Shown: piece by piece, positions 1-64,000 of the stretch | How positions within the stretch are numbered: the stretch's first letter is position 1 | How the letters are laid out: each line of letters begins with the position of its first letter | Assembly: GCF_023051145.1 (NCBI RefSeq) | Contig: NZ_JALKFS010000005.1 | Coordinates: 2,063,733 to 2,127,732 of the forward strand | Length of the DNA stretch: 64,000 nucleotides | Reading direction: 5' to 3' | DNA from: Williamsia sp. DF01-3 | GTDB taxonomy: Bacteria > Actinomycetota > Actinomycetes > Mycobacteriales > Mycobacteriaceae | Notes under the pieces: generated by a model | Seen by the model: only the letters and a program-made list of their open reading frames with translations | Told to the model about the DNA's origin: nothing | The model's database searches: none | Program-made: the position numbers and the translations under genes

Positions 1-146
1 CTCAGGTGATCGCAGCCGCAGACGGCGGATCGCATCTGCTGGCGGGCTTGGCAGAGGCGAACTGTTTGGTCATCATCGAGCCGGAAGACGTTGAATTGCG
101 CGCCGGCGATGAGGTGGACGTCGCATTCCTGGCTCAGCGGGGGTGA
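1..146 (+). CDS. glp: Gephyrin-like molybdotransferase Glp (MoeA family), C-terminal end only
   Basis: Partial gene entering from the left edge; the stop TGA is at 144-146. The 47 visible residues contain GSHLLAGLAEANCLVIIE followed by an acidic loop and LRAGDEVDV, which is the C-terminal beta-barrel (domain IV) of the MoeA/gephyrin family. In Corynebacteriales the copy next to rimJ and glpR is the divisome protein Glp, so I prefer that name to a cofactor-synthesis MoeA. The family assignment is secure; the Glp rather than MoeA assignment rests on gene context. Confidence 0.8.
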   Translation, partial: QVIAAADGGSHLLAGLAEANCLVIIEPEDVELRAGDEVDVAFLAQRG

Positions 147-155
147 GAGTGCACC

Positions 156-808
156 GTGCGCGCCTGGAGCAGGGGTGACACCGGTCGCCGTGGATGGCCG
201 GCCAAGCTCGGGCCGATATCCGTTGCGGGAGGCGTCGTTACGGTACGTCCGGTCCGGCTGCGTGACGCCAGGGTGTGGAGCAGGCTTCGCATCGAGAACC
301 AGAATTCGCTGATGCCGTGGGAGCCCACGGGTGTCGGCTTGTGGTCGGCCCGGCACAACCCGGCGGCCTGGCCGGGTCTGCATTCGGTCCTGAGGGCCGA
401 GGCAAAGGCAGGGAACATGCTGCCGTTTGTCATCGAATTGGACGGCGAATACTGCGGGCAACTGACGGTGGGCAACATTCAGCGTGGCGCGCTGCGCAAC
501 GCATGGATCGGATATTGGGTGGATGCAGCGGTCACCGGACGTGGAGTGGCAACGGGCGCACTGGCACTCGGCGTCGACCACTGTTTCGGGCCGGGGGTCT
601 TCACCGGCTCGAGGCAACCGTGCAGCCTGCCAACGCGGCGTCGCTGTCGGTGCTGCACAAGGTGGGATTCCGCGACGAAGGCCTGCTCAAGCGCTACATG
701 GACGTCAACAGCGCCTGGCGGGACCATCTGTTGCTCGCGTTGACCACCGAAGATCTCACCAGCAGCGCCGTGGACACATTGATCCGCAGCGGCCACGCCA
801 CCGCCTGA
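156..808 (+). pseudogene. rimJ: GNAT N-acetyltransferase, RimJ-like, broken by one missing G
   Basis: A GNAT-family acetyltransferase (the RimJ type acetylates N-terminal alanine of a ribosomal protein). The first frame, from GTG 156, reads well through WIGYWVDAAVTGRGVATGALALGVDHCF and then turns to nonsense. The next frame continues the fold with LHRLEATVQPANAASLSVLHKVGFRDEG to the stop at 806-808. The switch falls in the G run at 593-597: five G are present and six would join the halves into one protein of about 217 residues. It follows glp by 9 bp. I infer either a sequencing error or a very recent frameshift. Confidence 0.85.
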
Positions 809-1036
809 ACTCCCGGCACCTGCGCGCAGATGCCTCTCGGCTCGCGCTGGGCGGCGGCTCTTCTCCGATCACGCGTGAGCACCCAGAGATGGAACGAATC
901 GGCCGGGACATCGGCGCGTCGGCGCTGGTTGGGCAGCGGTGAGCCATAGCCTGATTCCTATCGTCTGTTACAGGTGTGACTGACGCGTACTCGACCGGCC
1001 GGTCGGGGCGAGATTGCCGACAGGAAGGAGCTGCCC

Positions 1037-2179
1037 ATGCCGAACTCGTTGCTGTGGGTGTGTCTGGTGGCGATCTGGCTCTTTGTTCTGGTGCCGATGG
1101 TGGTGAAGTCGCGTCCCACCGTGCGCAAGACGACCGACGCCGCGATGTCGACACGCGTGCTCTACCGAGGTGGCCGGGCCATCGCCAAGACCCGTCGTCG
1201 CATGGCGGCAGGCCGTCATCCGCACGATCCCGACTGGGAACCCCCGGTGCGTGAGTATCGCAAGACCGCAAAGGCAACGGCGGCAACAGATACCGCTGAC
1301 GTCGACGACGCCACGACGACCAAGGTTCCGGCCGGCAAGTCCGAGCCTGCATCGGTCTCGGTGAAAACCGTCGCCGCTGCCGCTCAGACAAAGACGGTCG
1401 ACACCAGCGACAGTGATGCCGACGCAACCACCGACGACACGACGGTTGTGGTTGAAGACGCCGACATCGAGTCATCCGATCACCGTGACGCCGTTGCTGA
1501 GCGCGATGACGAAGATGCGGACGCAGATCGCGACGATCGGGGCGTCGAGGACGCAGACCTCGACGATGCTGAGCTCGATGACGCGGATTACGAGGACGCC
1601 GACCACGAGGACGCGGACTATGAAAACGCGGACTACGACGACGACTACGACGACGATCTCACCGACGAGGACATCAGCGCCGACGAAGCGGCGGATCAGG
1701 CGGAGCAGGACGAGGTCGCCCGTCGTGCACGTCGCGGAGGCTTCGATCCCGAGGCCGATCGCGAGCGCAGCGACAAGCGCTACAGGTTCCGCCAGCGCGT
1801 GATGGCCGTGCTCGGGGTGCTGGCGCTGCTCGGCATCGCGGCCGGCTTCTTCCTGGGTTCGGTCGGCTGGGTCATCGCCGCGGCCACGGTTGTCGCGCTG
1901 GTCGGCTACCTCGCGTTCCTGCGCCGCGCGGTGCGGAACGAACAGCGCATCCGTCGTCAGCGGATGCAGCGGCTCGCCCGGGCCAAGCGCCAGGAGGAAG
2001 AACGCCGCGCGCAGCCCGAGGTCGACCCCCGAGCCGAGGTGCCCCGCAGACTCCGTCGACCAGGCGCGATCGTGTTGGAGATCGATGACGAAGATCCGAT
2101 CTTCGACCACCTGCCGCGGTTCGAGCACCGCGAAGAGGTTGTTCGTGAACCCTCGTACCGGCGGGTGGTGGGGCAGTAG
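1037..2179 (+). CDS. glpR: Gephyrin-like molybdotransferase receptor GlpR, membrane protein
   Basis: 380 residues with a strong AAGGAG site before ATG 1037. There is one N-terminal membrane segment (LLWVCLVAIWLFVLVPMVV), a long acidic low-complexity middle with runs of Asp-Ala, Glu-Asp and Tyr (about residues 70-230), two adjacent membrane segments near 255-295 and a basic Arg/Gln/Glu-rich C-terminus. Length, topology and position two genes after glp match the mycobacterial Rv0996-type protein. In corynebacteria this is the membrane receptor that brings Glp to the division site. The family call is firm; the divisome role here is by homology. Confidence 0.8.
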   Translation: MPNSLLWVCLVAIWLFVLVPMVVKSRPTVRKTTDAAMSTRVLYRGGRAIAKTRRRMAAGRHPHDPDWEPPVREYRKTAKATAATDTADVDDATTTKVPAGKSEPASVSVKTVAAAAQTKTVDTSDSDADATTDDTTVVVEDADIESSDHRDAVAERDDEDADADRDDRGVEDADLDDAELDDADYEDADHEDADYENADYDDDYDDDLTDEDISADEAADQAEQDEVARRARRGGFDPEADRERSDKRYRFRQRVMAVLGVLALLGIAAGFFLGSVGWVIAAATVVALVGYLAFLRRAVRNEQRIRRQRMQRLARAKRQEEERRAQPEVDPRAEVPRRLRRPGAIVLEIDDEDPIFDHLPRFEHREEVVREPSYRRVVGQ

Positions 2180-2219
2180 TCCCGCCCTGTTAATCTTGTC
2201 GAGTCGCTCACGCGGCAAA

Positions 2220-2292
2220 GGGGCTATAGCGCAGTTGGTAGCGCGTCTCGTTCGCATCGAGAAGGTCAGGGGTTCGATTCCCCTTAGCTCCA
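2220..2292 (+). tRNA. tRNA-Ala(CGC), prophage integration site
   Basis: A full 73-nt cloverleaf: acceptor GGGGCTA pairs with TAGCTCC, including the G3:U70 wobble that identifies alanine tRNAs; D arm GCGC/GCGC; anticodon stem TCTCG/CGAGA with loop TTCGCAT, so anticodon CGC; T arm AGGGG-TTCGATT-CCCCT; discriminator A. CCA is not encoded. The 3' half lies inside the attL repeat, so the prophage supplies the 3' end and the tRNA stays intact in the lysogen. Confidence 0.97.
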
Positions 2293-2294
2293 CA
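2268..2294 (+). other. attL core (27 bp, within tRNA-Ala 3' end)
   Basis: Identical over 27 bp to 57525-57551. It begins AGGGGTTCGATT and runs through the T arm and acceptor 3' strand to ACA just after the tRNA. The flanking bases differ on both sides, so this is the full shared core. The crossover position within it cannot be told from the sequence. Confidence 0.95.
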
Positions 2295-2337
2295 AGAAAG
2301 TGCAGGTCAGAGGGCCTTTCTGGCCACGACCGCTGCA

Positions 2338-2359
2338 AGGCAACATTTCCAGGCAACAT
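2338..2359 (+). repeat. Probable integrase arm-type sites, left end (2 copies of AGGCAACAT)
   Basis: Two direct copies of AGGCAACAT at 2338-2346 and 2351-2359, 13 bp apart, between attL and the integrase gene. Related copies (AGGCAACA, AGGTAACA) lie just inside attR. A short repeated motif flanking both cores is what arm-type integrase binding sites look like. Function is inferred. Confidence 0.55.
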
Positions 2360-2417
2360 ATCTGTCGGTCCCCGCAGCTAAAATGCGGTGCATGTACCCC
2401 GGTTCAGGCATCAACTG

Positions 2418-3521
2418 ATGGCGTCTATCCAGGCGCGCACCCGCAAGGATGGCTCCGAGACGTGGCGTGTCCTCTGGAGACAAGGCGGCAAACAGCGCAA
2501 CGCGACGTTCGTGGAGGCCTCCGGAGCCGTCCGGTTCCGCGACCACATCGACCAGTTCGGGCCGGTCGAGGCGATGCGGATCCTCGAATTCGAGGACGCG
2601 GCACGGTCCGAGCTCACGCTGACCGAATGGCTCACCGACCACATCAACGCGCTGACTGGTGTGGAGCAGGCGACGATCAATCGATACATCTCCTATCGGG
2701 ACCGCGACATCGCGCCGTCAATTGGAAGGTTGCCGCTTTCCGCAGTGACCGAGGTGTCGATCTCTCGATGGGTCCAGGAGATGTCGACGGTGCCCAAGGG
2801 CAAGAAGGCGCCCGCCGGAAAGACGATCCAGAACAAACACGCATTTCTCTCCGGGGCGCTCAAGGCCGCGGTCCGCGCTGGCAAGATCGCGGCCAATCCG
2901 TGCGACGGCCGCAGGCTTCCGCAGACTCAGAAGCAGGAGATGGTGTTCCTCGACCGTGACGAGTTTGATCTGCTCCACTCGCACATCCCGCACGACAGGT
3001 GGAAGAACCTGGCGACGTGGCTCGTGACGACGGGGATGCGGTTCGGCGAGGCAACAGCACTCGACGCACGCGACATCGACCCAGTTGCCGGGACGTGTCG
3101 GATCAACAAGGCATGGAAGTACAGCGGCGACTACCGTCCAGAGATCGGGCCACCGAAGACTCGCAAGTCAAACCGCACGATCAACCTGCCTCCGCAGGCT
3201 TTGGCCGTCATTGATCTCTCTCGCGACGGATTCCTGTTCACCAACGGCGCGGGCTCACCGGTGCGGGCGCAGGAGTTCTACAACCTTGGCTGGAACCCGG
3301 GCCGCATTAGGGCGGCCGAGAACGGACTGACAAAGAAGCCTCGGGTGCACGACCTGAGGCACACTTGCGCGTCGTGGATGATCAACTCCGGCGTGGGGTT
3401 GCCGGTTGTGCAGGCGCACCTGGGGCACGAGTCGATCCAGACGACCATCGACAGGTACACCCACCTTGACCGTCACGCCGGAAAGACTGCGGCAGACGCG
3501 ATTGCCAGGATGCTCGACTAG
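2418..3521 (+). CDS. int: Phage tyrosine integrase (main integrase beside attL)
   Basis: 367 residues from ATG 2418; a GTG at 2388 would add ten residues, but MASIQARTRKDG is the usual start of this family. N-terminal arm-binding region about 1-60, core-binding SAM-like domain about 65-165, catalytic domain from 175. The catalytic set is visible: Arg208 (GMRFGE), Lys near 250 (TRKSNR), His311-x-x-Arg314 (HDLRH), His337 (LGHES) and nucleophile Tyr347 (DRYTHLD). It is 124 bp from attL and reads away from it, the standard position for the enzyme that carries out integration at this tRNA. Confidence 0.95.
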   Translation: MASIQARTRKDGSETWRVLWRQGGKQRNATFVEASGAVRFRDHIDQFGPVEAMRILEFEDAARSELTLTEWLTDHINALTGVEQATINRYISYRDRDIAPSIGRLPLSAVTEVSISRWVQEMSTVPKGKKAPAGKTIQNKHAFLSGALKAAVRAGKIAANPCDGRRLPQTQKQEMVFLDRDEFDLLHSHIPHDRWKNLATWLVTTGMRFGEATALDARDIDPVAGTCRINKAWKYSGDYRPEIGPPKTRKSNRTINLPPQALAVIDLSRDGFLFTNGAGSPVRAQEFYNLGWNPGRIRAAENGLTKKPRVHDLRHTCASWMINSGVGLPVVQAHLGHESIQTTIDRYTHLDRHAGKTAADAIARMLD

Positions 3522-3673
3522 TCGCCGAGCGTGCGTCGGGTGTGTCGCCGGGACACCCCGAGCTTCCGAGCAACCGTGACAGGGTCCTTGGTTCGGCGGC
3601 CGGCGCCACGGCGTTTGTGTGGTTTGCACATTGCGCAGCCGCGCCACGAGCGCGAGGGGTGATGGTTGGGCAT
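3518..3673 (-). CDS. Small basic HTH-like protein between the two recombinases
   Basis: 51 residues, ATG at 3673 preceded by GGAGCAGGT. The N-terminal half has a Cys-x-x-Cys-x-x-His pair (GCAMCKPHKRR). The C-terminal half, DPVTVARKLGVSRRHTRRTLGD, reads as a helix-turn-helix. Its stop overlaps the end of the main integrase by 3 bp, tail to tail. It lies 43 bp downstream of the second recombinase on the same strand, so the two are probably co-transcribed. Function unknown; a directionality or regulatory factor is possible. Confidence 0.6.
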   Translation of the reverse strand: MPNHHPSRSWRGCAMCKPHKRRGAGRRTKDPVTVARKLGVSRRHTRRTLGD

Positions 3674-3716
3674 ACCTGCTCCAGGGGTGACTCCGCCGAT
3701 GGCGAAGGTTTGAACG

Positions 3717-4631
3717 TTACGCCACCGCGCCGAAGTACGCGGCCAGCGCGTGGGCGCTGTGTGTGTCGAGGTTCGCGCGGCCGCGGTCGTAGAGACGGAT
3801 GGTGGTGCTGATGTCGGCGTGCCTGGCCGAGAGTTGCACCTGCCGCAGGGGGACGCCGGCGTCGATGGAGTGGACGACGAAGCTGTGCCGCAGGGTGTGC
3901 GGTGAGATCTTGCCGGTGATCCCGGCGGCCTTGGCGCAGCGCTTCACCACGCGGTCGGCCGAACGCCTCGTCATCCGTGTGCCGTCCCGCCTCAGTAGCA
4001 GCGGGCCCACGGTCCGGCCGGCGATCACCGCGTCGATGGCTCGCATCACGACAGGCGGCTGGGGGATGAGCGCGGCCTTGCCGCCCTTGCCGATGAACCG
4101 CAGGCACCGGTGGGCCTTCGCGACCACGTTGCAGTCTGCGATATCGAGGTCGCACGCCTCGGAGACCCGGACGCCGAGGTAGCCCATGATGACGACCAGC
4201 GCGTAGTCGGTCGGGGTCGAGTCGTACGCCGCGCGGACCAGTCGCTGCATCTCTTCGCGGGTGAGCGCCGCTCGTTCTGATTGGTCGACAGTGACTTTCG
4301 GTCGGCGCACCAGCCGGGCCGGGTTCTTCACGATCAGCTCGTCATCGATGGCGACCTCGTACAGCTGCGACAGGGTGCCGATCCGCCGGCTGATCGTCGG
4401 GGCCGCGTTGCCGCGCTCCTCACGCAGGTACCGCATGTACATCTCGAGGTGCGGCCGACGGACACCGGTGATCGGGTGGATGCCGTGGCGCTCGCACCAC
4501 TGGCAGAAGATCCGAAGGTCTTGGCGGTAGGCGGCTTGGGTGTTCGAACCGTCCCAGCGCATCAGGAACGATTCGATGAACAGGTGCAGGTCGTCGAGTG
4601 GAACGACCGTCGACAGGGTAGCGTCAGGCAT
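3717..4631 (-). CDS. Second tyrosine recombinase (XerC/D-like length)
   Basis: 304 residues from ATG 4631, with GGAGGG upstream. N-terminal SAM-like domain about 12-105 (DDLHLFIESFLMRW...TQAAYRQDL). The catalytic domain has Arg155 (GVRVSE), Lys near 182 (GKGGK), His245-x-x-Arg248 (HTLRH), His271 (ARHAD) and Tyr281 (RLYDR), so all active-site positions are present. It lacks the AP2-like arm-binding N-terminus of the main integrase and resembles XerC/D and transposon-type recombinases. It is divergent in family from the neighbouring integrase. It could be dimer resolution, an alternative integrase or the remnant of a nested element. Confidence 0.9.
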   Translation of the reverse strand: MPDATLSTVVPLDDLHLFIESFLMRWDGSNTQAAYRQDLRIFCQWCERHGIHPITGVRRPHLEMYMRYLREERGNAAPTISRRIGTLSQLYEVAIDDELIVKNPARLVRRPKVTVDQSERAALTREEMQRLVRAAYDSTPTDYALVVIMGYLGVRVSEACDLDIADCNVVAKAHRCLRFIGKGGKAALIPQPPVVMRAIDAVIAGRTVGPLLLRRDGTRMTRRSADRVVKRCAKAAGITGKISPHTLRHSFVVHSIDAGVPLRQVQLSARHADISTTIRLYDRGRANLDTHSAHALAAYFGAVA

Positions 4632-4665
4632 CAGCCCTCCAGGTGTCACAGACTTGGGTGGGTCA

Positions 4666-4701
4666 GACCCCGGCAGGTGTTACCAGCACCTGTGCGGGGT
4701 C
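4666..4701. promoter_or_regulatory. Nested inverted repeat upstream of the second recombinase
   Basis: GACCCC pairs with GGGGTC and, inside it, CAGGTG pairs with CACCTG around the 7-nt centre TTACCAG. It sits 35 bp upstream of the recombinase start codon. It could be an operator, a 5' UTR hairpin, or a core site for that recombinase, since tyrosine recombinase cores have 6-8 bp centres. There is no T run, so it is not a terminator. Confidence 0.45.
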
Positions 4702-4937
4702 GCTCGCTTTCTGGGGCGAGATCGTCAGCCTACCGGTGAGAGCTGTTGTGCGCCACGCAGTTTGATGATGGATTTAGTTCACCCGCCGCCCGTGGCGCGT
4801 AGGTGGTGGGCGCTTATAGCAGATAGGGGTGACACCCGAGGCCAGCATGTTTGACATGTTGCGCGCGCGCGACCACACTTGTCGTTAGTTGTCAGGGTGT
4901 CGCGTTCAAACGTCGCAGTGTGTTCGAAACACCAGAG
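4702..4937. other. Noncoding spacer upstream of second recombinase
   Basis: No convincing gene. It contains an alternating GC stretch near 4859-4872 and a minus-strand -10-like CTATAA near 4815-4820 that could serve the recombinase gene. I see no protein homology on either strand. Confidence 0.4.
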
Positions 4938-4980
4938 AAGGACCGGATCTCCACCTCAGAGATGGAGATCCGGTCCTTTT
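4938..4980 (+). terminator. Strong intrinsic terminator with no evident upstream gene
   Basis: A perfect 16-bp stem (4938-4953 with 4963-4978), 9-nt loop, and the sequence ends in TTTT. It is oriented for rightward transcription, yet no plus-strand protein gene ends here. It may end an unannotated small RNA or insulate the recombinase region from rightward read-through from the integrase. Confidence 0.85.
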
Positions 4981-5139
4981 GCTGCCAAAAATGCGCCCGC
5001 GGGAAGCGGCGCGACCTGGGACTTTCATGAATGTGATTCGCAACGTGTTGTGTCGCCAGTAAAAGACACGCACAAGGTGTAGGGTTCTGAACTGCGACGT
5101 TTGTAAAGATCGACCCGACAACTGAAAGGAGTCCTTCGA

Positions 5140-5187
5140 TGGACCCCTGCTTACTTCATCCTCGTGAACTGGCTAGCGCCGCGTAGG
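5140..5187 (+). CDS. Possible 15-residue peptide with a strong ribosome-binding site
   Basis: ATG 5140 follows AAAGGAG with 7-nt spacing and reads MDPCLLHPRELASAA then TAG. The start signal is far better than expected by chance. The peptide is short and no gene follows on the plus strand, so this may be a leader peptide, the stump of a deleted gene, or coincidence. Confidence 0.3.
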
Positions 5188-5196
5188 CGTATCCGG

Positions 5197-5424
5197 TTAC
5201 TGCGCCAAGGCGCCGCACTCCATGCACTTCGGCACTCCGCAGTAGCCCGTGACCCGCCCGTCACCGGCCAGCGTGACAGCTCCCTCGGCTTCGTCCAGGC
5301 CCGCGGCCCGCCCGTCGAGTTTGAACCATTCACCGCCACACTCGCGGCAGTGCAAGGGTTCAGATGCATCGGCTGGCGCATTCCTGCGGTGGCTGTTCAG
5401 ATCGATGACCAAGGAGTCTGGCAT
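5197..5424 (-). CDS. Small zinc-ribbon protein
   Basis: 75 residues from ATG 5424. Cys pairs HCRECGGEWF (about residue 25) and CGVPKCMECG (about 62-71) form a treble-clef or zinc-ribbon pattern seen in many small actinophage proteins. Function unknown. It stands alone on the minus strand between two noncoding regions. Confidence 0.55.
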   Translation of the reverse strand: MPDSLVIDLNSHRRNAPADASEPLHCRECGGEWFKLDGRAAGLDEAEGAVTLAGDGRVTGYCGVPKCMECGALAQ

Positions 5425-5804
5425 GTCATTGCCAATCCGTAGTGGCCGGGGCCCTTTGGGTCCCGGAGACCGGTGGAAGACCGGTCAACGAGTTCCGTTC
5501 ACCGGAAGTTACGTCGACCAGCATGGTTACGTTTCCTTCCACGAGGCGCACGCAACCTTCCCGCCCTGTATCGGGAGAAAAGGTGCGTGTGCGTACCGGT
5601 CGCCGTATCGCGGTGACCGCGAGACAGCTTAACTAGCTGCTCTCCAACTGACTCTGGAGGGGTTTGTGGTTGCCGCCCAGCCCCTCCAGAGTCCCCATAG
5701 TGCCACCTTCGGCAAACCCCGCGCATGTTTTCGGAGGCGCGAGTGGAAATTGTCACTCGATCGCTACTCCTCGGCGGGAGCGTGACAACCCTTCAACACG
5801 AAGA
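5425..5804. promoter_or_regulatory. Noncoding region dense in dyad symmetry
   Basis: No supported gene. Hairpin 5446-5466 (9-bp stem, TTT loop); direct repeat GTTACGT at 5508-5514 and 5526-5532; perfect 7-bp dyad TCGCGGT-G-ACCGCGA at 5608-5622; CAGCT-TAACT-AGCTG at 5625-5639; 13-bp inverted repeat 5650-5662/5681-5693 with an 18-nt loop. The density suggests operators or an origin-like or partition-like site, but none of these is recognised. Confidence 0.45.
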
Positions 5805-5833
5805 AACGCCCCCACCCGTAGGTGGGGGGCGTT
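5805..5833 (-). terminator. Intrinsic terminator of the leftward small-gene operon
   Basis: Hairpin AACG-C5-ACC / GGT-G6-CGTT with loop CGTA, followed on the minus strand by TTTCTT. It ends the minus-strand operon 6824-5952. One arm has five C and the other six G, so either one base is bulged or one C is missing from the sequence. Confidence 0.75.
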
Positions 5834-5951
5834 CTGGCCTGCGAGGGTCCGGGGAGAAGTCGGCGGACAACACTTCAGACGGTCCCGGCGGTGTTGAGGT
5901 TCCCCCAAAGTGCCGTCAAAGTCGGGGCATAATTTGGCTATTGGGCGGTGC

Positions 5952-6263
5952 TCAGCGCACCGGCGTCAGCTTCACAATGGACGGCGCAGCGGGTGCCGGT
6001 GCGAAGTGGTCCTCGTGGTCCTCGCAGACAAGGTGGCCGAACCCGTCGTCGTACGATGGGTACGCCTTGCACACTTCGCAGCCCCGGCATTCCGGGCAAA
6101 GGAACTGACCGTCAGAGTTTTCGGCCCAGTGGTCATCCTCGGAGACCCATTCGCGGACTTCTTGCTGGCCGCCCAGCGCTGAGAAGTCACCCCAGTACTC
6201 GTCCTGCACGGTCTTGCAGACGTCGCACTTCGCTCGGTAGTAGGTGACTTCATCGATGGCCAT
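5952..6263 (-). CDS. Small acidic zinc-ribbon protein
   Basis: 103 residues from ATG 6263; the start overlaps the upstream stop by one base. Cysteines occur as CDVC (about 13), CPECRGCEVC (about 56-65) and CEDH (about 80), enough for two zinc sites. The protein is rich in Asp/Glu. It is the last gene of a four-gene minus-strand operon. I do not recognise a functional family. Confidence 0.6.
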   Translation of the reverse strand: MAIDEVTYYRAKCDVCKTVQDEYWGDFSALGGQQEVREWVSEDDHWAENSDGQFLCPECRGCEVCKAYPSYDDGFGHLVCEDHEDHFAPAPAAPSIVKLTPVR

Positions 6264-6493
6264 TACTTCTCCTGCTCTCGTGCTGCCAACCACTCCGCAT
6301 ACCCCGGCTTGCGCTGCGTCGCCTTCACGTACGCATCGAACCGCTTCCGCACGACGTCGGTCAGAGTGTCCTCGTTGAACTCGGCCGCCAGGCGGGCCTG
6401 CTCGTACAGCTCGTCGGCGATACGGAAGTTCCGGTTGCTCGTCTTCGGCTGGTTCGGCACACCTGGGAGGGTATCGGGTGTACTTACGGTCAC
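6263..6493 (-). CDS. Small DNA-binding-like protein (ribbon-helix-helix or antitoxin-like)
   Basis: 76 residues from GTG 6493, overlapping the preceding stop. The core KTSNRNFRIADELYEQARLAAEFNED followed by LTDVVRKRF has the strand-helix-helix pattern of Arc/MetJ or CopG-type repressors, as found in many ParD-like antitoxins. No toxin partner is evident next to it. Its role may be local repression of this operon. Confidence 0.55.
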   Translation of the reverse strand: MTVSTPDTLPGVPNQPKTSNRNFRIADELYEQARLAAEFNEDTLTDVVRKRFDAYVKATQRKPGYAEWLAAREQEK

Positions 6494-6624
6494 GACTCAG
6501 ACTCCATCTGATCTGCTGCCGCATTGAGCGCGTGAGCGATATTCGTGGGTAAACCCGTGTCGAAGATCCACGCTGCGTGAGCGCGCAGGGACGCCGGGGT
6601 GACCTCGATATCGTCGGCGGCCAT
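6490..6624 (-). CDS. Hypothetical 44-residue protein
   Basis: Reads MAADDIEVTPASLRAHAAWI and ends NAAADQMESES. ATG 6624 overlaps the upstream stop and its own stop overlaps the next start (ATGA-type coupling), which supports real translation. The LRAHAAWIFDTGL segment resembles the start of short mycobacterial prophage proteins. Function unknown. Confidence 0.55.
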   Translation of the reverse strand: MAADDIEVTPASLRAHAAWIFDTGLPTNIAHALNAAADQMESES

Positions 6625-6824
6625 CACAGCTCACCGTCGCAAACGCCGTCACAGTTGAAGCACTTGGAGCTTTCCTGCCAGACGCCCGTCTCGCTGTACC
6701 AGCCTTCGCTCCACGTGTGCCGACGGCCGAACCTGCACGTGTCGGTGTGCGTGGGGCAGCAAGTGCGCGGTGCCAGCTGCTTGCGGGTCCGGGTCGGCTT
6801 GATGCGAATCACTGTGTCTGACAT
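6624..6824 (-). CDS. Hypothetical 66-residue Cys-rich protein
   Basis: First gene of the operon 6824-5952. Cysteines at TCCPTHTDTC and CFNCDGVC suggest a zinc site. The N-terminus is basic (RIKPTRTRK). Function unknown. Confidence 0.5.
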   Translation of the reverse strand: MSDTVIRIKPTRTRKQLAPRTCCPTHTDTCRFGRRHTWSEGWYSETGVWQESSKCFNCDGVCDGEL

Positions 6825-6906
6825 AGCTCAACAGTACCCGGTGTACTTACGCAGCGCAACGCCGGTGTACTTACGGATGTACTTACACCCGGCGGCATAC
6901 CGGACG

Positions 6907-7194
6907 TTATGGGCGGAGTGTGTAGTCGCGCTCAAACGTTTCCCCATCCGTCACCGTGAATCGATATTGTTCAAACACGGACTGCGTGCGGCGGCCGTGG
7001 TTGATAATCCAGTCGCCCCGACGTGCGTGGACGCCATAGGCGCTGATCTCCATCGTCGAATAGTCAATTCGGACATCCATGCAGCGCAAGATGACCAGCC
7101 AGTCATAGACTCGCTCGGCTGTCCGCTCCCACACCTGAGCCGCTTCGACTCGCTCGCCGTTTGGCCCGTCGAAAGACTGCACCACTTCGTTCAT
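6907..7194 (-). CDS. Hypothetical 95-residue protein, divergent from 7286
   Basis: ATG 7194 (MNEVVQSFDG). No membrane segment or known motif; the composition is mixed alpha/beta. It is divergent from the 220-residue gene starting 92 bp away, so the two probably share a control region. Base composition is visibly less GC-rich than the structural genes, which suggests an accessory cargo gene. Confidence 0.5.
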   Translation of the reverse strand: MNEVVQSFDGPNGERVEAAQVWERTAERVYDWLVILRCMDVRIDYSTMEISAYGVHARRGDWIINHGRRTQSVFEQYRFTVTDGETFERDYTLRP

Positions 7195-7285
7195 GGCGTT
7201 GATTCTCCACCACAACACCGGGGGGGGCGATCGTCTGTCGCGTCCACTACTCCGGCAATGATCGCATGCCGCTACTCTGCTCGCT

Positions 7286-7948
7286 ATGTCATCCGAACTC
7301 GATCGCCTTCGCTTTGCAGTCGGAGATCCAGACGGTGCTCGGTCGAGCACCTGGAGGGTATGGACCGTCAAGAAATCTGCAGACGTCTACGTTGCTGTGC
7401 GCACGATTGCGGGGATCGAGAAGGTGAGCCTCCACGAATCGGGCAACTACGCTTACGGCGTCACAGAGCAGGTCCGCGCCCATTTTGTCGAAGATGGAGA
7501 GAGTCGTCTCCACGACACATGGACGCGGCCTGACTCGGACCACGGCTGGCACCGCGGCTTTGCGATCAGGTTCCCGATCGAAGACTTGCGGCCCTTGCCG
7601 GACGAAGAACGAAACGGCGTTGCATTTGTCGCACCGGGTGAAGTCGGCGCCGTCCAGATCAGTATTTTTATAGGCACGTCTGCCGCGAGCAAGTTCGAGG
7701 TCACACCGGTTGAAAACGAGCTCGGGCGACTGCGAATCGGCGGAGCGGGTGGCCAAGTGGTGGCTGCCGTCCAGCGCAATCCGGATTTCACGAGTGATGT
7801 ACTTACCGGCAAGCGCGATTGGGCCATTGGCAAAATTCGAGCCGAGAGGCCGGACATCAAACTGTCGCCGACCATGCGCATGGGAATGCTCGGATCCGAC
7901 CAGGCGACCGGCGAGCGTTTTCTGTACGATTTAAGTTGCGATATATAG
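7286..7948 (+). CDS. Uncharacterised actinobacterial protein, prophage cargo
   Basis: 220 residues from ATG 7286. The N-terminal segment SSTWRVWTVKKSADVYVAVRT then KVSLHESG is a pattern I have seen in uncharacterised actinobacterial proteins. No catalytic motif, signal peptide or membrane segment is visible. It is one of few plus-strand genes in the left half of the prophage and has its own terminator, so it is likely expressed in the lysogen independently of the lytic genes. Function unknown. Confidence 0.65.
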   Translation: MSSELDRLRFAVGDPDGARSSTWRVWTVKKSADVYVAVRTIAGIEKVSLHESGNYAYGVTEQVRAHFVEDGESRLHDTWTRPDSDHGWHRGFAIRFPIEDLRPLPDEERNGVAFVAPGEVGAVQISIFIGTSAASKFEVTPVENELGRLRIGGAGGQVVAAVQRNPDFTSDVLTGKRDWAIGKIRAERPDIKLSPTMRMGMLGSDQATGERFLYDLSCDI

Positions 7949-7961
7949 CTCGTACGAACTG

Positions 7962-7986
7962 ACGCCAATCCGATATGGGTTGGCGT
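7962..7986. terminator. Terminator between convergent cargo genes
   Basis: Stem ACGCCAATCC / GGGTTGGCGT with a 5-nt loop, followed by TATTAG, 13 bp after the stop of the 7286 gene and before the end of the convergent 8148 gene. The modest T tract allows termination mainly in the plus direction. Confidence 0.65.
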
Positions 7987-8147
7987 TATTAGTTGCCTCT
8001 GGGTACTACCGAGTGTTCGTCGAAGTAGTAGGTGCTCCTCAGGGGTGTCCGTCTGATTGCTCATGGTGACCCGATCGCACAACGGTGCCGAACGAACTGA
8101 ACGTCGCCGCCGGGCACGATCGACAACCTCGCTACGAGGTGTAGTGG

Positions 8148-9281
8148 TCAATGCGCAACTGCTTTCGACCCTCTGTTGTCGCTGGGGGTCTCATCTGCAG
8201 TTGGGATTGACTGCCGCCAAGCGTGCAGCGCCTTATGCTCGATCCGGAAGACCTTCATACAGCTAGAATGAATGCCGTAGTCGTGCGGATCCCGACGAAT
8301 TGTGCACCGGACTTCTTCGCTGCATTCCGGACAGGCAACTACCGGCCTTCCGCTTGGCGCATTGGTGGTAAGCGCCGCAATGACGCCATCAACGATGTCG
8401 AACTTCCCGTTTACAGTCGGAGGGCCACCGTCTGCCGCAATCAGCGAGGCCCCGCAGTTGAAGCAGACCGTCTTAGTTTCCTGCCCTCCAGCCTTGGTCA
8501 CAAAGCTGATTTCATTTGAGCAGTCAGGACACGATGTTTCGACGCGAACTGTCGAGGCTTGCCCCACTGGGCGCGCGAACACAGATCCGTCAACGCGGCG
8601 ATGAGCATTTAATGGCTTGCCACAGTGCTCACAGGTGCTCGATGCGGTGCTGCCCGGATACTGGCCGATCATCACCGTTGTTTGCTTCTTACAGTCGGGG
8701 CAGCCAACTACTTCTGAGCTGCGAATCGGCCGCGCATTCTTCTCAAGATTACGTCTCACCTGTTCGAGTCGACTGGCAATCTTGGTGGTCGCTCCAACTC
8801 CTCCATTGCTGCTTAGCTGGGTGGCGAGATCCTGGAGCTCGTTGGCGGTATCAAGTAACTCCTGTGACGGGAATGGACTCTCCAGGATGTTTTGGATCGC
8901 GGTTACCTGGGTGTAGATCGTGTTCACCGCCTGCTGCACCAGCGCGAACGCCGTGTCCGAATGGAGTCCTTCCATTAGGCTTCGTTCGACTGCTTGACTG
9001 ATTTGCGCAGATGCCTGGCCGATGTTCCTACTGACGAGGTCAAGCTGTGATCTGATCTCATTCAGGGCTTGCTGTTTTGTCACTACCTTGCCGACTGTCC
9101 ACGACAGCAGTGCGCCCCCGAGTGCTGTCGCGACACCGCCGCTAATTACGAGCGCGGTCTGTTCTTCCCGCCCGCCGTATGAGCCCATCAGCACACCCAT
9201 CACTGCGAGCGCGATGCCAGCAATCGTTTCCATCGGGTTTGCCGCGACTGCCGCGAATGATGACCTCATGTATGCCCCCAT
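8148..9281 (-). CDS. Two-TM, coiled-coil, triple zinc-ribbon protein of unknown family
   Basis: 377 residues from ATG 9281; ATG 9269 is a near alternative, and a longer reading back to 9446 lacks support. Two membrane segments (about 16-36 and 45-70) are followed by a helical, probably coiled-coil region (about 75-190) rich in Gln/Ala/Ser. Three Cys-x-x-Cys pairs of zinc-ribbon type follow (CPDCKKQ...CEHCGK, CPDCSN...CFNCGA, CPECSE), ending in a hydrophilic tail. No enzyme motif is visible. It is monocistronic, in the cargo island, and may be a membrane-anchored sensor or superinfection-exclusion protein; this is inference only. Confidence 0.65.
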   Translation of the reverse strand: MGAYMRSSFAAVAANPMETIAGIALAVMGVLMGSYGGREEQTALVISGGVATALGGALLSWTVGKVVTKQQALNEIRSQLDLVSRNIGQASAQISQAVERSLMEGLHSDTAFALVQQAVNTIYTQVTAIQNILESPFPSQELLDTANELQDLATQLSSNGGVGATTKIASRLEQVRRNLEKNARPIRSSEVVGCPDCKKQTTVMIGQYPGSTASSTCEHCGKPLNAHRRVDGSVFARPVGQASTVRVETSCPDCSNEISFVTKAGGQETKTVCFNCGASLIAADGGPPTVNGKFDIVDGVIAALTTNAPSGRPVVACPECSEEVRCTIRRDPHDYGIHSSCMKVFRIEHKALHAWRQSIPTADETPSDNRGSKAVAH

Positions 9282-9381
9282 GACCTTCGGATGGCTCACC
9301 GCCACCGAGTTCTGGTATGGTAGCGAAGTCCACCTACTCGTGGGCGCTAGAGCGGCATATTGCGGCCGTGAACCATTACTT

Positions 9382-9415
9382 GCCCCCAGGCCTACTGGCC
9401 GGGGGCTTTGTATTT
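9382..9415 (+). terminator. GC-rich hairpin with T tract
   Basis: Stem GCCCCC-A-GGCC / GGCCGGGGGC with loop TACT and one bulged A, followed by TTTGTATTT. It is oriented rightward in the 222-bp gap between the divergent 9281 and 9504 genes. No protein gene clearly ends here; a short plus-strand transcript or small RNA would be needed to give it a purpose. Confidence 0.6.
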
Positions 9416-9503
9416 GGTCAGTACTGCCAGTGTCAGCGTTGCGCAAGTGACCTGGATGTCGCGAAGCAGGCGAAAAACGGCGTAGGTCTGGGAGTATCGT
9501 GGT

Positions 9504-9728
9504 ATGGGACTTACCTTCGACCCAGGCTCAGAACCCGTTTGGCTTGAGGAAATGACGATCGACGAGGACCGAGAGCCTGATCCGCCGAGGCACTGCGAGA
9601 ATCTGAGTGCGGCACGATCACGGGCAAAGCAACTTATTGAGATTCAGCCAAAGTCCCATTACCGGATCGTGAGACTTGACGACAATCTCGTCATGGACAT
9701 AGACCGCCGAGGCGAACACTGGTACTAA
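9504..9728 (+). CDS. Hypothetical 74-residue protein
   Basis: ATG 9504 (MGLTFDPGSEPVWLEE), acidic N-terminus, ending RRGEHWY. It lies immediately before and convergent with the tail-fibre gene that ends at 9744. The pattern NLSAARSRAKQLIEIQPKSHYRIV looks like a small alpha/beta domain. Function unknown. Confidence 0.5.
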   Translation: MGLTFDPGSEPVWLEEMTIDEDREPDPPRHCENLSAARSRAKQLIEIQPKSHYRIVRLDDNLVMDIDRRGEHWY

Positions 9729-9743
9729 CCACTCCCGAGGCGT

Positions 9744-11240
9744 CTAAGAAGGCGCCAGCCTGAGGGCGTCGAAGTAGTCCGAAACCGCGTCGGTCCACAC
9801 GAACGCGCCGTTGTTCGGATCGGCGGTGTCCGTGGTGTCCGTGGGGTGCACGCCGTCGTTGCGGATGAGCGAGACCCCAAGGTCAGACTTCGCCCGGAAC
9901 GCTTCCATGACGGGGATGTACCCGATGCCACGTTTGGCGGCCCACGACCGGATTGCCAACAGCCGCAGCAGGTGTGTGTTCTGGTTCGCAGCGGGAGGCT
10001 TCTCGGGGTTCTGCGACATGATCACGATGCCCGCGGTGGGCCACGTTGCCCGGACCAGGGTGACGAAGGCGTCGAGCTTGCCGAGGTAGGTCGCGGGACT
10101 GTCGGAGCCGTAGTTGTGGCAGGAGTTGATGATCACAAGCTCGGGGGTGACCGGGCACTGCTGGGTGAGCCAGGTGGTCTGGTAGTCCAGGGTCGAGCCG
10201 GTGAGCGCGCCGTTGTACATGTGTATCTGGCGGGGCACAGCGCCTGCGGTGGTGACCTCGACTTCGAAGTCGCCGATGACCATGCCGCCGACGGTGCCGC
10301 CGGTCCAGCCGTCGGTCGTGCCGGGGGCGAGGGTGGTGACATCGTCGCTGGTGAGGGTGCCGTTGATGGTGGTGCCGTTGAGGGTGAACGACACGGCAGT
10401 CCCGGCGACGGTCAGCGTCATGTTCGCCGCCTGCGGGGTGGCCGAGTTCGCGGTGAGCGGGTTCGCCGCGCCGGTGACGACCGTCGTGGTGGTGCCGCCG
10501 ATGTTCTTGCTGATGCCCCAGGTAGCGATGCCGGTGGTCGAGATGTTGAGGTAGCCGTAGAGCATCGTGGTTGAGCTGACGCGCTTGGTGATTAGCCGGA
10601 ACTGTTGAGTCGCAGCTTGACCCGTGGTCACCACGGTGACGCCCGTGATGCGCACGATGCGGTCGCCGGTGACCCCGGAGTTGCTGATCTGCTCGGAGGT
10701 GGTGGCGTCGGTGGTCCGCACGGCCTGAGTGCCGTTCAGCGTCCAGTCGCCAGCCGAGTTCGCGAAACCGCCCCAGGCGCCGCCGATGTCAGGCGTGGAC
10801 CCATAGAGGTCGCCGTTGCGGGAGAAGGTGTCCTTGGTGACGATGCCGGTGGCCGGGGCCGTCCCGGCCTGGATGACGTCGGGGGCGTTGCGGGTCTTGG
10901 TGGCGTCGTCCCAGGTGATCATGTCGACCAACGCGTCGGTGTTCTTGCTGGCTTCGTGCGCCAACCAGCGGCGGGGCCAGCGGGTCGCGATCGCGCCGGT
11001 GGAGTCCGAGGGCACGTAGATGTTGGAGACGCCGACCTTGGCATCGGACTTGGCGGTGAATGCCTGACCGACGTCGGTGGGTATGTGGCCGTAGTAGCCC
11101 AGCGCCGACCATGCCGCAGTGCCGTTGCCGACTTTGAGTTGCCCGGTGTCGGATTCGAATCCAGCCTCACCGGCGGCGAGGACTGGGTTGGCAGATGCCC
11201 ACTGGCTGGCGTTGCCTCGGCGTAGCTGAATCTTGGTCAT
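9744..11240 (-). CDS. Tail fibre / receptor-binding protein with split SGNH hydrolase domain
   Basis: 498 residues. The N-terminal 50 residues (IQLRRGNASQWASANPVLAAGE, then LKVGNGTAAW) are the attachment domain common in phage fibres. VPSDSTGAI (Ser80) looks like the nucleophile block of an SGNH/GDSL esterase with Ser for the usual Gly. A Thr/Gly-rich beta-sandwich of about 200 residues is then inserted. The hydrolase resumes with IINSCHNYGSD and ends with DGVHPT (Asp462, His465). It probably deacetylates or de-esterifies a surface glycan during adsorption. Last gene of the late operon. Confidence 0.8.
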   Translation of the reverse strand: MTKIQLRRGNASQWASANPVLAAGEAGFESDTGQLKVGNGTAAWSALGYYGHIPTDVGQAFTAKSDAKVGVSNIYVPSDSTGAIATRWPRRWLAHEASKNTDALVDMITWDDATKTRNAPDVIQAGTAPATGIVTKDTFSRNGDLYGSTPDIGGAWGGFANSAGDWTLNGTQAVRTTDATTSEQISNSGVTGDRIVRITGVTVVTTGQAATQQFRLITKRVSSTTMLYGYLNISTTGIATWGISKNIGGTTTTVVTGAANPLTANSATPQAANMTLTVAGTAVSFTLNGTTINGTLTSDDVTTLAPGTTDGWTGGTVGGMVIGDFEVEVTTAGAVPRQIHMYNGALTGSTLDYQTTWLTQQCPVTPELVIINSCHNYGSDSPATYLGKLDAFVTLVRATWPTAGIVIMSQNPEKPPAANQNTHLLRLLAIRSWAAKRGIGYIPVMEAFRAKSDLGVSLIRNDGVHPTDTTDTADPNNGAFVWTDAVSDYFDALRLAPS

Positions 11241-11566
11241 GGTGTGCCTCCGTCGAAGGTGTCGTCAGTTGTCGTGGGGGTTCCGCCGTCGAGCACTCCG
11301 CCGCTACCGCCGCCGGTGGCGGGTGTGGTCCAGCCGGGACCGTCGGGGAGCTTGGTGAGGACCTGACCGGTCGAGCCGCCGGCGGGCAGAGCGCCATCGA
11401 CCTCGACATCACCGGTAACCGGATCAACGGGAGTGCCGTTCACAGACCGCACATAAGTAGCGTCCGCGTCCTCTTGTGACAGTGCGTTGTTGGCGGCCTC
11501 GGCCAGCTCGTTGAGGTCGGCAGCGGTGACCGTCTGGCCCTTGACCCAGTTTGATTTTGCGGGCAC
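11237..11566 (-). CDS. Small tail-fibre-associated protein
   Basis: 109 residues from ATG 11566; its stop overlaps the next start. N-terminus WVKGQTVTAADLNELAEAANNAL, then Gly/Thr/Pro-rich repeats (GGSTGQVLTKL, GGGSGG) typical of fibre linkers and trimerising segments. It probably joins the minor tail protein to the receptor-binding fibre encoded next. Confidence 0.65.
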   Translation of the reverse strand: MPAKSNWVKGQTVTAADLNELAEAANNALSQEDADATYVRSVNGTPVDPVTGDVEVDGALPAGGSTGQVLTKLPDGPGWTTPATGGGSGGVLDGGTPTTTDDTFDGGTP

Positions 11567-11575
11567 GTCAGTCTC

Positions 11576-12838
11576 CTAAGCAGTGAGGGTGAAGGGCAGT
11601 GTGTACGGGAGCGTGCCCGGGGCAGGCTCGTAGCTGTGCTCGCCGCGCGGCACCCGCCAGGTCCGGTCTTCGCGGTCCATGACGGTGACGCGATCGGACG
11701 CTGGGATCTTCCAAGTCCGTTTCGGTACCGGTGAATACCCGGGCAGGATGACGCCGCCAGCATCGATCGCGAGCGCGGTGTCGGAGTCACTGGCCGCTGT
11801 GAGCGAGCCGGCGGCCTCGAGCCACACACTGGTGTCGCTGGACTTGATGAACGCCCGGACTACACCCGCATCCGTCGGGCTGCCCGTGTCGGCAGCCGGG
11901 CTCTTGCTCGACGTCGACCCGGCGTCGACACCGATGGCGGTATCGACCGCGACGGTCTTGGCGGTGATCGCGGCCGTCTCTGTGCTGGCCGCGATGTCCG
12001 TCGACGGGCGCGGCACATTGACCGCGTTGCCCTCCACCGCCACAGCGGCGTCGGCCGAGGGGACTGCGATGCGCTGGGACTCGGCGGTCACACCGGTGTC
12101 AGCCGACGGGGACCGCGCGGCAATGCCTGCTGACTCGACGCTGCTGGTGCTGTCGGACTCGGGCCGGTTCGCGGCTACCGTTCCTGCATCGGCGACGGCA
12201 CCGGTGTCTCCGTTGGGGATCGGAGTGCTCGCGTTGATGAGGCTGACACCCGTGGCGCCCCATGAGTTCGCCGAGATCGTGGCCGCCAACGTCACCGACG
12301 CTGCGCCCGGTGCGTCTTGAATCAGCAGCCGCGGACCGGTGTTGTTCAACGACCGCTGCGTCTGCGTCGGCGCCGACATGTTCGCGGCCGCCTGCATGAA
12401 CGCGGTCACCATGTTCGTCACGGTCGACGGCACCGTCACCGACGGAGTCCCGCTGGTCCCGGAGGCGCCGACGAGCGTCCCAAATCCACTGACGCCGGTG
12501 TAGGACACCGACTGTCCGATAAACACGGCTGATGACGCGCTCTGGTTGCTCGACCACGTCACGGTTTGCGGACCTGCCGGAGCGCCCACGAGGCCGAACA
12601 CTTCCTGCCAGCCGTTGCCGTTCGCGGTGGCCTGCACGCCCAGCGAGGTCATCGCGACGCCGCCGTACGTGCAGGTGCGTGTGCCACCGACGCCGTAGCT
12701 GATCGACTTCGCGGCCGTCACCGCCACCAGCACAACGAGATCCGCGCCAGCTCCGGTGTGCGACCACGACATCGTCTGCCCGCTGGTGCTACCGGAGGTT
12801 CCGCTACCGGCACCTACCGCATCGAATGCAACGGTCAC
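11576..12838 (-). CDS. Minor tail / tail-fibre protein with Ala/Asp/Ser-rich repeats
   Basis: 420 residues from GTG 12838. Residues 1-200 are Gly/Thr/Ser-rich beta structure (jelly-roll-like, many WSSN and TV pairs). About 210-355 holds degenerate repeats of the type SADTGVTAESxxIAV. The C-terminus (GYSPVPKRTWKIPASDRVTV) has Pro and Arg motifs typical of actinophage tail proteins with a C-terminal binding domain. Its position among fibre genes supports a virion-tip role; no enzyme motif. Confidence 0.7.
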   Translation of the reverse strand: MTVAFDAVGAGSGTSGSTSGQTMSWSHTGAGADLVVLVAVTAAKSISYGVGGTRTCTYGGVAMTSLGVQATANGNGWQEVFGLVGAPAGPQTVTWSSNQSASSAVFIGQSVSYTGVSGFGTLVGASGTSGTPSVTVPSTVTNMVTAFMQAAANMSAPTQTQRSLNNTGPRLLIQDAPGAASVTLAATISANSWGATGVSLINASTPIPNGDTGAVADAGTVAANRPESDSTSSVESAGIAARSPSADTGVTAESQRIAVPSADAAVAVEGNAVNVPRPSTDIAASTETAAITAKTVAVDTAIGVDAGSTSSKSPAADTGSPTDAGVVRAFIKSSDTSVWLEAAGSLTAASDSDTALAIDAGGVILPGYSPVPKRTWKIPASDRVTVMDREDRTWRVPRGEHSYEPAPGTLPYTLPFTLTA

Positions 12839-12860
12839 AGTTCACCTCTTCAGTACTGGG

Positions 12861-13832
12861 TCAAACGGACTCTCCATACTCGCGCAGGAACTCTCGCGCC
12901 CACAGGAGCTTGTCTTCCACGCGCTGACCTTGAGGCTGCGACGTCGACCACAGCTCGAGATTCTCCAGACGGTTGTCGTCCCGAATGCCGTTGATGTGGT
13001 GTACGTTTTCGTGTTCGAACAGTGGTCGACCAAGGTGCTGCTCCATGAACCAGCGGTGCTCCAACATTGACACGCCGCCTTTGACGCGGACACGGACGTA
13101 CCCGTCGCCGTTCTTGTGGCGGTGAGTGGCGTGCGTGCCAACATATTTGCAGCGACATTCCCACGTGCAGAACTTGCGCCGGTATTGCACGCCGCGGTTG
13201 ACGTATTCCGGGGCGCCCTGGCACACCTCACCGCACTGGATGCAGGTAAAGGACGGCGTCATTCGGTCCATGCTGGACCGCTTCTGCTTCGCCAGGTACA
13301 TGGGATTGCAGCGCTCATTGCAAAACCGTTGTGCCGGCCCACTTGGCGTGTACTCGGAGCCGCACGTTTCGCACAGTTTGGGGGTCCACTTGCCACTCCA
13401 ACGGCCACGGGCCTTGATCCCGTACTGCCGCATCCGCATCTGCACGCTCGCTGGCGAACATCCGATCTGGCTGGCAATCTCAACACTCGACAACCCCGAT
13501 GCATACAGCTCTCGCAGCGCTTCTGGATCGGCAAGCTTCGGATAGCGAACCTCCCGAGTCGCCCTAGGGGGTTTGGCTCGTACTCGGCATTCGTCACAGC
13601 GGACCTGTCGGGGTCCGCGTGGCTTGAACGCCCTTCCGCAATCGCGGCAGCCCGCTGGTCGCATGGACGTCGTCTTCCGGGGCGGAATCCCGTAGATGCG
13701 CATGTACCGCATCACATTGCCTGCGGTGCAACCGATCTCCTCGGCAACCTCTCGGCTTGACATCCCCGAATCGAACTTGCCACGCAGCCATTTCTCGTCT
13801 GCCAATTGGGGGAACTTGGGTTTCGGGGCCAC
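12861..13832 (-). CDS. HNH homing endonuclease inserted in the tail-fibre cluster
   Basis: 323 residues. Two helix-turn-helix modules ([20 protein letters not shown] at about 25-45, [20 protein letters not shown] at about 113-133) alternate with zinc-ribbon Cys pairs. The C-terminal HNH domain has [30 protein letters not shown]. This is the layout of a free-standing homing nuclease with DNA-reading modules. It separates two tail genes by 28 and 34 bp, and composition is less GC-rich, so insertion is likely. Confidence 0.88.
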
Positions 13833-13866
13833 AACCTCAAGAGTACTGGGTTATTGGCACCAAAAA

Positions 13867-14463
13867 CTAGCTCAAGCTCACAGTGAACTGGGCTTGCCAG
13901 GACGAGCCCGCCGCCTTGGTGCCGAGGGCCGCTGGGGCCTTGTGGTTCAGCATGATCGGCGAGGTACCGACGGCCGCGAGGGTTCCGCCCGGGGTGAGGG
14001 CGCCGGTGGCGATACCGAAGCACCACTCGTTCCATGCGAAGTTCGCGACACCCGAGGCGAACGTGGAGTAGCAGGTGATGACTCCACCCGATTGCGTTGG
14101 GTAGGTGGCGTCGGCGCCTTGGTAGTAGGCGGTCGTGGGGGAGCCGTTGCCGCCCAACGCGGTGTCACCGACAACGGCAGCCGTCGAGACGCTGCCCACG
14201 CCGATGATGGCTTGGGCGTTGGTGAATGCGGCAGCGCCGCCACCGATGATCAGGTTCGTGATGCGGTTGAGCCCGGCCGTGGTCAGCAGGTTCCCGACCT
14301 CTTCAGCGACAGCGTCGGGGACCAGGCCCTCATGCTTCTGCAGATAGGTCAGGTCCTCGCCGGTCGGTTCCCGGCCGAGCAGGTCGGTGAGCTCGGCGAC
14401 GGTGGCCGGCTCGAACTTGTTGACCCGGACGTGGGGTGTCCAGGTGATGGCATCTGCAGACAT
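13867..14463 (-). CDS. Tail-associated structural protein
   Basis: 198 residues from ATG 14463. The N-terminal helical part (VAELTDLLGREPTGEDLTYLQKHEGL) is followed by a Gly/Ala/Thr-rich beta region ending in QAQFTVSLS. It lies within the minor-tail block between a small Ig-like protein and a homing nuclease. No recognised enzyme motif; structural role inferred from position. Confidence 0.6.
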   Translation of the reverse strand: MSADAITWTPHVRVNKFEPATVAELTDLLGREPTGEDLTYLQKHEGLVPDAVAEEVGNLLTTAGLNRITNLIIGGGAAAFTNAQAIIGVGSVSTAAVVGDTALGGNGSPTTAYYQGADATYPTQSGGVITCYSTFASGVANFAWNEWCFGIATGALTPGGTLAAVGTSPIMLNHKAPAALGTKAAGSSWQAQFTVSLS

Positions 14464-14477
14464 GTTGTCTCCCTTGG

Positions 14478-14783
14478 TTATAGGTCTCTGATGACGACGG
14501 TGATGGAGCGTTCGACGGTGCGGCTGTCGGTGGTGGTGATGCGGTTGGTGACGGTGTACGAGCGGTCGACCGTTCCCCCGGACAGCCAGACCACTGAGGT
14601 GGTGTCGTTGTTCACGACCGACGGCAGGGATGTGGTGAGGCCTGGCGGGGACACCGACCATGTCGATGACGCAATCGTCTCGCCCTCGTCGAGCCAACGT
14701 TCATCAGCTGGCACATTCTCGCTACCCCAATCGTTGGCGTAGTCGAGAACGTCGGCGGGGTCTTGGGTGTATCGCTTGGGCAT
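14478..14783 (-). CDS. Small tail-tip protein with Ig-like sequence
   Basis: 101 residues. The segment SYTVTNRITTTDSRTVERSITVVI is a recurrent beta-strand signature of small actinophage and Mu-like structural proteins. The N-terminus is QDPADVLDYANDW. Probably an accessory fibre or tip protein. Confidence 0.6.
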   Translation of the reverse strand: MPKRYTQDPADVLDYANDWGSENVPADERWLDEGETIASSTWSVSPPGLTTSLPSVVNNDTTSVVWLSGGTVDRSYTVTNRITTTDSRTVERSITVVIRDL

Positions 14784-14807
14784 GGCGGGCCTCTTTTCTG
14801 CTGCGGC

Positions 14808-15491
14808 CTAGCTTGTTTCGTCGGAGATCTTCAGCACGTACAGGCCGTTGTGGTCGATGCCCGCGGGCATGTTTCGGATGGTCCCTGCGTGGAGGTAGAC
14901 GCCGACCTTGTAGCCAGCCGAGGGCACGGTGAACATCATCGAGTTTTGGCAGGTGACGCCGTCCGAATCGGTGACGTAGAACCGCTTCATGGTGTGCAGC
15001 GTGGTCTGGTTCGGTTGGTAGACGCGGAGTTCGATGTAGATGTCGGAGGCACCGAACGCGCGGGCCGCGACATCGATCTGATAGTCGACGCGCCACAACC
15101 CTTGAGAGTTGAGAGTGATGCGACCAACCCCATCGTTGGAGCAGCCGACGACCGGTCCGACCTGCTGGTTGAACTCGACCCGCGACGTGCCGGTGAAGTC
15201 CGAGAGCGCTTGGTCGGCGTACCAGGCGCCGTAGCCGATCACTCCGAGCAGCTTCTGCGTCTTCACCTGTAGGTCATCGACCTGGGTCCATCGCATCCCG
15301 ATCAGCGTGGCGCCCTCGGTGATGCGCGCGAGTACCCCGCCGAGGAATCCGTTGCTGCTGAACCAGCCTGAGTCGCCGGTGATCAGGCGGAACAAGAACT
15401 CGATGAAGTTGCCGTCGAGTAGCGACTTCAGTAGTGGGTCGACTGCCGGCTTCTTGTTGCCACCGGAACGCTGGGGTATGCGCGGTGGCAT
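14808..15491 (-). CDS. Minor tail protein, tail-tip jelly-roll
   Basis: 227 residues; start overlaps the lysin B stop. A Pro/Arg N-terminus precedes LLKSLLDGNFIEFLFRLITGDSGWFSSNGFLGG, a common anchor in mycobacteriophage minor tail proteins that follow the lysis cassette. The C-terminal 120 residues are beta-rich, of C1q or TNF-like jelly-roll type (RVDYQIDVAARAFGASDIYIELRV). Likely a host-contact protein. Confidence 0.7.
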   Translation of the reverse strand: MPPRIPQRSGGNKKPAVDPLLKSLLDGNFIEFLFRLITGDSGWFSSNGFLGGVLARITEGATLIGMRWTQVDDLQVKTQKLLGVIGYGAWYADQALSDFTGTSRVEFNQQVGPVVGCSNDGVGRITLNSQGLWRVDYQIDVAARAFGASDIYIELRVYQPNQTTLHTMKRFYVTDSDGVTCQNSMMFTVPSAGYKVGVYLHAGTIRNMPAGIDHNGLYVLKISDETS

Positions 15492-16186
15492 CAGCCAACA
15501 CTCCGGATCCAGGCCGCCAGGTTCTGCAGATAGGTCAGCCCGTTGGCCTGCTTCCGTGCGCCATACCCGCTGTGGTCACCGCGGAATAGGTAGCCCTCGG
15601 CGTCGATGCGTGCGCGCCGGTACTGCAGCTGCACGCCGACCGGGTTCCACCACTCGACCCGGACCTGCTGCCAACGTCGTGAGGCCAGACGGGCCAGGAT
15701 GTCGCCGACCCAATCGCGTGGGTTGCGGAACGACATGCGGGCGGTCTGGTCAGCGAGGGTCCGCAGCGGGGAGTCTTTCGGGCACTGGCAGATCACGTCC
15801 TTCGGATCGAACATCCACCTGGTGCGCACCGACGCGGGCACCGGCCGCGACCCACGGATGCCGGTGAGCCCGTTGCCGAGATCAGGCTGCATCGGATCCG
15901 ACACCGCGGCGGCCGCAATGATGTTGGGGTGCGCGGTGGCTGCAAGGTTCACCGCCGCCTCGGCCCCTTGGGAGTACCCGAGCAGCACAGCCGGGCCCTT
16001 GTCGAGCTCGGCCCGGCCCTGCCGCATCAACCGCAGCACCGACTCCTCATGGCTCGGGCCGAAGGGAAGCGGGACCGGGCCGTAGCTGCCCGGCGGCAGG
16101 GTGACGACCTCGGCGCCAGGGATGAGGTCGGTGACGCCGTTGAGCATCCCCGGGTCGCCGACGCCGGGGAACACGATGATCTTCAC
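15491..16186 (-). CDS. lysB: Lysin B, mycolylarabinogalactan esterase
   Basis: 231 residues from GTG 16186. An alpha/beta-hydrolase cutinase-type enzyme: nucleophile elbow GYSQG near residue 91, acid Asp in the DPKDVICQ region, and catalytic His in RGDHSGYG near the C-terminus. Lysin B cuts the ester link between mycolic acids and arabinogalactan, freeing the outer membrane at lysis. This marks the prophage as adapted to a mycolate-walled host. It lies three small genes after the holin rather than next to lysin A. Confidence 0.92.
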   Translation of the reverse strand: MKIIVFPGVGDPGMLNGVTDLIPGAEVVTLPPGSYGPVPLPFGPSHEESVLRLMRQGRAELDKGPAVLLGYSQGAEAAVNLAATAHPNIIAAAAVSDPMQPDLGNGLTGIRGSRPVPASVRTRWMFDPKDVICQCPKDSPLRTLADQTARMSFRNPRDWVGDILARLASRRWQQVRVEWWNPVGVQLQYRRARIDAEGYLFRGDHSGYGARKQANGLTYLQNLAAWIRSVG

Positions 16187-16653
16187 GCGCCACGTCCCTT
16201 GTGTGCGAGCTCGCGCAGAGTGTCGATCCAGATCCGGCGTTGTGTTCGGAAATCGCCGTGCTGTTCCCGGTCTTCGCGGCCGCGGCGCTGGTACTGACGC
16301 AAGGACCACCACAGCCAGACCATTGCGAGAGCTCCGCCGACGTAGATGACCAGTCGCCAGTACTCTCGTCCGGGGTACTGCGACTGCGAGATCACCGAGG
16401 CGGACACCTGCCACAGGACGAGCGTCATGATGACGCTCTTGGTTGCGTAGATGCGGCCGAGTTCGTTGACCCACCACGGCGACTTCAGCAGGTACTGGAG
16501 GGTGAATCCGATCTGCACCACGGCCAGAAGGAGCAGCGCGCCGTTGCCCAAGTCGCGCAACGAGATTCCAGGCTGCGCGGTCCCGAGCGCGACCAGCACG
16601 ATGCTGGCTACCACGCCGATCATGAACAAGACCGCGCGCCAGCTGGGCCTCAT
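16183..16653 (-). CDS. Membrane protein of the lysis cassette
   Basis: 156 residues with four hydrophobic segments (about 8-24, 37-53, 70-85, 99-117) and a charged C-terminal tail (RQYQRRGREDREQHGDFRTQRR). It overlaps both neighbours by 4 bp. Proteins of this kind accompany lysin B in many mycobacteriophages and are thought to act as holin-like or envelope-fusing factors; the precise role here is unknown. Confidence 0.65.
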   Translation of the reverse strand: MRPSWRAVLFMIGVVASIVLVALGTAQPGISLRDLGNGALLLLAVVQIGFTLQYLLKSPWWVNELGRIYATKSVIMTLVLWQVSASVISQSQYPGREYWRLVIYVGGALAMVWLWWSLRQYQRRGREDREQHGDFRTQRRIWIDTLRELAHKGRGA

Positions 16654-16856
16654 GCGGGCCCTCCGAATGCTGACCTCAGTGCATCCACAAAGTGGTTGCG
16701 GAGCAACTCATTCTGTAGGCCAGCGTTCACCGCTTCGGCCCTCCGATCTGCTGATTCGGCCTGCTTTCGCCGCAGGCTCGCCATGTCTCGCTCGCGCTCC
16801 ATCTCGTCGGCCTGGGCGCGCGCTCGTTCGATTTCGTGACGCCACGGCCACTTCAT
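16650..16856 (-). CDS. Small charged coiled-coil protein of the lysis cassette
   Basis: 68 residues, MKWPWRHEIERARAQADEMERERD, almost wholly helical and rich in Glu/Arg, ending RNHFVDALRSAFGGPA. Overlaps neighbours with ATGA coupling. Similar short coiled-coil proteins sit at this place in other actinophages. Function unknown. Confidence 0.6.
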   Translation of the reverse strand: MKWPWRHEIERARAQADEMERERDMASLRRKQAESADRRAEAVNAGLQNELLRNHFVDALRSAFGGPA

Positions 16857-17146
16857 GTCCGCTCCTCGGCCAGTTGCCGGATCGCGGTGACCATTGCCTG
16901 CTGTACCTCGGCCGCCGCGGTCGACTTGGCGGCGGCGTCGGCGAACTTTCCGATTGAGACCGCGTCCTCGGTGGCACGTTTGTCGGCGGCCTCAAGGGCG
17001 CGGTCCTTCTCGGCCACGATCTCGCGATGGTGTACGCCGAGAACCAACTTGCCGGTGAGGAACGCCCACGCCAGGGCGATGAACGCGATGATCAGGAACG
17101 ACACGATCCCGATCCCGTCCCACGCCGCTGGCGTGAAGATGCTCAA
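16853..17146 (-). CDS. Single-TM protein with coiled-coil tail (holin or spanin-like)
   Basis: 97 residues: N-terminal membrane segment GIVSFLIIAFIALAWAFLTGKL then a helical Ala/Glu/Lys-rich tail. The layout fits a second holin or an antiholin, common directly after the main holin in mycobacteriophages. Assignment from topology and position. Confidence 0.65.
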   Translation of the reverse strand: MSIFTPAAWDGIGIVSFLIIAFIALAWAFLTGKLVLGVHHREIVAEKDRALEAADKRATEDAVSIGKFADAAAKSTAAAEVQQAMVTAIRQLAEERT

Positions 17147-17147
17147 G

Positions 17148-17660
17148 CTAGTCGCCGTTCAGTTCGGTATACGAGCCGGTCGGGTTAGTGACGGGCAGTG
17201 CGACAGGGATCACTGGGGCAGTGGATGGGAGCCCCTTGGTGGCACCGAGGTTCACGGTCAGAGCGGACGTGAGCACAGACACGATGGCAGCGGTGGCCGC
17301 GATCGTCAGGGCAGTTTTCCAGTCGATGTCGGTCAGTCCGCCGGTCGCCGGGATGGCGCCGACGAGTGTGCCGGCGAAGGTTCGTGCTGCGCGGTCGCCG
17401 GTGTCGATGAGCCAGTTGCCTGACGTCAATGCCGTCGCTGAGGCGAGCGCAAGCAGGAACGACACCAGCGCCGCGAGACCCGCCGATCCGAGGACTGTGG
17501 TCCAGGAGACGTCGGTGATGACGACTCCAGCGCCGAGGAAGACAAGCACGTTCTGAATGAATGTCTTGACGGTGCGGTCGAGGAGGTCGAGCCAGAATCC
17601 GCGCTGGCTGATGGAGCCGATTTCCGCTGTGCCGTGGATGGCGTCGAGTGGTTCAGACAT
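17148..17660 (-). CDS. Holin (r1t-type-like)
   Basis: 170 residues from ATG 17660 with GAAGGA upstream. After a short soluble start containing FWLDLLDRTVKTFIQNVLVFL, three to four hydrophobic segments alternate with LGSAGLAALVSFLLALAS and TIAATAAIVSVLTSALTV. The FWxDLxERTxxTFxQ lead is the hallmark of actinophage holins of this class. It sits directly after lysin A. Confidence 0.82.
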   Translation of the reverse strand: MSEPLDAIHGTAEIGSISQRGFWLDLLDRTVKTFIQNVLVFLGAGVVITDVSWTTVLGSAGLAALVSFLLALASATALTSGNWLIDTGDRAARTFAGTLVGAIPATGGLTDIDWKTALTIAATAAIVSVLTSALTVNLGATKGLPSTAPVIPVALPVTNPTGSYTELNGD

Positions 17661-17681
17661 GATGATCAATCCTTCTGTTAG

Positions 17682-18716
17682 TTACTGCTTGGGTGTTTCC
17701 GGGTCGTTGAGGAACTCGACGACCAACGACGGATGGAAGTAGGCCTCGCCCTTTTCGAACTGCTGGACTCGGCCGCCGTCGAAGAACTGCTCGCTGCCGA
17801 GCGGCCAGCCGAGGCGGCCGTTCTCGAAGCCTTCTTTCGCCCAGCGTTCGAGGATGGCGCCGTTGACGACGCCGCCGTCGGTGCCGAACTTGCGGTAGAT
17901 CGCACCGCGCTGGAACGCCTGGATAGTGCCGACCTTGTCGACCGTCGCGTGGCGTCGGGTCGGGTAGCCGAGCGGACCCTTCTCATAGCCCTGCGTGGCC
18001 CACACCTCGAAGATGTCGCGCGGGATCGCGATGGCACGCAGGCCAATCGGCGCGGCTTGGTTAACGCGGGGGCTCCAGTAGATCCAGCCGCCCTCGAACT
18101 CGGCCATGCGACCTTCACCGTCAGGCAGCTTGGCCTCACCCTGGGTCTTGCGGGCGCCGATCCACGCCTTGGCGCGCTTGGCCTCTTCGTCAATCTCATT
18201 GACGGCCGGCATCGTCGGGGCGTCGTTGCCGAGGACGGCGTCGAGGTACCAGAAGTCATGGAACAGGGGGTCATTCCACGCTCGCGCGCCTTCGTAGTAG
18301 AAGACACCCGCACCCTGGGATTCCCAGTCGACTCCGCGGTCCGACTGTTTGACCGGGCCGCCCGGGACGTCCATGCCCATCAGGGTGCAAGCGGTGTGCG
18401 AGTAGACACCACCACCGCCGTGCTGCAGGCCCACGCGCATGATCGAGTTGATCGGGGGGTTCTTGCCGCGGCGGAATCCCAAGTCGTAGACGATCTTGTA
18501 GTCCAGGCGGAAAGACTCGGTCGAGCCGTAGCGGTTGCCGACCCAATCAGTGCGGCCCCAGAACCACGCGCCGGTCTGCAGCACGAGACCAGAGCAGTCT
18601 GTCGATTGCCGAGGGTTGTTGGAGAATGCCTCCCCGTAGCCGTAGTAGAGGCCATCGCGGGCGCGGCACATCGCGTCGATCTCACGGTAGCGCTGGGGGG
18701 TAATGACTTTGGTCAT
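17682..18716 (-). CDS. lysA: Lysin A: NlpC/P60-like peptidase with LGFP repeats
   Basis: 344 residues from ATG 18716, GAGGAA upstream. The N-terminal peptidase has the catalytic Cys in STDCSGLVLQ near residue 42 and a His in GGVYSHTACTLM, as in NlpC/P60-type peptidoglycan peptidases. The C-terminal half carries three to four LGFP repeats (GYEKGPLGYPTRRHATVD, GFENGRLGWPLGSEQFFD), which bind the mycobacterial cell wall. No amidase or lysozyme domain is seen, so this is a peptidase-only lysin. Confidence 0.88.
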   Translation of the reverse strand: MTKVITPQRYREIDAMCRARDGLYYGYGEAFSNNPRQSTDCSGLVLQTGAWFWGRTDWVGNRYGSTESFRLDYKIVYDLGFRRGKNPPINSIMRVGLQHGGGGVYSHTACTLMGMDVPGGPVKQSDRGVDWESQGAGVFYYEGARAWNDPLFHDFWYLDAVLGNDAPTMPAVNEIDEEAKRAKAWIGARKTQGEAKLPDGEGRMAEFEGGWIYWSPRVNQAAPIGLRAIAIPRDIFEVWATQGYEKGPLGYPTRRHATVDKVGTIQAFQRGAIYRKFGTDGGVVNGAILERWAKEGFENGRLGWPLGSEQFFDGGRVQQFEKGEAYFHPSLVVEFLNDPETPKQ

Positions 18717-18826
18717 TGCTGTTCCTCTCGAGAGGGTGTGGGTTTGCGATGTCGCTCGTCGTAGCGGCGTTGCCACTGGCACAACTTGGCGAGCACCTCG
18801 AACGGCAGCTCGCGGAGGCGGTTCAT
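18713..18826 (-). CDS. Hypothetical 37-residue basic protein
   Basis: MNRLRELPFEVLAKLCQWQRRYDERHRK. ATG 18826 overlaps the upstream stop and its own stop overlaps lysin A, so it is translationally coupled on both sides. It resembles short basic peptides between baseplate and lysin genes in actinophages. Function unknown. Confidence 0.55.
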   Translation of the reverse strand: MNRLRELPFEVLAKLCQWQRRYDERHRKPTPSREEQQ

Positions 18827-20403
18827 CAGACGCTGTTCGCGACGCCGTTGAGTCGGGCGCCACTGAGTTGAGCGGAGGCCACGAGTCGTGACCAACCACC
18901 CTTCAGACGTTTGTCGTTGCCGAGGGTGGGTTGTTCGCGCTTTCGTTCACCCGGCTTGTCGGTCACGGTGACCGAGGAGACGTATTGTTCGACGAAGTTG
19001 CCGCGGTCCCAGAGGTGGACGATGTCGCCCTGCTTGTACCGGCGGGCACTGCCGTTGTCTTCGCCGAACTCGTTGCCCCGCCCTGGGACTCCAGACATCG
19101 CGTTGATGGTGATCGACTGCTCGCCACCCTTGGCTTTGAGCGCGGCCTGGCCGGTGGCATAGCTGTCGAGTGACCAGGCCGCGGTGTTGTCGGCGAACTT
19201 CTCCGGTAGTGCGTCGTCCTTGCCAATCTCGTCTTCGAGGTCGGCGTCCCAGAACACTTGGTAGGCGAAGAAGATGTCGTCGAACAGGTCGCCGACCACC
19301 ACGCCCAGACCGAGGCCTGGTGCGACAAGGTTGAGTAGCAGCGAGATCGCGAGGTTGGCGCCGATCTCGATGACGTCGTTCAAGATGGCCGGCGACTTGC
19401 CGCCGACGATCGCCCGGGTCGCGCGGGAATGCGTGCCCTTGGAGCTGTAGTCGCGGATCTGCGAGTCGGCGTCAGTGCGGAACTGCACCTTGCGGTTGTC
19501 GCGCTTCTCGTAGGTGTCGAAGACGAATCCGGCGCGGTTCATCTGGTTCGTCCAGGTGCCGTTGCTGATCGAGGCCAGCTTGCTCAGGTTGAGGAAGTCG
19601 TCATCCAGGGTGTTGATGATCGACTGCAGGTCCGCGAGGGTGTCGGTGTTGAAGACGGTGGGAGAGGATCCGCGTCCGTCCCACAGGTCGACCTTGATTC
19701 CCCAGTCCAGGCGGTCTACGTCCTGGCGGAACAGTTCGTCGAGCTGCGTGAACCGGGCCTGCGAGAACATGATTGGCTCGATGACGTCGGAGAGGAAGTC
19801 GAAGATGTCGTCGAGCGAATCGAAATCCTTGACCTTCAGGTTCGACCATGCTGACGGTTGGCGCATCGGCAGTGCCGAATAGACCGGGATGCCGAGCCGT
19901 GTCGCAACTTTGGATACGTACGACTTCATCACCCGGTCGGGCGAGCCGATCTCCACATCTTGCTTGCCGGTGAGACCAACCTGGATCTCCGGCGGAAAGA
20001 TGTTGTTGACCCAGCCGTACATCGACTGCAGCCAGATCTTGTTGCACTCGGCGTAGTAGACCTTGCGCTCCCGGCCGGGTGTGCCGGAGAACTCCACATC
20101 GACAATGCGTCCGGTCCATGGCAGGCCGTTGTAGCCCATCTCGCCGTCGGGCCCGCGACCCAGCCGCAGGTGGAAGCACTTCTTCCTCACGGTGGATGGC
20201 GTGATGATGTCGGTGATGGGGTTGTCCCACTTCAACTCGAACGCGATCTTGCCGGGCTCGAGGCCGTGGGTAAACGTGGTGCTGGCGTCGAGGTAGCTTC
20301 CCGCTGGCCGCCAGTCGATGACCGGGTTGTTGCGGAGACCGACATCGAAGTTGAAGGACGGTGGGTCGTCGGTATTCGGATCTGCGTACCCGGCGGAGAT
20401 CAC
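18826..20403 (-). CDS. Minor tail protein, baseplate hub-like
   Basis: 525 residues from GTG 20403. Contains long beta-rich stretches with RVMKSYVSKVATRLGIPVYSALP, a hydrophobic amphipathic block at about 380-410 (LNDVIEIGANLAISLLLNLVAPGLGLG) and a C-terminal beta domain (GDIVHLWDRGNFVEQYVSSVTVTD). Size, order (third after the tape measure block) and sequence style match the Gp37-like hub of actinophage tails (siphovirus ReqiPepy6 type). Confidence 0.78.
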   Translation of the reverse strand: MISAGYADPNTDDPPSFNFDVGLRNNPVIDWRPAGSYLDASTTFTHGLEPGKIAFELKWDNPITDIITPSTVRKKCFHLRLGRGPDGEMGYNGLPWTGRIVDVEFSGTPGRERKVYYAECNKIWLQSMYGWVNNIFPPEIQVGLTGKQDVEIGSPDRVMKSYVSKVATRLGIPVYSALPMRQPSAWSNLKVKDFDSLDDIFDFLSDVIEPIMFSQARFTQLDELFRQDVDRLDWGIKVDLWDGRGSSPTVFNTDTLADLQSIINTLDDDFLNLSKLASISNGTWTNQMNRAGFVFDTYEKRDNRKVQFRTDADSQIRDYSSKGTHSRATRAIVGGKSPAILNDVIEIGANLAISLLLNLVAPGLGLGVVVGDLFDDIFFAYQVFWDADLEDEIGKDDALPEKFADNTAAWSLDSYATGQAALKAKGGEQSITINAMSGVPGRGNEFGEDNGSARRYKQGDIVHLWDRGNFVEQYVSSVTVTDKPGERKREQPTLGNDKRLKGGWSRLVASAQLSGARLNGVANSV

Positions 20404-21215
20404 AGCGGCGACCAATACAGCTGGGGCACAGTCACGGTCAGCTTGGTCGCGCTGGTCGTGCCGGTGCCCGTGATTGACATCGGGATCTCTTCGGTGTCGG
20501 CCGGCGCCTTGCCGTGCCAACGGTCGCCGATCCACGACCGGTCAAGACCGGCCTGGTCATAGATTGCCCAGTAGTCGGGGTTCGTCTCGATGTCGAGCCA
20601 TTGCCCGGCAGTGAGCGAGGGGAGTGGGATCAGCTCGCCGTCGATACCGATCTTCGGGTTCGTGATCGGGCCTTCGAGTTTGTAGTGCACCCAGGTGTCG
20701 AGGTCGCCGTCGTTGCGGATCTTCGCGGAGGCGAACTGCGCAGCGGTGAAGGGGAACACGTACGGGTCAGTGCGCCACCACGTCTCATCGGACCGCCACT
20801 CGACCTCGTCGTACGCTCGGCCAACCGCGTGCATCTTCACGTACTCCGGTGCGTTCTTGAACCCGACCAACCGCACCTCCTGGAAGCGGTCAGTCTCGAG
20901 CAGCGTCATTCGCATGAGCGGCCCGCCAGCTCGACGAGCACCGCCCGCACCGTTAGCTTTTCGCCACCGAGCGAGGAGGTCACGTGCACGAGGTCCACCG
21001 CGGCCACCGTCGATCCGGACGCCGGCGGTGATGCTGCCCGGCTTGTACTTGATCGACGAGTTCGTCACGCCCGCCTGGTTGACGCCGTCGAGGTCGTCGA
21101 ACTCGAAGGTGGGACCCCCGAAGTTGATGTAGTGCAACCGGACCGGGCCGCCCTGGTTGAACGCCCAGTCCTTGCCGAACACGTCGGTCAGCACGCAGGT
21201 CAGCGGCAGCGTCAT
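20400..21215 (-). CDS. Distal tail protein (Dit-like minor tail protein)
   Basis: 271 residues, first gene after the tape measure, overlapping its stop. The N-terminal part FNQGGPVRLHYINFGGPTFEFDDLD and later RMTLLETDRFQEVRLVGF are strands of the Dit/tail-component fold. The C-terminal segment (YWAIYDQAGLDRSWIGDRWHG, PLPSLTAGQWLDIET) is the jelly-roll seen in mycobacteriophage minor tail proteins. Anchors the tip to the tail tube. Confidence 0.78.
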   Translation of the reverse strand: MTLPLTCVLTDVFGKDWAFNQGGPVRLHYINFGGPTFEFDDLDGVNQAGVTNSSIKYKPGSITAGVRIDGGRGGPRARDLLARWRKANGAGGARRAGGPLMRMTLLETDRFQEVRLVGFKNAPEYVKMHAVGRAYDEVEWRSDETWWRTDPYVFPFTAAQFASAKIRNDGDLDTWVHYKLEGPITNPKIGIDGELIPLPSLTAGQWLDIETNPDYWAIYDQAGLDRSWIGDRWHGKAPADTEEIPMSITGTGTTSATKLTVTVPQLYWSPL

Positions 21216-24200
21216 CACAGACCTGCCGCTGAGAGCGCTGGGGTCAGGCCGTCCATCACGCCCGAGTCGAGGGTGGCCTTGACCTTCTTGTTCTCGCGTG
21301 TGGCCTGCAGGATCGCGATGAGCACCTCTTTCAGCTCGTCGGCACTGGCACCCAATGCTTGGGAGATGCCGTCGATGGAGTTGGCCGATGTGTCGACCGT
21401 GGGGGCCAGATCGCCGAGGGTCACCTGACCGCCCGACGCCATGCCCAGGTACGGGGTGACGGCCGAGGCGACAGCGAACCCGCCGCCCGCGACGAGAGCG
21501 GCCCAGTCGTAGAAGTTCTTCGGCTTCAGCGCATCCGAGGTGTCCTCGGAGTATCCGGCGAATCCGCCGGCGGCGTACGAGTCCATCATTCCCAGGTGAC
21601 GTCCGGTCTCGAGCCACAGCGCCTTGGACCGAGGCGACCCGTTGAGTGGAATGTAGGACTCGGGTCCGGCCTCGCCTGCCTGGGTGAGCCAGATGTGCTC
21701 ACGATTGAGGACCTGGGCGGAGCCTGGTGCCCGGTCCTCGATGGCGCCGCGTGCGTACGCAGAGATAGCGAGAGGCCCGATGTTGCCGAGCTTCTCGGGC
21801 CCCGTCGTCGACTCCGAGTCGGCTCCCGATGTGGCAGGTGACGAGGAGGAGGTGGAGGTCGTCGTTGTCGTCAACTGTGATGGCCAGTTCGTCACGAAGA
21901 CAGGCTCGCCGGAACCGCTCGTCGCGCTGCCGGTCTGCGTCGTGGTGGATCGCGTCATCGATGCTGCGATCTCAGCGTCGGCCTCAGCTTCCTTCGCGGC
22001 GTAGTTCGACCCGTCGGCGGTGCCGGAGCGTTGCACCGCCTGCGCCAGTTGGGCTTCGGTCATGCCCTCGGCGCCCTCGACCTTGTTGGCCGCGTCGTAG
22101 TAGGCGTTCGCTGCGTAAGCGGGATCCATGCGCTGCTCGACAGTGCCCCAGCTCGGGCGCTGCGACAGGACGCCGGCGTTGTCGCCGTCCATGCCGTGGT
22201 CCAGGTTCTCGCCACCGGTCTCGGCCAAGACAGCCATGACCGCGGACTTGATCTCCTTGTCGGATTCACCACGGCGCTTGCCCTCGGCGATGACCGTGTC
22301 GATGTTCTTCTGCTTGGCGGTGCGGGTGTCCGGTGCTCCGATCTGGCCGGCGGCGCCCGGGTCACCCTGCAGCGGCATCCATGCAGTGCTGCCCGACAGA
22401 CTCCGCGAACCGTCCGGGCCGTCGTACTGGCCGTCACCGCGTGCGCCGCCCATCTCGATGTTGACATCCCCGCCGACCGGATCGATGATCGTGCCGGCCG
22501 TGTGCTCGGGATTCCACGTCACCTCGTACGCCGGAACACCAGCTGGCGCGCTACCGGGCTGCAAACCGTGGCCGGCCGTGTAGCTGTCGAACGTGGCCGT
22601 TCCCGCTCGAGCGCCAGTGCCGGGCTGGTCGTTCAGCCCATCCGCATAGTTCATCGCGATCGACTGGCCGCCCGAGCAGTCAGTCGTCCAGCCCTGACCC
22701 CATGCGCCGTAGCCGTACTGAGCACCTTCGATGCCGCGCATGTAGTTCTTCAGTCCGCCGACTGTGGCGATGCCACCGTTTTCCATTTGAACGATGCCGA
22801 GGCGCTTGCCAGCTTCGAACCAGATCGCCTTGTTGCGCTCCAGCTCCGAGGGCTTGCCCGAAATGTAGGCTTCCCAGCCCGTTTCCTTCTCGCCCCACAG
22901 GATGTTGGCGCCACCGCGCGCGATCATCGGCTCACGAGTCACCGACTGACCTGCGGCGTTCACACCACCAGCTGCGTACTGGCGGATGGCGCCGTTGGCG
23001 TGGAACTCCCGAGCCGCTCCAGATCCGCCGATGTTGGGGTTGTAGACCAAGCCCGCCGGGTCGTTGACCTTGACGTTGATGACCTTGTCTTTGGGTGCAG
23101 TCAGCTCGGCCAGGCGGCGTTGCGCGTCAACATCATTCACGTTGACGACCACCGAGCCGTCAGGCAGAGTTTCGGTCTTGATGCCGATGTCTCGCAGGTG
23201 GTTAAGATTCTGTTCGCTGGTGTCTTCGATCTTGACGTACCCACCGGGCAGGGTTGTGGTCTGAACACCGATAGCAGACAGGGCCTTCGACACCTCGCCG
23301 GTGTTGTCGGTGATCACCACCTTCCCGTCGATGATCGAGAACCGAACCTTCATCTCTTCGAGCTTTGCGCGGACCTCCGGCGTATTGTCAGCGATCTTGA
23401 ACTGGCCCTCAGGCAGAGTCGCAACCTTGCCGGCGAGAGTCGTCAGCGCGGCCGTGGCCCCCGTTATGCCCTCTGTGTTGAGCTTGAGAACCTTGTCGTT
23501 CGGGATCAAGTTGTAGGCGTCTGCCAGCCTGTTCGCCTCGTCGACTGTCTTCCCGCTGGCAACCGCAGCATCGACAAAAGACTGCCGGTAACCCTGCATA
23601 GCGTCGCGAGTTATCTGCAGTGCCTCTGGCATCGACTTGCCCTGAGCTCGCGCAGCCTCGTAGGTCGCGACAGCCATTTGATTGAAATCGGCCGTCATTT
23701 GCTGCACGGTGTCCTGCAGCGCTGAGCCCTTTTCGTTGGTCACGTCGATGTGGCCGTTGAGGCCGATCGTTGCGGCTCCGCCGTCCTCAAGCGCCTTGGC
23801 GAAATCGCGCATGTCGTTCGACCACTGCTGCAACGCTTCTTCTTGTGTCAGCTCGTCGTCGTCCAACTGCGTCAACGCTTTTGCGAGCTTGTCAACCTTT
23901 GAGGCCGCGCCGTCGGTGGATTCCTGGAACTCAACCATTGCCTCGGAAAGGGGGCCGACAGCAGTGACAGTTCCGTCGATCGAGCGCTTAACGTCGCCCG
24001 TTGCCTCCGCGACCTGCATCGCGCGAGACTTTCCGTTCTCGAACTCGCCGTGCATCTCGTTGAGGTTGTTCTTGAGGTCCTGTGCAGACTTAGCGGTCTC
24101 GTTGTAGACCTTCTTTGTCGACTGCATGCCGGACTTGGCGCCGTCGACCGTCTCGATCTTGGTGTTGGCCTCGATGACCTCATCGAGACGACGCCGAAGC

Positions 24201-26368
24201 ACACCGAGCGCATCGCCCTGTCCGAGAACGCCATCGACGACCTGGTTCGACGCGATGCCGAGCTTCTCAAAGCCGGTGATCATCTTCTTGTCGGCAGCCT
24301 CGTTTGCCGCCTTCTCTCGGATGGCGCGGGTAATTGCGCCACCGGACTCGTCGAGCGCATCCGCCCACGACTTCGTCGCGGCCTCGGTCTCAGCCGATGC
24401 GGTTGCGTCCTCACGCTTCTTCGACATCCACAGCGTGAGCAACCCAATCGCGCCCATGATGGCAATTCCCCATGGGCCACCGAGAGCGCCGGTCAAACCG
24501 CCGATGGCTCCCCGCATTCCGACAGTCGCCGCGGCGGCCGTGCCCTGAACCCTCGCAAAGTTGCTGGCCTGGCCGCTTGCCCGCAGGTACGAGGCTCCCA
24601 TCGCTGCGATAGTGGCGTTGTTACGGCCAAGTACTGCGATCGACGCAGACAGCCGGTTCATGGATCCGCCGGCGACCGTTGCGGCTCGCTGCATGTTCGT
24701 GATCGACGTCCCGTAGCCGCGCATCACACCGGCGGCGTTGGAGGCGTAGTTACGGGCCGAGTTGATCTGCGTTCCGAACGCGGCCATTGCAATTCGCCCG
24801 GCGATGAGCAGGGTGATCACGGTTTGCATGGGGCCCGGGATCGAGGCGAACCCGGCCGCCAGGGCCGCGATTGGTGCAACGATGAACCCGAGGCTCGAGG
24901 CCATTCCGTCGGCGGTGCCGATGATGCTGGCGCCGCTGTTGGCCAGCGAGGTCAGCGGCCCTTCGATCATGCTGTACGTGGTGAGAGCTACACCCTCGAT
25001 GCTGTTTTGGACGCGTTCCCACGCACCAGGCAGCCCTTGGGTTTTCGCGGCCGCGATCTGCGCGGCGGTGCCCTGCTTGTTGATCGCTGCGGCCATCTTG
25101 TCGTACGCGGCAGTACCGCCGCCGGCGGCGACCATCGCCGTACGCATTGCATCCGAACCAAAGAGAATGTTTGTTGCGGCCTGGAACTGCTCGTCGGACA
25201 TCCGTGTGGAGGCCTGCGAGAGCTGGTCCCACAGCGATCGCATGCCGACGAACTCTCCGTTGGCGTTGTACACCGTGAGGCCGAGGTCTTTGATCGCCTG
25301 CTGCGCCGGGGCGCCCTGATCGGTGAGCGATTGCAGCGACGTCTTGAGTAGCGTGCCCGCATCCGAGCCGGTGATACCTGCGTTCGCGAACAGGCCGATC
25401 ATGGTGGCGGTGTCGGCCATGCTGACACCGAAGCCAGCGGCGACCGTGCCTGCCTGCTGCAAAGCTGCAGCGACGTCGGTGATCTCAGCCGACGAGGCAT
25501 TCGAGGCATTGGACAGAATGTCGGCGGCCTCACTGGCGTATGTCGCATTGGCGCCAAATGCCTGTAGCGCCTGCGACTGAATCGTCGCTGCGTCGCCGGC
25601 TTCGATCTGCGCGGCCGCCGCGAGTTGAAGAGTGCCTTTGGCAGCATCCATGGACTGCTGGACCGAGAACCCACCCTTGGCAAGTTCCGTCATTGCCGCG
25701 GCGGCGTTGTTCGCCGAGGTGCCCGGCAGTGTGATGTCGCCACCCAGCGCCTTGGCGGCCGCCGACACGTCCTTCATCTGCGCGGATGTCGCACCCGACA
25801 CAGCCTGCATCGTGTTGAGGCTGGTCGTGAAATCCATTCCGACAGTGAGGATCTTCGACATGGCCGCGCCAGCACCGATGGCCCCGGCCGCCATGGCAGC
25901 GAGCTTTCCGGCGGTGGTGTCGGACGAGTCACCCATGTTGGTGATCGATTCCGACGCACCGTCCGACGACTCCGCGGCCTGGTTGTTGGCCTCGGCAAGG
26001 CCGGCCGCCGCTTCCTGCGTTGCGATCGAGGCGGTGGTCAGCCGGGCGCGAGCTTGAGCCAGGCGCAGTTCGGCATCGGCCGCCTTGTCAGCGTTGCCCG
26101 CGTTCTGTGCGGCTTGGAGCTGACGTTCAGCCTTTTCCGCTCGCGCTGCCGCGGCGGCCTGGTTGGCTCGGGCCTGAGCGACTTTCGCCGCGTACCGGTC
26201 AACCTCAGAGACGGCGCTCTTCATCGCCGATGAAATGGCCTGCTCAGACTGCCGGGTCTGCTGGCCGAGCTGTTGCATCGACGAACCTGCGCGACGAACA
26301 CCGGAAGCGAACCCGGTGTCGTCCAGCCCCAGCTGTGCGGTGATGCGACCAACGATCAGACCAGCCAC
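21215..26368 (-). CDS. Tape measure protein with embedded wall-hydrolase motifs
   Basis: 1717 residues from GTG 26368. The N-terminus (LGLDDTGFASGVRRAGSSM) and Ala-rich coiled coils typify actinophage tape measures. Several hydrophobic stretches lie at about 500-640. Near residue 1230, WTTDCSGGQS resembles a NlpC/CHAP-type Cys site. Near 1400, a block with GGENLDHGMDGDNAGVLSQRPSWGT and DPAYAANAY is the lysozyme-like motif of mycobacteriophage tape measures. Length sets the tail at roughly 250 nm (about 0.15 nm per residue). It forms the tail core and probably opens peptidoglycan on entry. Confidence 0.92.
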   Translation of the reverse strand: MAGLIVGRITAQLGLDDTGFASGVRRAGSSMQQLGQQTRQSEQAISSAMKSAVSEVDRYAAKVAQARANQAAAAARAEKAERQLQAAQNAGNADKAADAELRLAQARARLTTASIATQEAAAGLAEANNQAAESSDGASESITNMGDSSDTTAGKLAAMAAGAIGAGAAMSKILTVGMDFTTSLNTMQAVSGATSAQMKDVSAAAKALGGDITLPGTSANNAAAAMTELAKGGFSVQQSMDAAKGTLQLAAAAQIEAGDAATIQSQALQAFGANATYASEAADILSNASNASSAEITDVAAALQQAGTVAAGFGVSMADTATMIGLFANAGITGSDAGTLLKTSLQSLTDQGAPAQQAIKDLGLTVYNANGEFVGMRSLWDQLSQASTRMSDEQFQAATNILFGSDAMRTAMVAAGGGTAAYDKMAAAINKQGTAAQIAAAKTQGLPGAWERVQNSIEGVALTTYSMIEGPLTSLANSGASIIGTADGMASSLGFIVAPIAALAAGFASIPGPMQTVITLLIAGRIAMAAFGTQINSARNYASNAAGVMRGYGTSITNMQRAATVAGGSMNRLSASIAVLGRNNATIAAMGASYLRASGQASNFARVQGTAAAATVGMRGAIGGLTGALGGPWGIAIMGAIGLLTLWMSKKREDATASAETEAATKSWADALDESGGAITRAIREKAANEAADKKMITGFEKLGIASNQVVDGVLGQGDALGVLRRRLDEVIEANTKIETVDGAKSGMQSTKKVYNETAKSAQDLKNNLNEMHGEFENGKSRAMQVAEATGDVKRSIDGTVTAVGPLSEAMVEFQESTDGAASKVDKLAKALTQLDDDELTQEEALQQWSNDMRDFAKALEDGGAATIGLNGHIDVTNEKGSALQDTVQQMTADFNQMAVATYEAARAQGKSMPEALQITRDAMQGYRQSFVDAAVASGKTVDEANRLADAYNLIPNDKVLKLNTEGITGATAALTTLAGKVATLPEGQFKIADNTPEVRAKLEEMKVRFSIIDGKVVITDNTGEVSKALSAIGVQTTTLPGGYVKIEDTSEQNLNHLRDIGIKTETLPDGSVVVNVNDVDAQRRLAELTAPKDKVINVKVNDPAGLVYNPNIGGSGAAREFHANGAIRQYAAGGVNAAGQSVTREPMIARGGANILWGEKETGWEAYISGKPSELERNKAIWFEAGKRLGIVQMENGGIATVGGLKNYMRGIEGAQYGYGAWGQGWTTDCSGGQSIAMNYADGLNDQPGTGARAGTATFDSYTAGHGLQPGSAPAGVPAYEVTWNPEHTAGTIIDPVGGDVNIEMGGARGDGQYDGPDGSRSLSGSTAWMPLQGDPGAAGQIGAPDTRTAKQKNIDTVIAEGKRRGESDKEIKSAVMAVLAETGGENLDHGMDGDNAGVLSQRPSWGTVEQRMDPAYAANAYYDAANKVEGAEGMTEAQLAQAVQRSGTADGSNYAAKEAEADAEIAASMTRSTTTQTGSATSGSGEPVFVTNWPSQLTTTTTSTSSSSPATSGADSESTTGPEKLGNIGPLAISAYARGAIEDRAPGSAQVLNREHIWLTQAGEAGPESYIPLNGSPRSKALWLETGRHLGMMDSYAAGGFAGYSEDTSDALKPKNFYDWAALVAGGGFAVASAVTPYLGMASGGQVTLGDLAPTVDTSANSIDGISQALGASADELKEVLIAILQATRENKKVKATLDSGVMDGLTPALSAAGL

Positions 26369-27288
26369 TTACCGCCTCCTATCCTGGGGTCGGACCGCAG
26401 AACCCAGCCGTGAGGTGGGGCGGTCAATGAGGTCGCGAATGCGAAGAGCGAGCCATCGCCATGTCCGGTCATGAAGGACGCCGGATTCCACGTCGATGCC
26501 AAAGAATTCGTGCAGATCAAGCTCTACTGCGATCCACCGCTCGAGGATGTCGACCCAAGTGATGGATGGCCGATCGGTCGGAATCGCTGGTTTGCCCCCG
26601 TATTTCGGGGCGAGTTCTTGCGGGAAGTAGTGGTCGCGGGTGCCGGTCAGCGGGTTGTAGTCGGTGCCGCCGGGGTCGTCTTCGCCGTACGCGCCCGGGC
26701 GGGGGTCGTAGTACCCGCCGTATTTGCTCGGGACGAGGACTTCCGCGTCGACTTCTTGGCCGCCTGCTTCTTCGTCGCCGTCTTCGCTGCTGCCCGTTTT
26801 TGCGCTCGGTTCGCCCCCGTCGATGGGGGCGCCGGGTTTCCCGACGCGACCGCCTTCGCCGCGATACCGCGTTCGTTCCAGAACTTCTCGGCCTCAGCTA
26901 GGCCCTGGGCGGTCTTCACCAGCGCGGTGATGCCGGCGTGGATGATCTCGTCCATCGACAGTCCATCTGCCGACATCTCGTCGTACAGGCCGCCTGACCA
27001 GCGGCCCATCGCAACTGTGCGGGTGACGGAGTTGCCCTCCTCGTCGACAGCCTGCAGACCGGTGTCGGGGTCGAAGACGGGTAGCTCCTCGTCCTCCACA
27101 ACCCATGTCGCCCCGAGCAGCTTCAGAGCTTCTCGGGTCTCGGTGTTCCCGTCGAGCCCATTCGCTGCGACCAGCTGCATGAGCCGCAAACCGTCCGCGG
27201 CTGGCGCCTCAGGGATGTGGTACTCCTTGCCGCGAATCGGCAACGTCAGTCCTGGCTGGAAGAACTCGGATAGATCTTGGAACCCCAT
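26369..27288 (-). CDS. Tail assembly chaperone, long form made by -1 frameshift (gpGT)
   Basis: The short form reads from ATG 27288 to 26647. At GGGAAAC (26842-26836 on the minus strand) ribosomes can slip back one base and continue in a frame that stays open to TAA 26369-26371, adding about 155 residues including SKYGGYYDPRPGAYGEDDPGG and SITWVDILERWIAVELDLHEFFG. This second frame has no start codon of its own near its beginning. Two overlapping frames before the tape measure are conserved in siphoviruses. Confidence 0.85.
26647..27288 (-). CDS. Tail assembly chaperone, short form (gpG)
   Basis: 213 residues from ATG 27288. MGFQDLSEFFQPGLTLPIRGKEYHIPE begins like other actinophage chaperones; a helical body follows. 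The last 60 residues are Ala/Lys/Arg/Thr-rich (AAKTATKKQAAKKSTRKSS), typical of the tail of the unshifted product. It helps assemble tube subunits around the tape measure protein. Confidence 0.88.
   Translation of the reverse strand: MGFQDLSEFFQPGLTLPIRGKEYHIPEAPAADGLRLMQLVAANGLDGNTETREALKLLGATWVVEDEELPVFDPDTGLQAVDEEGNSVTRTVAMGRWSGGLYDEMSADGLSMDEIIHAGITALVKTAQGLAEAEKFWNERGIAAKAVASGNPAPPSTGANRAQKRAAAKTATKKQAAKKSTRKSSSRANTAGTTTPARARTAKTTPAAPTTTR
26836..26842 (-). promoter_or_regulatory. Programmed -1 frameshift slippery site GGGAAAC
   Basis: In the chaperone frame the codons read TCG GGA AAC CCG, so the heptamer is positioned exactly as X XXY YYZ. It is followed by a GC-rich stretch that could pair. 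Slippage joins the short chaperone to the second frame ending at 26369. Confidence 0.85.
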
Positions 27289-27349
27289 GATTCGCCTCCT
27301 GAAGTGGGGTGCGTGCCCCGGTTGCGGCCTCCTGCAACCGGGGGTCGAA

Positions 27350-28087
27350 CTATGCGGCGGCGAAGCTGACTGTGCCGCCGGTGCCGGCCGCCGACGTGGT
27401 GGTCGGGATCGGCGCGAGAGTGACCGAGAAGTCCGGTGCGGCACCGGTGACGGTCGCGGTGTCAACGGTGGACAGCAGCTCGAGAGCGGCCTTGATCTGA
27501 GCGGTGGTGGCGCTGGTGAGGATCGATGCGGTCGTCTGTCCGTCCACGGTCGCGGTGTAGGCGGTCGCGCCGAAGCCGTAGTGCAGCGCGAGGTTCGCGC
27601 CGGGCTTGGTGATCGATTTCGGCTTGCCCCGGCCGGTCAGGTTGCCCGAGAACTTTTGCAGCTCGTTCGGCTTGCCGCCCTTGAGCGAGGCCTTGACGGC
27701 GGCGTGCAGCTCGAATGCTTCGTCGAGTTCGTCTGTCCGCCAGTAGCGGAGGTGCACGTGTGCATCCGAACCGGTCTCCTGCGAGGCTGCGACGAGGAAC
27801 TGCATGCCGGGGTCAGCGGTGAAGGTCGAGCCCTCATCGACACCCTTGACCAGGCCCTCGAAGTCGATCGAGAACGCGTTGCCGGCGACGGCCTGCGATT
27901 CCCAACCGTCCGAGGTGATGTCGGAGTCGTCTTCCAGCTTGGGGTCGAACTTCGGCTCGAAGTTGGTGAGCCCGTTGACGAAGACCCAGATGGGTGCGAG
28001 CGCGGTGCCGATGTTGACCTGCACCCCATACCGGCCGGCTGGGATGACTGCGAGGCCCGAACCATCGGGCGGGGTGAGTGTAGGCAT
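27350..28087 (-). CDS. Major tail tube protein with C-terminal beta domain
   Basis: 245 residues from ATG 28087. Residues 1-165 are the tube fold (VQVNIGTALAPIWVFVNGLTNFEPKFDPKLEDDSDI, then HLRYWRTDELDEAFE). A flexible joint leads to a C-terminal domain with TATVDGQTTASILTSATTAQIKAALELLSTV, which is likely an exposed decoration domain. It is upstream of the chaperone, as in other siphoviruses. Confidence 0.88.
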   Translation of the reverse strand: MPTLTPPDGSGLAVIPAGRYGVQVNIGTALAPIWVFVNGLTNFEPKFDPKLEDDSDITSDGWESQAVAGNAFSIDFEGLVKGVDEGSTFTADPGMQFLVAASQETGSDAHVHLRYWRTDELDEAFELHAAVKASLKGGKPNELQKFSGNLTGRGKPKSITKPGANLALHYGFGATAYTATVDGQTTASILTSATTAQIKAALELLSTVDTATVTGAAPDFSVTLAPIPTTTSAAGTGGTVSFAAA

Positions 28088-28090
28088 TTT

Positions 28091-28537
28091 CTATTCTCCT
28101 GGGTTGAGCTGGATGTCGTATGAATCCGCTTGAATCCACCGATCGTTGTCGTCCCGATCGGGTTTGTTCGTGATGGTGCGCAGCATCCAAATCGGATGAA
28201 CGCCACCCGGCCACGGACCGGGAGTCAGGGTGTGCAACTTCCGAAAGCCGTTCTCAGCCATGTCCATCACGTCGAGCGGGTCTGCTGAGTCCGACCGCCA
28301 CGCGAGTTGCACGCGCAGCAGGGGAGTTGTTGCGACGGTGAAGATGTTCGGGTTGGTTCCGTAGTGGAAGATTCCGACCGCCTTGACCGGGGACTGCGGG
28401 AAGTCGCCGATTACGGCGGCCGGCAACTCTGGGTTCGACGGGTAGGGGACAGTCGGGTCGGGTTGGTAGATCGCGACGTCGAGGTCTGCCATTTGTTGTG
28501 CCAGCGACTGCAGCACGGCGGTGACTCGGATTGTCAT
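28091..28537 (-). CDS. Tail terminator-like protein
   Basis: 148 residues from ATG 28537, between the HK97 gp10-like gene and the tube gene. The beta-rich centre (FTVATTPLLRVQLAWRSDSADPLDVMDMAE) fits the tail terminator that caps the tail at the connector. Assigned mainly by order. Confidence 0.68.
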   Translation of the reverse strand: MTIRVTAVLQSLAQQMADLDVAIYQPDPTVPYPSNPELPAAVIGDFPQSPVKAVGIFHYGTNPNIFTVATTPLLRVQLAWRSDSADPLDVMDMAENGFRKLHTLTPGPWPGGVHPIWMLRTITNKPDRDDNDRWIQADSYDIQLNPGE

Positions 28538-28872
28538 CCGCCGAGGGCCTCACCGATCGAGGTCGACAGCAGGTCGAGCGCGGCATCGGCCTTGTTGGTC
28601 AGGGCGTTCTCAAGGAACTTGGGCTTATCGCCCTGCGGGTGCTGGTACCAGGTGTTCTCGTGCTGCTTGCGGGCGTACTCGCTGTCGTATCCGACACCCA
28701 TCTCAGTACCGTCCACCACCACTGATCCGGTGCTATCGAGGTCGCCGGCCAGGGTGGGGGAGTCGAGGTTGGATTCGGTGAGGATCAGCTCTCCGGCGGC
28801 CTGGAGGCCGACTGGGACAGCCGCTCTGAACGCCTCCAAGACGTCCGCGCTCAGATCTGGTTGACCCTCCAC
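28534..28872 (-). CDS. Head-tail connector protein, HK97 gp10-like
   Basis: 112 residues from GTG 28872. The segment YDSEYARKQHENTWYQHPQGDKPKFLENAL is the core pattern of the gp10/minor capsid family (Y..Y...QE...  H..G..KFLE.A). Acts in head completion or tail joining. Confidence 0.75.
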   Translation of the reverse strand: MEGQPDLSADVLEAFRAAVPVGLQAAGELILTESNLDSPTLAGDLDSTGSVVVDGTEMGVGYDSEYARKQHENTWYQHPQGDKPKFLENALTNKADAALDLLSTSIGEALGG

Positions 28873-28876
28873 GGGG

Positions 28877-29161
28877 TCAGCCGATCTCCGGTTCGGGCTT
28901 CTCCATGTGTTCCGGTGCGACTTTCTCGCCGATCTCGAAGTCGCGCTTCGCCTTAGCCTTCGGGTTCGCGAGTTCCGTCATGGCCGAGGCGGCGGTGTCA
29001 GCAGAATCGTCGTCGGCGACGTGCCAGCCTCTCGCGGCCAGGATCGCCAGCTTCGAGGCCGAGAGATCTTCGACCTCAGCGACTCCCGACTTGAACTCGA
29101 ACCGTGTGGTGGCGGCGACGACTGATCCGGTGAACGTCGGGTTCTTGTGGTGTACGCGCAT
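28877..29161 (-). CDS. Small head-tail connector-region protein
   Basis: 94 residues (MRVHHKNPTFTGSVVAATTRFE, then LAILAARGWHVADDDSAD). The middle resembles the short domain found in several actinophage connector proteins (residues 37-48). The C-terminus is Lys/Glu-rich. Structural role inferred from position. Confidence 0.6.
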   Translation of the reverse strand: MRVHHKNPTFTGSVVAATTRFEFKSGVAEVEDLSASKLAILAARGWHVADDDSADTAASAMTELANPKAKAKRDFEIGEKVAPEHMEKPEPEIG

Positions 29162-29191
29162 GACAACTCCTCGGGGAAGTGGGATGGGGGC

Positions 29192-29253
29192 CAGCTGACC
29201 CCAGGCGGGAGGCCCACCGCAGCGGGGGCGCGGCGGTCACCGGGGGTCAGCTG
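29192..29253. repeat. 11-bp inverted repeat in the connector-gene gap
   Basis: CAGCTGACCCC (29192-29202) and its complement GGGGTCAGCTG (29243-29253) enclose 40 nt of GC-rich sequence in a 103-bp gap between minus-strand genes. It has no T tract. It may be an mRNA processing or partial attenuation structure within the late operon. Confidence 0.5.
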
Positions 29254-29264
29254 ACGATTGGGGG

Positions 29265-29570
29265 TTAGACGTGGACCGTGATGAGTTCGGTGCGACGTCG
29301 GCCCGCATTGTCGTGGCGGGCGATCACCTGGCGAGCGTTGCCGTCAGGCAGTGTCACCTCGTCGCCCAAGGCGGGCGCGAGAATGGGCTGGAAGTAGATG
29401 GTCGCGCTCGACACGACCTCTTTGCCTTGCTGATCGCGGACAAGTTTGACCCGCATTTCGACCCGGGCAGGCACATCTTTCACTGGCTCGCCGAGCACTT
29501 TGCCGCGGTTTCCGTCTCCGAGGTAGGGGCGGAAGGTCAGCCGGTGCGGGAGCCGAGACAGCGGAATCAT
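29265..29570 (-). CDS. Head-tail connector, beta-barrel stopper-like protein
   Basis: 101 residues from ATG 29570. Beta-rich (VEMRVKLVRDQQGKEVVSSATIYFQP, LGDEVTLPDG), a good match to small head-closure proteins at this position. Overlaps the preceding stop. Confidence 0.65.
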   Translation of the reverse strand: MIPLSRLPHRLTFRPYLGDGNRGKVLGEPVKDVPARVEMRVKLVRDQQGKEVVSSATIYFQPILAPALGDEVTLPDGNARQVIARHDNAGRRRTELITVHV

Positions 29571-29965
29571 CAGTAGTCGTTGTCCTGGAAGTTGTACTGC
29601 GGCAAAGCCTTGGTGCGGATGCCGAGGAGTGACCAATGCCAGTCGGTGAACTCGAGGGCGCCGCCGGGGTTGACGAGACTGCCGCCCTCTTCCCAATCGC
29701 CGACCACGGTTTTGAACGTCTTGAAGTTCAGCATTCCGCGGTCGTCAGCGTCGAGGACTTCCTTGACCACTGCGATCGACACGGTCACCGCGCTGGCGTT
29801 GCTCTCGTCGATCTCACTGCCGAACGCCTCGCGCCACCGGTCCCGGATACGGACGCCCGCTGCCGCGAGAAGCTGGTCGGCCCATACCTGCTCGGCTTCG
29901 GAGAGGGGACGCCACGCGTCAGCGAGTTGCTCCTTCGTCGCGAACGCCCCCTCTCCAGCACTCAC
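29570..29965 (-). CDS. Head-tail connector (adaptor, gp6/gp15-like)
   Basis: 131 residues from GTG 29965. The helical N-terminal half (TKEQLADAWRPLSEAEQVWADQLLAAAGVRIRDRW) is the usual helix bundle of the adaptor that binds the portal. A beta C-terminus ends WHWSLLGI. Order after the capsid supports this. Confidence 0.72.
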   Translation of the reverse strand: MSAGEGAFATKEQLADAWRPLSEAEQVWADQLLAAAGVRIRDRWREAFGSEIDESNASAVTVSIAVVKEVLDADDRGMLNFKTFKTVVGDWEEGGSLVNPGGALEFTDWHWSLLGIRTKALPQYNFQDNDY

Positions 29966-30390
29966 GAGAACAGCTCGATGAGGTCCTGCTTGGTCGCCTT
30001 CTCGGCGTCCTCGCGCTTCAGACCCGCTTTGCCCTCGGACTTCTCGTACAGCGCCACTGCGTAGTCCTCCCATGCCTTGGCGGTGCCGGCCTTCTTCGGC
30101 AGTTCGAGACCGTAGGGATTGGGCTCGAGGACCGGTGGGACGACACCATCCAGGGTGCCGCTGTCGGAGTCGCCGGCGGCCGCAGCAGCTTGGGCCTCGG
30201 CCTGCAACGCTGCGTCCGCTTGCGCCTTGGCCGCGGCAGCCTCAGCGAGGGCCTCCGGCGTGGTGATGGCGCGGGCCCGCAGAAGCCGGTCCACTTCACC
30301 TTCTGGAGGGGTGACGACATCACCGCGGCGATGCTTGACGCCTTGAGCGTCCCGCCAGGAGGTGGCGGTGACGATGTACTCGGCCGCCAT
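29962..30390 (-). CDS. Capsid-adjacent structural protein
   Basis: 142 residues from ATG 30390. A short N-terminal beta domain (MAAEYIVTATSWRDAQGVKHRRGDVV) leads to an Ala/Gln-rich helix (about 45-80) and a C-terminal helix-extended region (KAGLKREDAEKATKQDLIELFS), a Rho-N-like or peptide-binding motif found in small phage head genes. Role unproven. Confidence 0.6.
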   Translation of the reverse strand: MAAEYIVTATSWRDAQGVKHRRGDVVTPPEGEVDRLLRARAITTPEALAEAAAAKAQADAALQAEAQAAAAAGDSDSGTLDGVVPPVLEPNPYGLELPKKAGTAKAWEDYAVALYEKSEGKAGLKREDAEKATKQDLIELFS

Positions 30391-31319
30391 CACTGCAGCC
30401 CCGTGATCCAGCACGCGGATTCGGGCTCGTCGACGCCGATCATGCGGATCTGCGTGGTGTCCGAACGCCACGTTTCCGTCGGGCCACCGTTGGGGCCGCC
30501 GCCCTCGGGGTAGAGGCCGGTGCCTTCCAGTGGCCGCGGGTCGGCGTAGAAGCCGGTGACGCCGCGCTGGCACACCAGAGCCCGATCCATCGGCCACAGC
30601 GGGGAATGCAGAACGTTGAGGTTGAGCACCTTGTTCGGCAGCTTGCCGGTGTAGGTGATCGACTGGTCCGCGACGTTGCCGACGTAAATCTTGTTGAACT
30701 CCTCGTTGTCCATGAAGTCGTACAGGAGCGAGCTGTTCAACGCGATCGTGTCGGGAACGTACCCCTTGGGCTTGGTGGGGTCACCGTCATGGAGGGCGCC
30801 CGCGATGGTCTTCGCCGCTTCCTTGATGTCGGTCCGAATCTTGCTGATGGCGTCTTCCCAAGCTGCTGTTGCCGCTACCTCAGGAACGGAGGCGGCCTCC
30901 AATGCAGATCGAAATCCGGCGTCGTTGGCTCGAATGACCGTGTTAGCCGTTCCCGTGACCTGCTTGCGGACTTTGTCGATCTGATTGAAGTCCTTCATCT
31001 CGCGTGAGATGCGGACACCAGCACCGACTTTGACGCCGCGAGCGACCTCGGGCAGACCCTCGCCCAGGTCGAACACGGGGATCTCGCCGAACTCGGCAAC
31101 GGCTTCCGGATCACCGTCGAGGAACAACGGGGTGGACCGCTGGAACTGCACCAGCAAGCTTCCGGGGTTGCCGGCGTTGCGGAACAGAGCCTCGCCAATG
31201 ATGTTGTCCCGAACGAGGTCGAGGACGCGCATCGGAATCGCGCGAGGATTGCCCATCACCTGGTCGACGGTGATGTTCTGTCCGTCGTCGATGGACACGA
31301 TTGCTTTCTCGGTTGCCAT
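30390..31319 (-). CDS. Major capsid protein
   Basis: 309 residues from ATG 31319. MATEKAIVSIDDGQNITVDQVMGNP leads to a domain with PVFDLGEGLPEVARGVKVGAGVRISREMK, and later PDTIALNSSLLYDFMDNEEFNKIYVGN and VLHSPLWPMDRALVCQRGVTGFYADPRPL. These strings are typical of mycobacteriophage HK97-fold capsid proteins. It follows the protease and decoration genes, in the expected order. Confidence 0.85.
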   Translation of the reverse strand: MATEKAIVSIDDGQNITVDQVMGNPRAIPMRVLDLVRDNIIGEALFRNAGNPGSLLVQFQRSTPLFLDGDPEAVAEFGEIPVFDLGEGLPEVARGVKVGAGVRISREMKDFNQIDKVRKQVTGTANTVIRANDAGFRSALEAASVPEVAATAAWEDAISKIRTDIKEAAKTIAGALHDGDPTKPKGYVPDTIALNSSLLYDFMDNEEFNKIYVGNVADQSITYTGKLPNKVLNLNVLHSPLWPMDRALVCQRGVTGFYADPRPLEGTGLYPEGGGPNGGPTETWRSDTTQIRMIGVDEPESACWITGLQ

Positions 31320-31321
31320 GG

Positions 31322-31732
31322 TCAGCCTCCCAGTCGGACGAGGACAATGTTGTCCGCGCCAGTGATTTTTTCGATGACGCGGCCGACGATCTGGGTGACC
31401 TTGGCCGTCTCCGTTGCCTTCTTCACCGCGCCGCCGGTGTGGGCCACGACGAGGTCTCCGACGCTGGCGGAGTTGTTGGACTTGATCGGTACGACCGCGG
31501 GTGCCGACGCGACGGTCACCTGGTCGGTGCCGACGTAGAGCGTTCCGGGAGCAGGCGCGACCTTGGGCGCCGCGTCGGTCAACGCGACGCCTAGAACCTT
31601 CTCGGAGTCGGCGGTGGCGGGGACCGAGCTGCGCGGGCCGACGCCGGGGTGCACGACCTGACCACCCACGATTGCCGCCTCGGCGGTGTGGGTGATCCGG
31701 CCCTTCTCGAACTTGACAGTGATTCCGGCCAT
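31322..31732 (-). CDS. Capsid decoration / head fibre-like protein
   Basis: 136 residues from ATG 31732. Beta-rich: ITHTAEAAIVGGQVVHPG, VLGVALTDAA, VTVASAPAVVPIKSNNSASVGDLVV. Similar to the small DUF2190-type proteins that sit between protease and capsid genes. Probably binds capsid surface. Confidence 0.68.
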   Translation of the reverse strand: MAGITVKFEKGRITHTAEAAIVGGQVVHPGVGPRSSVPATADSEKVLGVALTDAAPKVAPAPGTLYVGTDQVTVASAPAVVPIKSNNSASVGDLVVAHTGGAVKKATETAKVTQIVGRVIEKITGADNIVLVRLGG

Positions 31733-31734
31733 GA

Positions 31735-33005
31735 TCAGCCCTCCAGTCCCTTGTATGCGTCGCTCTCGCGAACGTTCTTGATGTCGTCGACATCGGTGGG
31801 CTCAATCGAATGACCGAGCTCGTTGAGCGGCACAGCCGTTTCGTCCGGCAGATCCGAGAGCAACTTGGAAGTGCCCTCACTGTCGACCTTCATCAGTGCG
31901 ATGAAGTGGTCCCGTCGAGCGCCCGTGATCTTGCCCTTGCCGATCGCGTCGTCGACCACCGATGCGTGGCCCTTGGCGACCTGCTCGTCGCGGGCCTGCT
32001 GCCCGGCCGCCGCCTGCGCGGCGAGCTCGTCCCACTTGGTCGAATCGACCACGCGCAGGCCATGCTTGGCCGCCACGGTGCTGATCTGATCCACCGAAGG
32101 TTCGGCAGCGCCGCCACCTCCAGTGTCGTCCGTTGCGCGCTCGTCGAGAGCTTCGTCGAGCGCCTGGAGGGTGGTCTCGTCGTCCGCATCGGCTTCGATG
32201 CCGAGGCGCTCCGCGAGGCCTTCCTTGAGAGTGGCCACGGGGGCCTCCTTTCCTGATGGCCCTGCGGCGGTCGCCGCGGGGATGAATGGGTCCGGCGCCT
32301 TCCGGCGTCCGGCGTGGGCGAAAACCCGAAGATCGAAATGCGCTGCAGCGGCCTTCTTGTCGTCAGCGGCGCTCGTATCCTTGACGCTGTCGGCTAAACC
32401 GGCGGCTACCGCTTCATCGGCGGTGTACCAGGTCTCAGCCGTCATCGCCTTGCGCCAGTCCTTGGCCTCACCACCGGACTTCTCTGCGTAGATCGAGGCA
32501 ATATTGTCGCTGGCCCGGCTGAGCCAAGCTGCGAACTCGGCCATCTCGGTCGCGTTGCCCATGCAGAATCCGAGCGCGTCGTGGATCATCATCTCGGAGT
32601 TGCGGCACATGACTACCTCGTCGCCCGCCATGGCGATGAAACTGGCTGCACTGGCGGCCAATCCGTCGATCTGCACCTTTACTTGGGCGTCGTGGTTGCG
32701 TAGCGCGTTGGTGATCGCGAGTGCGTCGTAGACGTCGCCACCGGGGGAGTTGATGCGCACGAGGATCTCGTCGGTGTCGACAGCAGCGAGGTCCTGCACG
32801 AAGTCGCGCGCGCTGACCCCCCGTACCAGGGATCGGAGTCAATGACGTCGTAGATCAGAATTTCGGTGCTCGACTTGCCAGCCTTGTTGGTGGCCGCCTT
32901 CATCTCGTACCAGCGGCGTTGGTCTGCCTTTGGATGGAGTGCAGACTGGCGCGCGTTGTCGAGGCGGCGGGCGGCCGGCTGATTGAGTAGTTCGGTCAGG
33001 TTCAT
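31735..33005 (-). pseudogene. ClpP-like prohead protease, broken by one missing base in a C6 run
   Basis: The N-terminal frame from ATG 33005 reads STEILIYDVIDSDPWYGG, then leaves the protein. The other frame gives VQDLAAVDTDEILVRINSPGGDVYDALAI, GLAASAASFIAMAGDEV and HDALGF, the ClpP/S49 fold with Ser nucleophile in the AASAAS block. The junction is the C run 32817-32822 on the plus strand: six C are present and seven would restore one protein of about 423 residues with WYGGVSARDFVQDL. The C-terminal third is helical scaffold. As written it is broken; a sequence error is more likely since the phage otherwise looks intact. Confidence 0.85.
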
Positions 33006-34306
33006 GATGTGGCTCCTGTCGGTGAGGGGTCCGCATCCGCAGGTTCGTCGCGTTGCGCATCGGATGGCTGGGCGGGTAAGCCGAGTTTCTGGCGGAGACT
33101 CCGCTCGATCAGCACGTCCGGCGACAGCAGTCCGGCCTCGACGAGCATCTTCAACGCAGCTGCCGTCGCATCCTGCCTGGATCCGATCTCGTCGAAGACG
33201 ATCCGGGGCGCGCCGACGTCAATGCCAAAGTTGACGTCCACCAAATCCTCGACGATGTGCGCTGTGCCGATGTCGCGGATGTCTTCGCCAACGGCCTGTG
33301 TCGACTGGCTGAATGTCGACTCCTGAACCGTTGCGAGCGCGTGGCTTCCACCTCTGCTGTCGAGGTTCAGGAAGTGCGCGAGGCCAGCGAGGGCAATCTG
33401 CTTGTCGTGGTACTCGATCGCCGCGCGAATATCAGGCAAGTTGCCCTGCACGCCAGCGAGTTCAAGCGTCTGGCCCTGCGCAAGACCAACACCGGAGCTC
33501 ATGCCAGCGCGGAGGCTCGATGCGAGCTCCCGCATCTGCCTGACCTCTTCCGGGTCATCTTCGCGGGCAGCAGTGCCGATCGCGACACCAATGGCATTGC
33601 GCCGTGCGCCAGCTGCCTCGATCCGCATCAGCTCGTCCTTGAGCAACCAGTGTTTGTATGAGGGGCGCAACAGTGACTTCCCCTGCCACTGGCCGGGTTC
33701 CATGTCGCGGGTGTAGACCACCAACCGATTGACGGGTATATCGAGCGGCTTGATTCCGTAGGCAACCCTGCCGCGGCTCGTCGGAGCCAACTGTGTGATC
33801 GAATCCAAGCCACCGTCGAGAGCGACGTTGAACGCCGCGATCGTCCGCTGCGGACGCGGAGCGAGTTTGCGGATCCAGAACCGGCCATCCTCACCGCGGC
33901 GATACACCTGCTCGAAGACCGAGTGGCCGTACTGCAGCATCGTCAGCGCTGTACGAAGGTGCTGCGCCCACGAGAACCGGTCTCGGCTACGCGCTGGGTT
34001 CTGGATCGCATCCTGGCCGACGATCGGCAGGCTCATGTTTCGGGAGACGAAGTCGACCACCTCATCCTCGGCGCCGTTCGGGTCGATCCGCCACGGGGTG
34101 CGTCGAACGGGTAGCCCTATCGCCTGCAGAACACTCGAGACGCGGCCGTCCTCGCGTTCCATTCGGGAGTACACAGGGACGCACTCGGGCCATTGCAGTT
34201 CCGGCGTCTTCTCGAACGGGTCCCAGTTGATCCACCCATCAGGGAGTGGGTTTGCGACATAACCCTTCTCGGAGGTCGGCGCGGTGGTCTTGGCGCGTGG
34301 CGTCAT
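33002..34306 (-). CDS. Portal protein (DUF935/Mu gp29-like)
   Basis: 434 residues from ATG 34306. Characteristic strings: ECVPVYSRMEREDGRVSSVLQAIGLPVRRTPWRID, GHSVFEQVYRRGEDGRFWIRKLAPRPQRTI, NRLVVYTRDMEPGQWQGKSLLRPSYKHWLLKDELMRIEA. The long C-terminal helices and conserved wing match actinophage portals. It forms the dodecameric DNA gate between terminase and capsid. Confidence 0.9.
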   Translation of the reverse strand: MTPRAKTTAPTSEKGYVANPLPDGWINWDPFEKTPELQWPECVPVYSRMEREDGRVSSVLQAIGLPVRRTPWRIDPNGAEDEVVDFVSRNMSLPIVGQDAIQNPARSRDRFSWAQHLRTALTMLQYGHSVFEQVYRRGEDGRFWIRKLAPRPQRTIAAFNVALDGGLDSITQLAPTSRGRVAYGIKPLDIPVNRLVVYTRDMEPGQWQGKSLLRPSYKHWLLKDELMRIEAAGARRNAIGVAIGTAAREDDPEEVRQMRELASSLRAGMSSGVGLAQGQTLELAGVQGNLPDIRAAIEYHDKQIALAGLAHFLNLDSRGGSHALATVQESTFSQSTQAVGEDIRDIGTAHIVEDLVDVNFGIDVGAPRIVFDEIGSRQDATAAALKMLVEAGLLSPDVLIERSLRQKLGLPAQPSDAQRDEPADADPSPTGATS

Positions 34307-34325
34307 AGCTCACACCTCCCTTCGG

Positions 34326-35828
34326 TCAGAACGAGGCTTCGAAGACATCGAAGCCAGAATCAGCGGAGTCGGATTCGCCAAAATCAGGAGGCGCTACGGG
34401 TGCCTGCTTCGGGCCGAGCCCGAACGTCAGGAGCCCCCAGCGGGCCAGGCTCATGGTGGTCAGCGGGACTGCATCGGGCCCAACCTTTTTGTCCCAGGCG
34501 AAGTCGCCCTGCGGCATGTACCGCTTCTCGGCCGTCCGGAGCGCGTCGTCTATGCACTCCTGGCCGGTGTGGGACAGCTGCTCGGCGTCTGCGTCGTCCT
34601 CGAATCCCAGGCAGGCCGAGGCCATCTGGGGAGCGTTCGTGATCTCTGGCTCAATGCCCTGGTTGATCAGCAACTGCTGCAGCACATTCGCACCGGACTT
34701 GCGGTCAATAACGAGGACGACCGGATCCCACTCGGCCACCACCAGGACGATCATCGCGACCATCGAGTCGAGGGTGGCGCGGCCGAAGTACCCGATCTCG
34801 ACGTGTGTGCGACCCTCGGCCGTCGCCTGCGCTGAACCCAGCGCCCAAGTCGACCCGTCGAGCGAACGGTCCACCGCGAGTGCGATTGATCCAGTGAGCT
34901 GGGGCTCCCGGTTAACCAGATCGCCGAACCTGTCGAGGTCGAACACCACCTCGTCGGCGGCCTCGTCCAGCCAGATGCCCAGGCCTTCGCGAAGGAACGA
35001 CTCTGGACTAAGCTTCCGCTTCAACCGGAGCATCGACTCGCGTGGCGTGCGATGCGGATACGACGGGTTCGCCGCTTTCCAGGTGTCGGGAGAGTCCGGA
35101 TTTACCCCGGGCTCGACGCCGAACTCGATCCACACGCCGTCGGTGAGCGTCCCCGCCCAGGCCGCGTCACGCATCCGCGTGAACGCCTCGGATGGGTCAG
35201 TGGGCTTCGGTGGGGTGCCGATGTAGAACGCAAGACCGAACTTCGACGTGTTCATTGTTGCCGTCATCGCGTCGACCGCGTTCTCGGACATGATCTGCGC
35301 TTCGTCGGCCACGATGATGTCGACGCCCGGGATGCCTCGACCGAAGCCCCGCTCGCGGGCCCCGAACAGGACTCGCGAGCCGTTGCGGAACCGGATCTCT
35401 TCGGTGCCTGCCCCGGTGAACGTCTGCTCGATGTACGGTGCCACCCGCAGCCGCTCCGCGAACGCCAGCATCGACAGGAACGTCTCACCGTGCGTTCGCG
35501 CGTGGTGCGCCGACCACACCGTCAGCGTGCCAGGACGATTGATGCTGAGGCCAAAGATCAACCCCGTCATCCAGTGCGTCTTGCCCGCCTGCCGACAGAT
35601 CGACATCCCGACACCGTCGATCGTCGCCGCCATCGTCCCGTCAGCACGCTTCGCGAGCGCGAGACGGCCAGCCTGGTTCTGCCACGGGTCGAAGGTGAGA
35701 CCGAGTTTCGTCCGGCAGGTGTGTTCCACCGCCGGCCACATCGTCGAAACGATTCCCGTGGGCGCGGCGACCTTTCGGGCTACCTCAGAGAGCTTCGGCG
35801 TCCCAGGCTTCGTCTTCGACGACGACAC
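34326..35828 (-). CDS. terL: Terminase large subunit
   Basis: 500 residues. Residues 44-60 give LTFDPWQNQAGRLALAKR; Walker A-like SICRQAGKTHW (76-86); Walker B-type DIIVADEAQIM near 166; nuclease-domain acids in ALAVDRSLDGSTWALG and VVLVIDRKSGANVLQQ. ATP-driven motor and headful or cos nuclease that packages phage DNA through the portal. Overlaps the small subunit by 44 bp. Confidence 0.94.
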   Translation of the reverse strand: MSSSKTKPGTPKLSEVARKVAAPTGIVSTMWPAVEHTCRTKLGLTFDPWQNQAGRLALAKRADGTMAATIDGVGMSICRQAGKTHWMTGLIFGLSINRPGTLTVWSAHHARTHGETFLSMLAFAERLRVAPYIEQTFTGAGTEEIRFRNGSRVLFGARERGFGRGIPGVDIIVADEAQIMSENAVDAMTATMNTSKFGLAFYIGTPPKPTDPSEAFTRMRDAAWAGTLTDGVWIEFGVEPGVNPDSPDTWKAANPSYPHRTPRESMLRLKRKLSPESFLREGLGIWLDEAADEVVFDLDRFGDLVNREPQLTGSIALAVDRSLDGSTWALGSAQATAEGRTHVEIGYFGRATLDSMVAMIVLVVAEWDPVVLVIDRKSGANVLQQLLINQGIEPEITNAPQMASACLGFEDDADAEQLSHTGQECIDDALRTAEKRYMPQGDFAWDKKVGPDAVPLTTMSLARWGLLTFGLGPKQAPVAPPDFGESDSADSGFDVFEASF

Positions 35829-36096
35829 CCTCGGCGTCCTCCTTGGCCGCCTGAGCCTGCTTCGCTTCCAGCGCCTGTATCTCCTTCGAGATCATCGCGA
35901 GCTGTCGATGCAGCGCAGCCTTCGCAGGTCCACGCTCGTCGGGAAGCGAAGTCACGATCTCACGCCGCTGAGCACGAAGAATCTCCAGGTAATTGCCCTG
36001 TTCGACCGCCTCGGACAGCGTCAATGGCGCGGCCGGAGGCGCTGGAGGGGCCTCGTCAGGGGCCACACCGCGAAGATGGGAGCGGTTCGTTGCCAC
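35785..36096 (-). CDS. terS: Terminase small subunit
   Basis: 103 residues. A Pro/Ala-rich start then a helical body LSEAVEQGNYLEILRAQRREIVTSLPDERGPAKAALHRQLAMISKEIQALEAK, the pattern of mycobacteriophage TerS. It directly precedes and overlaps TerL. Confidence 0.8.
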   Translation of the reverse strand: MATNRSHLRGVAPDEAPPAPPAAPLTLSEAVEQGNYLEILRAQRREIVTSLPDERGPAKAALHRQLAMISKEIQALEAKQAQAAKEDAEGVVVEDEAWDAEAL

Positions 36097-36202
36097 AGCA
36101 CGCCCCCTTCAGAAACGAAAAAATGCGATAAATAGATCAGCTGACTGCCCCGTAGGGAGTCAGGCCCCCACCCCCTCGGATATTTTTCGGGGGTGGGGTG
36201 GG

Positions 36203-36574
36203 TCAGGTGGTTGGCCAGGGCCAGTTCATGGCGGTGTGCCCTACGAGGCGGCCAGCGGGCGTCTTGGCTGTCTCGGTGGGGCTTTCGCCTGTGATGGCTG
36301 GTCGTAAGTGGTCTCGGCTGCCGTCGCCGCGTTGTTTGTTGCACCGTCCGTGGAGCAGGCGGTCGGCTTTGGTGCCGCCGGTGGCTCGTGTGTGGGTGTG
36401 GTCGGCTGCGAGTACTTCTCGGTCCCAGTTGCGTTCGGCCTCGAGGTACATGGGCTTGTTGCACCACCAGCAGGGTGTGCCGTCGACGTGCGTGCGCTTG
36501 AGTCTGGCTGCCTGGCGTTGGTGGTCGTAGCCCAGACCCTTCTGGGTCGTGGTCTTGGTTCTGGTGCTGGCCAT
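36203..36574 (-). CDS. HNH endonuclease (packaging-associated)
   Basis: 123 residues from ATG 36574. Core: GTPCWWCNKPMYLEAERNWDREVLAADHTHTRATGG, LLHGRCNKQRGDG, with the CxxC zinc pair and DHxxxR-x-G of the HNH fold. HNH proteins just before the terminase are often needed for DNA cleavage during packaging in HK97-like phages, so this one is more likely functional to the virion than a homing enzyme. Confidence 0.85.
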   Translation of the reverse strand: MASTRTKTTTQKGLGYDHQRQAARLKRTHVDGTPCWWCNKPMYLEAERNWDREVLAADHTHTRATGGTKADRLLHGRCNKQRGDGSRDHLRPAITGESPTETAKTPAGRLVGHTAMNWPWPTT

Positions 36575-36897
36575 CAACCGGTGATGGTGGACGGATCAAC
36601 ACCACGTGATCGCAGGGCGCGGGCTACCTGACCGTTGGGGTCTGGCTGCCACTGTTCGCCCATAACGCGGGTGAAGTGGCTGAGCGCTTCGCCGATGGTG
36701 GTCTCCATCGCTGCTGTGTTGCCAGTGCGGTTGAGCCGCTGCACCTTCTCGATGCGGGGGAGGACGTGGCGTCGGAGTGCGGCGATCTGGCTGTGGTCGG
36801 CTGCCCCTTCACCAACGGCAGCGCTGATGCCGGCGACGAGCAGGCCGAACTGGTGTTGCGGGTCAGTCGTCGGGATGCTGCTGACGGCAGGCGTCAT
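36574..36897 (-). CDS. Hypothetical 107-residue protein
   Basis: Helical: HQFGLLVAGISAAVGEGAADHSQIAALRRHVLPRIEKVQRL. Translationally coupled to the HNH gene (TGATG). No motif recognised; possible packaging accessory from position. Confidence 0.5.
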   Translation of the reverse strand: MTPAVSSIPTTDPQHQFGLLVAGISAAVGEGAADHSQIAALRRHVLPRIEKVQRLNRTGNTAAMETTIGEALSHFTRVMGEQWQPDPNGQVARALRSRGVDPSTITG

Positions 36898-37250
36898 CGG
36901 CTGATCTCTGGGCGCGGACCCATCTTGAGGAGCTGGCCGCCTGAGGGCAGCGGCCGCGGATTGGTCTCGCTCTGCAGCTCATCGAAGATCGGGGTTCCGG
37001 GGTCTATCTGCTCATCGTCGCCAGCAATCGGAATGGTCACGGTATGCCGCACCAGCCTGTCGTTCTCCGCGACCAGCTGCCCGTCGGGCGCCTGCGTGAA
37101 GCAGGTCAGCATACTGCAATCGCGGGTCAGGGTGAGTTGCTCGATACGGTCGGCCTTCGGGTCTAAGCCCATCAATGCCATCGCGGCCATGAGTCGACTG
37201 TGGCTGATCTCTGTCGGCATCATCCTCGTCGTCCTTGTCTCGCTGTCCAT
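36894..37250 (-). CDS. Hypothetical 118-residue protein
   Basis: SRLMAAMALMGLDPKADRIEQLTLTRDCSMLTCFTQAP then an extended Pro-rich end. Overlaps the neighbours by 4 and 31 bp. Not recognised. Confidence 0.5.
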   Translation of the reverse strand: MDSETRTTRMMPTEISHSRLMAAMALMGLDPKADRIEQLTLTRDCSMLTCFTQAPDGQLVAENDRLVRHTVTIPIAGDDEQIDPGTPIFDELQSETNPRPLPSGGQLLKMGPRPEISR

Positions 37251-37492
37251 CGGTCGAGTTCACCCTCGGTGACCCGCATGCCGATGTCCTCGGCCAGTGC
37301 ATCGAACACCTCGGTGGGTGTGCCGGTCGCGGCTGCGATGGCGTCGAGCACGAGCTGTGGTTCGTTGTCGGGGATGGGTACGGGTTCGAACCCGACGGTG
37401 GTTTTGTCGTCGGTCCACAGAACCCCAGCGGCTGGTGTGCGGACGTTGGTCCATCGGCCAGGGCCACGTCGAGAAGGGGCGGACGCTGCCAT
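37220..37492 (-). CDS. Hypothetical 90-residue protein
   Basis: A basic N-terminus then VGFEPVPIPDNEPQLVLDAIAAATGTPTEVFDALAEDIGMRVTE. The helical end resembles small actinophage early proteins. Function unknown. Confidence 0.5.
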   Translation of the reverse strand: MAASAPSRRGPGRWTNVRTPAAGVLWTDDKTTVGFEPVPIPDNEPQLVLDAIAAATGTPTEVFDALAEDIGMRVTEGELDRWTARQGRRG

Positions 37493-37953
37493 CAGGCCGC
37501 CCGCCGGTCAACGTCGTTGAAGGCATGAAGCCTGTTACGTGTGGCTACGACCCACGCTTGGGCCTCTTCTATTGTCGAGAAGTACTGACGGTGTAGCTTG
37601 CCGTCGTGAAGTACGCGGCCGCGCCAGCACTTGCCCTGCTTGTGGTAGTCAACGCCCCTCACCCCGGAGCGGGCCGTGGTCGATCCAGTGTGATTCTCGA
37701 TGTTCTGCTTCGGGGTTGCCAGTCGCAGGTGGTCGGGATTTACGCAATGCCGCACGTGACAGATGTGATCAACCAGCATTCCAGTGGGAATCGGGCCATG
37801 GTGTAGCTCGTACGCAAATCGATGAACACCTACCTGGCGTTTGCTGACCCGGAACTTGCCGTACCCATGTGAATCCCGGGCACCTAGCCAGAGCCAGCAG
37901 CCATCACCTTCAGTCCTGATGAACTTCGCGGCGAAGCGTTCGGTGGCGTTCAT
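37492..37953 (-). CDS. HNH homing endonuclease with C-terminal AP2-like domain
   Basis: 153 residues. The HNH_3-type nuclease contains GCWLWLGARDSHGYGKFRV, HRFAYELHHGPIPTGMLVDHICHVRHCVNPDHLRLAT. The C-terminal SGVRGVDYHKQGKCWRGRVLHDGKLHRQYFSTIEEA is an AP2/ERF DNA-binding domain. The combination is a classic mobile homing nuclease. Confidence 0.88.
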   Translation of the reverse strand: MNATERFAAKFIRTEGDGCWLWLGARDSHGYGKFRVSKRQVGVHRFAYELHHGPIPTGMLVDHICHVRHCVNPDHLRLATPKQNIENHTGSTTARSGVRGVDYHKQGKCWRGRVLHDGKLHRQYFSTIEEAQAWVVATRNRLHAFNDVDRRAA

Positions 37954-38276
37954 CGCGCGTCGATAACTGCCTGTCGCACGAAGCAGTCCTTCGCCTCGAG
38001 CAGTTTGCGTAGGCCGGTGGTCAGCTCGGGTCCGTCACCCAGCAGGCCAACTAGGTAGGCCGCGGCCTCGGCAAGCTGCTTGCTCACCTCCTGTAGATGC
38101 GGCGGCAGGTGCTCGTATTCGAACAAGTTCAGCAAGTGCGTCGTGCCGGGATGGCGAGACTCGGGCGTTGCGTCCACGTCGACCTCCATCGAAGTAGGTT
38201 GGCCCGCCTGCACTCTGGGGTGCCGATGCTCGGGGAAGCGACGGGCCAAGTCCTGCACCGCAGCGCGCAGCAACAC
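37950..38276 (-). CDS. Acb2/Tad1-hairpin-like protein, candidate cyclic-nucleotide sponge
   Basis: 108 residues from GTG 38276; ATG 38189 would give 79 residues, closer to the family, and neither has a clear ribosome site. The C-terminal 60 residues, LFEYEHLPPHLQEVSKQLAE then GPELTTGLRKLLEAKDCFVRQAV, show the H-L-P start, a long helix and the E-x-x-x-x-L-x-K-L-x-E-A helix. That resembles phage Acb2-type helical hairpins, which bind CBASS or Thoeris signalling nucleotides. I know the pattern but cannot confirm membership, so the anti-defence role is inference. Confidence 0.5.
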   Translation of the reverse strand: MLLRAAVQDLARRFPEHRHPRVQAGQPTSMEVDVDATPESRHPGTTHLLNLFEYEHLPPHLQEVSKQLAEAAAYLVGLLGDGPELTTGLRKLLEAKDCFVRQAVIDAR

Positions 38277-38445
38277 CCTCGCCCGGTGTGAGAGCTGGGG
38301 TCATGGGATGTGCTTTGTCCGTCGAAAGGCACGAAAGCCCGGAGGTCACGTGCTGCGGTGAAGATGAGAATGGCCGCTCGCTGGTGAACCCAGGGCGGCC
38401 GACAGCGATAGCGTACCGCAGACCCCTGACGTAAGGCCAGATCTG

Positions 38446-39123
38446 TCAAGCACGGTTGCGTTGGGCGTGTCTCTTGTGCGCGTCGAGCACGTCACCGAGC
38501 CGGTAGAACCTCGTGCCGGTATCCGGGTCCTCGGAGACGTGGGTGAGTCCCGCCTGCTTGCATAGTGTTCGCATTCGCCTGGCGTTCAACCCCTTCCCGA
38601 CCTTGTCGAGTTTGTGAGCCAGCTTCTCGACGGTGGCGACGGTGACGATCTGCCGGTTCGCTTCTTGCACCATGGCTTCGTCGATGGTGTATTCGCGCTC
38701 GGTCGTGTTCATGGATCGGGCGCATCGGTCGACGATGCGGCACAGCTTCTTGAAGATCTCTGCGCCGTCTTCCATGACTGCAATGGCGATGCGGTAGCGA
38801 ATGAGCCACTTGGCCAACGCGGTTGGGTATGCGCTGCCTTGGTAGCTGAGCCCGCGCACTTCACAGATGTGGCGTACGGCGGTGGTTAGCTCGTTCTGTA
38901 GTTCGTCGAGGAGTACCTCCACGTGCAGGCCGTATGGTTCACGCGGTCCGGGCTGGGGCCGGCGGATACCTAGCCCGTTGTCGCTGGTGCGGGACTGTCC
39001 GTCGGTGAGGGAGATGGCCATCCTGCGTTCGAGGTCGGTGACCTCTTCGAGCTTCTCCTTGAGGTAGTCGAGCTCGGCTCGGGTGACGGTGAGATCGTCG
39101 GCGTTCGACTGCTGCTGGGTCAC
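38446..39123 (-). CDS. Hypothetical helical protein
   Basis: 225 residues from GTG 39123. N-terminal coiled coil (LTVTRAELDYLKEKLEEVTDLERRMAIS), a helical middle (VLLDELQNELTTAVRHICEVRGL, ALAKWLIRYRIAIAVMEDG) and a C-terminal winged-helix-like part (ARRMRTLCKQAGLTHVSEDPDTGTRFYRLGDVLD). Likely DNA-binding in early phage functions; no named family. Confidence 0.6.
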   Translation of the reverse strand: MTQQQSNADDLTVTRAELDYLKEKLEEVTDLERRMAISLTDGQSRTSDNGLGIRRPQPGPREPYGLHVEVLLDELQNELTTAVRHICEVRGLSYQGSAYPTALAKWLIRYRIAIAVMEDGAEIFKKLCRIVDRCARSMNTTEREYTIDEAMVQEANRQIVTVATVEKLAHKLDKVGKGLNARRMRTLCKQAGLTHVSEDPDTGTRFYRLGDVLDAHKRHAQRNRA

Positions 39124-39497
39124 TGCGTCACTTCGATTTCCAGCCACAGTTGGCCCTTCCCGGTGGTCGATTGGTGGTGGATCTTCGGCATGCGGTCGGT
39201 GACGAATCGGGGGTCGTCGTCTTCGGTGAGTCCGTAGTCGACGAGTCCGTCGACGCATGCTTTCTGTGTGGGTGTGAGGTTGATCGGGTCGGCGGTGCGG
39301 TGGACGCGCGGCGCGTAGTGGAGCTGGACTATTGCGTGAGAGACGTTGCGCGGCAGCTTGAGTGACTTGGCCAGGTAGTAGGTTGCTGACCGCACGCCAC
39401 GAGTTTCGGCCGCCTTCTTGTGTCGGTTCATCCGCTGGTTGAGCGTGAGTGGTGGCGTCTCGTACGGCAGGGGGATGGTGAGCGTCGGCGCGGTCAC
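39120..39497 (-). CDS. RusA-like Holliday junction resolvase
   Basis: 125 residues from GTG 39497. The pattern PLTLNQRMNRHKKAAETRGVR followed by VQLHYAPRVHRTADPINLTPTQKACVDGLVDYGLTEDDDPRFV matches RusA-type nucleases, which use an Asp-rich centre (here D near 70 and the EDDD group). It cuts Holliday junctions during phage recombination and replication. Confidence 0.68.
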   Translation of the reverse strand: MTAPTLTIPLPYETPPLTLNQRMNRHKKAAETRGVRSATYYLAKSLKLPRNVSHAIVQLHYAPRVHRTADPINLTPTQKACVDGLVDYGLTEDDDPRFVTDRMPKIHHQSTTGKGQLWLEIEVTQ

Positions 39498-39805
39498 AGG
39501 GTGATCACCGACAGGATGACGTCGCCGAGCTGTCGGAGGCGTTTGCCGCAGCCGCCGCATTGGCGTCCGTGTCGGCAGGCCGAGGCGAGTTCACGTTCGA
39601 TCGACTGGCGGAGTGTCTCGAAGCATTCGCTGCAGAGGAGCGCGCTGACGTTGTCGCAGGCGTACAGGTCGTTGTCGCGGGGTGCGTGGTAGCGGATGCG
39701 GAGGTTGGCCGGCGGGGTCTCGTCGTGGCAGGTGCACTCACACTGTGGCGACTCGTCGAGGGATGCGACGTCGAGCGGGGCGACGGAGTGGGTGGGGACG
39801 CTCAT
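39494..39805 (-). CDS. Hypothetical Cys-rich protein
   Basis: 103 residues with a zinc-binding look: CECTCHDE, YACDNV, CSECFETL, CRHGRQCGGCGKRL. It starts at ATG 39805, overlapping the upstream stop, and is coupled to the RusA-like gene. Function unknown. Confidence 0.55.
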   Translation of the reverse strand: MSVPTHSVAPLDVASLDESPQCECTCHDETPPANLRIRYHAPRDNDLYACDNVSALLCSECFETLRQSIERELASACRHGRQCGGCGKRLRQLGDVILSVITL

Positions 39806-40062
39806 GCCTGCCTCGCTTTGGCGAGTTCGGCTCTGGCTGCAGCGCGTGCTTCTTGCCGCCTGGCTGCCTCTCTCGCTGATTCTCCGGCGTTTTCCGTGCC
39901 GGAGGTTGTGTCGGGCTTCTGACGTTTGATGTGGGGCATATGCATCGGCTGCTTCGAGATGACGTTCACGCAGGGATCTCCTGGTCCGGTTTCGCATTCG
40001 GGTTCGGGGCAGGCCCGGGTGATGGCGTTGCCGATGAGGTAGGCGTCAGGGATGTCAGTCAT
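39802..40062 (-). CDS. Small zinc-finger-like protein
   Basis: 86 residues from ATG 40062. The motif ACPEPECETGPGDPC then HMPHIKRQKP follows the C..C...G..C...H..R pattern of a small DNA-binding zinc domain common in actinophages and restriction proteins. The tail is Ala/Arg-rich helix (about 55-86). Start overlaps the upstream stop. Confidence 0.6.
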   Translation of the reverse strand: MTDIPDAYLIGNAITRACPEPECETGPGDPCVNVISKQPMHMPHIKRQKPDTTSGTENAGESAREAARRQEARAAARAELAKARQA

Positions 40063-40321
40063 GCCGACTCCGTCTGGGGGTGGGTGCATTTGACAGCTGG
40101 CTCGACATCGATGAGCCACTCGAAGTCGTCGCAGAGCGGGCAGTTCGCCGCTAGTGCGCGTCGGACGCGTTTCGCTTCCTCGGCGATCCTTGTCCGTTCG
40201 GTGTCCCAGGCTTCTCGTCCTTGCCTGGCGTCACGGCACGCGCCGCACGGCGGCGGGAAGGTCTCGTTGATGTGTTTCGAACATTTCGAGGGGGGCGGCT
40301 GACCCTCGTAACGTTCCCCAC
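40059..40321 (-). pseudogene. Small zinc-binding early protein, apparently frameshifted near its start
   Basis: The body is CSKHINETFPPPCGACRDAR, then NCPLCDDFEWLIDVEPAVKCTHPQTESA to TGA at 40059, a known type of actinophage early protein. Its frame has no start codon. GTG 40319-40321, immediately after the upstream stop, enters the correct frame if the G6 run at 40290-40295 is given one more base, producing MGNVTRVSRPPSKCSKH. This is therefore a likely one-base omission, as in three other genes here. Confidence 0.65.
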
Positions 40322-40959
40322 TTACGTAACCCCCTCTGGAGTTGGAGTAACAGGAGTAGGAGGTGGAGTGCGACCACCCTTGGAGCCAGGGTTAGAGCCA
40401 GGATGGCCGTAACCCTTAGCGGTGGGGTTAGAGGCAGGGTTGGCGGTGGGGTTGCCGCCACCGTTGGGGCCGGGGTTGTACGGGGGTATCGAGGTGGGGT
40501 CGATGGCGTTCTGGCTGAGCATGTTCGCGACTGCCGGCCTCGCCCAGGATGTCGATTCGGGGTGTTTGGTGGCGAGTTTCGCGACCTCGAAAACGATGAC
40601 CCCACGCAGCGTCCTGGAGGCCAAATCGCCGCGCGCATTCGCGACCGTGACCGCCATGTTCGGCGTCCTCCACAGCCCGTCGTGCTTGATCCAGGACCGG
40701 AGAAGGAACTCCTCGGTCTCCGTGTCGACGAACAGGAACAGTCGCTCGGACAGCTCGATGGCAGCGAGCTCGATGTCGTCGGCCGTCCATTCCGATGCGC
40801 GGTTCGCGAGCCGTCCCGGGTGCCAGGGGCGGCGCCGCAGAACGACAGTTGCGGCGCGGTATAGAGCACGAAGTACAGGTGTTGTGCTCGCCAGCTGAGG
40901 TCGAGCCAGTCGTCGTCGCCCCAGATGTCGAGGTTGACCCTCGCGTGGTCACGTGCCAT
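40322..40959 (-). pseudogene. Replication-type winged-helix protein, broken at a G4 run
   Basis: From ATG 40959 the sequence MARDHARVNLDIWGDDDWL, then SWRAQHLYFVLYTAPQLSFCG, is a well-known actinophage protein start (often called replication initiator or HTH protein). After CGAAP the frame fails. One more base in the run 40826-40829 restores WHPGRLANRA, then RLFLFVDTETEEFLLRSWIKHDGLWRTPNMAV and a Pro/Asn/Gly-rich tail of repeated NPGSN and NPTA ending at 40322. About 213 residues when joined. Confidence 0.75.
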
Positions 40960-41378
40960 CAGGCACCGGTCCTTTCTGCTGCTGCGAGGTCTGCGGTTCC
41001 CCACTCGCGGTACAGCCGCCGACGTTCGGACGATGTCAGTAGGACGGCCCGATCGACTACAGCGATGACCCGGAGCTGCTCGGCGCAGTAGCTCTCGATG
41101 GTGTCCTCGGTGGACGGTTCAACGTCGCCGATGGCCTCGACGCGGTAGAGGTCACCGCGGCCCCATAGCGAGGCGTAGTGCTTCGCGTAGAGCCGGTTGG
41201 TGGTGGCGTAGACGCGGTCGGATCGCTGCGAGGGTCCGTCCATGCCCTGGTGCGCTTCACCTTTCGCCCGGGCCTCGCACCACGGGCAACCGTCGTGCGC
41301 CTGGCGATCGTGACCGGGCGCGATGACATCGCCCGGACGCAGGCCGGGGACGCCGCCATGGAAGAGGCGGGTGAACAT
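40959..41378 (-). CDS. Arr-like ADP-ribosyltransferase candidate
   Basis: 139 residues from ATG 41378. RLFHGGVPGLRPGDVIAPG near the start aligns by eye with the His-Gly and L-K-P-G-D opening of rifampin ADP-ribosyltransferases. RVYATTNRLYAKHYASLW matches the Tyr-containing second block, GDLYRVEAIGDVEPS the third, and LRVIAVVDRAVLL the C-terminal strand. Likely catalytic set: His7, Tyr of VYATT and an acid near 105. A CxxC (CPWCEAR) is inserted at about 31. It probably modifies a host or phage target; substrate unknown, and Arr membership is inference from pattern. Confidence 0.55.
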   Translation of the reverse strand: MFTRLFHGGVPGLRPGDVIAPGHDRQAHDGCPWCEARAKGEAHQGMDGPSQRSDRVYATTNRLYAKHYASLWGRGDLYRVEAIGDVEPSTEDTIESYCAEQLRVIAVVDRAVLLTSSERRRLYREWGTADLAAAERTGA

Positions 41379-42340
41379 CAGGACGCCTCGACGTCGAACA
41401 GGTTGGGCGCGTGCAGCTCAGCCTCCAACCGGGTGAGGTTGTCGACTGCCGTCCGCCAGTAGCTCGGCTTGAGTTCGATGCCCACGGCTCGGCGCCCGCG
41501 CTTCACGGACTGGTAGAGCTCGGACCCGATGCCGGCGAACGGGGTGAGGACGAGTTCGCCGGGGTTGGACCAGAGCCGTACGCAGCGATCGATGAATCCG
41601 AGTTGCAGCGGGGCGATGTGTCGTTCGTCGGCGCTCTCGCGGGCTACGCGGACGTTGAGGGTGTCGGTTTCCTTAATGCCGTGCCAGACGGGGCACAGGC
41701 CGCCGTCGTCGGTGAGCCATCCACCGGCGTGCGTGTCGGCCCAGATCGGGGAGGCCCATTCGATCCAGTCGTCGTTGGTGACTTCGCCATTGGTGACGTC
41801 GTGCGGGATGCGCACCGCGTTGTCGCCCGGTTTCTTGAAGACTAGGAGGTAATCGGCCATGGCGGGCCTAACCCGGGCGGAGTCGCGGTCCTTGCTGGCG
41901 AACGCGAGTTGCTGCGATTTGGTGCGGATCGACTGTGCCTGTGGGTCTTTCCAGACGGTGACCTCGCCGAAGAATATCCAGCCGACATCTTGGAACAAGC
42001 GTATGACGTCGCCTCGGAAGTCGGTCAGTCCGATGTACCCGTCGACGGCCTTCTTGGTTGCGATCTGCTGGACGTGGACGCATGCGATGCGGCCGGGTTT
42101 GGTGACCCGCAGTTGCTCGTTGACGATGAACCTGTAGTGGTCGAGGAACTCGACGCGGCTGGATGAGTTGCCGAGGTCGCGCAGCGATGGGCTGTACGTG
42201 TAGAGGCTGTCGAAGGGTGGTGAGCAGATACTCAGATCGACGGTGTCGGTGTCGATTTCGGCGAGCCTCTCGCACGAGTCGCCGAGCATGAGGTGCCAGT
42301 TCTGCCCGCGTTCGTCTGCGGTTATGTAGTCCTCGGTCAT
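41378..42340 (-). CDS. Site-specific DNA methyltransferase (N4-cytosine/N6-adenine, beta-type order)
   Basis: 320 residues from ATG 42340. Catalytic motif IV is SPPF near residue 40 (ICSPPFDSLYTYSP), and the SAM-binding FxGxG motif is TPFAGIGSE near 284. Motif IV precedes motif I, as in beta-class amino-methyltransferases. SPPF more often goes with N4-cytosine methylation. Coupled by overlap to the helicase gene. No partner restriction nuclease, so it is a solitary phage enzyme, probably for evading host restriction. Confidence 0.88.
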   Translation of the reverse strand: MTEDYITADERGQNWHLMLGDSCERLAEIDTDTVDLSICSPPFDSLYTYSPSLRDLGNSSSRVEFLDHYRFIVNEQLRVTKPGRIACVHVQQIATKKAVDGYIGLTDFRGDVIRLFQDVGWIFFGEVTVWKDPQAQSIRTKSQQLAFASKDRDSARVRPAMADYLLVFKKPGDNAVRIPHDVTNGEVTNDDWIEWASPIWADTHAGGWLTDDGGLCPVWHGIKETDTLNVRVARESADERHIAPLQLGFIDRCVRLWSNPGELVLTPFAGIGSELYQSVKRGRRAVGIELKPSYWRTAVDNLTRLEAELHAPNLFDVEAS

Positions 42341-43656
42341 GCTGCGACCTCCTGTCGTGCGCGCTGCATCTCAGCGACGAGCGCGGTGGTGATGTCTGAC
42401 GCCTGGCGTTCTTTGCGTGCGACGTTGGATGCGATCTGTGATTCGAGTTCCGAGAGCACGACGTGGGCGCGGACGATCTCGGTTTGGCCGTAGCGGTAGC
42501 AGCGCCGAATCGCTTGGTAATACTGCTCATAAGAGTCGCCAAGACCGACGAATGCCATGCGGTGACAGTGCTGGTAGTTCAACCCCTGGGATGCGATCTG
42601 CGGCTTAGTGATCAGTACATCGAACTCACCGTCGGCGAACGCCATGAGCAGACGAGCCTTCTCGTCAGCCGGAAGTGCGCCGTGGACGTTGACTGCGCCC
42701 GGCAGGGCGGCAGCGAGCGCGTCTGCTTCGGCGTTTAGACCGCACCAGAGGATCCATGGACCTGGGTCGGCGGTGACTAGCGCTCTCGCTCTCTCGACGC
42801 GCTGGGTGAGGGTCTGGCGCCGGACCTGTGCGCGGCCCGACACTCCGCCGAGCTCCGTCGCAAACAGCTGGTCAGGCGAGTCGACCTCGACCGGGATGAG
42901 CTCGGGAATGATATCCAGTCCGGGCAGGATATATCCGGTGTCATCGCCGCCCATGTCGGATGGTCGGGTGAGTGCGATTGCCCACTGGGCCATCCACTGC
43001 ATCATCGGCGCCTTGGCGTGGCCCTTGAGTCGCCAGCCGTCGTTGTCGTGGATGAAGTACGCGGCGAGCATGTGGGTGCGCGTCATCCGGCCGAGAAACT
43101 CCGCCTGGTTCGTCAGTTCCTCCGGATCGTTGGGCGCCGGCGTCGCCGAGCACGCGAGCCGGAACGGAACCGCCTTAAAGTGCTCGATCAGGAGGGTGCG
43201 GGTCTTGCCGTCCGACTGCTTGAGGATGGACGATTCATCGAGGACGACGGCGCAGAACAGGTCTGGTTTGAAGTGCTCGATCATCTCGTAGTTGGTGACG
43301 TAGATGATCGAATCATCCGGCACCACATCGGTATCCGTGCGGACGTACTGGATGGCATTGCGGGTGATTCCAACCTTGGCGCCCTCGCGGACGGTCTGCG
43401 CGCACACCGCGAGCGGGGCCACGATCAGCGCTGGCCTGTTCGATTGCTTGGCCAGCTGCCATGCCCATTCGAGTTGCATCATCGTCTTGCCGAGCCCGGT
43501 GTCAGCCCAGATCGCGGCTCGCCCAACGCGCAGCGACCACTGGACGATCCGGGCCTGCCACTCGTGAAGAGACGGGTGTAGATCGCAAACCGGAACGTCT
43601 GGCCCGGGCGCGTTGGCCCGATGCGTCTTGCGGGCGAGAAAGTCTGAGTAGCTCAT
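42337..43656 (-). CDS. SNF2-like DEAD-box helicase
   Basis: 439 residues from ATG 43656. Q-region LHEWQARIVQWSL; Walker A WADTGLGKTMM near 50; Walker B-like AVVLDESSILKQ near 145; SATPAPND motif III; C-terminal AIRRCYRYGQTEIV motif VI. A compact SNF2-family translocase common in phages. Between two methyltransferase genes and overlapping both; it may help expose or remodel DNA during replication or modification. Confidence 0.88.
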   Translation of the reverse strand: MSYSDFLARKTHRANAPGPDVPVCDLHPSLHEWQARIVQWSLRVGRAAIWADTGLGKTMMQLEWAWQLAKQSNRPALIVAPLAVCAQTVREGAKVGITRNAIQYVRTDTDVVPDDSIIYVTNYEMIEHFKPDLFCAVVLDESSILKQSDGKTRTLLIEHFKAVPFRLACSATPAPNDPEELTNQAEFLGRMTRTHMLAAYFIHDNDGWRLKGHAKAPMMQWMAQWAIALTRPSDMGGDDTGYILPGLDIIPELIPVEVDSPDQLFATELGGVSGRAQVRRQTLTQRVERARALVTADPGPWILWCGLNAEADALAAALPGAVNVHGALPADEKARLLMAFADGEFDVLITKPQIASQGLNYQHCHRMAFVGLGDSYEQYYQAIRRCYRYGQTEIVRAHVVLSELESQIASNVARKERQASDITTALVAEMQRARQEVAA

Positions 43657-44918
43657 GCGGCCACCACCATCGATGTCAGCTCGCCCAGCGAGGTGTACGC
43701 CTGTGGTGGCACCACGCCGTTCCCGATCGCTCTGAGTTGTTCGTTGCGCGTCAGTCCGATTGCGGGATCGGTGACCCAGCCAGCAGGGAGGAACATCATC
43801 CATTCGGGGAACGCGGCCGACAGGCGTGGGTTGCCTTTGGTGTTCGGTTCGGTCGGGGGTGGCGCGGTCCGGGATAGCGCCTCTTGGCGGGCAATAGCGG
43901 GCGCGTACTCACCCCACTCGGACTTGATCGCTATGGCGGTCGCGAGGTCGTGCCCACCGGAGTCAGGGCGGTTCATCCGGGCGAAGTCGGGGCCGGCCGA
44001 TGCGAGTTTCGCCTCCGGAGTCGGCAGTAGGCGCATCACGGCCGACGGCAACATGAGATCGCCGGAGCTGCCGCGCTGGTTCGGGCCACCCTTCGTGCCG
44101 TCGGTGGCCCTGGGCGTTGGCAGGAGTTTCCCCTCCGCGTACGCCTTCGCCACTCCTGGCAACAGCAGCTCATCGGAACGCGCTCCGGAGCGAGTGAGGT
44201 GGCCACCTGTGCCGTCAGCGACGGACGGGGTGGGGAGGAAGCAGAGGACGTCAGCTAGGGACACCTGATGGCCACCGGCGCGACGTTTGGCGGGGTCCTG
44301 GCCGGTATCCCTCCGATGCTCCCCAAGGTTGGCATGCGGCGTCGGGAGCAGCGCTACAGGTTCCTCACGATCCCATCCAGCGACGGCCGGACTTTCGCTC
44401 CGGGGCTCGGTGATTGGTTGCTGCCATACGGTGTCGCGGTCGGGGTCGGTAACAAGGATGAAGAGTCGCTCTCGGCGATGGCAGGCCCCGACGTCGGAGG
44501 CTCGAACAGACACCCACCGGACATGAAGCCCGTCCTCGGCACAGTCTCCGAGTACTCGATCGAACCCCATAGACCGATGTCCGGCCACATTCTCCAAGAC
44601 CGTGAATCGTGGTCGTAGATGGCGAATTGCTTCGCGGACGTAGGGCCAGAGGTGTCGTTCATCGTTGGTTCCTTTGCGTCGCCCAGCGGCGGAGAATGGT
44701 TGGCACGGGTAGCCGCCGGTGAGGATGTCGACCGGCTCAACGTCAGCCCAGTCGATCGCCGTGACATCACCGTGGTTCGGGACACCAGGCCAGTGGTGGG
44801 CCAGCACCTTCGACGGCGCAGCATCGTGCTCGACATGCCATGCGGTGGTGGCGTCGAAGAACGCCTCGCACGCGATGTCCAGGCCGCCGTAGCCGGAGAA
44901 CAGGGATCCGATTCTCAT
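43653..44918 (-). CDS. C5-cytosine DNA methyltransferase
   Basis: 421 residues from ATG 44918. SAM motif LFSGYGGLDIACE (about 5-17); catalytic loop GYPCQPFSAAG near 73 with the nucleophilic Cys; ENV motif FTVLENV near 108; RRERLFIL near 145; late motif RAIGNGVVPPQ near 398. The variable target domain contains three repeats of a LLPTP-x-x-x-x motif (LLPTPHANL, LPTPSVADGT, LLPTPRATDGT), a known phage Dcm feature. Makes 5-methylcytosine at an unknown site. Confidence 0.93.
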   Translation of the reverse strand: MRIGSLFSGYGGLDIACEAFFDATTAWHVEHDAAPSKVLAHHWPGVPNHGDVTAIDWADVEPVDILTGGYPCQPFSAAGRRKGTNDERHLWPYVREAIRHLRPRFTVLENVAGHRSMGFDRVLGDCAEDGLHVRWVSVRASDVGACHRRERLFILVTDPDRDTVWQQPITEPRSESPAVAGWDREEPVALLPTPHANLGEHRRDTGQDPAKRRAGGHQVSLADVLCFLPTPSVADGTGGHLTRSGARSDELLLPGVAKAYAEGKLLPTPRATDGTKGGPNQRGSSGDLMLPSAVMRLLPTPEAKLASAGPDFARMNRPDSGGHDLATAIAIKSEWGEYAPAIARQEALSRTAPPPTEPNTKGNPRLSAAFPEWMMFLPAGWVTDPAIGLTRNEQLRAIGNGVVPPQAYTSLGELTSMVVAA

Positions 44919-45046
44919 GTCGACGGGTCCTCCCATACGACGCCGCAGCCGCAGATGACAGCGGGCGGCTGGGCGCCGTTCTGCCGGGGGATCTGCCAGT
45001 GCCGCAATGCCCAGCGGTGCCAGCACATCTGGAGGTAGGCAATCAT
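44915..45046 (-). CDS. Hypothetical 43-residue protein
   Basis: MIAYLQMCWHRWALRHWQIP, ending CGCGVVWEDPST. Coupled at both ends (TGATG with the previous stop, ATGA with the methyltransferase). It contains four Cys and several Trp/His, a likely zinc micro-domain. Function unknown. Confidence 0.55.
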   Translation of the reverse strand: MIAYLQMCWHRWALRHWQIPRQNGAQPPAVICGCGVVWEDPST

Positions 45047-45201
45047 CACGCCCCCTCGATCTCATGTGTGATGCTGGTCGGTGCGACGCCGATCTCTTTC
45101 TCTACGGCGGACTCGACGGGCCAGACGAGGTCAGTGGCGAGCGAGTCGGGATCCCAATCGGGATCCATCGGGATGCGAACTTGCAGAACAAGATCAGGCA
45201 T
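45046..45201 (-). CDS. Hypothetical 51-residue protein
   Basis: MPDLVLQVRIPMDPDWDPDSLATDLVWPVES; acidic and partly beta. ATG 45201 is 2 bp from the preceding stop. Not recognised. Confidence 0.5.
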   Translation of the reverse strand: MPDLVLQVRIPMDPDWDPDSLATDLVWPVESAVEKEIGVAPTSITHEIEGA

Positions 45202-45203
45202 TG

Positions 45204-45386
45204 CTATTCCTTTCCGGCGCAAGCGATGTGCATTTCGCGCCCGGCTACGCGTTGGACTTGGGTGACGCCGACTACCCAGGGCTCGCCGCATGCGTCGCAG
45301 GTGCCGGGGTGTCGGGCGATGGATGGTCGCCGGCTACCCGTTCGGCCGCGGTACAGGGCTGGGTCTGACCGTTGACGGGGGGTCAT
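45204..45386 (-). CDS. Hypothetical 60-residue zinc-ribbon-like protein
   Basis: Starts MTPRQRSDPALYRGRTGSRR; HPGTCDACGEPW and HIACAGKE form a CxxC...HxxC site. Typical small actinophage DNA-binding-like protein; function unknown. Confidence 0.55.
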   Translation of the reverse strand: MTPRQRSDPALYRGRTGSRRPSIARHPGTCDACGEPWVVGVTQVQRVAGREMHIACAGKE

Positions 45387-45778
45387 GTCGGTGCCCCAGC
45401 TCGATCCCACGACCCCGTATCGAGGTAGTCGGTCTCGTCGAGTTCCCACACCTGGGCGTCTGGACCGAGCCCGTCGAGGACGGTGTCAGTGCGGCAGTCG
45501 GGGCACCGATAGGCGTGGACATTCCCGACAAGGTGGCGTCCTCGTCGGAGGCGGGCCCTGCCGATCGCGACGACGGGGTTGGCGCTCTCCGGATCGGTCC
45601 ACACGGTGCCGCGGTTGACCAGTGCCGCAGCCTTCGTCCCGCATGCTCTGCAGCAGGTGGGCTTCGGCGGTGGGCACACGAAGACGTCGAGTTGCGTTTC
45701 CCAGCCATGCCATTCGACAAGGTGTCCGTCCCAGCGGGGTGGTAGGTCGTTGTCCCGGGGGAGTGGCAACTGAGTCAT
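45383..45778 (-). CDS. Hypothetical double zinc-ribbon protein
   Basis: 131 residues from ATG 45778. CCRACGTK near 45 and CPDCRTD near 98 are two Cys pairs; hydrophobic VNRGTVWTDPES and acidic C-terminal end (WELDETDYLDTG). A recognisable early-gene style in actinophages; function unknown. Confidence 0.6.
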   Translation of the reverse strand: MTQLPLPRDNDLPPRWDGHLVEWHGWETQLDVFVCPPPKPTCCRACGTKAAALVNRGTVWTDPESANPVVAIGRARLRRGRHLVGNVHAYRCPDCRTDTVLDGLGPDAQVWELDETDYLDTGSWDRAGAPT

Positions 45779-45888
45779 GATGGGCTGTCCACGGTCGCGA
45801 GGAAGATGCCGAACGCGACGGCGCTGACACCGAGGGCGACTGCTACGAGGCCGGCGCGGATGAACAGGCCGTAGTGACGGGTGGTCAT
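45775..45888 (-). CDS. 37-residue single-pass membrane peptide
   Basis: MTTRHYGLFIRAGLVAVALG, then VSAVAFGIFLATVDSPS. Nearly the whole peptide is one membrane helix. Coupled to both neighbours by ATGA overlaps, which supports translation. Function unknown. Confidence 0.6.
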   Translation of the reverse strand: MTTRHYGLFIRAGLVAVALGVSAVAFGIFLATVDSPS

Positions 45889-46133
45889 GACTTGCCTGTC
45901 CGTCGTAGTGTGGCCCGTTCCTGTTCCGTGAGACCGCCCCAGATGCCGTACTTCTCACCCATTCCGGCGTCGAGGCATTCAGCTGTCACAGGGCAGTCTT
46001 GGCACGTCCTTCTGGCGAGGCGCTTCTTGCTGGCGGGGGCGTCGGTGGCCGGAAAGAACGCGTCGGGGTAGACCTCTCGGCACTTCGCACGCTCGGTCCA
46101 CGGGGCGGTGTTGATCAACTCGAAGATCCTCAT
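45885..46133 (-). CDS. WhiB-family transcription factor (phage)
   Basis: 82 residues from ATG 46133. Four cysteines in the WhiB layout: AKCREV, then RRTCQDCPVTAEC (CxxC-x5-C), for a 4Fe-4S cluster, followed by the signature GIWGGLTEQER turn. Phage WhiB proteins (such as WhiBTM4) act by binding the host sigma factor or blocking WhiB2, affecting septation and superinfection. It likely alters host transcription early in lytic growth. Confidence 0.93.
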   Translation of the reverse strand: MRIFELINTAPWTERAKCREVYPDAFFPATDAPASKKRLARRTCQDCPVTAECLDAGMGEKYGIWGGLTEQERATLRRTGKS

Positions 46134-46588
46134 GCGGACCTCGCTTCGCCGTCGACGAGCCGATCGGTCCACGCCAACAGTTCCTGTGGCGAGTAATTAT
46201 CGACCGGGACCATCGCCGCCAGGGTCACCACGAGGGTCTTCAGCTGGTTCGGCGTGATCGTGCCCAACTCTGACCAGACGACGCGCGGGTCGTCTTCGCG
46301 GACATGGTTGGCCATCGCGACCGCAGCCGGGACAGCACCGTCGAGCAGCCGACGGCGCTCGGCCTTACTGGGGGCGTCGATGGGGCCGTCATCGGCCATC
46401 GCTGGGTCGAACTCCTTGGCCCGCAGCCGACACACAGTCCGCTCGCTGACACGCAGGACGCCGCTAATCTCGTCGGCCGAGTAGCCGCGTTCGGTCAGCC
46501 GGCGGACCGCGACGATCCGTTCCGGGTGGGTGAGCTTCACTTGTTCCCCGCGGAGAGCGCGTTGTACTGCGACCTCGTCATAGCTCAC
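46130..46588 (-). CDS. Helix-turn-helix DNA-binding protein
   Basis: 152 residues. Residues 18-52 (LTHPERIVAVRRLTERGYSADEISGVLRVSERTVCRLRAKE) form a clear HTH of Sigma70 r4/Trfb type. A long helical C-terminus follows. Overlaps WhiB and upstream genes with ATGA coupling, so part of an early regulator block. Confidence 0.75.
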   Translation of the reverse strand: MSYDEVAVQRALRGEQVKLTHPERIVAVRRLTERGYSADEISGVLRVSERTVCRLRAKEFDPAMADDGPIDAPSKAERRRLLDGAVPAAVAMANHVREDDPRVVWSELGTITPNQLKTLVVTLAAMVPVDNYSPQELLAWTDRLVDGEARSA

Positions 46589-46965
46589 AGCTCGACCTCC
46601 TCGGCGCTTGCCGCTCGGTCAGCCAACTCCTGCGCGAAGCGCTGCGATCGAGTACCTGGCCCGCACCGCCAGGTATGGCGAATGACGCGCTCCGCGAACC
46701 GGTATGCCTCGGGCGAATCGAGATCGGGGAGGTGCGTCGGTTCGGGTGGAAGAGCAACAACGGGCAGTGAGGCGAGTGCCGCGACCGCGGCGTCGACCTG
46801 ATCGTCTGTGCCAACGATGGCGGCCAGGCTCTGCGCCATTGAGATCGCCGCGTGCAGCTGTCCGATCGCGAGACTCTTCTGGACCTCGTACGCGTTCTCC
46901 GCCTCGGGGGTCGCCGCGTGGACGGCACGACGCTCCGCCTCGGCGAGGTGATCGACGGTGGTCAT
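46585..46965 (-). CDS. Hypothetical 126-residue helical protein
   Basis: MTTVDHLAEAERRAVHAATPEAENAYEVQKSLAIGQLHAAI, later DSPEAYRFAERVIRHTW. Mostly alpha-helical, no motif. Encoded directly after the RecT-like gene; coupled by overlap. Confidence 0.5.
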   Translation of the reverse strand: MTTVDHLAEAERRAVHAATPEAENAYEVQKSLAIGQLHAAISMAQSLAAIVGTDDQVDAAVAALASLPVVALPPEPTHLPDLDSPEAYRFAERVIRHTWRCGPGTRSQRFAQELADRAASAEEVEL

Positions 46966-47198
46966 TTCGCGGTCTCGCCTTCGATTGGAAGTTGCTGCCC
47001 CTCGGCGAGCTCGCGATCCTCGGCCTGTGAGCGCTCCAAGAAGTCGATCAAGCTGTGCGCCTCGTCCGCGGTGAGCTCGTTAGATGACTTGACGTTGCGA
47101 CGCAACTGCTCCGACAGCCATGTGAGCTTGGCCGGGCGTTCGGTGACGCCCTCCTCCTTCAGGAGGATGTTCAGCTTTGTGACCTGGGCTCGTGAGAT
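46962..47198 (-). pseudogene. C-terminal part of the RecT-like protein in a shifted frame
   Basis: This frame, GGISRAQVTKLNILLKEEG, then LTWLSEQLRRNVKSSNELTADEAHSLIDFL, has no ATG, GTG or TTG start. It is a module usually found at the C-terminus of actinophage recombination and DNA-metabolism proteins, where it follows an acidic linker just like the one ending the RecT-like frame. I infer one missing base near 47200-47215, separating it from the gene at 47171-48124; an uncommon start codon is the alternative. Confidence 0.5.
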
Positions 47199-48124
47199 GC
47201 CGCCACCGGCGTCTCGTCTGGTTCGGCGTCCGACTCGGCGACGGCAGGAGCCTCGTCCTGCTTCGGTTCCGCATCCGGTTCGGGTTCGCTGGCCGGTTCC
47301 GGTTCCGGCTCCGCGACAGGCTTGATGATGTCGTCAGTGGACACGGCGCGAAGTGGCGGGAACTCCTCATCCCTGATCGCATCCCCCGCCTTGATCGATC
47401 GGTAGACAACGCCCATCCTGGCCACATCGGCTGCTGTCCAGGAACCGTGCTGGCGACCGAGCTTCGTCTCGATCTGCTCTGTGCTGACGTTGATCGTCCT
47501 GAACGCGTTGACCATCTTGTCAATCCGAGCAGGGAGCGGTTCGCCCTCGCCGTGCTCGAGAGTGGCTTCGCAGATGTCAATGGCCTGCTCAGCGAACCAG
47601 CGGGGGAGCACAGTGCTGATGCACTCACGGACGGCGCGGGCGCCGATGTTCTGGTTGTTGAGGTAGATGTCGCCGAGGTCGATGAGCTTCTGCCTGTTGC
47701 CGGCCTTCATGCGAGCATGGGGAACGATAAACGTCCTGGTCGACCTGGTGTTCGTCTGAATATCCCAAGCGAAGGCCTGGATCTCGGACTCCTCGGCGGC
47801 GTCGTCGCGCCGGAGTTCACGGACACCGTAGTCGAGGTTGCCCCAGATGCGAGCGAGCTCGCGCATCAGGTGCACAGATGGGCCGTTGCCACGGTTGGGG
47901 ACGGCATAGAAGGCGGAGTTCGCCATGGACAGCCGACCGCACACGTCTTTCATCTCAGCCTCGGCCCGGCTCATATCGCGGGGGACCTGTTGGGCCACAA
48001 CAACAGCGGCCTGCACCTCGGCGATCGCACGTTGCTGCTCGACGGCGGTGGCCTGACTGATCCTGGTGTTGTTGCCCGAGCCTGGGAGCGCGGCGAGTGG
48101 CTGATACTTCGCGGGACTAGACAT
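47171..48124 (-). CDS. RecT-like single-strand annealing/recombination protein
   Basis: 317 residues from ATG 48124. The body (AVEQQRAIAEVQAAVVVAQQVPR, GPSVHLMRELARIWGNLDYGVRELRRDD, VRECISTVLPRWFAEQAIDICEATL) matches a family placed next to RecE-type nucleases in actinophages and treated as RecT-like DNA pairing proteins. An acidic EPEPEPASEPEPD linker follows. Probably works with the RecE-like nuclease in phage recombination. Its normal C-terminal module lies in another frame at 46962-47198. Confidence 0.65.
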   Translation of the reverse strand: MSSPAKYQPLAALPGSGNNTRISQATAVEQQRAIAEVQAAVVVAQQVPRDMSRAEAEMKDVCGRLSMANSAFYAVPNRGNGPSVHLMRELARIWGNLDYGVRELRRDDAAEESEIQAFAWDIQTNTRSTRTFIVPHARMKAGNRQKLIDLGDIYLNNQNIGARAVRECISTVLPRWFAEQAIDICEATLEHGEGEPLPARIDKMVNAFRTINVSTEQIETKLGRQHGSWTAADVARMGVVYRSIKAGDAIRDEEFPPLRAVSTDDIIKPVAEPEPEPASEPEPDAEPKQDEAPAVAESDAEPDETPVAASHEPRSQS

Positions 48125-48656
48125 TGGTTGCCTCTTTCGTTCGGTTGAGTCGGTACTGGCGAGCGCGGTCCGCGATGCAGGTCTTGCAGCAGCGGCCCTT
48201 TCGGGAAGAGCCGCCGACTTTCGGGTACGTGTAGGTGTTATCGGGCGTGAACTCGTGGCCGTGTTTGCAGTGGGTCTTTCGCGCCGCCTGATGAACGCCA
48301 TGTCGAACCTGATCGACGGTGTTCTCGGAAGACGTTCCCCAGTGCAGGTTTTCGATCCGGTTGTTCGTGTGTACGCCGTCACGGTGGAGGCACACGCACC
48401 CCTCGGGGGGCGGTCCCGCGAAGGCCAGTAGGGCTAACCGGTGGACAGATCGTGACTTGCCGACGCCATGACTAGAAAGTCTCACCATGAGGTGGCCGGT
48501 CGACAGGGGAGCTGGTCTCAAAATCCGTTCATGTTGAACACGTTGCGACCCGCCGCGGGCGGCAACCAACCTGCGCATGCTGCGAACCCGACCGTGCGAC
48601 GAGACCTCGTACTGCCCTTCGTACCCGGCGATGGGCCGCCATTCTTCACTGGGCAT
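48117..48656 (-). CDS. NUMOD4/HNH homing endonuclease
   Basis: 179 residues from ATG 48656. [23 protein letters not shown] is a NUMOD4 DNA-binding element; HRLALLAFAGPPPEGCVCLHRDGVHTNNRIENLHWGT is the HNH nuclease; the C-terminus has a zinc-like CKHGHEFTPDN...CKTCIADR segment. It is wedged between recE and recT, overlapping both slightly, so it interrupts the recombination pair without breaking either. Confidence 0.9.
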   Translation of the reverse strand: MPSEEWRPIAGYEGQYEVSSHGRVRSMRRLVAARGGSQRVQHERILRPAPLSTGHLMVRLSSHGVGKSRSVHRLALLAFAGPPPEGCVCLHRDGVHTNNRIENLHWGTSSENTVDQVRHGVHQAARKTHCKHGHEFTPDNTYTYPKVGGSSRKGRCCKTCIADRARQYRLNRTKEATNV

Positions 48657-49506
48657 TGAGCAACCCCGCTGACTGGTAGTAGGCATACTGGGGGATGTTG
48701 ACCAGGTGGATGTGGTCGCCGTAGGACGGCCACGTATCGGTCGCCATGCAGTCGGCGAAGAGGCGGATTGCCGCGCGGTTGAGGTCGCGGCCGAGTGCGA
48801 TTGCTTCGGGGTCAAGCTCGACCACGCTGACCAGGTAGGGGGCGACTTTCGATTGAACGACAAACAGGAACGCTGCGTCGGCGAGTCCGTTCGCCTCCAG
48901 TCCGTCGAGGTAGAAAGGCGCTTGCTGGTGGTAGCCGAAATCAGCTGCTGACTTTCCGAACGCTGCTGGCTGCGCGCTTTTCGCGGTCGTCTTGTAGTCG
49001 ACGCACAGGGGCCTGCCCGTGGTGGTGTGAGTCAGCCAGTCCGGCCGGCACCGCAGCCGTGATCCGGTCTCCGGGTCATCCCAATACATCGATAACTCAG
49101 GGGTCCCGTTCTCGAGCAACGCCGCTGCCACCGGGTTCCGCTTCACTGCCGCAGCCATGGCGTGCGCTTTGGCGTAGTCCTCGGACTTGAGTGGGGTCTT
49201 GCCCGCGGCCCGGGCCGCGTCGCGTGCCTCCTTCGAGGCCTTCGTGGCCCAGGAGTCGAAGCCGACGTCCACGAGGTCCGCACCCTTGCCGAGCACGAGT
49301 GTGTGTGCCGCGTGGCCGAACTCGAACTCTGTCTTGATCTCTGGCGGCTGGTCCTGCTCGTAGCGGAAGATCGCGGGGCAGCTCGGCGGCAGCAGCTTTC
49401 GGGCGCCGGACGAGGAGAGTGAGTTGCGGTCGGCGTGGTAGACGGCGTCCGGAATATCCGCATAGATCCCGACCTCAGTGGGCGCGGTCGCAGTTGCCAG
49501 AGTCAT
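48646..49506 (-). CDS. RecE/exonuclease VIII-like PD-(D/E)XK nuclease
   Basis: 286 residues. [29 protein letters not shown] and [15 protein letters not shown] are the start of the DUF3799 exonuclease domain; the active-site pattern is RCRPDWLTH...[12 protein letters not shown] with Asp and Lys (D-x-K). Degrades one strand from DNA ends to give single-strand tails for the RecT-like partner. Confidence 0.88.
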
Positions 49507-50006
49507 ACCCGCGCCTCGAATCGGCCTGTGACGGCATTGTTTTGGATGCCTTCATAGGCTTTGGGACGACGGTTCAGTGACTGCTGGGACGCTGTTGCCC
49601 AGTGGCAGTTCTCAGGTGAGTACGGGCCGTCATTGTCGATCCGGTCGATGCTGTACTCGGCCCGTCCGTTCGACTTTCCGCCGGGGCGCTCACCCATGTC
49701 TGCGACGAATGCCCAGAAGTCGTTCAGCCACCGATCGCACACATAGATCCCGCGACCGCCGTAGTTGGCATACCGGTGTGTCGGCCGTGAGCACCGAGCG
49801 ATCATGTCGGCGTGGATCTCGCGCAGCGGATGCGCCGCGATACCGCCGCGGTAGTTGGGGTTGTCTGGACCTGTCCTTACCGGCCGAGACTTCACCGAGC
49901 AGCTGTAGCCGCAGAAGCGGTTACGAGCGCTCGGGAACTGCACGACGAACGACTCGCTGCAGTACTCACACACCCGGGTGCGCTCCTCAATTGTCGCCTT
50001 CCTCAT
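49503..50006 (-). CDS. HNH-like nuclease / phage zinc protein
   Basis: 167 residues. N-terminal zinc ribbon VCEYCSESF...RFCGYSC (10-36), then [38 protein letters not shown] and [25 protein letters not shown]. The latter is the HNH-type fold common in tail-less phage nucleases (Y..YGGRGI signature). Presumed homing or early nuclease. Confidence 0.78.
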
Positions 50007-50164
50007 CGCATCGCCTTCCGGTTGACGACCTCGGCGCAGCCATCACACACACCGGTGACGACATTGACTGCGAGGGTGGGGGATTGGCGATAGCAGATGA
50101 CGCACTCGAGTTGCGTGATCGCGGTGCCCTGGGTTGTTGGAGTGGTCTCCTGATGTTCTGTCAT
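50003..50164 (-). CDS. Hypothetical 53-residue zinc-binding protein
   Basis: [20 protein letters not shown], then CVICYRQ and [14 protein letters not shown]: two Cys pairs for one zinc. Overlaps the following gene. Function unknown. Confidence 0.55.
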
Positions 50165-50225
50165 CTCCGCCCTTTCCTTTCGTATTGGTCCGTCTGCCTC
50201 GCGGCGATGGACAAGAAGGGGCGAA

Positions 50226-50636
50226 TCAGTCAGCGACGTAAGCCCACTCGCCAGCGAACTCACGCTGACGCCGAACCTCGTACGTCCCCGGCAACACCTC
50301 CAGATTCCCGTGCTCCTGATGCGACACCAGCGCCGTCGAACCGTCCGGGACGGTGAGCTTCCCCAGCAGCACATCCCCTGCGTCCCGCGCCGTGTGTGGT
50401 TCCCAGAAGCACGGGCCGTTCGGGTGCAGCGTGTGGGTGTTCGCTGATGCCTCGGACGCGACAGCCACCACCGTTTTCGCCATCGCGGTTTCGGCGGGCT
50501 GCGTGGTAACGCGGAGCAGAAGAACATCACCTTGGGCAGCCACGCGGTCAACCTGGGGGACTTCGGCTTCGTGGTCGAGGTAGTCGAACACGGACTTGCC
50601 GGTGATCTCTACAGATTCACTCAGAGTGAGTGTCAT
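50226..50636 (-). CDS. Hypothetical 136-residue protein
   Basis: ATG 50636 preceded by AAGGAG. LTLSESVEITGKSVFDYLDHE then VAAQGDVLLLRVTTQP and HTLHPNGPCFWEPHTARDAGDVLLGKLTVPDGSTALVSH give a beta-rich fold. The HxxxP and HxxH positions are notable. Not recognised. Confidence 0.6.
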   Translation of the reverse strand: MTLTLSESVEITGKSVFDYLDHEAEVPQVDRVAAQGDVLLLRVTTQPAETAMAKTVVAVASEASANTHTLHPNGPCFWEPHTARDAGDVLLGKLTVPDGSTALVSHQEHGNLEVLPGTYEVRRQREFAGEWAYVAD

Positions 50637-50641
50637 GATTT

Positions 50642-51886
50642 CTATCTCCTTACCTGGAGCTGCGCGTAGGCAGCGGTTGGGATCCCGTAGAGGTCCGCGG
50701 CAGCGGCTACAGGGTCTTCGTGATGGCCTGGGACGACCAGGCCAAACTTGTGGATCGATCCGTCTCGTTCGGGGGAACCGTTGGTGCACAGGAGGATGCG
50801 GGCATGTTCTTCGTAGAGGTCGCGGAGGTTATCGGGTAGTTCCCACAGGCTGACGGTGTGTGGTGCGTTCCCGGGGTCGGGGCGGGTGTCTCCGATTTGT
50901 GTCATGTCGGCGGCTTCGATGAACTGGTCCCAGCCCATGCGTTCGATGGCGCATCGTCGGACTTCGGCGTTCTTTTCGGACATGATTCGTTTGATGTCCC
51001 AGCCGGTTTCGATGAGGTCTTCGGGGACGCGGGTTCCGTGCCATAGGTAGCCTTTGAAGCCGTCGCGGTAGGCGAACGCTGGTCCGGTGGCGTTGTGGAG
51101 TCGGCCGTCTTTGTCGCGTGCGATGAGGGTGGGGCGGTCGGTGATGACAACGGCGCCGGCCATGGGCCACCACCAGTCTGCGTTTCGTTCGACTTCGATG
51201 AGGCCGTTGGCTTTTGAGGTATCGATGCCGAGTTGGGCGAAGGCGTCACAGAAGCTGAGTACTCCGATTTCCCATCGACCGATGACGTAGGTGTTCCAGT
51301 TTTTGACCTGGTCCGACACCTGGTCCCACACCTGGCCCCGCACCTGGCCCGACACCTGGCCCCACACCTGGCCCCACACCTGGCCCGACACCTGGCCCCA
51401 CACCTGGTCCGACACCTGGTCCCACACCTGGCCCCGCACCTGGTCCCACACCTGGCCCCACACCTGGTCCGACACCTGGCCCCACACCTGGTCCGACACC
51501 TGGTCCCACACCTGGCCCCGCACCTGGTCCCACACCTGGTCCCACACCTGGCCCCGCACCTGGTCCCACACCTGGCCCCACACCTGGCCCCGCACCTGGT
51601 CCCACACCTGGTCCCACACCTGGCCCCACACCTGGCCCGAATTCGGGGCGCTCAGCATGGAACGCAAGAAACCCTGACCCAGGGCGCCGGCGAACGGTGA
51701 ATCCAGCCAGATCACCAGACGAGGCGGCTCGAGACCCGCGGCCTCGTAGGCCTTGCGGACGCCCGCCTCGGCGGCAGCACGGTTGGCGGGTTCGGTGGAT
51801 AAGCCGTCGCGAATCCACTGGTCCCGGATCTGAGGTAGGAGTGCGGCTTGTTCGGGGGCGAGCGTGTTGAGCTTTGTGATGGTCAT
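50642..51886 (-). CDS. DUF6745-type protein with 28 tandem four-residue repeats
   Basis: 414 residues from ATG 51886, overlapping the upstream stop (ATGA). N-terminal helical part 1-80, then 28 copies of (G/D)-Q-V-(W/S/R) at about 84-195, then the conserved C-terminal domain (ADWWWPMAGAVVITDRPTLIARD, HNATGPAFAYRDGFKGYLWHGTRVP) found in uncharacterised actinobacterial proteins. The repeat may form an elongated beta-solenoid or oligomeric rod with Trp facing out. Function unknown. Confidence 0.72.
   Translation of the reverse strand: MTITKLNTLAPEQAALLPQIRDQWIRDGLSTEPANRAAAEAGVRKAYEAAGLEPPRLVIWLDSPFAGALGQGFLRSMLSAPNSGQVWGQVWDQVWDQVRGQVWGQVWDQVRGQVWDQVWDQVRGQVWDQVSDQVWGQVSDQVWGQVWDQVRGQVWDQVSDQVWGQVSGQVWGQVWGQVSGQVRGQVWDQVSDQVKNWNTYVIGRWEIGVLSFCDAFAQLGIDTSKANGLIEVERNADWWWPMAGAVVITDRPTLIARDKDGRLHNATGPAFAYRDGFKGYLWHGTRVPEDLIETGWDIKRIMSEKNAEVRRCAIERMGWDQFIEAADMTQIGDTRPDPGNAPHTVSLWELPDNLRDLYEEHARILLCTNGSPERDGSIHKFGLVVPGHHEDPVAAAADLYGIPTAAYAQLQVRR
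51302..51637 (-). repeat. Minisatellite: 28 copies of a 12-bp unit inside the DUF6745 gene
   Basis: Uninterrupted 12-bp units of the type GRCCAGGTSTGG on the minus strand, 336 bp in all. Codon positions 1-2 vary mainly G/D (GGC or GAC) and W/S/R in the fourth residue; the QV codons are constant. All frames stay open, so frames on both strands look like long open reading frames but only one is the gene. Confidence 0.9.
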
Positions 51887-52080
51887 ATCGCGATGCCTTT
51901 CTGCTCGACCCACTGACCTTTATGGATGGTCGGGCTCGGGAAGTCCGCATCGTCCACCGATCGATAGGCGACCGCGGGCTTCGTCGTGACGACGGCAATG
52001 CCGACGAGCACGGCGATCACCAGCCCCACGACGGCCAGGTACATCGCGAGCGTGGACAGGAAGACCATGAAGCTGAACAT
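51883..52080 (-). CDS. 65-residue membrane protein
   Basis: MFSFMVFLSTLAMYLAVVGL, then VIAVLVGIAVVTT: one or two membrane helices, followed by a soluble tail (AYRSVDDADFPSPTIHKGQW). Coupled to the DUF6745 gene. Possibly an envelope or superinfection factor; inference. Confidence 0.6.
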   Translation of the reverse strand: MFSFMVFLSTLAMYLAVVGLVIAVLVGIAVVTTKPAVAYRSVDDADFPSPTIHKGQWVEQKGIAI

Positions 52081-52135
52081 TGGGGGAGTGCCTTTCAGGA
52101 GAGGGAGTATGGACGGGGCGCGCGGAGCAGTAGGG

Positions 52136-52309
52136 TTAGAGCCTGGATGCCAGAACGGGTTTGGTCGTCTTCTCCTCGCTTCCCTTCTTTCCGGTCTCCT
52201 GGACGGCCTTCACGAGCTAAGCGAACTTCTTCGTCGCCTCGGTGTGGGCGCGGCCGCCAGCGTGCTGCATCAGCACAGCTGCGAAGTCCTGTTCGTTGTT
52301 GTCGGACAT
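52136..52309 (-). pseudogene. Degraded small early gene with an internal amber stop
   Basis: ATG 52309 follows a good GAGGAGG site. It reads MSDNNEQDFAAVLMQHAGGR and AHTEATKKFA, then TAG (52217-52219); in the same frame it continues LVKAVQETGKKGS, after which the usual beta-strand part is replaced by EEKTTKPVLASRL and TAA. Joined, this is the N-terminal half of a small protein common in actinophages. It has both a point nonsense change and a lost C-terminus. Confidence 0.6.
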
Positions 52310-52322
52310 AGTGATTGCCTCC

Positions 52323-52583
52323 TCAGGTGGACTTGCGTTTGATGGTTCGAGATTTGAGGGAGAGGCCTGATGCTCGGGGCTGCTCGAGGCCGTGAGTCTT
52401 GGTGGAAGAGATATCGATCGCTTGCTGTACCTGTGCTGGCGTCACTCGCCATTCGCGAGACGGCTTGGCTCCGGGCCAGATGCCGGCGGCGAGGCGACGC
52501 TTGTAGTGCTCGACCGAGCAAGGGATCAGAGCGGCGGCTTCCTCGACCGACATCGTCAGGGGCTTCGTTTCGGTGTCGCTCAT
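52323..52583 (-). CDS. Excisionase/MerR-like small HTH protein
   Basis: 86 residues. The segment LTMSVEEAAALIPCSVEHYKRRLAAGIWPGAKPSREWRVTPAQVQQAI is the helix-turn-helix with wing of phage Xis/HTH_17 proteins. It lies in the leftward early operon, which suits expression at induction. Whether it directs excision by the integrase is inferred. Confidence 0.68.
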   Translation of the reverse strand: MSDTETKPLTMSVEEAAALIPCSVEHYKRRLAAGIWPGAKPSREWRVTPAQVQQAIDISSTKTHGLEQPRASGLSLKSRTIKRKST

Positions 52584-53305
52584 GCGGCACCGCCCGCGAT
52601 GGCTTCTCGATATGTAGCCAGGAGATCATCTCGATTTTCTCGGAGCGCCCAGACTTCCAACTTCAGCACCTGGGTCTCAACGATCGTTTTGGCAACTCTG
52701 CCAACCATTTTGATATAGCTGGAGTCAAGTATGGAGTCTTCGTCGCCGTCGGTCGCTTTCGCTAGTAATGCGACCATCTCCATTACTGAGTCCGCGCTGT
52801 CGTTGGGTCCCATCATCTCAATGGGCTGATCAAACAATTGGGAGAAGTCGCTGAACAACATCGACAGCACTGGGGGAACATCGGGGGTTTTTCGGTCGCC
52901 CATCCAGGCGTCCACCATGGCCTTGGACCGGCGCCTGTCTTCTTCCTCGCGGAGGGTCACTTCCGCCTCGCTCCACGCCGTGGTTGGAAGCGATTGCGCG
53001 TAAGCGGTTGTGTCCGAGAAAGAGCCACCTGTGAAGTATTCGGAGCCAGCCGAAAGCGTTGCCACGGAATGCATGTGAGAGATCAGGTCTCTCTCATTCG
53101 CCTTGTATTCAACGTGATGGCGGGACAGCCAAACGTTGACAATTCGGATCCCAAACTTTGCGGCGTCGTCCCGATGTGCTCGGATTCGGTGACGAGGTCT
53201 GCGGGTGCGACCTACCTTGATGGTTCGATCGCTGAACTGGATGACATAAAGGTGTCCGTGATAGCTGGGAGCATTGGGAATAAGGACTGTGGACGAAGTA
53301 CTCAT
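52580..53305 (-). CDS. GIY-YIG-like (T5orf172/Mug113-type) nuclease-domain protein
   Basis: 241 residues. N-terminal HLYVIQFSDRTIKVGRTRRPRHRIRAHRDDAAKFG is the GIY-YIG-like pattern of T5orf172 proteins, with VWLSRHHVEYKANERDLI downstream. C-terminal half is helical and acidic. It overlaps the antirepressor and excisionase-like genes. Function unproven; may be a homing or accessory nuclease. Confidence 0.75.
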   Translation of the reverse strand: MSTSSTVLIPNAPSYHGHLYVIQFSDRTIKVGRTRRPRHRIRAHRDDAAKFGIRIVNVWLSRHHVEYKANERDLISHMHSVATLSAGSEYFTGGSFSDTTAYAQSLPTTAWSEAEVTLREEEDRRRSKAMVDAWMGDRKTPDVPPVLSMLFSDFSQLFDQPIEMMGPNDSADSVMEMVALLAKATDGDEDSILDSSYIKMVGRVAKTIVETQVLKLEVWALRENRDDLLATYREAIAGGAA

Positions 53306-54048
53306 TCCGCCACCTCAGTCCCGGCGTTCAGCTTCTTGCGGAGGAACTCGAGACCCATCGGCCGGACCGTTGTCGTCGCAGTCGGAATAGTCTCGCCGGT
53401 CTTGCGGTTTTTGTACGTTCCTGGTGTGACCTTGAAATGGTGCTCGTAACGCTGGTACGGGAGGTTGTTCCCTTGGAGGATGCCGAGCCGGCGAAGGTCA
53501 CGCATCATCACGTTCCTGCCCCAGCCGAGCATCTTGGAGGCGGCGAGGAACGAATACGTCCCGTCAACCTCCATCAGTTCGTCAAACGCTTCGACCTTCG
53601 GCTTGTCAGCTTCAACCTTGGCGGTGAGCGCAGCGATCTTCCGGTTCTGGATCGTGAGCGCGTGCAGCACGATCTCGTCCTCGGACATCGGGAGGGCGGC
53701 GGGCGCACCGAACGAACCGGTTCTGCGGATCTCGGGGAGAACAGTGCCGGTGATCCACCGGCGGAACTTGACTGCCTCCGGCTTATCGGACCTTATGACG
53801 ACCTCGTACATGCCGGACTCGTTGACAACGCCGATGTTCTGGCGCCCGCCAAGGGTGTCCATCGAGCGGACACCCTTTTGATCGTCCGCCAGCCGCGCCG
53901 CGACGTTGCGCGTGTTGGTGATGTCGAGCACTTTGCAGAGGTCAACAAGGACGAACCAAGGCTCGCCGTCGATGACGACGGTCCTGACGACGAACCCACC
54001 GTCGTATTGGAAGGGCAGAACTTCTGCCGTAGTATTTGTCTCAGACAT
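53302..54048 (-). CDS. Phage antirepressor: BRO-N and KilAC domains
   Basis: 248 residues from ATG 54048, AGGAGG upstream. BRO-N domain about 12-110 (VRTVVIDGEPWFVLVDLCKVLDI, NESGMYEVVIRSDKPEAVKFRRWITGTVLPEIRRTG). KilAC/ANT domain about 165-240 (SKMLGWGRNVMMRDLRRLGIL...YKNRKTGETIPTATTTVRPMGLEFLRKK). Such proteins disable the prophage repressor, promoting induction. Confidence 0.92.
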   Translation of the reverse strand: MSETNTTAEVLPFQYDGGFVVRTVVIDGEPWFVLVDLCKVLDITNTRNVAARLADDQKGVRSMDTLGGRQNIGVVNESGMYEVVIRSDKPEAVKFRRWITGTVLPEIRRTGSFGAPAALPMSEDEIVLHALTIQNRKIAALTAKVEADKPKVEAFDELMEVDGTYSFLAASKMLGWGRNVMMRDLRRLGILQGNNLPYQRYEHHFKVTPGTYKNRKTGETIPTATTTVRPMGLEFLRKKLNAGTEVAE

Positions 54049-54074
54049 TGAGTCCTCCTAGAACTCTTGTTGTG

Positions 54075-54103
54075 AACCCGCCGCCTGCACGCGGCGGGTT
54101 TTT
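54075..54103 (+). terminator. Hairpin with T5, between antirepressor genes
   Basis: AACCCGCCGC / GCGGCGGGTT with loop CTGCAC followed by TTT. Strong for rightward transcription. On the minus strand, where genes on both sides run, the T tract is absent, so leftward transcription may pass. May block antisense read-through or modulate the early operon. Confidence 0.6.
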
Positions 54104-54423
54104 CATGCGGCGGGGTTGCCCTTGAGTGCTTCAGCAATTTCTTCGGCGACGATCTGGCGGATTAACTCGCGGAGCGCGATGCTGTTGCCGTCGGAGTCGG
54201 TGTTGCGGTGACGCTCCAGAACCGAGACCGGGCAGTTGAGCGTGACCGCGAGTTTCTTGAGCTGGGTGGCGTTCGGCCAGCGGTGTCCGCCTTCGAGGTC
54301 GGACAGGTAGCCGAGCGAAATCTTGGCGTCCTTCGCCAGATCCGCGAGCGAGTAGCCGTCCTTGGTGCGAACTACGCGGAGTTCGTTCCAGACACCGAAC
54401 TCACTGATTCGCTTCTGTCCCAT
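54103..54423 (-). CDS. XRE-family HTH regulator
   Basis: 106 residues from ATG 54423. LAKDAKISLGYLSDLEGGHRWPNATQLKKLAVTLN at about 28-62 is a textbook XRE HTH. Its start overlaps the stop of the P22-type antirepressor gene. Likely a Cro-like regulator of the early leftward operon. Confidence 0.85.
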   Translation of the reverse strand: MGQKRISEFGVWNELRVVRTKDGYSLADLAKDAKISLGYLSDLEGGHRWPNATQLKKLAVTLNCPVSVLERHRNTDSDGNSIALRELIRQIVAEEIAEALKGNPAA

Positions 54424-55094
54424 CAGGATTCGATCCCCTCGTACAGTTCGGCGTCCATTGCGATTTCGTACTGAGCCGACGCTGCGTCGCCAAGCACCTT
54501 GCGGGTCTCGACGACCTTGCGGGTCAGCTCGGGCAGGACGTGGGGATGGATGGTCCATGCGGAGCCGGTGAACCAGAACCAGTTGCGGTAGGCCTTGCGG
54601 GGTGCGTTGGTCTGCTTGAGTACGCCGCCGTCGCGGAGTGCGCGGGTGATGTCTGCGACGTCGAGGTCGATGCCATAGCGCTGGCGCATGAGGGCGGATA
54701 GCTCATCCCACGTGACGGTGTTCGGCAACGTCTGGTGGTGGCGCGCACCAGTGAAGTGGGCCTCGATGACGTCGGCGACTTCTCGCTGGTAGTCGATGAG
54801 CTTTGGGCGCACATGCTCGGCGACCCGCGAGACGGGGATGGTCGCGAGAGCCATGAGGAACGACCGCAGGTCGGCGGTCACCATATTGCGGACCTTGCCA
54901 TCTCCGGCAACCACTGCTGTTACAGCGGTGGTTGCCCACGGCTGCTTGTGGATGTTCGCGATCTGTCGATCGGCATCCACGCCGATTGCTTCGAATGCGG
55001 GTTTGAGGATCACGTGTGGGCGGTCGTTGACCTTGACCGCGTAGATCATGTCCCCGTGGAACTGGATGGGGACGAGTGCTCCCGAGTAGTCCAT
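54423..55094 (-). CDS. Phage antirepressor with P22_AR_N domain
   Basis: 223 residues; ATG 55094 with an excellent AAGGAGG site. SGALVPIQFHGDMIYAVKVNDRPHVILKPAFEAIGVDADRQIANIHKQPWATTA is the P22 antirepressor N-domain; RPKLIDYQREVADVIEAHF follows; the C-terminal 100 residues add a DNA-binding-like part. First gene of the leftward early operon. Confidence 0.9.
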   Translation of the reverse strand: MDYSGALVPIQFHGDMIYAVKVNDRPHVILKPAFEAIGVDADRQIANIHKQPWATTAVTAVVAGDGKVRNMVTADLRSFLMALATIPVSRVAEHVRPKLIDYQREVADVIEAHFTGARHHQTLPNTVTWDELSALMRQRYGIDLDVADITRALRDGGVLKQTNAPRKAYRNWFWFTGSAWTIHPHVLPELTRKVVETRKVLGDAASAQYEIAMDAELYEGIES

Positions 55095-55137
55095 GCGGGC
55101 CTCCTTGTGTCTGAACCGGAGCGATCCGGTACGCACG

Positions 55138-55166
55138 AACGTAGCGCGTCCAGACGCGAAGCGCAA
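55138..55166 (-). promoter_or_regulatory. Candidate leftward early promoter with an internal operator
   Basis: On the minus strand TTGCGC (-35) and TACGTT (-10) are 17 bp apart, 44 bp upstream of the P22-type antirepressor. Between them lies the dyad CGCGTC-CA-GACGCG (55145-55158), a natural repressor target. Inferred from spacing. Confidence 0.5.
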
Positions 55167-55252
55167 TACAACGGGCGCAGAAGGGACGAAAGGATGTCCT
55201 GAGCAGGCGTGTTCGAAAATTACATGCGTGTAACTGCGAAACGCTGAGGAAA

Positions 55253-55274
55253 GTGCGAAGAGTGGACTTCGCAC
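55253..55274. promoter_or_regulatory. Candidate repressor operator
   Basis: 8-bp perfect inverted repeat GTGCGAAG-6nt-CTTCGCAC, 24 bp before the repressor start; related GCGAAG half-sites occur at 55156-55161 and 55236-55240. With TTACA...TGTAA at 55220-55233 this forms the divergent control region of immunity. Confidence 0.6.
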
Positions 55275-55298
55275 CATTGCGCGCTACAGACTGAGCAG

Positions 55299-56075
55299 GT
55301 GAGCGAACTTGATCCGCCCCCAGAGGCGCTATTGATAGAACGACTGCGTACTAGTGCACGTCCGAAGCTTTCGATCAGGGCTGCTGCCGAAGCTGCTGGG
55401 ATGTCAGATGCGCGCTGGCGTCAGATCGCCAAAGGGCACAACCAGGCGTCCAGAGATGTTCGCGTTCCTGCGCGTGCGCCTGATGACACCCTGGCCCGGA
55501 TGGCGAGGGTTGTCGGCGCAACGCCCGATCAGCTGCGCGAGGTCGGGCGCGAGGATGCGGCCGACGAGCTCGAACGTCTCACCGCCGCGGCTTCTGCAGC
55601 AACGACGACGATTACCGCCTCCACGCAGGCAGACGGATTCGTCATGCGCCCTAGCGACTGGCGACAGTTCGAAGGTCAGACAACTGAGAGGTGGGCGGAC
55701 ATCGGCACCCTTCAGGCTCGACTAGCGAAGCTGCCGATGGCGGCGCTCCTCTATATCTCAACTCTTGTAGACCTAATCCTGATCGACATACAGCAAGGAG
55801 ACTCCCATGCAGAACCAGTCGCACCTACCACTGATCCGGCGGCCTCGACGCCGCGAGCACAAGGCGCCCCGCACCAGGAGGGCCATGCTGGCGACGGCCA
55901 GCAGAATGACAAGCCTGAGGGCTTGACGGAACCAAATCAAGGCGCACAGCCTGATGCTCGGCGCCAGTCTGACTATGACCTCGTGCATCGCACTCGTGAC
56001 CCACGGGTGCCGAAAGAGATCCCCGACGAATCCGACGCGGCGCCAGACGAGGAGGGCCCAGAGTTCGGCGCGTAA
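55299..56075 (+). CDS. Immunity repressor-like HTH protein
   Basis: 258 residues from GTG 55299. N-terminal LIERLRTSARPKLSIRAAAEAAGMSDARWRQIAKG then APDDTLARMARVVGATPDQLREVGREDAADELERL is the XRE-type region of actinophage repressors. A membrane-like or hydrophobic segment (AALLYISTLVDLILIDI) lies near 152, and a disordered charged C-terminus follows. Divergent from the antirepressor operon; best candidate for the repressor that maintains lysogeny, with the metallopeptidase next door as its antagonist. Confidence 0.75.
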   Translation: MSELDPPPEALLIERLRTSARPKLSIRAAAEAAGMSDARWRQIAKGHNQASRDVRVPARAPDDTLARMARVVGATPDQLREVGREDAADELERLTAAASAATTTITASTQADGFVMRPSDWRQFEGQTTERWADIGTLQARLAKLPMAALLYISTLVDLILIDIQQGDSHAEPVAPTTDPAASTPRAQGAPHQEGHAGDGQQNDKPEGLTEPNQGAQPDARRQSDYDLVHRTRDPRVPKEIPDESDAAPDEEGPEFGA

Positions 56076-56137
56076 TGACATGACTGTAATTCATTGTTGC
56101 ACAACGGATTGTCAGACCCTGCCGCTACACATTTTGC

Positions 56138-56581
56138 ATGGTTACGAAACTTCGGTGGCATCCCTGGCGCCACGCACGCGATCACTACCCTCACGTCACG
56201 ATCAACTGTCAACATCGCCTGTACGGCGACAAGATGGCGAGGACCGTCGGCGACGATGTGGACATCTGCTCGTCATCGTCACAGGCCGAGCGCCGCTGCA
56301 GCCTGACTCACGAGATGATTCACATCGAGCATCGTGGTCGCGAGCACCCAAAACCGGAGGTCGAGGAGCGGCTCGTTGAGCTGGAGGCAGCACAGCGTCT
56401 GATCACCATCGACGACCTGATCGATGCACTTGTGTGGCTGCGGCATCCGACGCCGGCCGAACTGGCCGAGGAGCTGTGGGTGGATGGCACAACACTGTTG
56501 TGCCGGATGGAGAATCTTGACCCGATCGAGGTGGCTCAGATTGAGGCCGCCACCGAGGGCGACTGGAGCTGGCGACCATGA
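56138..56581 (+). CDS. ImmA/IrrE-like metallopeptidase
   Basis: 147 residues. The zinc site HEMIHIEHR (HExxH) at about 58-66 and downstream acidic residues fit the M78 family. These proteases cleave the phage or ICE repressor after DNA damage. It is directly downstream of the repressor, as in ICEBs1 ImmR-ImmA, and followed with ATGA overlap by the DUF3263 gene. Start at ATG 56138 is plausible but has a weak ribosome site. Confidence 0.8.
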   Translation: MVTKLRWHPWRHARDHYPHVTINCQHRLYGDKMARTVGDDVDICSSSSQAERRCSLTHEMIHIEHRGREHPKPEVEERLVELEAAQRLITIDDLIDALVWLRHPTPAELAEELWVDGTTLLCRMENLDPIEVAQIEAATEGDWSWRP

Positions 56582-56826
56582 CGGACCTCGAGCGGGCGAT
56601 CCTCGACTTCGAGGCGCGATGGTGGCAGCAACGCGGGAACAAGGAGGCCGAGATAGTGCGGCGTTTCGAGATGTCGGCCATTCGTTACGCGCAAAAGCTG
56701 AACCAGATACTGGATAATCCAGAGGCGCTCGCGTACAACCCGATTCTGGTGAATCGGCTGCGGCGTCTACGTTCCCAGCGGGTCGCAGCCCGCGTGCAGA
56801 GAAGAGATTTGCGTGGCCAAGGATGA
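56578..56826 (+). CDS. DUF3263 protein
   Basis: 82 residues. LERAILDFEARWWQQRGNKEAEIVRRFEMSAIRYAQKLNQILDNPEALAYNP and LVNRLRRLRSQR match DUF3263, an uncharacterised HTH-like family shared by mycobacteria and their phages. Overlaps both neighbours, so part of the lysogeny operon. Likely DNA-binding. Confidence 0.85.
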   Translation: MTDLERAILDFEARWWQQRGNKEAEIVRRFEMSAIRYAQKLNQILDNPEALAYNPILVNRLRRLRSQRVAARVQRRDLRGQG

Positions 56827-57397
56827 CTTTTCGATCAACCCGAAATACCGCCGTCCTGGTTGGTATCGGGACCCACTCCCCGAATTCGATGGCCAGCGTT
56901 ATTGGGATGGCGACGAATGGACAGCACAAACGCGGCCCCGTCCGGACGGCGTTCGTTCGTCAGCGTCAGGTACGCGCACCGGTACGAGCAATACGATCGG
57001 CTGGGTCGTAGCCAGCGTCATTGGCCTCGCGCTCCTCATCTCAGTTCTTGTAGGCGCCGGGTCCGGAGGTGACGACGAGGATGCGGACGCAGCGCCCGGC
57101 AATGTGGGCGACACGACGACCGCATCACCAGCTGACCCGGTCGCCAGTAGTGACGATGACGAGACGGCGAAGAAGGCCTGCCAGAACTCGGTCAAGAATC
57201 AGCTCAAGGATCCAGACTCGGCGGAGTTTCGGTCAGTCAAGATCACGTCCCGTGACCCGGCGCAGGGGTGGACCGTGGTCGGTGAGTTCAACGCGAACAA
57301 CAGCTTTGGCGGCAAGGTCGGCTACACGGTATTCACCTGCTCGGCCACGATGAAGGACTCGGAGACAGTGACCGCGACCGCGGTACTCATGGAGTAA
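56813..57397 (+). CDS. DUF2510 membrane protein of the lysogeny operon
   Basis: 194 residues from GTG 56813. DUF2510 motif (GWYRDPLPEFDGQRYWDGDEWT at about 16-37), one membrane helix (IGWVVASVIGLALLISVLVGAG at about 63-84), a Ser/Asp-rich linker, and a C-terminal soluble domain (ACQNSVKNQLKDPDSAEFRSVKI...) resembling bacterial surface and lipoprotein-like domains. The last gene before attR, likely expressed in the lysogen, so a superinfection-exclusion or host-modifying cargo protein is plausible. Confidence 0.75.
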   Translation: MAKDDFSINPKYRRPGWYRDPLPEFDGQRYWDGDEWTAQTRPRPDGVRSSASGTRTGTSNTIGWVVASVIGLALLISVLVGAGSGGDDEDADAAPGNVGDTTTASPADPVASSDDDETAKKACQNSVKNQLKDPDSAEFRSVKITSRDPAQGWTVVGEFNANNSFGGKVGYTVFTCSATMKDSETVTATAVLME

Positions 57398-57414
57398 ATA
57401 GACGCCCGGTCTAT

Positions 57415-57522
57415 TGTTGCCTCAGGCAACACGCCCGGAGGGTTTTCCCAGGTGGATCGATATTCTGGCATCATCGTTGGGAGCGCATTCGTGCAGGTAA
57501 ACCGGTGTTTTCCCAGGTAACA
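57415..57522 (+). repeat. Probable integrase arm-type sites, right end
   Basis: AGGCAACA at 57424-57431 with its inverse TGTTGCCT overlapping at 57415-57422 (a perfect dyad GTTGCCT-C-AGGCAAC), AGGTAACA at 57515-57522, and a 12-bp direct repeat GTTTTCCCAGGT at 57442-57453 and 57507-57518. Same core motif as beside attL. Interpreted as integrase and possibly excisionase sites. Confidence 0.6.
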
Positions 57523-57524
57523 CA

Positions 57525-57551
57525 AGGGGTTCGATTCCCCTTAGCTCCACA
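57525..57551 (+). other. attR core (27 bp)
   Basis: Identical to 2268-2294. It carries only the T arm and 3' acceptor part of a tRNA-Ala, so it is not a functional tRNA gene. It marks the right prophage boundary. Confidence 0.95.
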
Positions 57552-57584
57552 GAAACACCGGGCCGAATAGGCGCCACTTACCTC

Positions 57585-57614
57585 GAAACGCTCCACCTAC
57601 AGGTGGAGCGTTTC
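57585..57614 (+). terminator. Host tRNA-Ala terminator, displaced by the prophage
   Basis: A 14-bp perfect stem (57585-57598 with 57601-57614) with a two-base AC loop ends in GCGTTTC followed by TGCTT. It is 33 bp after the attR core, so before integration it lay just after the tRNA gene. It now caps any transcript leaving the prophage to the right. Confidence 0.75.
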
Positions 57615-57832
57615 TGCTTATGTGGAGCGTTTTGCTCGGATCAGCCGCTCGAGGAGTGACCAGGGCTCTTCCTGGGTATCCGACGACAAGCAGCGTTCGG
57701 TCCAGCCCGCGATCTCCCGGCTGTGCGCATGTCCGAAGGGGCCAAAAACTTCTTCTGGTCGAAGACGTCCGCTCTGTGGGCGGTTCCGAATACCAGGAGA
57801 GGAACATACACACCCGAAAAGACGAGGTATGC

Positions 57833-58408
57833 ATGACCGACGACTTGGTGGTTTTGGCAAGCGCTGACGGGCGTCCGTGTGGAACGGCTGACCGTGCGAC
57901 CGTGCACACCTCACACACACCCCTGCATTTTGCATTCTCGTGCCACGTGATCGACGAGGGCCGCCTGCTGATGACCCGGCGTGCACTGAGCAAGCGGACA
58001 TGGCCCGGCGTGTGGACCAATTCTTTCTGTGGGCATCCGCGGCCCGGTGAATCCGTCGAGGACGCGATCTACCGTTACGCGCAACGCGAGCTGGGCATCG
58101 ATGTCGAGGATCTGCGTTGCGTGCTGCCCGAGTTCCGCTACCGGGCCGTCGATTCCAGCGGCGTGGTGGAGAACGAGATCTGTCCGGTGTTCGTCGCGAG
58201 CCCGGTGGGGGCGCTGCGGCCGGACCCGGACGAGGTCGCCGAATACGCGTGGTCCGACATCTCCGATGTGTGGGCAGTTGTCGAACGTGCGCCGTGGGCC
58301 CTGAGCCCATGGTTCGTCGAACAGATCAGGTCGATGCCCGCACCCGACCCCTACGGTCTCGACGCACATCCCAACTGGCTGCGGGCGCAGATGGAGGTCA
58401 ACCGATGA
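57833..58408 (+). CDS. idi: Isopentenyl-diphosphate delta-isomerase type I
   Basis: 191 residues from ATG 57833 (GAGG upstream). A Nudix-fold isomerase: HFAFSCHVIDEGRLLMTRRALSKRTWPGVWTNSFCGHPRPGES contains the catalytic Cys (NSFCGHP), and ENEICPVF the catalytic Glu. Converts IPP to DMAPP, feeding carotenoid and other isoprenoid synthesis. First gene of the carotenoid operon, overlapping crtB. Confidence 0.96.
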   Translation: MTDDLVVLASADGRPCGTADRATVHTSHTPLHFAFSCHVIDEGRLLMTRRALSKRTWPGVWTNSFCGHPRPGESVEDAIYRYAQRELGIDVEDLRCVLPEFRYRAVDSSGVVENEICPVFVASPVGALRPDPDEVAEYAWSDISDVWAVVERAPWALSPWFVEQIRSMPAPDPYGLDAHPNWLRAQMEVNR

Positions 58409-59364
58409 CCCTGCGAGCCGGTGGACCGAAAGCGAGGGCGAGTCGAATGGTGCAAACACGTGGGCGCATGGATGCGATGGCGCCGTATCTACGGTACGAC
58501 GCGGCAGCCGACGCCAGTGCGGCGCTGGTGATCCGTTGCTACTCTTCGTCTTTCGGTCTCGCAACCCGAATGCTTGGTGGGCAGGTGCGGCAAGACGTCC
58601 GCAACATCTACGCATTGGTACGGATAGCAGACGAAGTGGTGGACGCCCCTCGGCCCGGCCAGGACGGCGTCGACCGGCTGGTGGAGCTCGACAAGCTCGA
58701 ACAGGACACGTTCGCCGCGATCGAAACGGGATCGAGTGCCAATCTTGTTGTCCACGCGTTCGCCAGGACCGCTCGTCGAGTCGGGATCGACAGGGAACTC
58801 GTCGCGCCGTTCTTTCATTCGATGCGCACAGACCTGCAGCGCACAAAGCACGACTTCGCGAGCCTCGGAAGCTACATCTACGGCTCGGCTGAAGTGATCG
58901 GCCTGATGTGCCTGTGCGCATTCGTGGCCGGTGAACCCAACCCCTCCGGTCGCTACGCGGAACTGGCCCCTGGCGCCCAGCGCCTCGGTGCCGCATTCCA
59001 GAAGATCAACTTCCTCCGGGACTTCGGCGACGACAGCGACGGACTCGGACGGCAGTATCTTGTCGGCCTCCAACCCGACGACCTCGACGAAGAAATCTGG
59101 GGCAGCTGGCTCGACGACATCGAGATGGACCTGGCCGCGGCCGCGGAGGTCATTCCGCAGCTACCACGAGGCTGCCGCGTGGCAGTGTGTACCGCACACG
59201 ACCTGTTCGCCGAACTGACCCGGCGCCTGCGGGCGACGACGGCGGCGCAAGCTCGGCTGACCAGGGTGCGCGTGCCCACGCCGGAGAAGGCGCGCATCGC
59301 GGCGAGAGCAGCGCTGCGCCGTGGGCGACCTCACGACATCGATACGGAGAACAGCTTCAAGTGA
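58405..59364 (+). CDS. crtB: Phytoene synthase
   Basis: 319 residues from ATG 58405, overlapping idi by four bases. First Asp motif in IYALVRIADEVVDAP; second in KINFLRDFGDDSDGLGRQYL; RCYSSSFGLATRML at the N-terminus is the squalene/phytoene synthase signature. Joins two GGPP into phytoene. Stop overlaps crtI start (GTGA). Confidence 0.94.
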   Translation: MTLRAGGPKARASRMVQTRGRMDAMAPYLRYDAAADASAALVIRCYSSSFGLATRMLGGQVRQDVRNIYALVRIADEVVDAPRPGQDGVDRLVELDKLEQDTFAAIETGSSANLVVHAFARTARRVGIDRELVAPFFHSMRTDLQRTKHDFASLGSYIYGSAEVIGLMCLCAFVAGEPNPSGRYAELAPGAQRLGAAFQKINFLRDFGDDSDGLGRQYLVGLQPDDLDEEIWGSWLDDIEMDLAAAAEVIPQLPRGCRVAVCTAHDLFAELTRRLRATTAAQARLTRVRVPTPEKARIAARAALRRGRPHDIDTENSFK

Positions 59365-60956
59365 CCGCACCATCGAAAAAAGTAGTCATCATCGGCGGTG
59401 GTGTTGCGGGGCTGGCCACCGCTGCCCTGTTGGCCCATGACGGCCACGACGTCGAATTGGTCGAGAAGAACGATGATCTCGGTGGCCGTGCCGGTTCCTG
59501 GGAGCATGAGGGATTCCGTTTCGACACCGGGCCGTCGTGGTGGCTGATGCCCGAGGTGTTCGACCACTTCTTCGACCTGCTCGGGACATCCACCGAGGAG
59601 CAGGTCGACTTGGTTCGTCTCGAACCGGGCTATCGGGTGTTCTTCGAGGGCGCCGACGAGAAGATCGATGTCGAAGGTGACGAAGAACGTAACCGGGCAC
59701 TGTTCGAGAGCATCGAGCCAGGTGCCGGAGCGGGATTGGGCGACTACCTCGACTCCGCCCGGCATGCCTACGACATCGCCGTCAAACGTTTCCTCTACAC
59801 GAGTTTCGATTCACCGCGAGCCTTTCTCGGCCGAGACGTGCTGCGCAACGCGCCAAAGCTGGCCGAGCTGCTCACCAGGTCCTTGCAATCATTTGTCTCG
59901 CAACGATTCTCGGATCGACGACTCCAACAGGTTCTCGGCTACCCGGCGGTGTTCCTCGGGTCTTCCCCGGAACGCACCCCGGCCATCTACCACCTCATGA
60001 GCTGGCTCGATCTCGCTGACGGGGTCCGTTACCCCGACGGGGGTTTCACCACGTTTGTCGAGGCGCTGTCCAGGCTGGCGGCCGACAACGGGGTGCGACT
60101 GCACACCGGTACGGCTGCGACCGCAATTCTCACCCGCCCGCGGGCCGATGGCAGGCGGGGTCGCCGGGCAATCGGGCGACGCCGCGACGAGGTTGTCGGG
60201 GTGCGGGTCGCCGACGGCCATGGGACTCAACGAGATATCGCGGCCGACATCGTCGTGGGCGCCGCGGACCTGCATCACGTGGAGACCCGGCTGTTGCCGG
60301 AGCATCTGCAGACGTTCCCTCAACGGTGGTGGGACAAGGCGACTTCGGGGCCCGGCGCTGTCCTGGCGTATCTGGGTGTGCAGGGGAGCCTTCCTGAATT
60401 GGCTCATCATTCGCTGTTCTTCACCGACGACTGGACAACCAACTTCGACGCGATCTTCGAGTCCCCGACGCACATGCCGGATCCCGCATCGCTGTACGTG
60501 TGCCGCCCGTCCGCGACAGACGACTCGGTGGCGCCCGCAGATCACGAGAACATCTTCATCTTGGTGCCCTCGCCTCCGGATCCCGGTCTGGGACATGGGG
60601 GCATCGACGGAGCCGGCGCTCCCGACATCGAGAAGGTCGTGGACCAGGCTGTTGCGTCGATCGCCTCGTGGGCGGACATCCCGGATCTCGCCGAGCGGAT
60701 CGTCGTCCGGCGGTCGGTGGGGCCTGCCGACTTCGTCGACAACGTCAACTCGTGGTCGGGTGGTGCACTCGGTCCGGCGCATACGTTGCGGCAGAGTGCT
60801 TTTCTGCGCGCCACCAACCGCTCCCGCAAGGTCGAGGGCCTGTTCTATGCCGGGTCGAGTACCCGCCCCGGCATCGGTCTGCCGATGTGTTTGATCAGCG
60901 CCGAGCTCATCCGCAAACGCCTCAAGGGAGACCGGACCGTCGGTCCGTCACACTGA
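59361..60956 (+). CDS. crtI: Phytoene desaturase (CrtI family)
   Basis: 531 residues from GTG 59361. N-terminal Rossmann motif VVIIGGGVAGLATAALLAHDGHDVELVEKNDDLGGRAGS binds FAD; FRFDTGPSWWLMPEVFDHFF is typical of CrtI; the C-terminus has GLFYAGSSTRPGIGLPMCLISAELI. Dehydrogenates phytoene toward lycopene or neurosporene. No crtY cyclase is seen in the window. Confidence 0.95.
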   Translation: MTAPSKKVVIIGGGVAGLATAALLAHDGHDVELVEKNDDLGGRAGSWEHEGFRFDTGPSWWLMPEVFDHFFDLLGTSTEEQVDLVRLEPGYRVFFEGADEKIDVEGDEERNRALFESIEPGAGAGLGDYLDSARHAYDIAVKRFLYTSFDSPRAFLGRDVLRNAPKLAELLTRSLQSFVSQRFSDRRLQQVLGYPAVFLGSSPERTPAIYHLMSWLDLADGVRYPDGGFTTFVEALSRLAADNGVRLHTGTAATAILTRPRADGRRGRRAIGRRRDEVVGVRVADGHGTQRDIAADIVVGAADLHHVETRLLPEHLQTFPQRWWDKATSGPGAVLAYLGVQGSLPELAHHSLFFTDDWTTNFDAIFESPTHMPDPASLYVCRPSATDDSVAPADHENIFILVPSPPDPGLGHGGIDGAGAPDIEKVVDQAVASIASWADIPDLAERIVVRRSVGPADFVDNVNSWSGGALGPAHTLRQSAFLRATNRSRKVEGLFYAGSSTRPGIGLPMCLISAELIRKRLKGDRTVGPSH

Positions 60957-60996
60957 CGTCGGCCCGTCACGCCGACACGCGCATCGAAGAGATCGC

Positions 60997-62112
60997 TCAG
61001 GCTTGGCGCCAGACACACTTTTTGATGAGGGTGGTCAGAGCCTGCCGGGTCACGGCGTCCACCGGCAGTGCGTGCACGATTTCCATTGCGTCGCTTGTGA
61101 GTTCACCGATCCGCGCTTCGATGGCCTGATCGGCACGGGTGTCGGTGAGCACCGAACGCACGGCCTCCAGGTCGGCGTCGGTCAGTTCGGGATTGCCCAG
61201 CGAGCGCCTGAGGATGTCCTTCTGTGCGTTGTCGGCACGCGACTCGGCGACTGCCATCAGCAGGGTGCGCTTGCCCTCACGGACATCGTCGATCGCAGGT
61301 TTCCCGGTGATCTGGGGGTCACCGAACACACCCAGGAGATCGTCACGCAGCTGGAAGGCTTCGCCGGCGGTCAGCCCGATCTGGTCGTAGAGGTGCAGGA
61401 GCGTGTCATCGGCGCCGGCGATCGCGCCACCGAGTCGGAGCGGATGGCTGATCGTGTACTTGGCGCTCTTCAATCGGAGGATGAGGTCGGCGCGGCGGCG
61501 GGAGGTGGCGGACTCGGTCTGGCTGAGCATGTCGAGGTATTGGCCCGCATAGGCCTCGTCGCGCATCTGCGACCAGATGGCTCGAACCGCGCGGCGTGAC
61601 CGCGGATCGAGAGTGTCGGTGGCCATCGCGGACAAGTCGTCGGACCACGACAGGCACATGTCGCCGACCAGGATGGCAGCCGCCGAGCCGTGTTCGTCAC
61701 CGTCGCCGAGTCGTTGCTGTCGCGCGTGTTCGGCCGTGAAGTGGCGGTGCATCGTGGGCAGGCCGCGCCTGGTGTCGCTGTTGTCCATCAGGTCGTCGTG
61801 CACGAGTGCGGCGAAGTGGAAGAGCTCGATCGCCGCTGCCATCTCGGCGACGCCGGCAGCCAGTTCGCCTCCGGTCACACCGTATGAACCCCACATGCAG
61901 AACTGAGCGCGCAACCGTTTCCCGCGGTCCAGGCTGTCGGTGACGGCCGTGGCCAGGGGTGTGACCTCCGCGCTCAGATCACTCATCGCGGCCGAGTGGT
62001 CGGAGACATGGGCGGTGAGCACGGCGTTGACAGCAGTGACGATCTCGTGGCTTCGGTCCTGGAGCAGATCGTTCGAGATCGGCGCCTCGGTGTGTTGATC
62101 TACTGACGTCAT
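60997..62112 (-). CDS. crtE: Geranylgeranyl diphosphate synthase (polyprenyl synthetase)
   Basis: 371 residues from ATG 62112. First Asp-rich motif LVHDDLMDNSDTRRG near 106, second FQLRDDLLGVFGD near 248; a GKRLRAQF signature precedes the first. Makes the C20 precursor for CrtB. Convergent with crtI. Length and sequence suit actinobacterial GGPP synthase; other idsA-type prenyl synthases are possible. Confidence 0.88.
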   Translation of the reverse strand: MTSVDQHTEAPISNDLLQDRSHEIVTAVNAVLTAHVSDHSAAMSDLSAEVTPLATAVTDSLDRGKRLRAQFCMWGSYGVTGGELAAGVAEMAAAIELFHFAALVHDDLMDNSDTRRGLPTMHRHFTAEHARQQRLGDGDEHGSAAAILVGDMCLSWSDDLSAMATDTLDPRSRRAVRAIWSQMRDEAYAGQYLDMLSQTESATSRRRADLILRLKSAKYTISHPLRLGGAIAGADDTLLHLYDQIGLTAGEAFQLRDDLLGVFGDPQITGKPAIDDVREGKRTLLMAVAESRADNAQKDILRRSLGNPELTDADLEAVRSVLTDTRADQAIEARIGELTSDAMEIVHALPVDAVTRQALTTLIKKCVWRQA

Positions 62113-62255
62113 GTGGCCCTCTCCGTCCCCGAGCGGCGATCAAACTGTTGAGTCGTTGCATTGGTTGCTTCGGAACAGAACACGAATCGGATGGGTGGTC
62201 GGCGCATCGATCGATGGCCGGTTTCACACAGACACCGCTCCCGGAGGCGACCAGG

Positions 62256-63038
62256 TCACTGAGCTTCGGGTACGTGGGCCGTGACAAGCCAGGCCCGCGC
62301 GTCGAACCAGACACCGTCTGCACGTAGGCGGCTCGCCAGCATGTCTCGCAAACGCCCCATCGCCTGTTCCGCCTCGAGCGGACTCAGCCCTGCCATCGTG
62401 CCGGCAACGTTCGCGAAGCCACCGACCCAGTCGAGGGCGGCGTGGACATTTCTGCCGTAGAAGACCGGCGCATGGACGCCGTCGACGACGACGTCGACAA
62501 ACCCGGCATCGCTCATGATCGCCGTGACCGTTGATGGATCGGCGAGTGAGAATGCATCAGGTACCTGGCCGGGGCCGCGGCCGGTTGCAGCGAGGGCGCG
62601 AGCGATCGCCGAACTCCATTCGTTGTGCTCGCGTGCCTGCCACACGAGCATGGCCAGCCGCCCGCCCGGCCGTATCGCGCGTCCGATGTTGGTGAACGCT
62701 GCGACCGGGTCGTCGAAGAACATGGTTCCGAAGCGACTGATCGCCACATCGAAGCCGGCCGGTGTGAACGGATGGGTCTGTGCGTCCGCGACCTCGAACG
62801 TCACGGTCGAAAGTTGCTCGGCATCAGCGATCTCGCGGGCTCGCTCGATGGCTGACTCGGAGATGTCGATCCCGAAGGCATTGCGGGCGTGCGCTGTTCG
62901 CGCCGCCCGGCGCGTGGAGTGTCCGGTTCCACACCCGATGTCGAGAACGCGGTCGCCTGCTGTGACCGCGCAGGCCCGATGCAGTGGTTCGTCGTAGAGC
63001 GACAACTCGGCGTCGTAACCGTCGTAGATGTCTGTCAT
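62256..63038 (-). CDS. SAM-dependent methyltransferase, class I
   Basis: 260 residues from ATG 63038, overlapping the hydrolase stop. SAM motif VLDIGCGTGHSTRRAAR near 30; FGIDISESAIERARE motif II; later GGRLAMLVWQAREHNEW. Resembles UbiE/Coq5-like methyltransferases of unknown substrate. Co-operonic with the alpha/beta hydrolase, perhaps modifying lipid or terpenoid substrates. Confidence 0.85.
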   Translation of the reverse strand: MTDIYDGYDAELSLYDEPLHRACAVTAGDRVLDIGCGTGHSTRRAARTAHARNAFGIDISESAIERAREIADAEQLSTVTFEVADAQTHPFTPAGFDVAISRFGTMFFDDPVAAFTNIGRAIRPGGRLAMLVWQAREHNEWSSAIARALAATGRGPGQVPDAFSLADPSTVTAIMSDAGFVDVVVDGVHAPVFYGRNVHAALDWVGGFANVAGTMAGLSPLEAEQAMGRLRDMLASRLRADGVWFDARAWLVTAHVPEAQ

Positions 63039-63742
63039 GGCAGCACCTGTCCGCCGTTCTCCTGCCCGACGCTCGCAGGCGCCAGGCACTGCTCGGCCGC
63101 GAAGGTGTGGAGGCGGTCTGCCAAGTCGAGTGGTCGACTCAGCGCGGGGGTGTGTCCGCCGTCCATCTCGTCCGGGGTGATGCCGAGTCGCTCGGTGACC
63201 ACCCGGCGTAGGTAGGCAGCAGGGAACACCCGGTCCTCCCGGCAGATCAGCACTCGAGTGGGGACATCAGGCCAGGCACGCATAGGTGTCGGTTCCTCGG
63301 CCCGCGCCTCGGACTCATCGCGACCCTTCGCCACGGCCTGCGCGGCCAACTCCGGCGGCACGTCGTGATAGAACAGCGCGACAACATCGTCGTGGTGCGT
63401 GCGCTTTTCGTCGCCGAGGCGGGTGTTGGTGAAGTAATCGCCGGGCGCCTCACCGGCGGTCGGGATCATCGGCGCGACCAGAACGAGCAACTCGACGGCG
63501 ACCCGCTCACAGACGAGGGGAGCGGTGAGACCGCCCGCCGAATGCGCTACGACAACGATGTCGGACCGATCGCCCACCGCAGCGGCAATCGTGTCGGCAT
63601 ACTCGGCCACGCCGGCCGAGTCGTCTCCGCAGGGCAGATCAGGTGCCACGGTGTCGTGTCCCCGCGTGCGTAGATCGGATTCCACGAGGTGCCAATACCA
63701 GCCGACGTCCCCGGCCCCGTGGATGAACGCGAAGGTGGCCAC
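63035..63742 (-). CDS. Alpha/beta hydrolase
   Basis: 235 residues from GTG 63742, with AGGAAGG upstream. FIHGAGDVGWYWHLV near 5; nucleophile elbow VVVAHSAGGLTAPL; acid in RVLICREDRVFP; His in MDGGHTPALS. Typical esterase of the actinobacterial HNL-like or MhpC group. Overlaps the methyltransferase start. Confidence 0.88.
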   Translation of the reverse strand: MATFAFIHGAGDVGWYWHLVESDLRTRGHDTVAPDLPCGDDSAGVAEYADTIAAAVGDRSDIVVVAHSAGGLTAPLVCERVAVELLVLVAPMIPTAGEAPGDYFTNTRLGDEKRTHHDDVVALFYHDVPPELAAQAVAKGRDESEARAEEPTPMRAWPDVPTRVLICREDRVFPAAYLRRVVTERLGITPDEMDGGHTPALSRPLDLADRLHTFAAEQCLAPASVGQENGGQVLP

Positions 63743-63860
63743 GGTTTCCTTCCTCTGCTCGATCGGAGTGCGTCCCGGCCCGGCACCCACGCTGCCGGTT
63801 CATGGCGTGCGCCACGGTGCGGTCGGGTTTGCGAGTCGCAGATCGGAGGTATCAGTACTC

Positions 63861-64000
63861 ATGCGGCCCGTGTTTTCCCGTGAAGAAGCGTATGCCGGTT
63901 GGTCGCGTCTGCATGGCGGTATCGATCCCCGGAGTTCGATGTGGATCAGCGGCTGGGTTCGTATCGCTCACACATGCGCGACCCCGCTGGTGCGCGCAGG
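63861..64000 (+). CDS. CDP-alcohol phosphatidyltransferase, N-terminal part
   Basis: Starts ATG 63861 and runs off the right edge; 46 residues visible (REEAYAGWSRLHGGIDPRSSMWISGWVRIAHTCATPLVRAG). This opening is typical of actinobacterial CDP-alcohol phosphatidyltransferase proteins before the first membrane helix. The catalytic motif lies outside the window. Confidence 0.6.
   Translation, partial: MRPVFSREEAYAGWSRLHGGIDPRSSMWISGWVRIAHTCATPLVRA

What the first reader, a model, noticed from the sequence alone, without database searches (positions are those of the whole stretch)
593..40829. Recurrent single-base omissions in G/C runs: probable systematic sequence error
Four otherwise good genes (593-597, 32817-32822, 40290-40295, 40826-40829) each regain one continuous, conserved reading frame if one base is added to a run of four to six G or C. 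All defects have the same sign and the same sequence context. Independent real mutations would not be so uniform. If so, the prophage may be intact and the genes functional.
Basis: partly seen in the sequence, partly recalled or inferred. Interest (0 to 1): 0.7.

Follow-up and report, generated by a model that had tools for sequence, protein, structure and literature searches.

The report
False one-base gaps in genome assembly
The broken genes seen here are almost certainly reading mistakes in the deposited genome rather than real mutations, because the same kind of one-base gap also cuts genes that no bacterium can live without.

Summary
The window is part of a 5.25-Mb contig of a Williamsia-like actinobacterium; its prophage spans about 2.3-57.5 kb. 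Over 595,678 bases shared with two close relatives (about 509 genes), 43 genes are frameshifted only in this genome, against 7 and 9 specific to the relatives; 42 of its 43 one-base events are deletions. rpoC and secA, whole in both relatives, are split here, which a living cell could not tolerate.

Details need correction. Place 3 (40290-40295) is not: phage homology runs through it. Places 3 and 4 belong to one RepA-like gene whose second break lies near 40334-40385. Runs of four to six G/C are only part of the context: six-runs are hit often (7 of 45), four-runs never (0 of 2687); 34 of 42 deletions lie in runs of three or less, enriched at CCGG sites. This suggests a long-read, probably nanopore, assembly without accurate polishing. 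Prophage decay need not be invoked. Verdict: artefact, low interest.

The parts
273..808 (+). Chromosomal acetyltransferase-like gene (178 aa in relative G006; start placed by alignment with it), apparent frameshift at 593-597
   Evidence: one base missing relative to G006, G004 and G003; predicted as one gene in G006 and G004
31738..33005 (-). Prophage capsid maturation protease, two frames that meet at about 32808-32820
   Evidence: three phage proteases match in frames -3 and -2; one frame in L177
40125..40959 (-). Prophage RepA-like replication initiator gene split in three frames: 40953-40831, 40825 to about 40385/40370, and about 40358/40334 to 40125
   Evidence: four phage homologues of 324-335 aa, three of them matching in all three frames and BearBQ in the first two; two shorter homologues match the third piece only
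40290..40295 (-).
2300..57500 (.). Prophage: absent between collinear flanks in G006 and G004
   Evidence: gap in the alignment at about 2293-57525 (G006) and 1614-57544 (G004); integrase genes at 2388-3521 and 3717-4649
43653..45065 (-). Prophage C5-cytosine DNA methyltransferase gene, open throughout; one candidate source of a modified motif
   Evidence: PF00145; ShiLan homologue matches in one frame 44987-43656

Best explanation
The frame breaks are errors of the assembly, not mutations. The record loses single bases at a low rate, 42 coding deletions in 595,678 comparable bases (shown). The losses are concentrated at six-base G/C runs and at CCGG/GCCGGC-type sites, with a remainder in ordinary sequence (shown). 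The genome was probably assembled from long reads (one contig of 5.25 of 5.59 Mb; inferred). The most likely cause (inferred) is nanopore basecalling that shortens G/C homopolymers and misreads bases in a motif that is modified in this strain, with no high-accuracy polishing. The prophage has about as many breaks (3 found) as this rate predicts for 55 kb (about 4), so it need not be decaying.
For:: three blocks, 595,678 bases shared by own, G006 and G004, about 509 genes. Genes with a net frameshift: own 43, G006 7, G004 9. One-base signs in these: own 42 deletions and 1 insertion; G006 3 and 4; G004 4 and 2; own has the fewest lineage-specific substitutions (11,155 of 41,318); 43 of 59 frameshifted genes against that share gives p about 3e-13, and 42 of 43 by sign p about 1e-11. 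Six-base G/C runs in shared sequence: own 38, relatives 62 and 74 (five-base runs 608, 603, 611); of six core genes sought (rpoC, rpoB, dnaE, valS, secA, gyrA), rpoC and secA are split in own and none of the six in G006 or G004; rpoC lacks exactly one base against both relatives; context classes; prophage protease and RepA-like gene. (passages only): nanopore consensus errors are reported mainly in homopolymers (PMC8011154) and at methylated motifs (PMC6591954).
Against: No raw reads, sequencing platform or accession were available. 18 of 34 short-run coding deletions lie outside CCGG. The CCGG enrichment is weaker outside the first block (2 of 7 and 3 of 8, p 0.14 and 0.035; GCCGGC 1 of 7 and 2 of 8, p 0.057 and 0.002), the motif was first seen in pooled data, and the event windows were up to two bases longer than the background windows. 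PMC10687267 (passages) reports mismatches, not deletions, at modified motifs. In non-coding DNA the deletion bias is slight (45 deletions, 34 insertions; G006 55 and 47, G004 67 and 40), as expected if real indels dominate there. Four of the six core genes are whole. Some of the 43 breaks may be real.
Confidence: 0.96

Rival explanations
1. Real mutations: the prophage and scattered host genes are decaying by replication slippage in a strain prone to deletions.
For: Gene decay is common in prophages (general knowledge); G/C runs are slippage-prone; the window sites show net losses.
Against: rpoC and secA are broken in the same way. Sign ratio 42:1 in coding DNA while own has the fewest lineage-specific substitutions. 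The prophage has about the rate of the chromosome. 34 of 42 coding deletions lie in runs of three or shorter.
Confidence: 0.03
2. Some breaks are programmed or phase-variable frameshifts with biological function.
For: The tail assembly chaperone is annotated as a two-piece joined gene in BaxterFox, Twinkle and LonelyBoi; that this is programmed frameshifting is general knowledge.
Against: The protease and RepA-like genes are single open frames in the phage homologues examined, and the acetyltransferase is one predicted gene in G006 and G004. Genes of many different families are affected (28 of 40 searched had a family match).
Confidence: 0.01
3. Within the error reading: the error comes from another chemistry (uncorrected PacBio CLR, 454 or Ion Torrent) and not from nanopore modified-base misreading.
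For: These also give homopolymer indels (general knowledge); the platform is not known here.
Against: Clustering of short-run deletions at CCGG/GCCGGC (16 of 34 and 8 of 34; background about 0.097 and 0.009) fits motif-linked errors reported for nanopore (passages).
Confidence: 0.25

Closest known systems
Systematic indel errors of nanopore-only bacterial assemblies (Homopolish, PMC8011154; passages seen)
   Same: Single-base indels that shift reading frames; not removed by read consensus; visible by comparison with relatives
   Different: Here the coding events are almost purely deletions and 34 of 42 lie in runs of three or fewer
Modified-motif consensus errors (Dcm in PMC6591954; GCAGC/GCTGG in PMC10687267; passages seen)
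   Same: Errors gather at a short motif that a strain may modify
   Different: The motif here is CCGG/GCCGGC-like and the errors are deletions; in PMC10687267 they are mainly mismatches. Modification was not shown here
Gene-fragmenting errors in long-read assemblies (Kastor, PMC12007338; search listing and start of abstract only)
   Same: False pseudogenes in small genomes detected by comparison
   Different: No correction was made here

Membership tests
Systematic assembly error (false indels) | Excess frameshifts specific to one record against near relatives | tested here: met
   43 genes against 7 and 9, about 509 compared
Systematic assembly error (false indels) | One-sided sign | tested here: met
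   42 of 43 one-base coding events are deletions
Systematic assembly error (false indels) | Essential single-copy genes hit | tested here: met
   rpoC and secA split, 2 of 6 core genes sought; rpoC checked by alignment, secA by match coordinates only
Systematic assembly error (false indels) | Reads disagree with the consensus | not testable with these tools
   no reads held
Nanopore homopolymer error | Error rate rises steeply with run length | tested here: met
   G/C runs: 0 of 2687 at four, 1 of 517 at five, 7 of 45 at six
Nanopore modified-motif error | Errors cluster at one motif | tested here: met
   CCGG 16 of 34 and GCCGGC 8 of 34 over three blocks; outside the first block 5 of 15 and 3 of 15; not a fully blind test
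Nanopore modified-motif error | The motif is modified in the strain | not testable with these tools
   two C5-cytosine methyltransferase loci and one N4/N6 methyltransferase in own; G006 matched neither family, G004 the C5 family only; targets unknown, other methyltransferase families not sought
   8 of 42 coding deletions are in runs of four or more

The most novel reading that the evidence does not exclude
The deletions record an uncharacterised DNA modification at a CCGG/GCCGGC-type motif in this Williamsia strain, laid down by the prophage's own C5-cytosine methyltransferase or by the second C5 methyltransferase locus, so that assembly errors act as an accidental methylation map and the prophage marks its host's genome.
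Probability: 0.2. Interest if true: 0.35.

Novelty: not a real feature. Interest (0 to 1): 0.15.

Why it matters
Anyone using this record would call some 8% of genes pseudogenes and the prophage defective when neither is shown. It also shows a cheap test for such records: compare the sign of frameshifts with two near relatives and look at rpoC.

Tried and rejected
Rejected: simple homopolymer shortening as the single cause. Rejected: place 3 as a break in a separate small gene; in the phages compared that stretch belongs to the C-terminal part of the RepA-like protein. Rejected: a further break in the prophage C5 methyltransferase; Pfam matched only its N-terminal half, but the ShiLan homologue matches in one frame over 44987-43656.

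Led nowhere: a restriction partner beside the second C5 methyltransferase (one search lists ORFs only; not followed further); naming of the exact strain or platform. GATC, GCGC, CGCG and GGCGCC showed no significant enrichment in any block; GGCC did in two of three, which may follow from its overlap with CCGG sites. 19 phage ORFs were flagged as split: six are protease or RepA homologues, three are integrases that match two separate integrase genes, and by my reading of strand and frame the other ten are shadow ORFs.

Rows dropped before a count: of 93 own-specific one-base deletions, 42 are coding and net-frameshifting and 45 lie outside genes of both relatives; the other 6 entered neither count.

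Full report
Setting. The window is G000:C5:2063733-2127732 of a 5,592,969-base genome in six contigs; the contig holding it is 5,250,048 bases. The nearest genomes found are G006, G004 and G003, 95-96% identical at the window's left end. The host is therefore Williamsia-like, and the first of those titles looks like a mislabel. Both flanks are collinear with G006 and G004, and about 2.3-57.5 kb of the window is missing there: the prophage.

Checking the four places. Place 1 is a chromosomal acetyltransferase-like gene (the family name is my reading of the sequence; NCBIfam gave no match at E 1e-25). It lacks one base against G006, G004 and G003. The run of five G is in this record only; the longest G/C run there is 3 in each relative, so it is not a shortened run. 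Place 2 is the capsid maturation protease: three phage homologues (BaxterFox, Walrus, Howe) match in two frames that meet at 32808-32820, with an offset that fits one missing base. The gene is in one frame in a prophage of another genome (L177). Places 3 and 4 are one gene. Phage RepA-like proteins of 324-335 aa match in three frames: 40953-40831, 40825 to about 40385/40370, and about 40358/40334 to 40125 (Ruthy, Mbo4 and Fairfaxidum show all three, though Fairfaxidum's second piece ends at 40487; BearBQ shows the first two; the shorter Vasanti and Wocket proteins match the third only). Place 4 sits at the first junction. Place 3 lies inside the third piece, whose homology passes through it; the second junction is upstream, at about 40334-40385, in a poorly conserved linker, so it cannot be placed exactly. 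Eleven phage loci were then compared with the window: 147 ORFs of 90 aa or more matched, 19 were flagged as split, and only the protease and RepA homologues among these represent genes broken in the window. Prophage genes without a homologue in those loci were not tested.

Comparison with relatives. If the breaks are systematic errors, they should occur along the chromosome, carry one sign, and ignore gene importance. Own sequence in three blocks (844,000 bases in all, window included, of a 5.25-Mb contig) was aligned with G006 and G004; 595,678 bases were shared by all three, with about 509 G006 genes. Identity in the first block was 95.6% and 95.5%. An event was assigned to the genome that differed from the other two, and counted as coding if it lay in a predicted gene in both of the other two. 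Genes with a net frameshift: own 43 (24, 9 and 10 by block), G006 7, G004 9. One-base events in these: own 42 deletions and 1 insertion (plus one deletion of two bases), G006 3 and 4, G004 4 and 2. Own also has the fewest lineage-specific substitutions (11,155 against 14,925 and 15,238), so the excess is not due to a longer branch (p about 3e-13; sign p about 1e-11). In non-coding DNA own shows 45 deletions and 34 insertions (G006 55 and 47, G004 67 and 40), as expected if natural indels dominate there. The gene finder was home-made (codon-usage score) and the 509 rests on a slightly different coverage rule than the 43, so the proportion is approximate.

Essential genes. Six core families were sought in the three genomes. 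rpoC is one frame of 1319 aa in both relatives and two frames in own; an alignment shows exactly one base missing against each relative. secA is one frame of 949 aa in the relatives and two matches in own whose coordinates are offset by one base (not aligned further). rpoB, the main dnaE, valS and gyrA are whole in own. A second dnaE-like gene is also split. That RpoC and SecA are indispensable is established knowledge. Hence at least some of these deletions cannot be real, and the simplest reading is that nearly all are errors. NCBIfam was run on the G006 counterparts of 40 of the 43 affected genes: 28 had a family match at E 1e-25 and 12 had none. Matches above the curated cut-off include a succinate dehydrogenase iron-sulfur subunit, peptide chain release factor 3, glycerol kinase, L-glutamate gamma-semialdehyde dehydrogenase, the type VII secretion protein EccD and an efflux transporter of the DHA2 family.

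Context of the errors. Among 42 coding deletions, G/C runs were hit in 0 of 2687 four-runs, 1 of 517 five-runs and 7 of 45 six-runs; 34 lie in runs of three or shorter. Own has 38 six-base G/C runs in shared sequence where the relatives have 62 and 74; five-base runs are equal (608, 603, 611), and longer ones are few (2, 1 and 3). The short-run class is enriched at CCGG (11 of 19, 2 of 7, 3 of 8 by block; background about 0.097) and at GCCGGC (5, 1 and 2; background about 0.009). The motif was seen first in pooled data, so the blocks are not a blind test, and the event windows were up to two bases longer than the background ones; the two smaller blocks alone give 5 of 15 and 3 of 15. The rpoC deletion has CCGG within 5 bases. 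Window place 1 has CCGG at the homologous spot in two of three relatives; place 4 in two of four phage homologues; place 2 in none of three.

Mechanism. Passages seen in three papers report that nanopore systematic errors are mainly homopolymer indels that shift frames (PMC8011154), that consensus errors concentrate in Dcm methylation motifs (PMC6591954), and that unknown lineage-specific modifications can spoil assemblies at short motifs, there mainly by mismatches (PMC10687267). Own carries two C5-cytosine methyltransferase loci, one of them in the prophage (window 43653-45065), and an N4/N6 methyltransferase gene in the prophage (41378-42340). G006 matched neither family and G004 the C5 family only; other methyltransferase families were not sought. 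So a modified-motif cause is plausible but unproven, and the targets of these enzymes are unknown.

Consequence. At 42 deletions per 595,678 bases, about 4 would be expected in 55 kb of prophage, and 3 were found. The prophage shows no more damage of this kind than the rest of the record, so there is no evidence here that it is defective; whether it is functional is untested. The finding is a real pattern with an ordinary cause.

Noticed in passing
G006:C3 (NZ_JNYV01000003.1), L139: The public record titled Kitasatospora arboriphila NRRL B-24581 is about 95-96% identical to this Williamsia-like genome at DNA level and looks mislabelled.
   Followed up: partly
window 41378-42340 and 43653-45065: The prophage carries two DNA methyltransferase genes, one N4/N6 type and one C5-cytosine type (470 aa).
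   Followed up: partly
window 2388-3521 (+) and 3717-4649 (-): Two tyrosine integrase genes lie side by side at the left end of the prophage; phages Twinkle and LonelyBoi also have two annotated.
   Followed up: no
window 26689-27288 (-): Tail assembly chaperone gene; BaxterFox, Twinkle and LonelyBoi annotate a joined two-piece version, which must not be counted as an error.
   Followed up: no
G000:C5:2360403-2363029: A second dnaE-like gene, one frame of 1096 aa in G006 and G004, is split in this record.
   Followed up: partly
window 7220-7227: A run of eight G, the longest homopolymer in the window, in a stretch without predicted genes.
   Followed up: no
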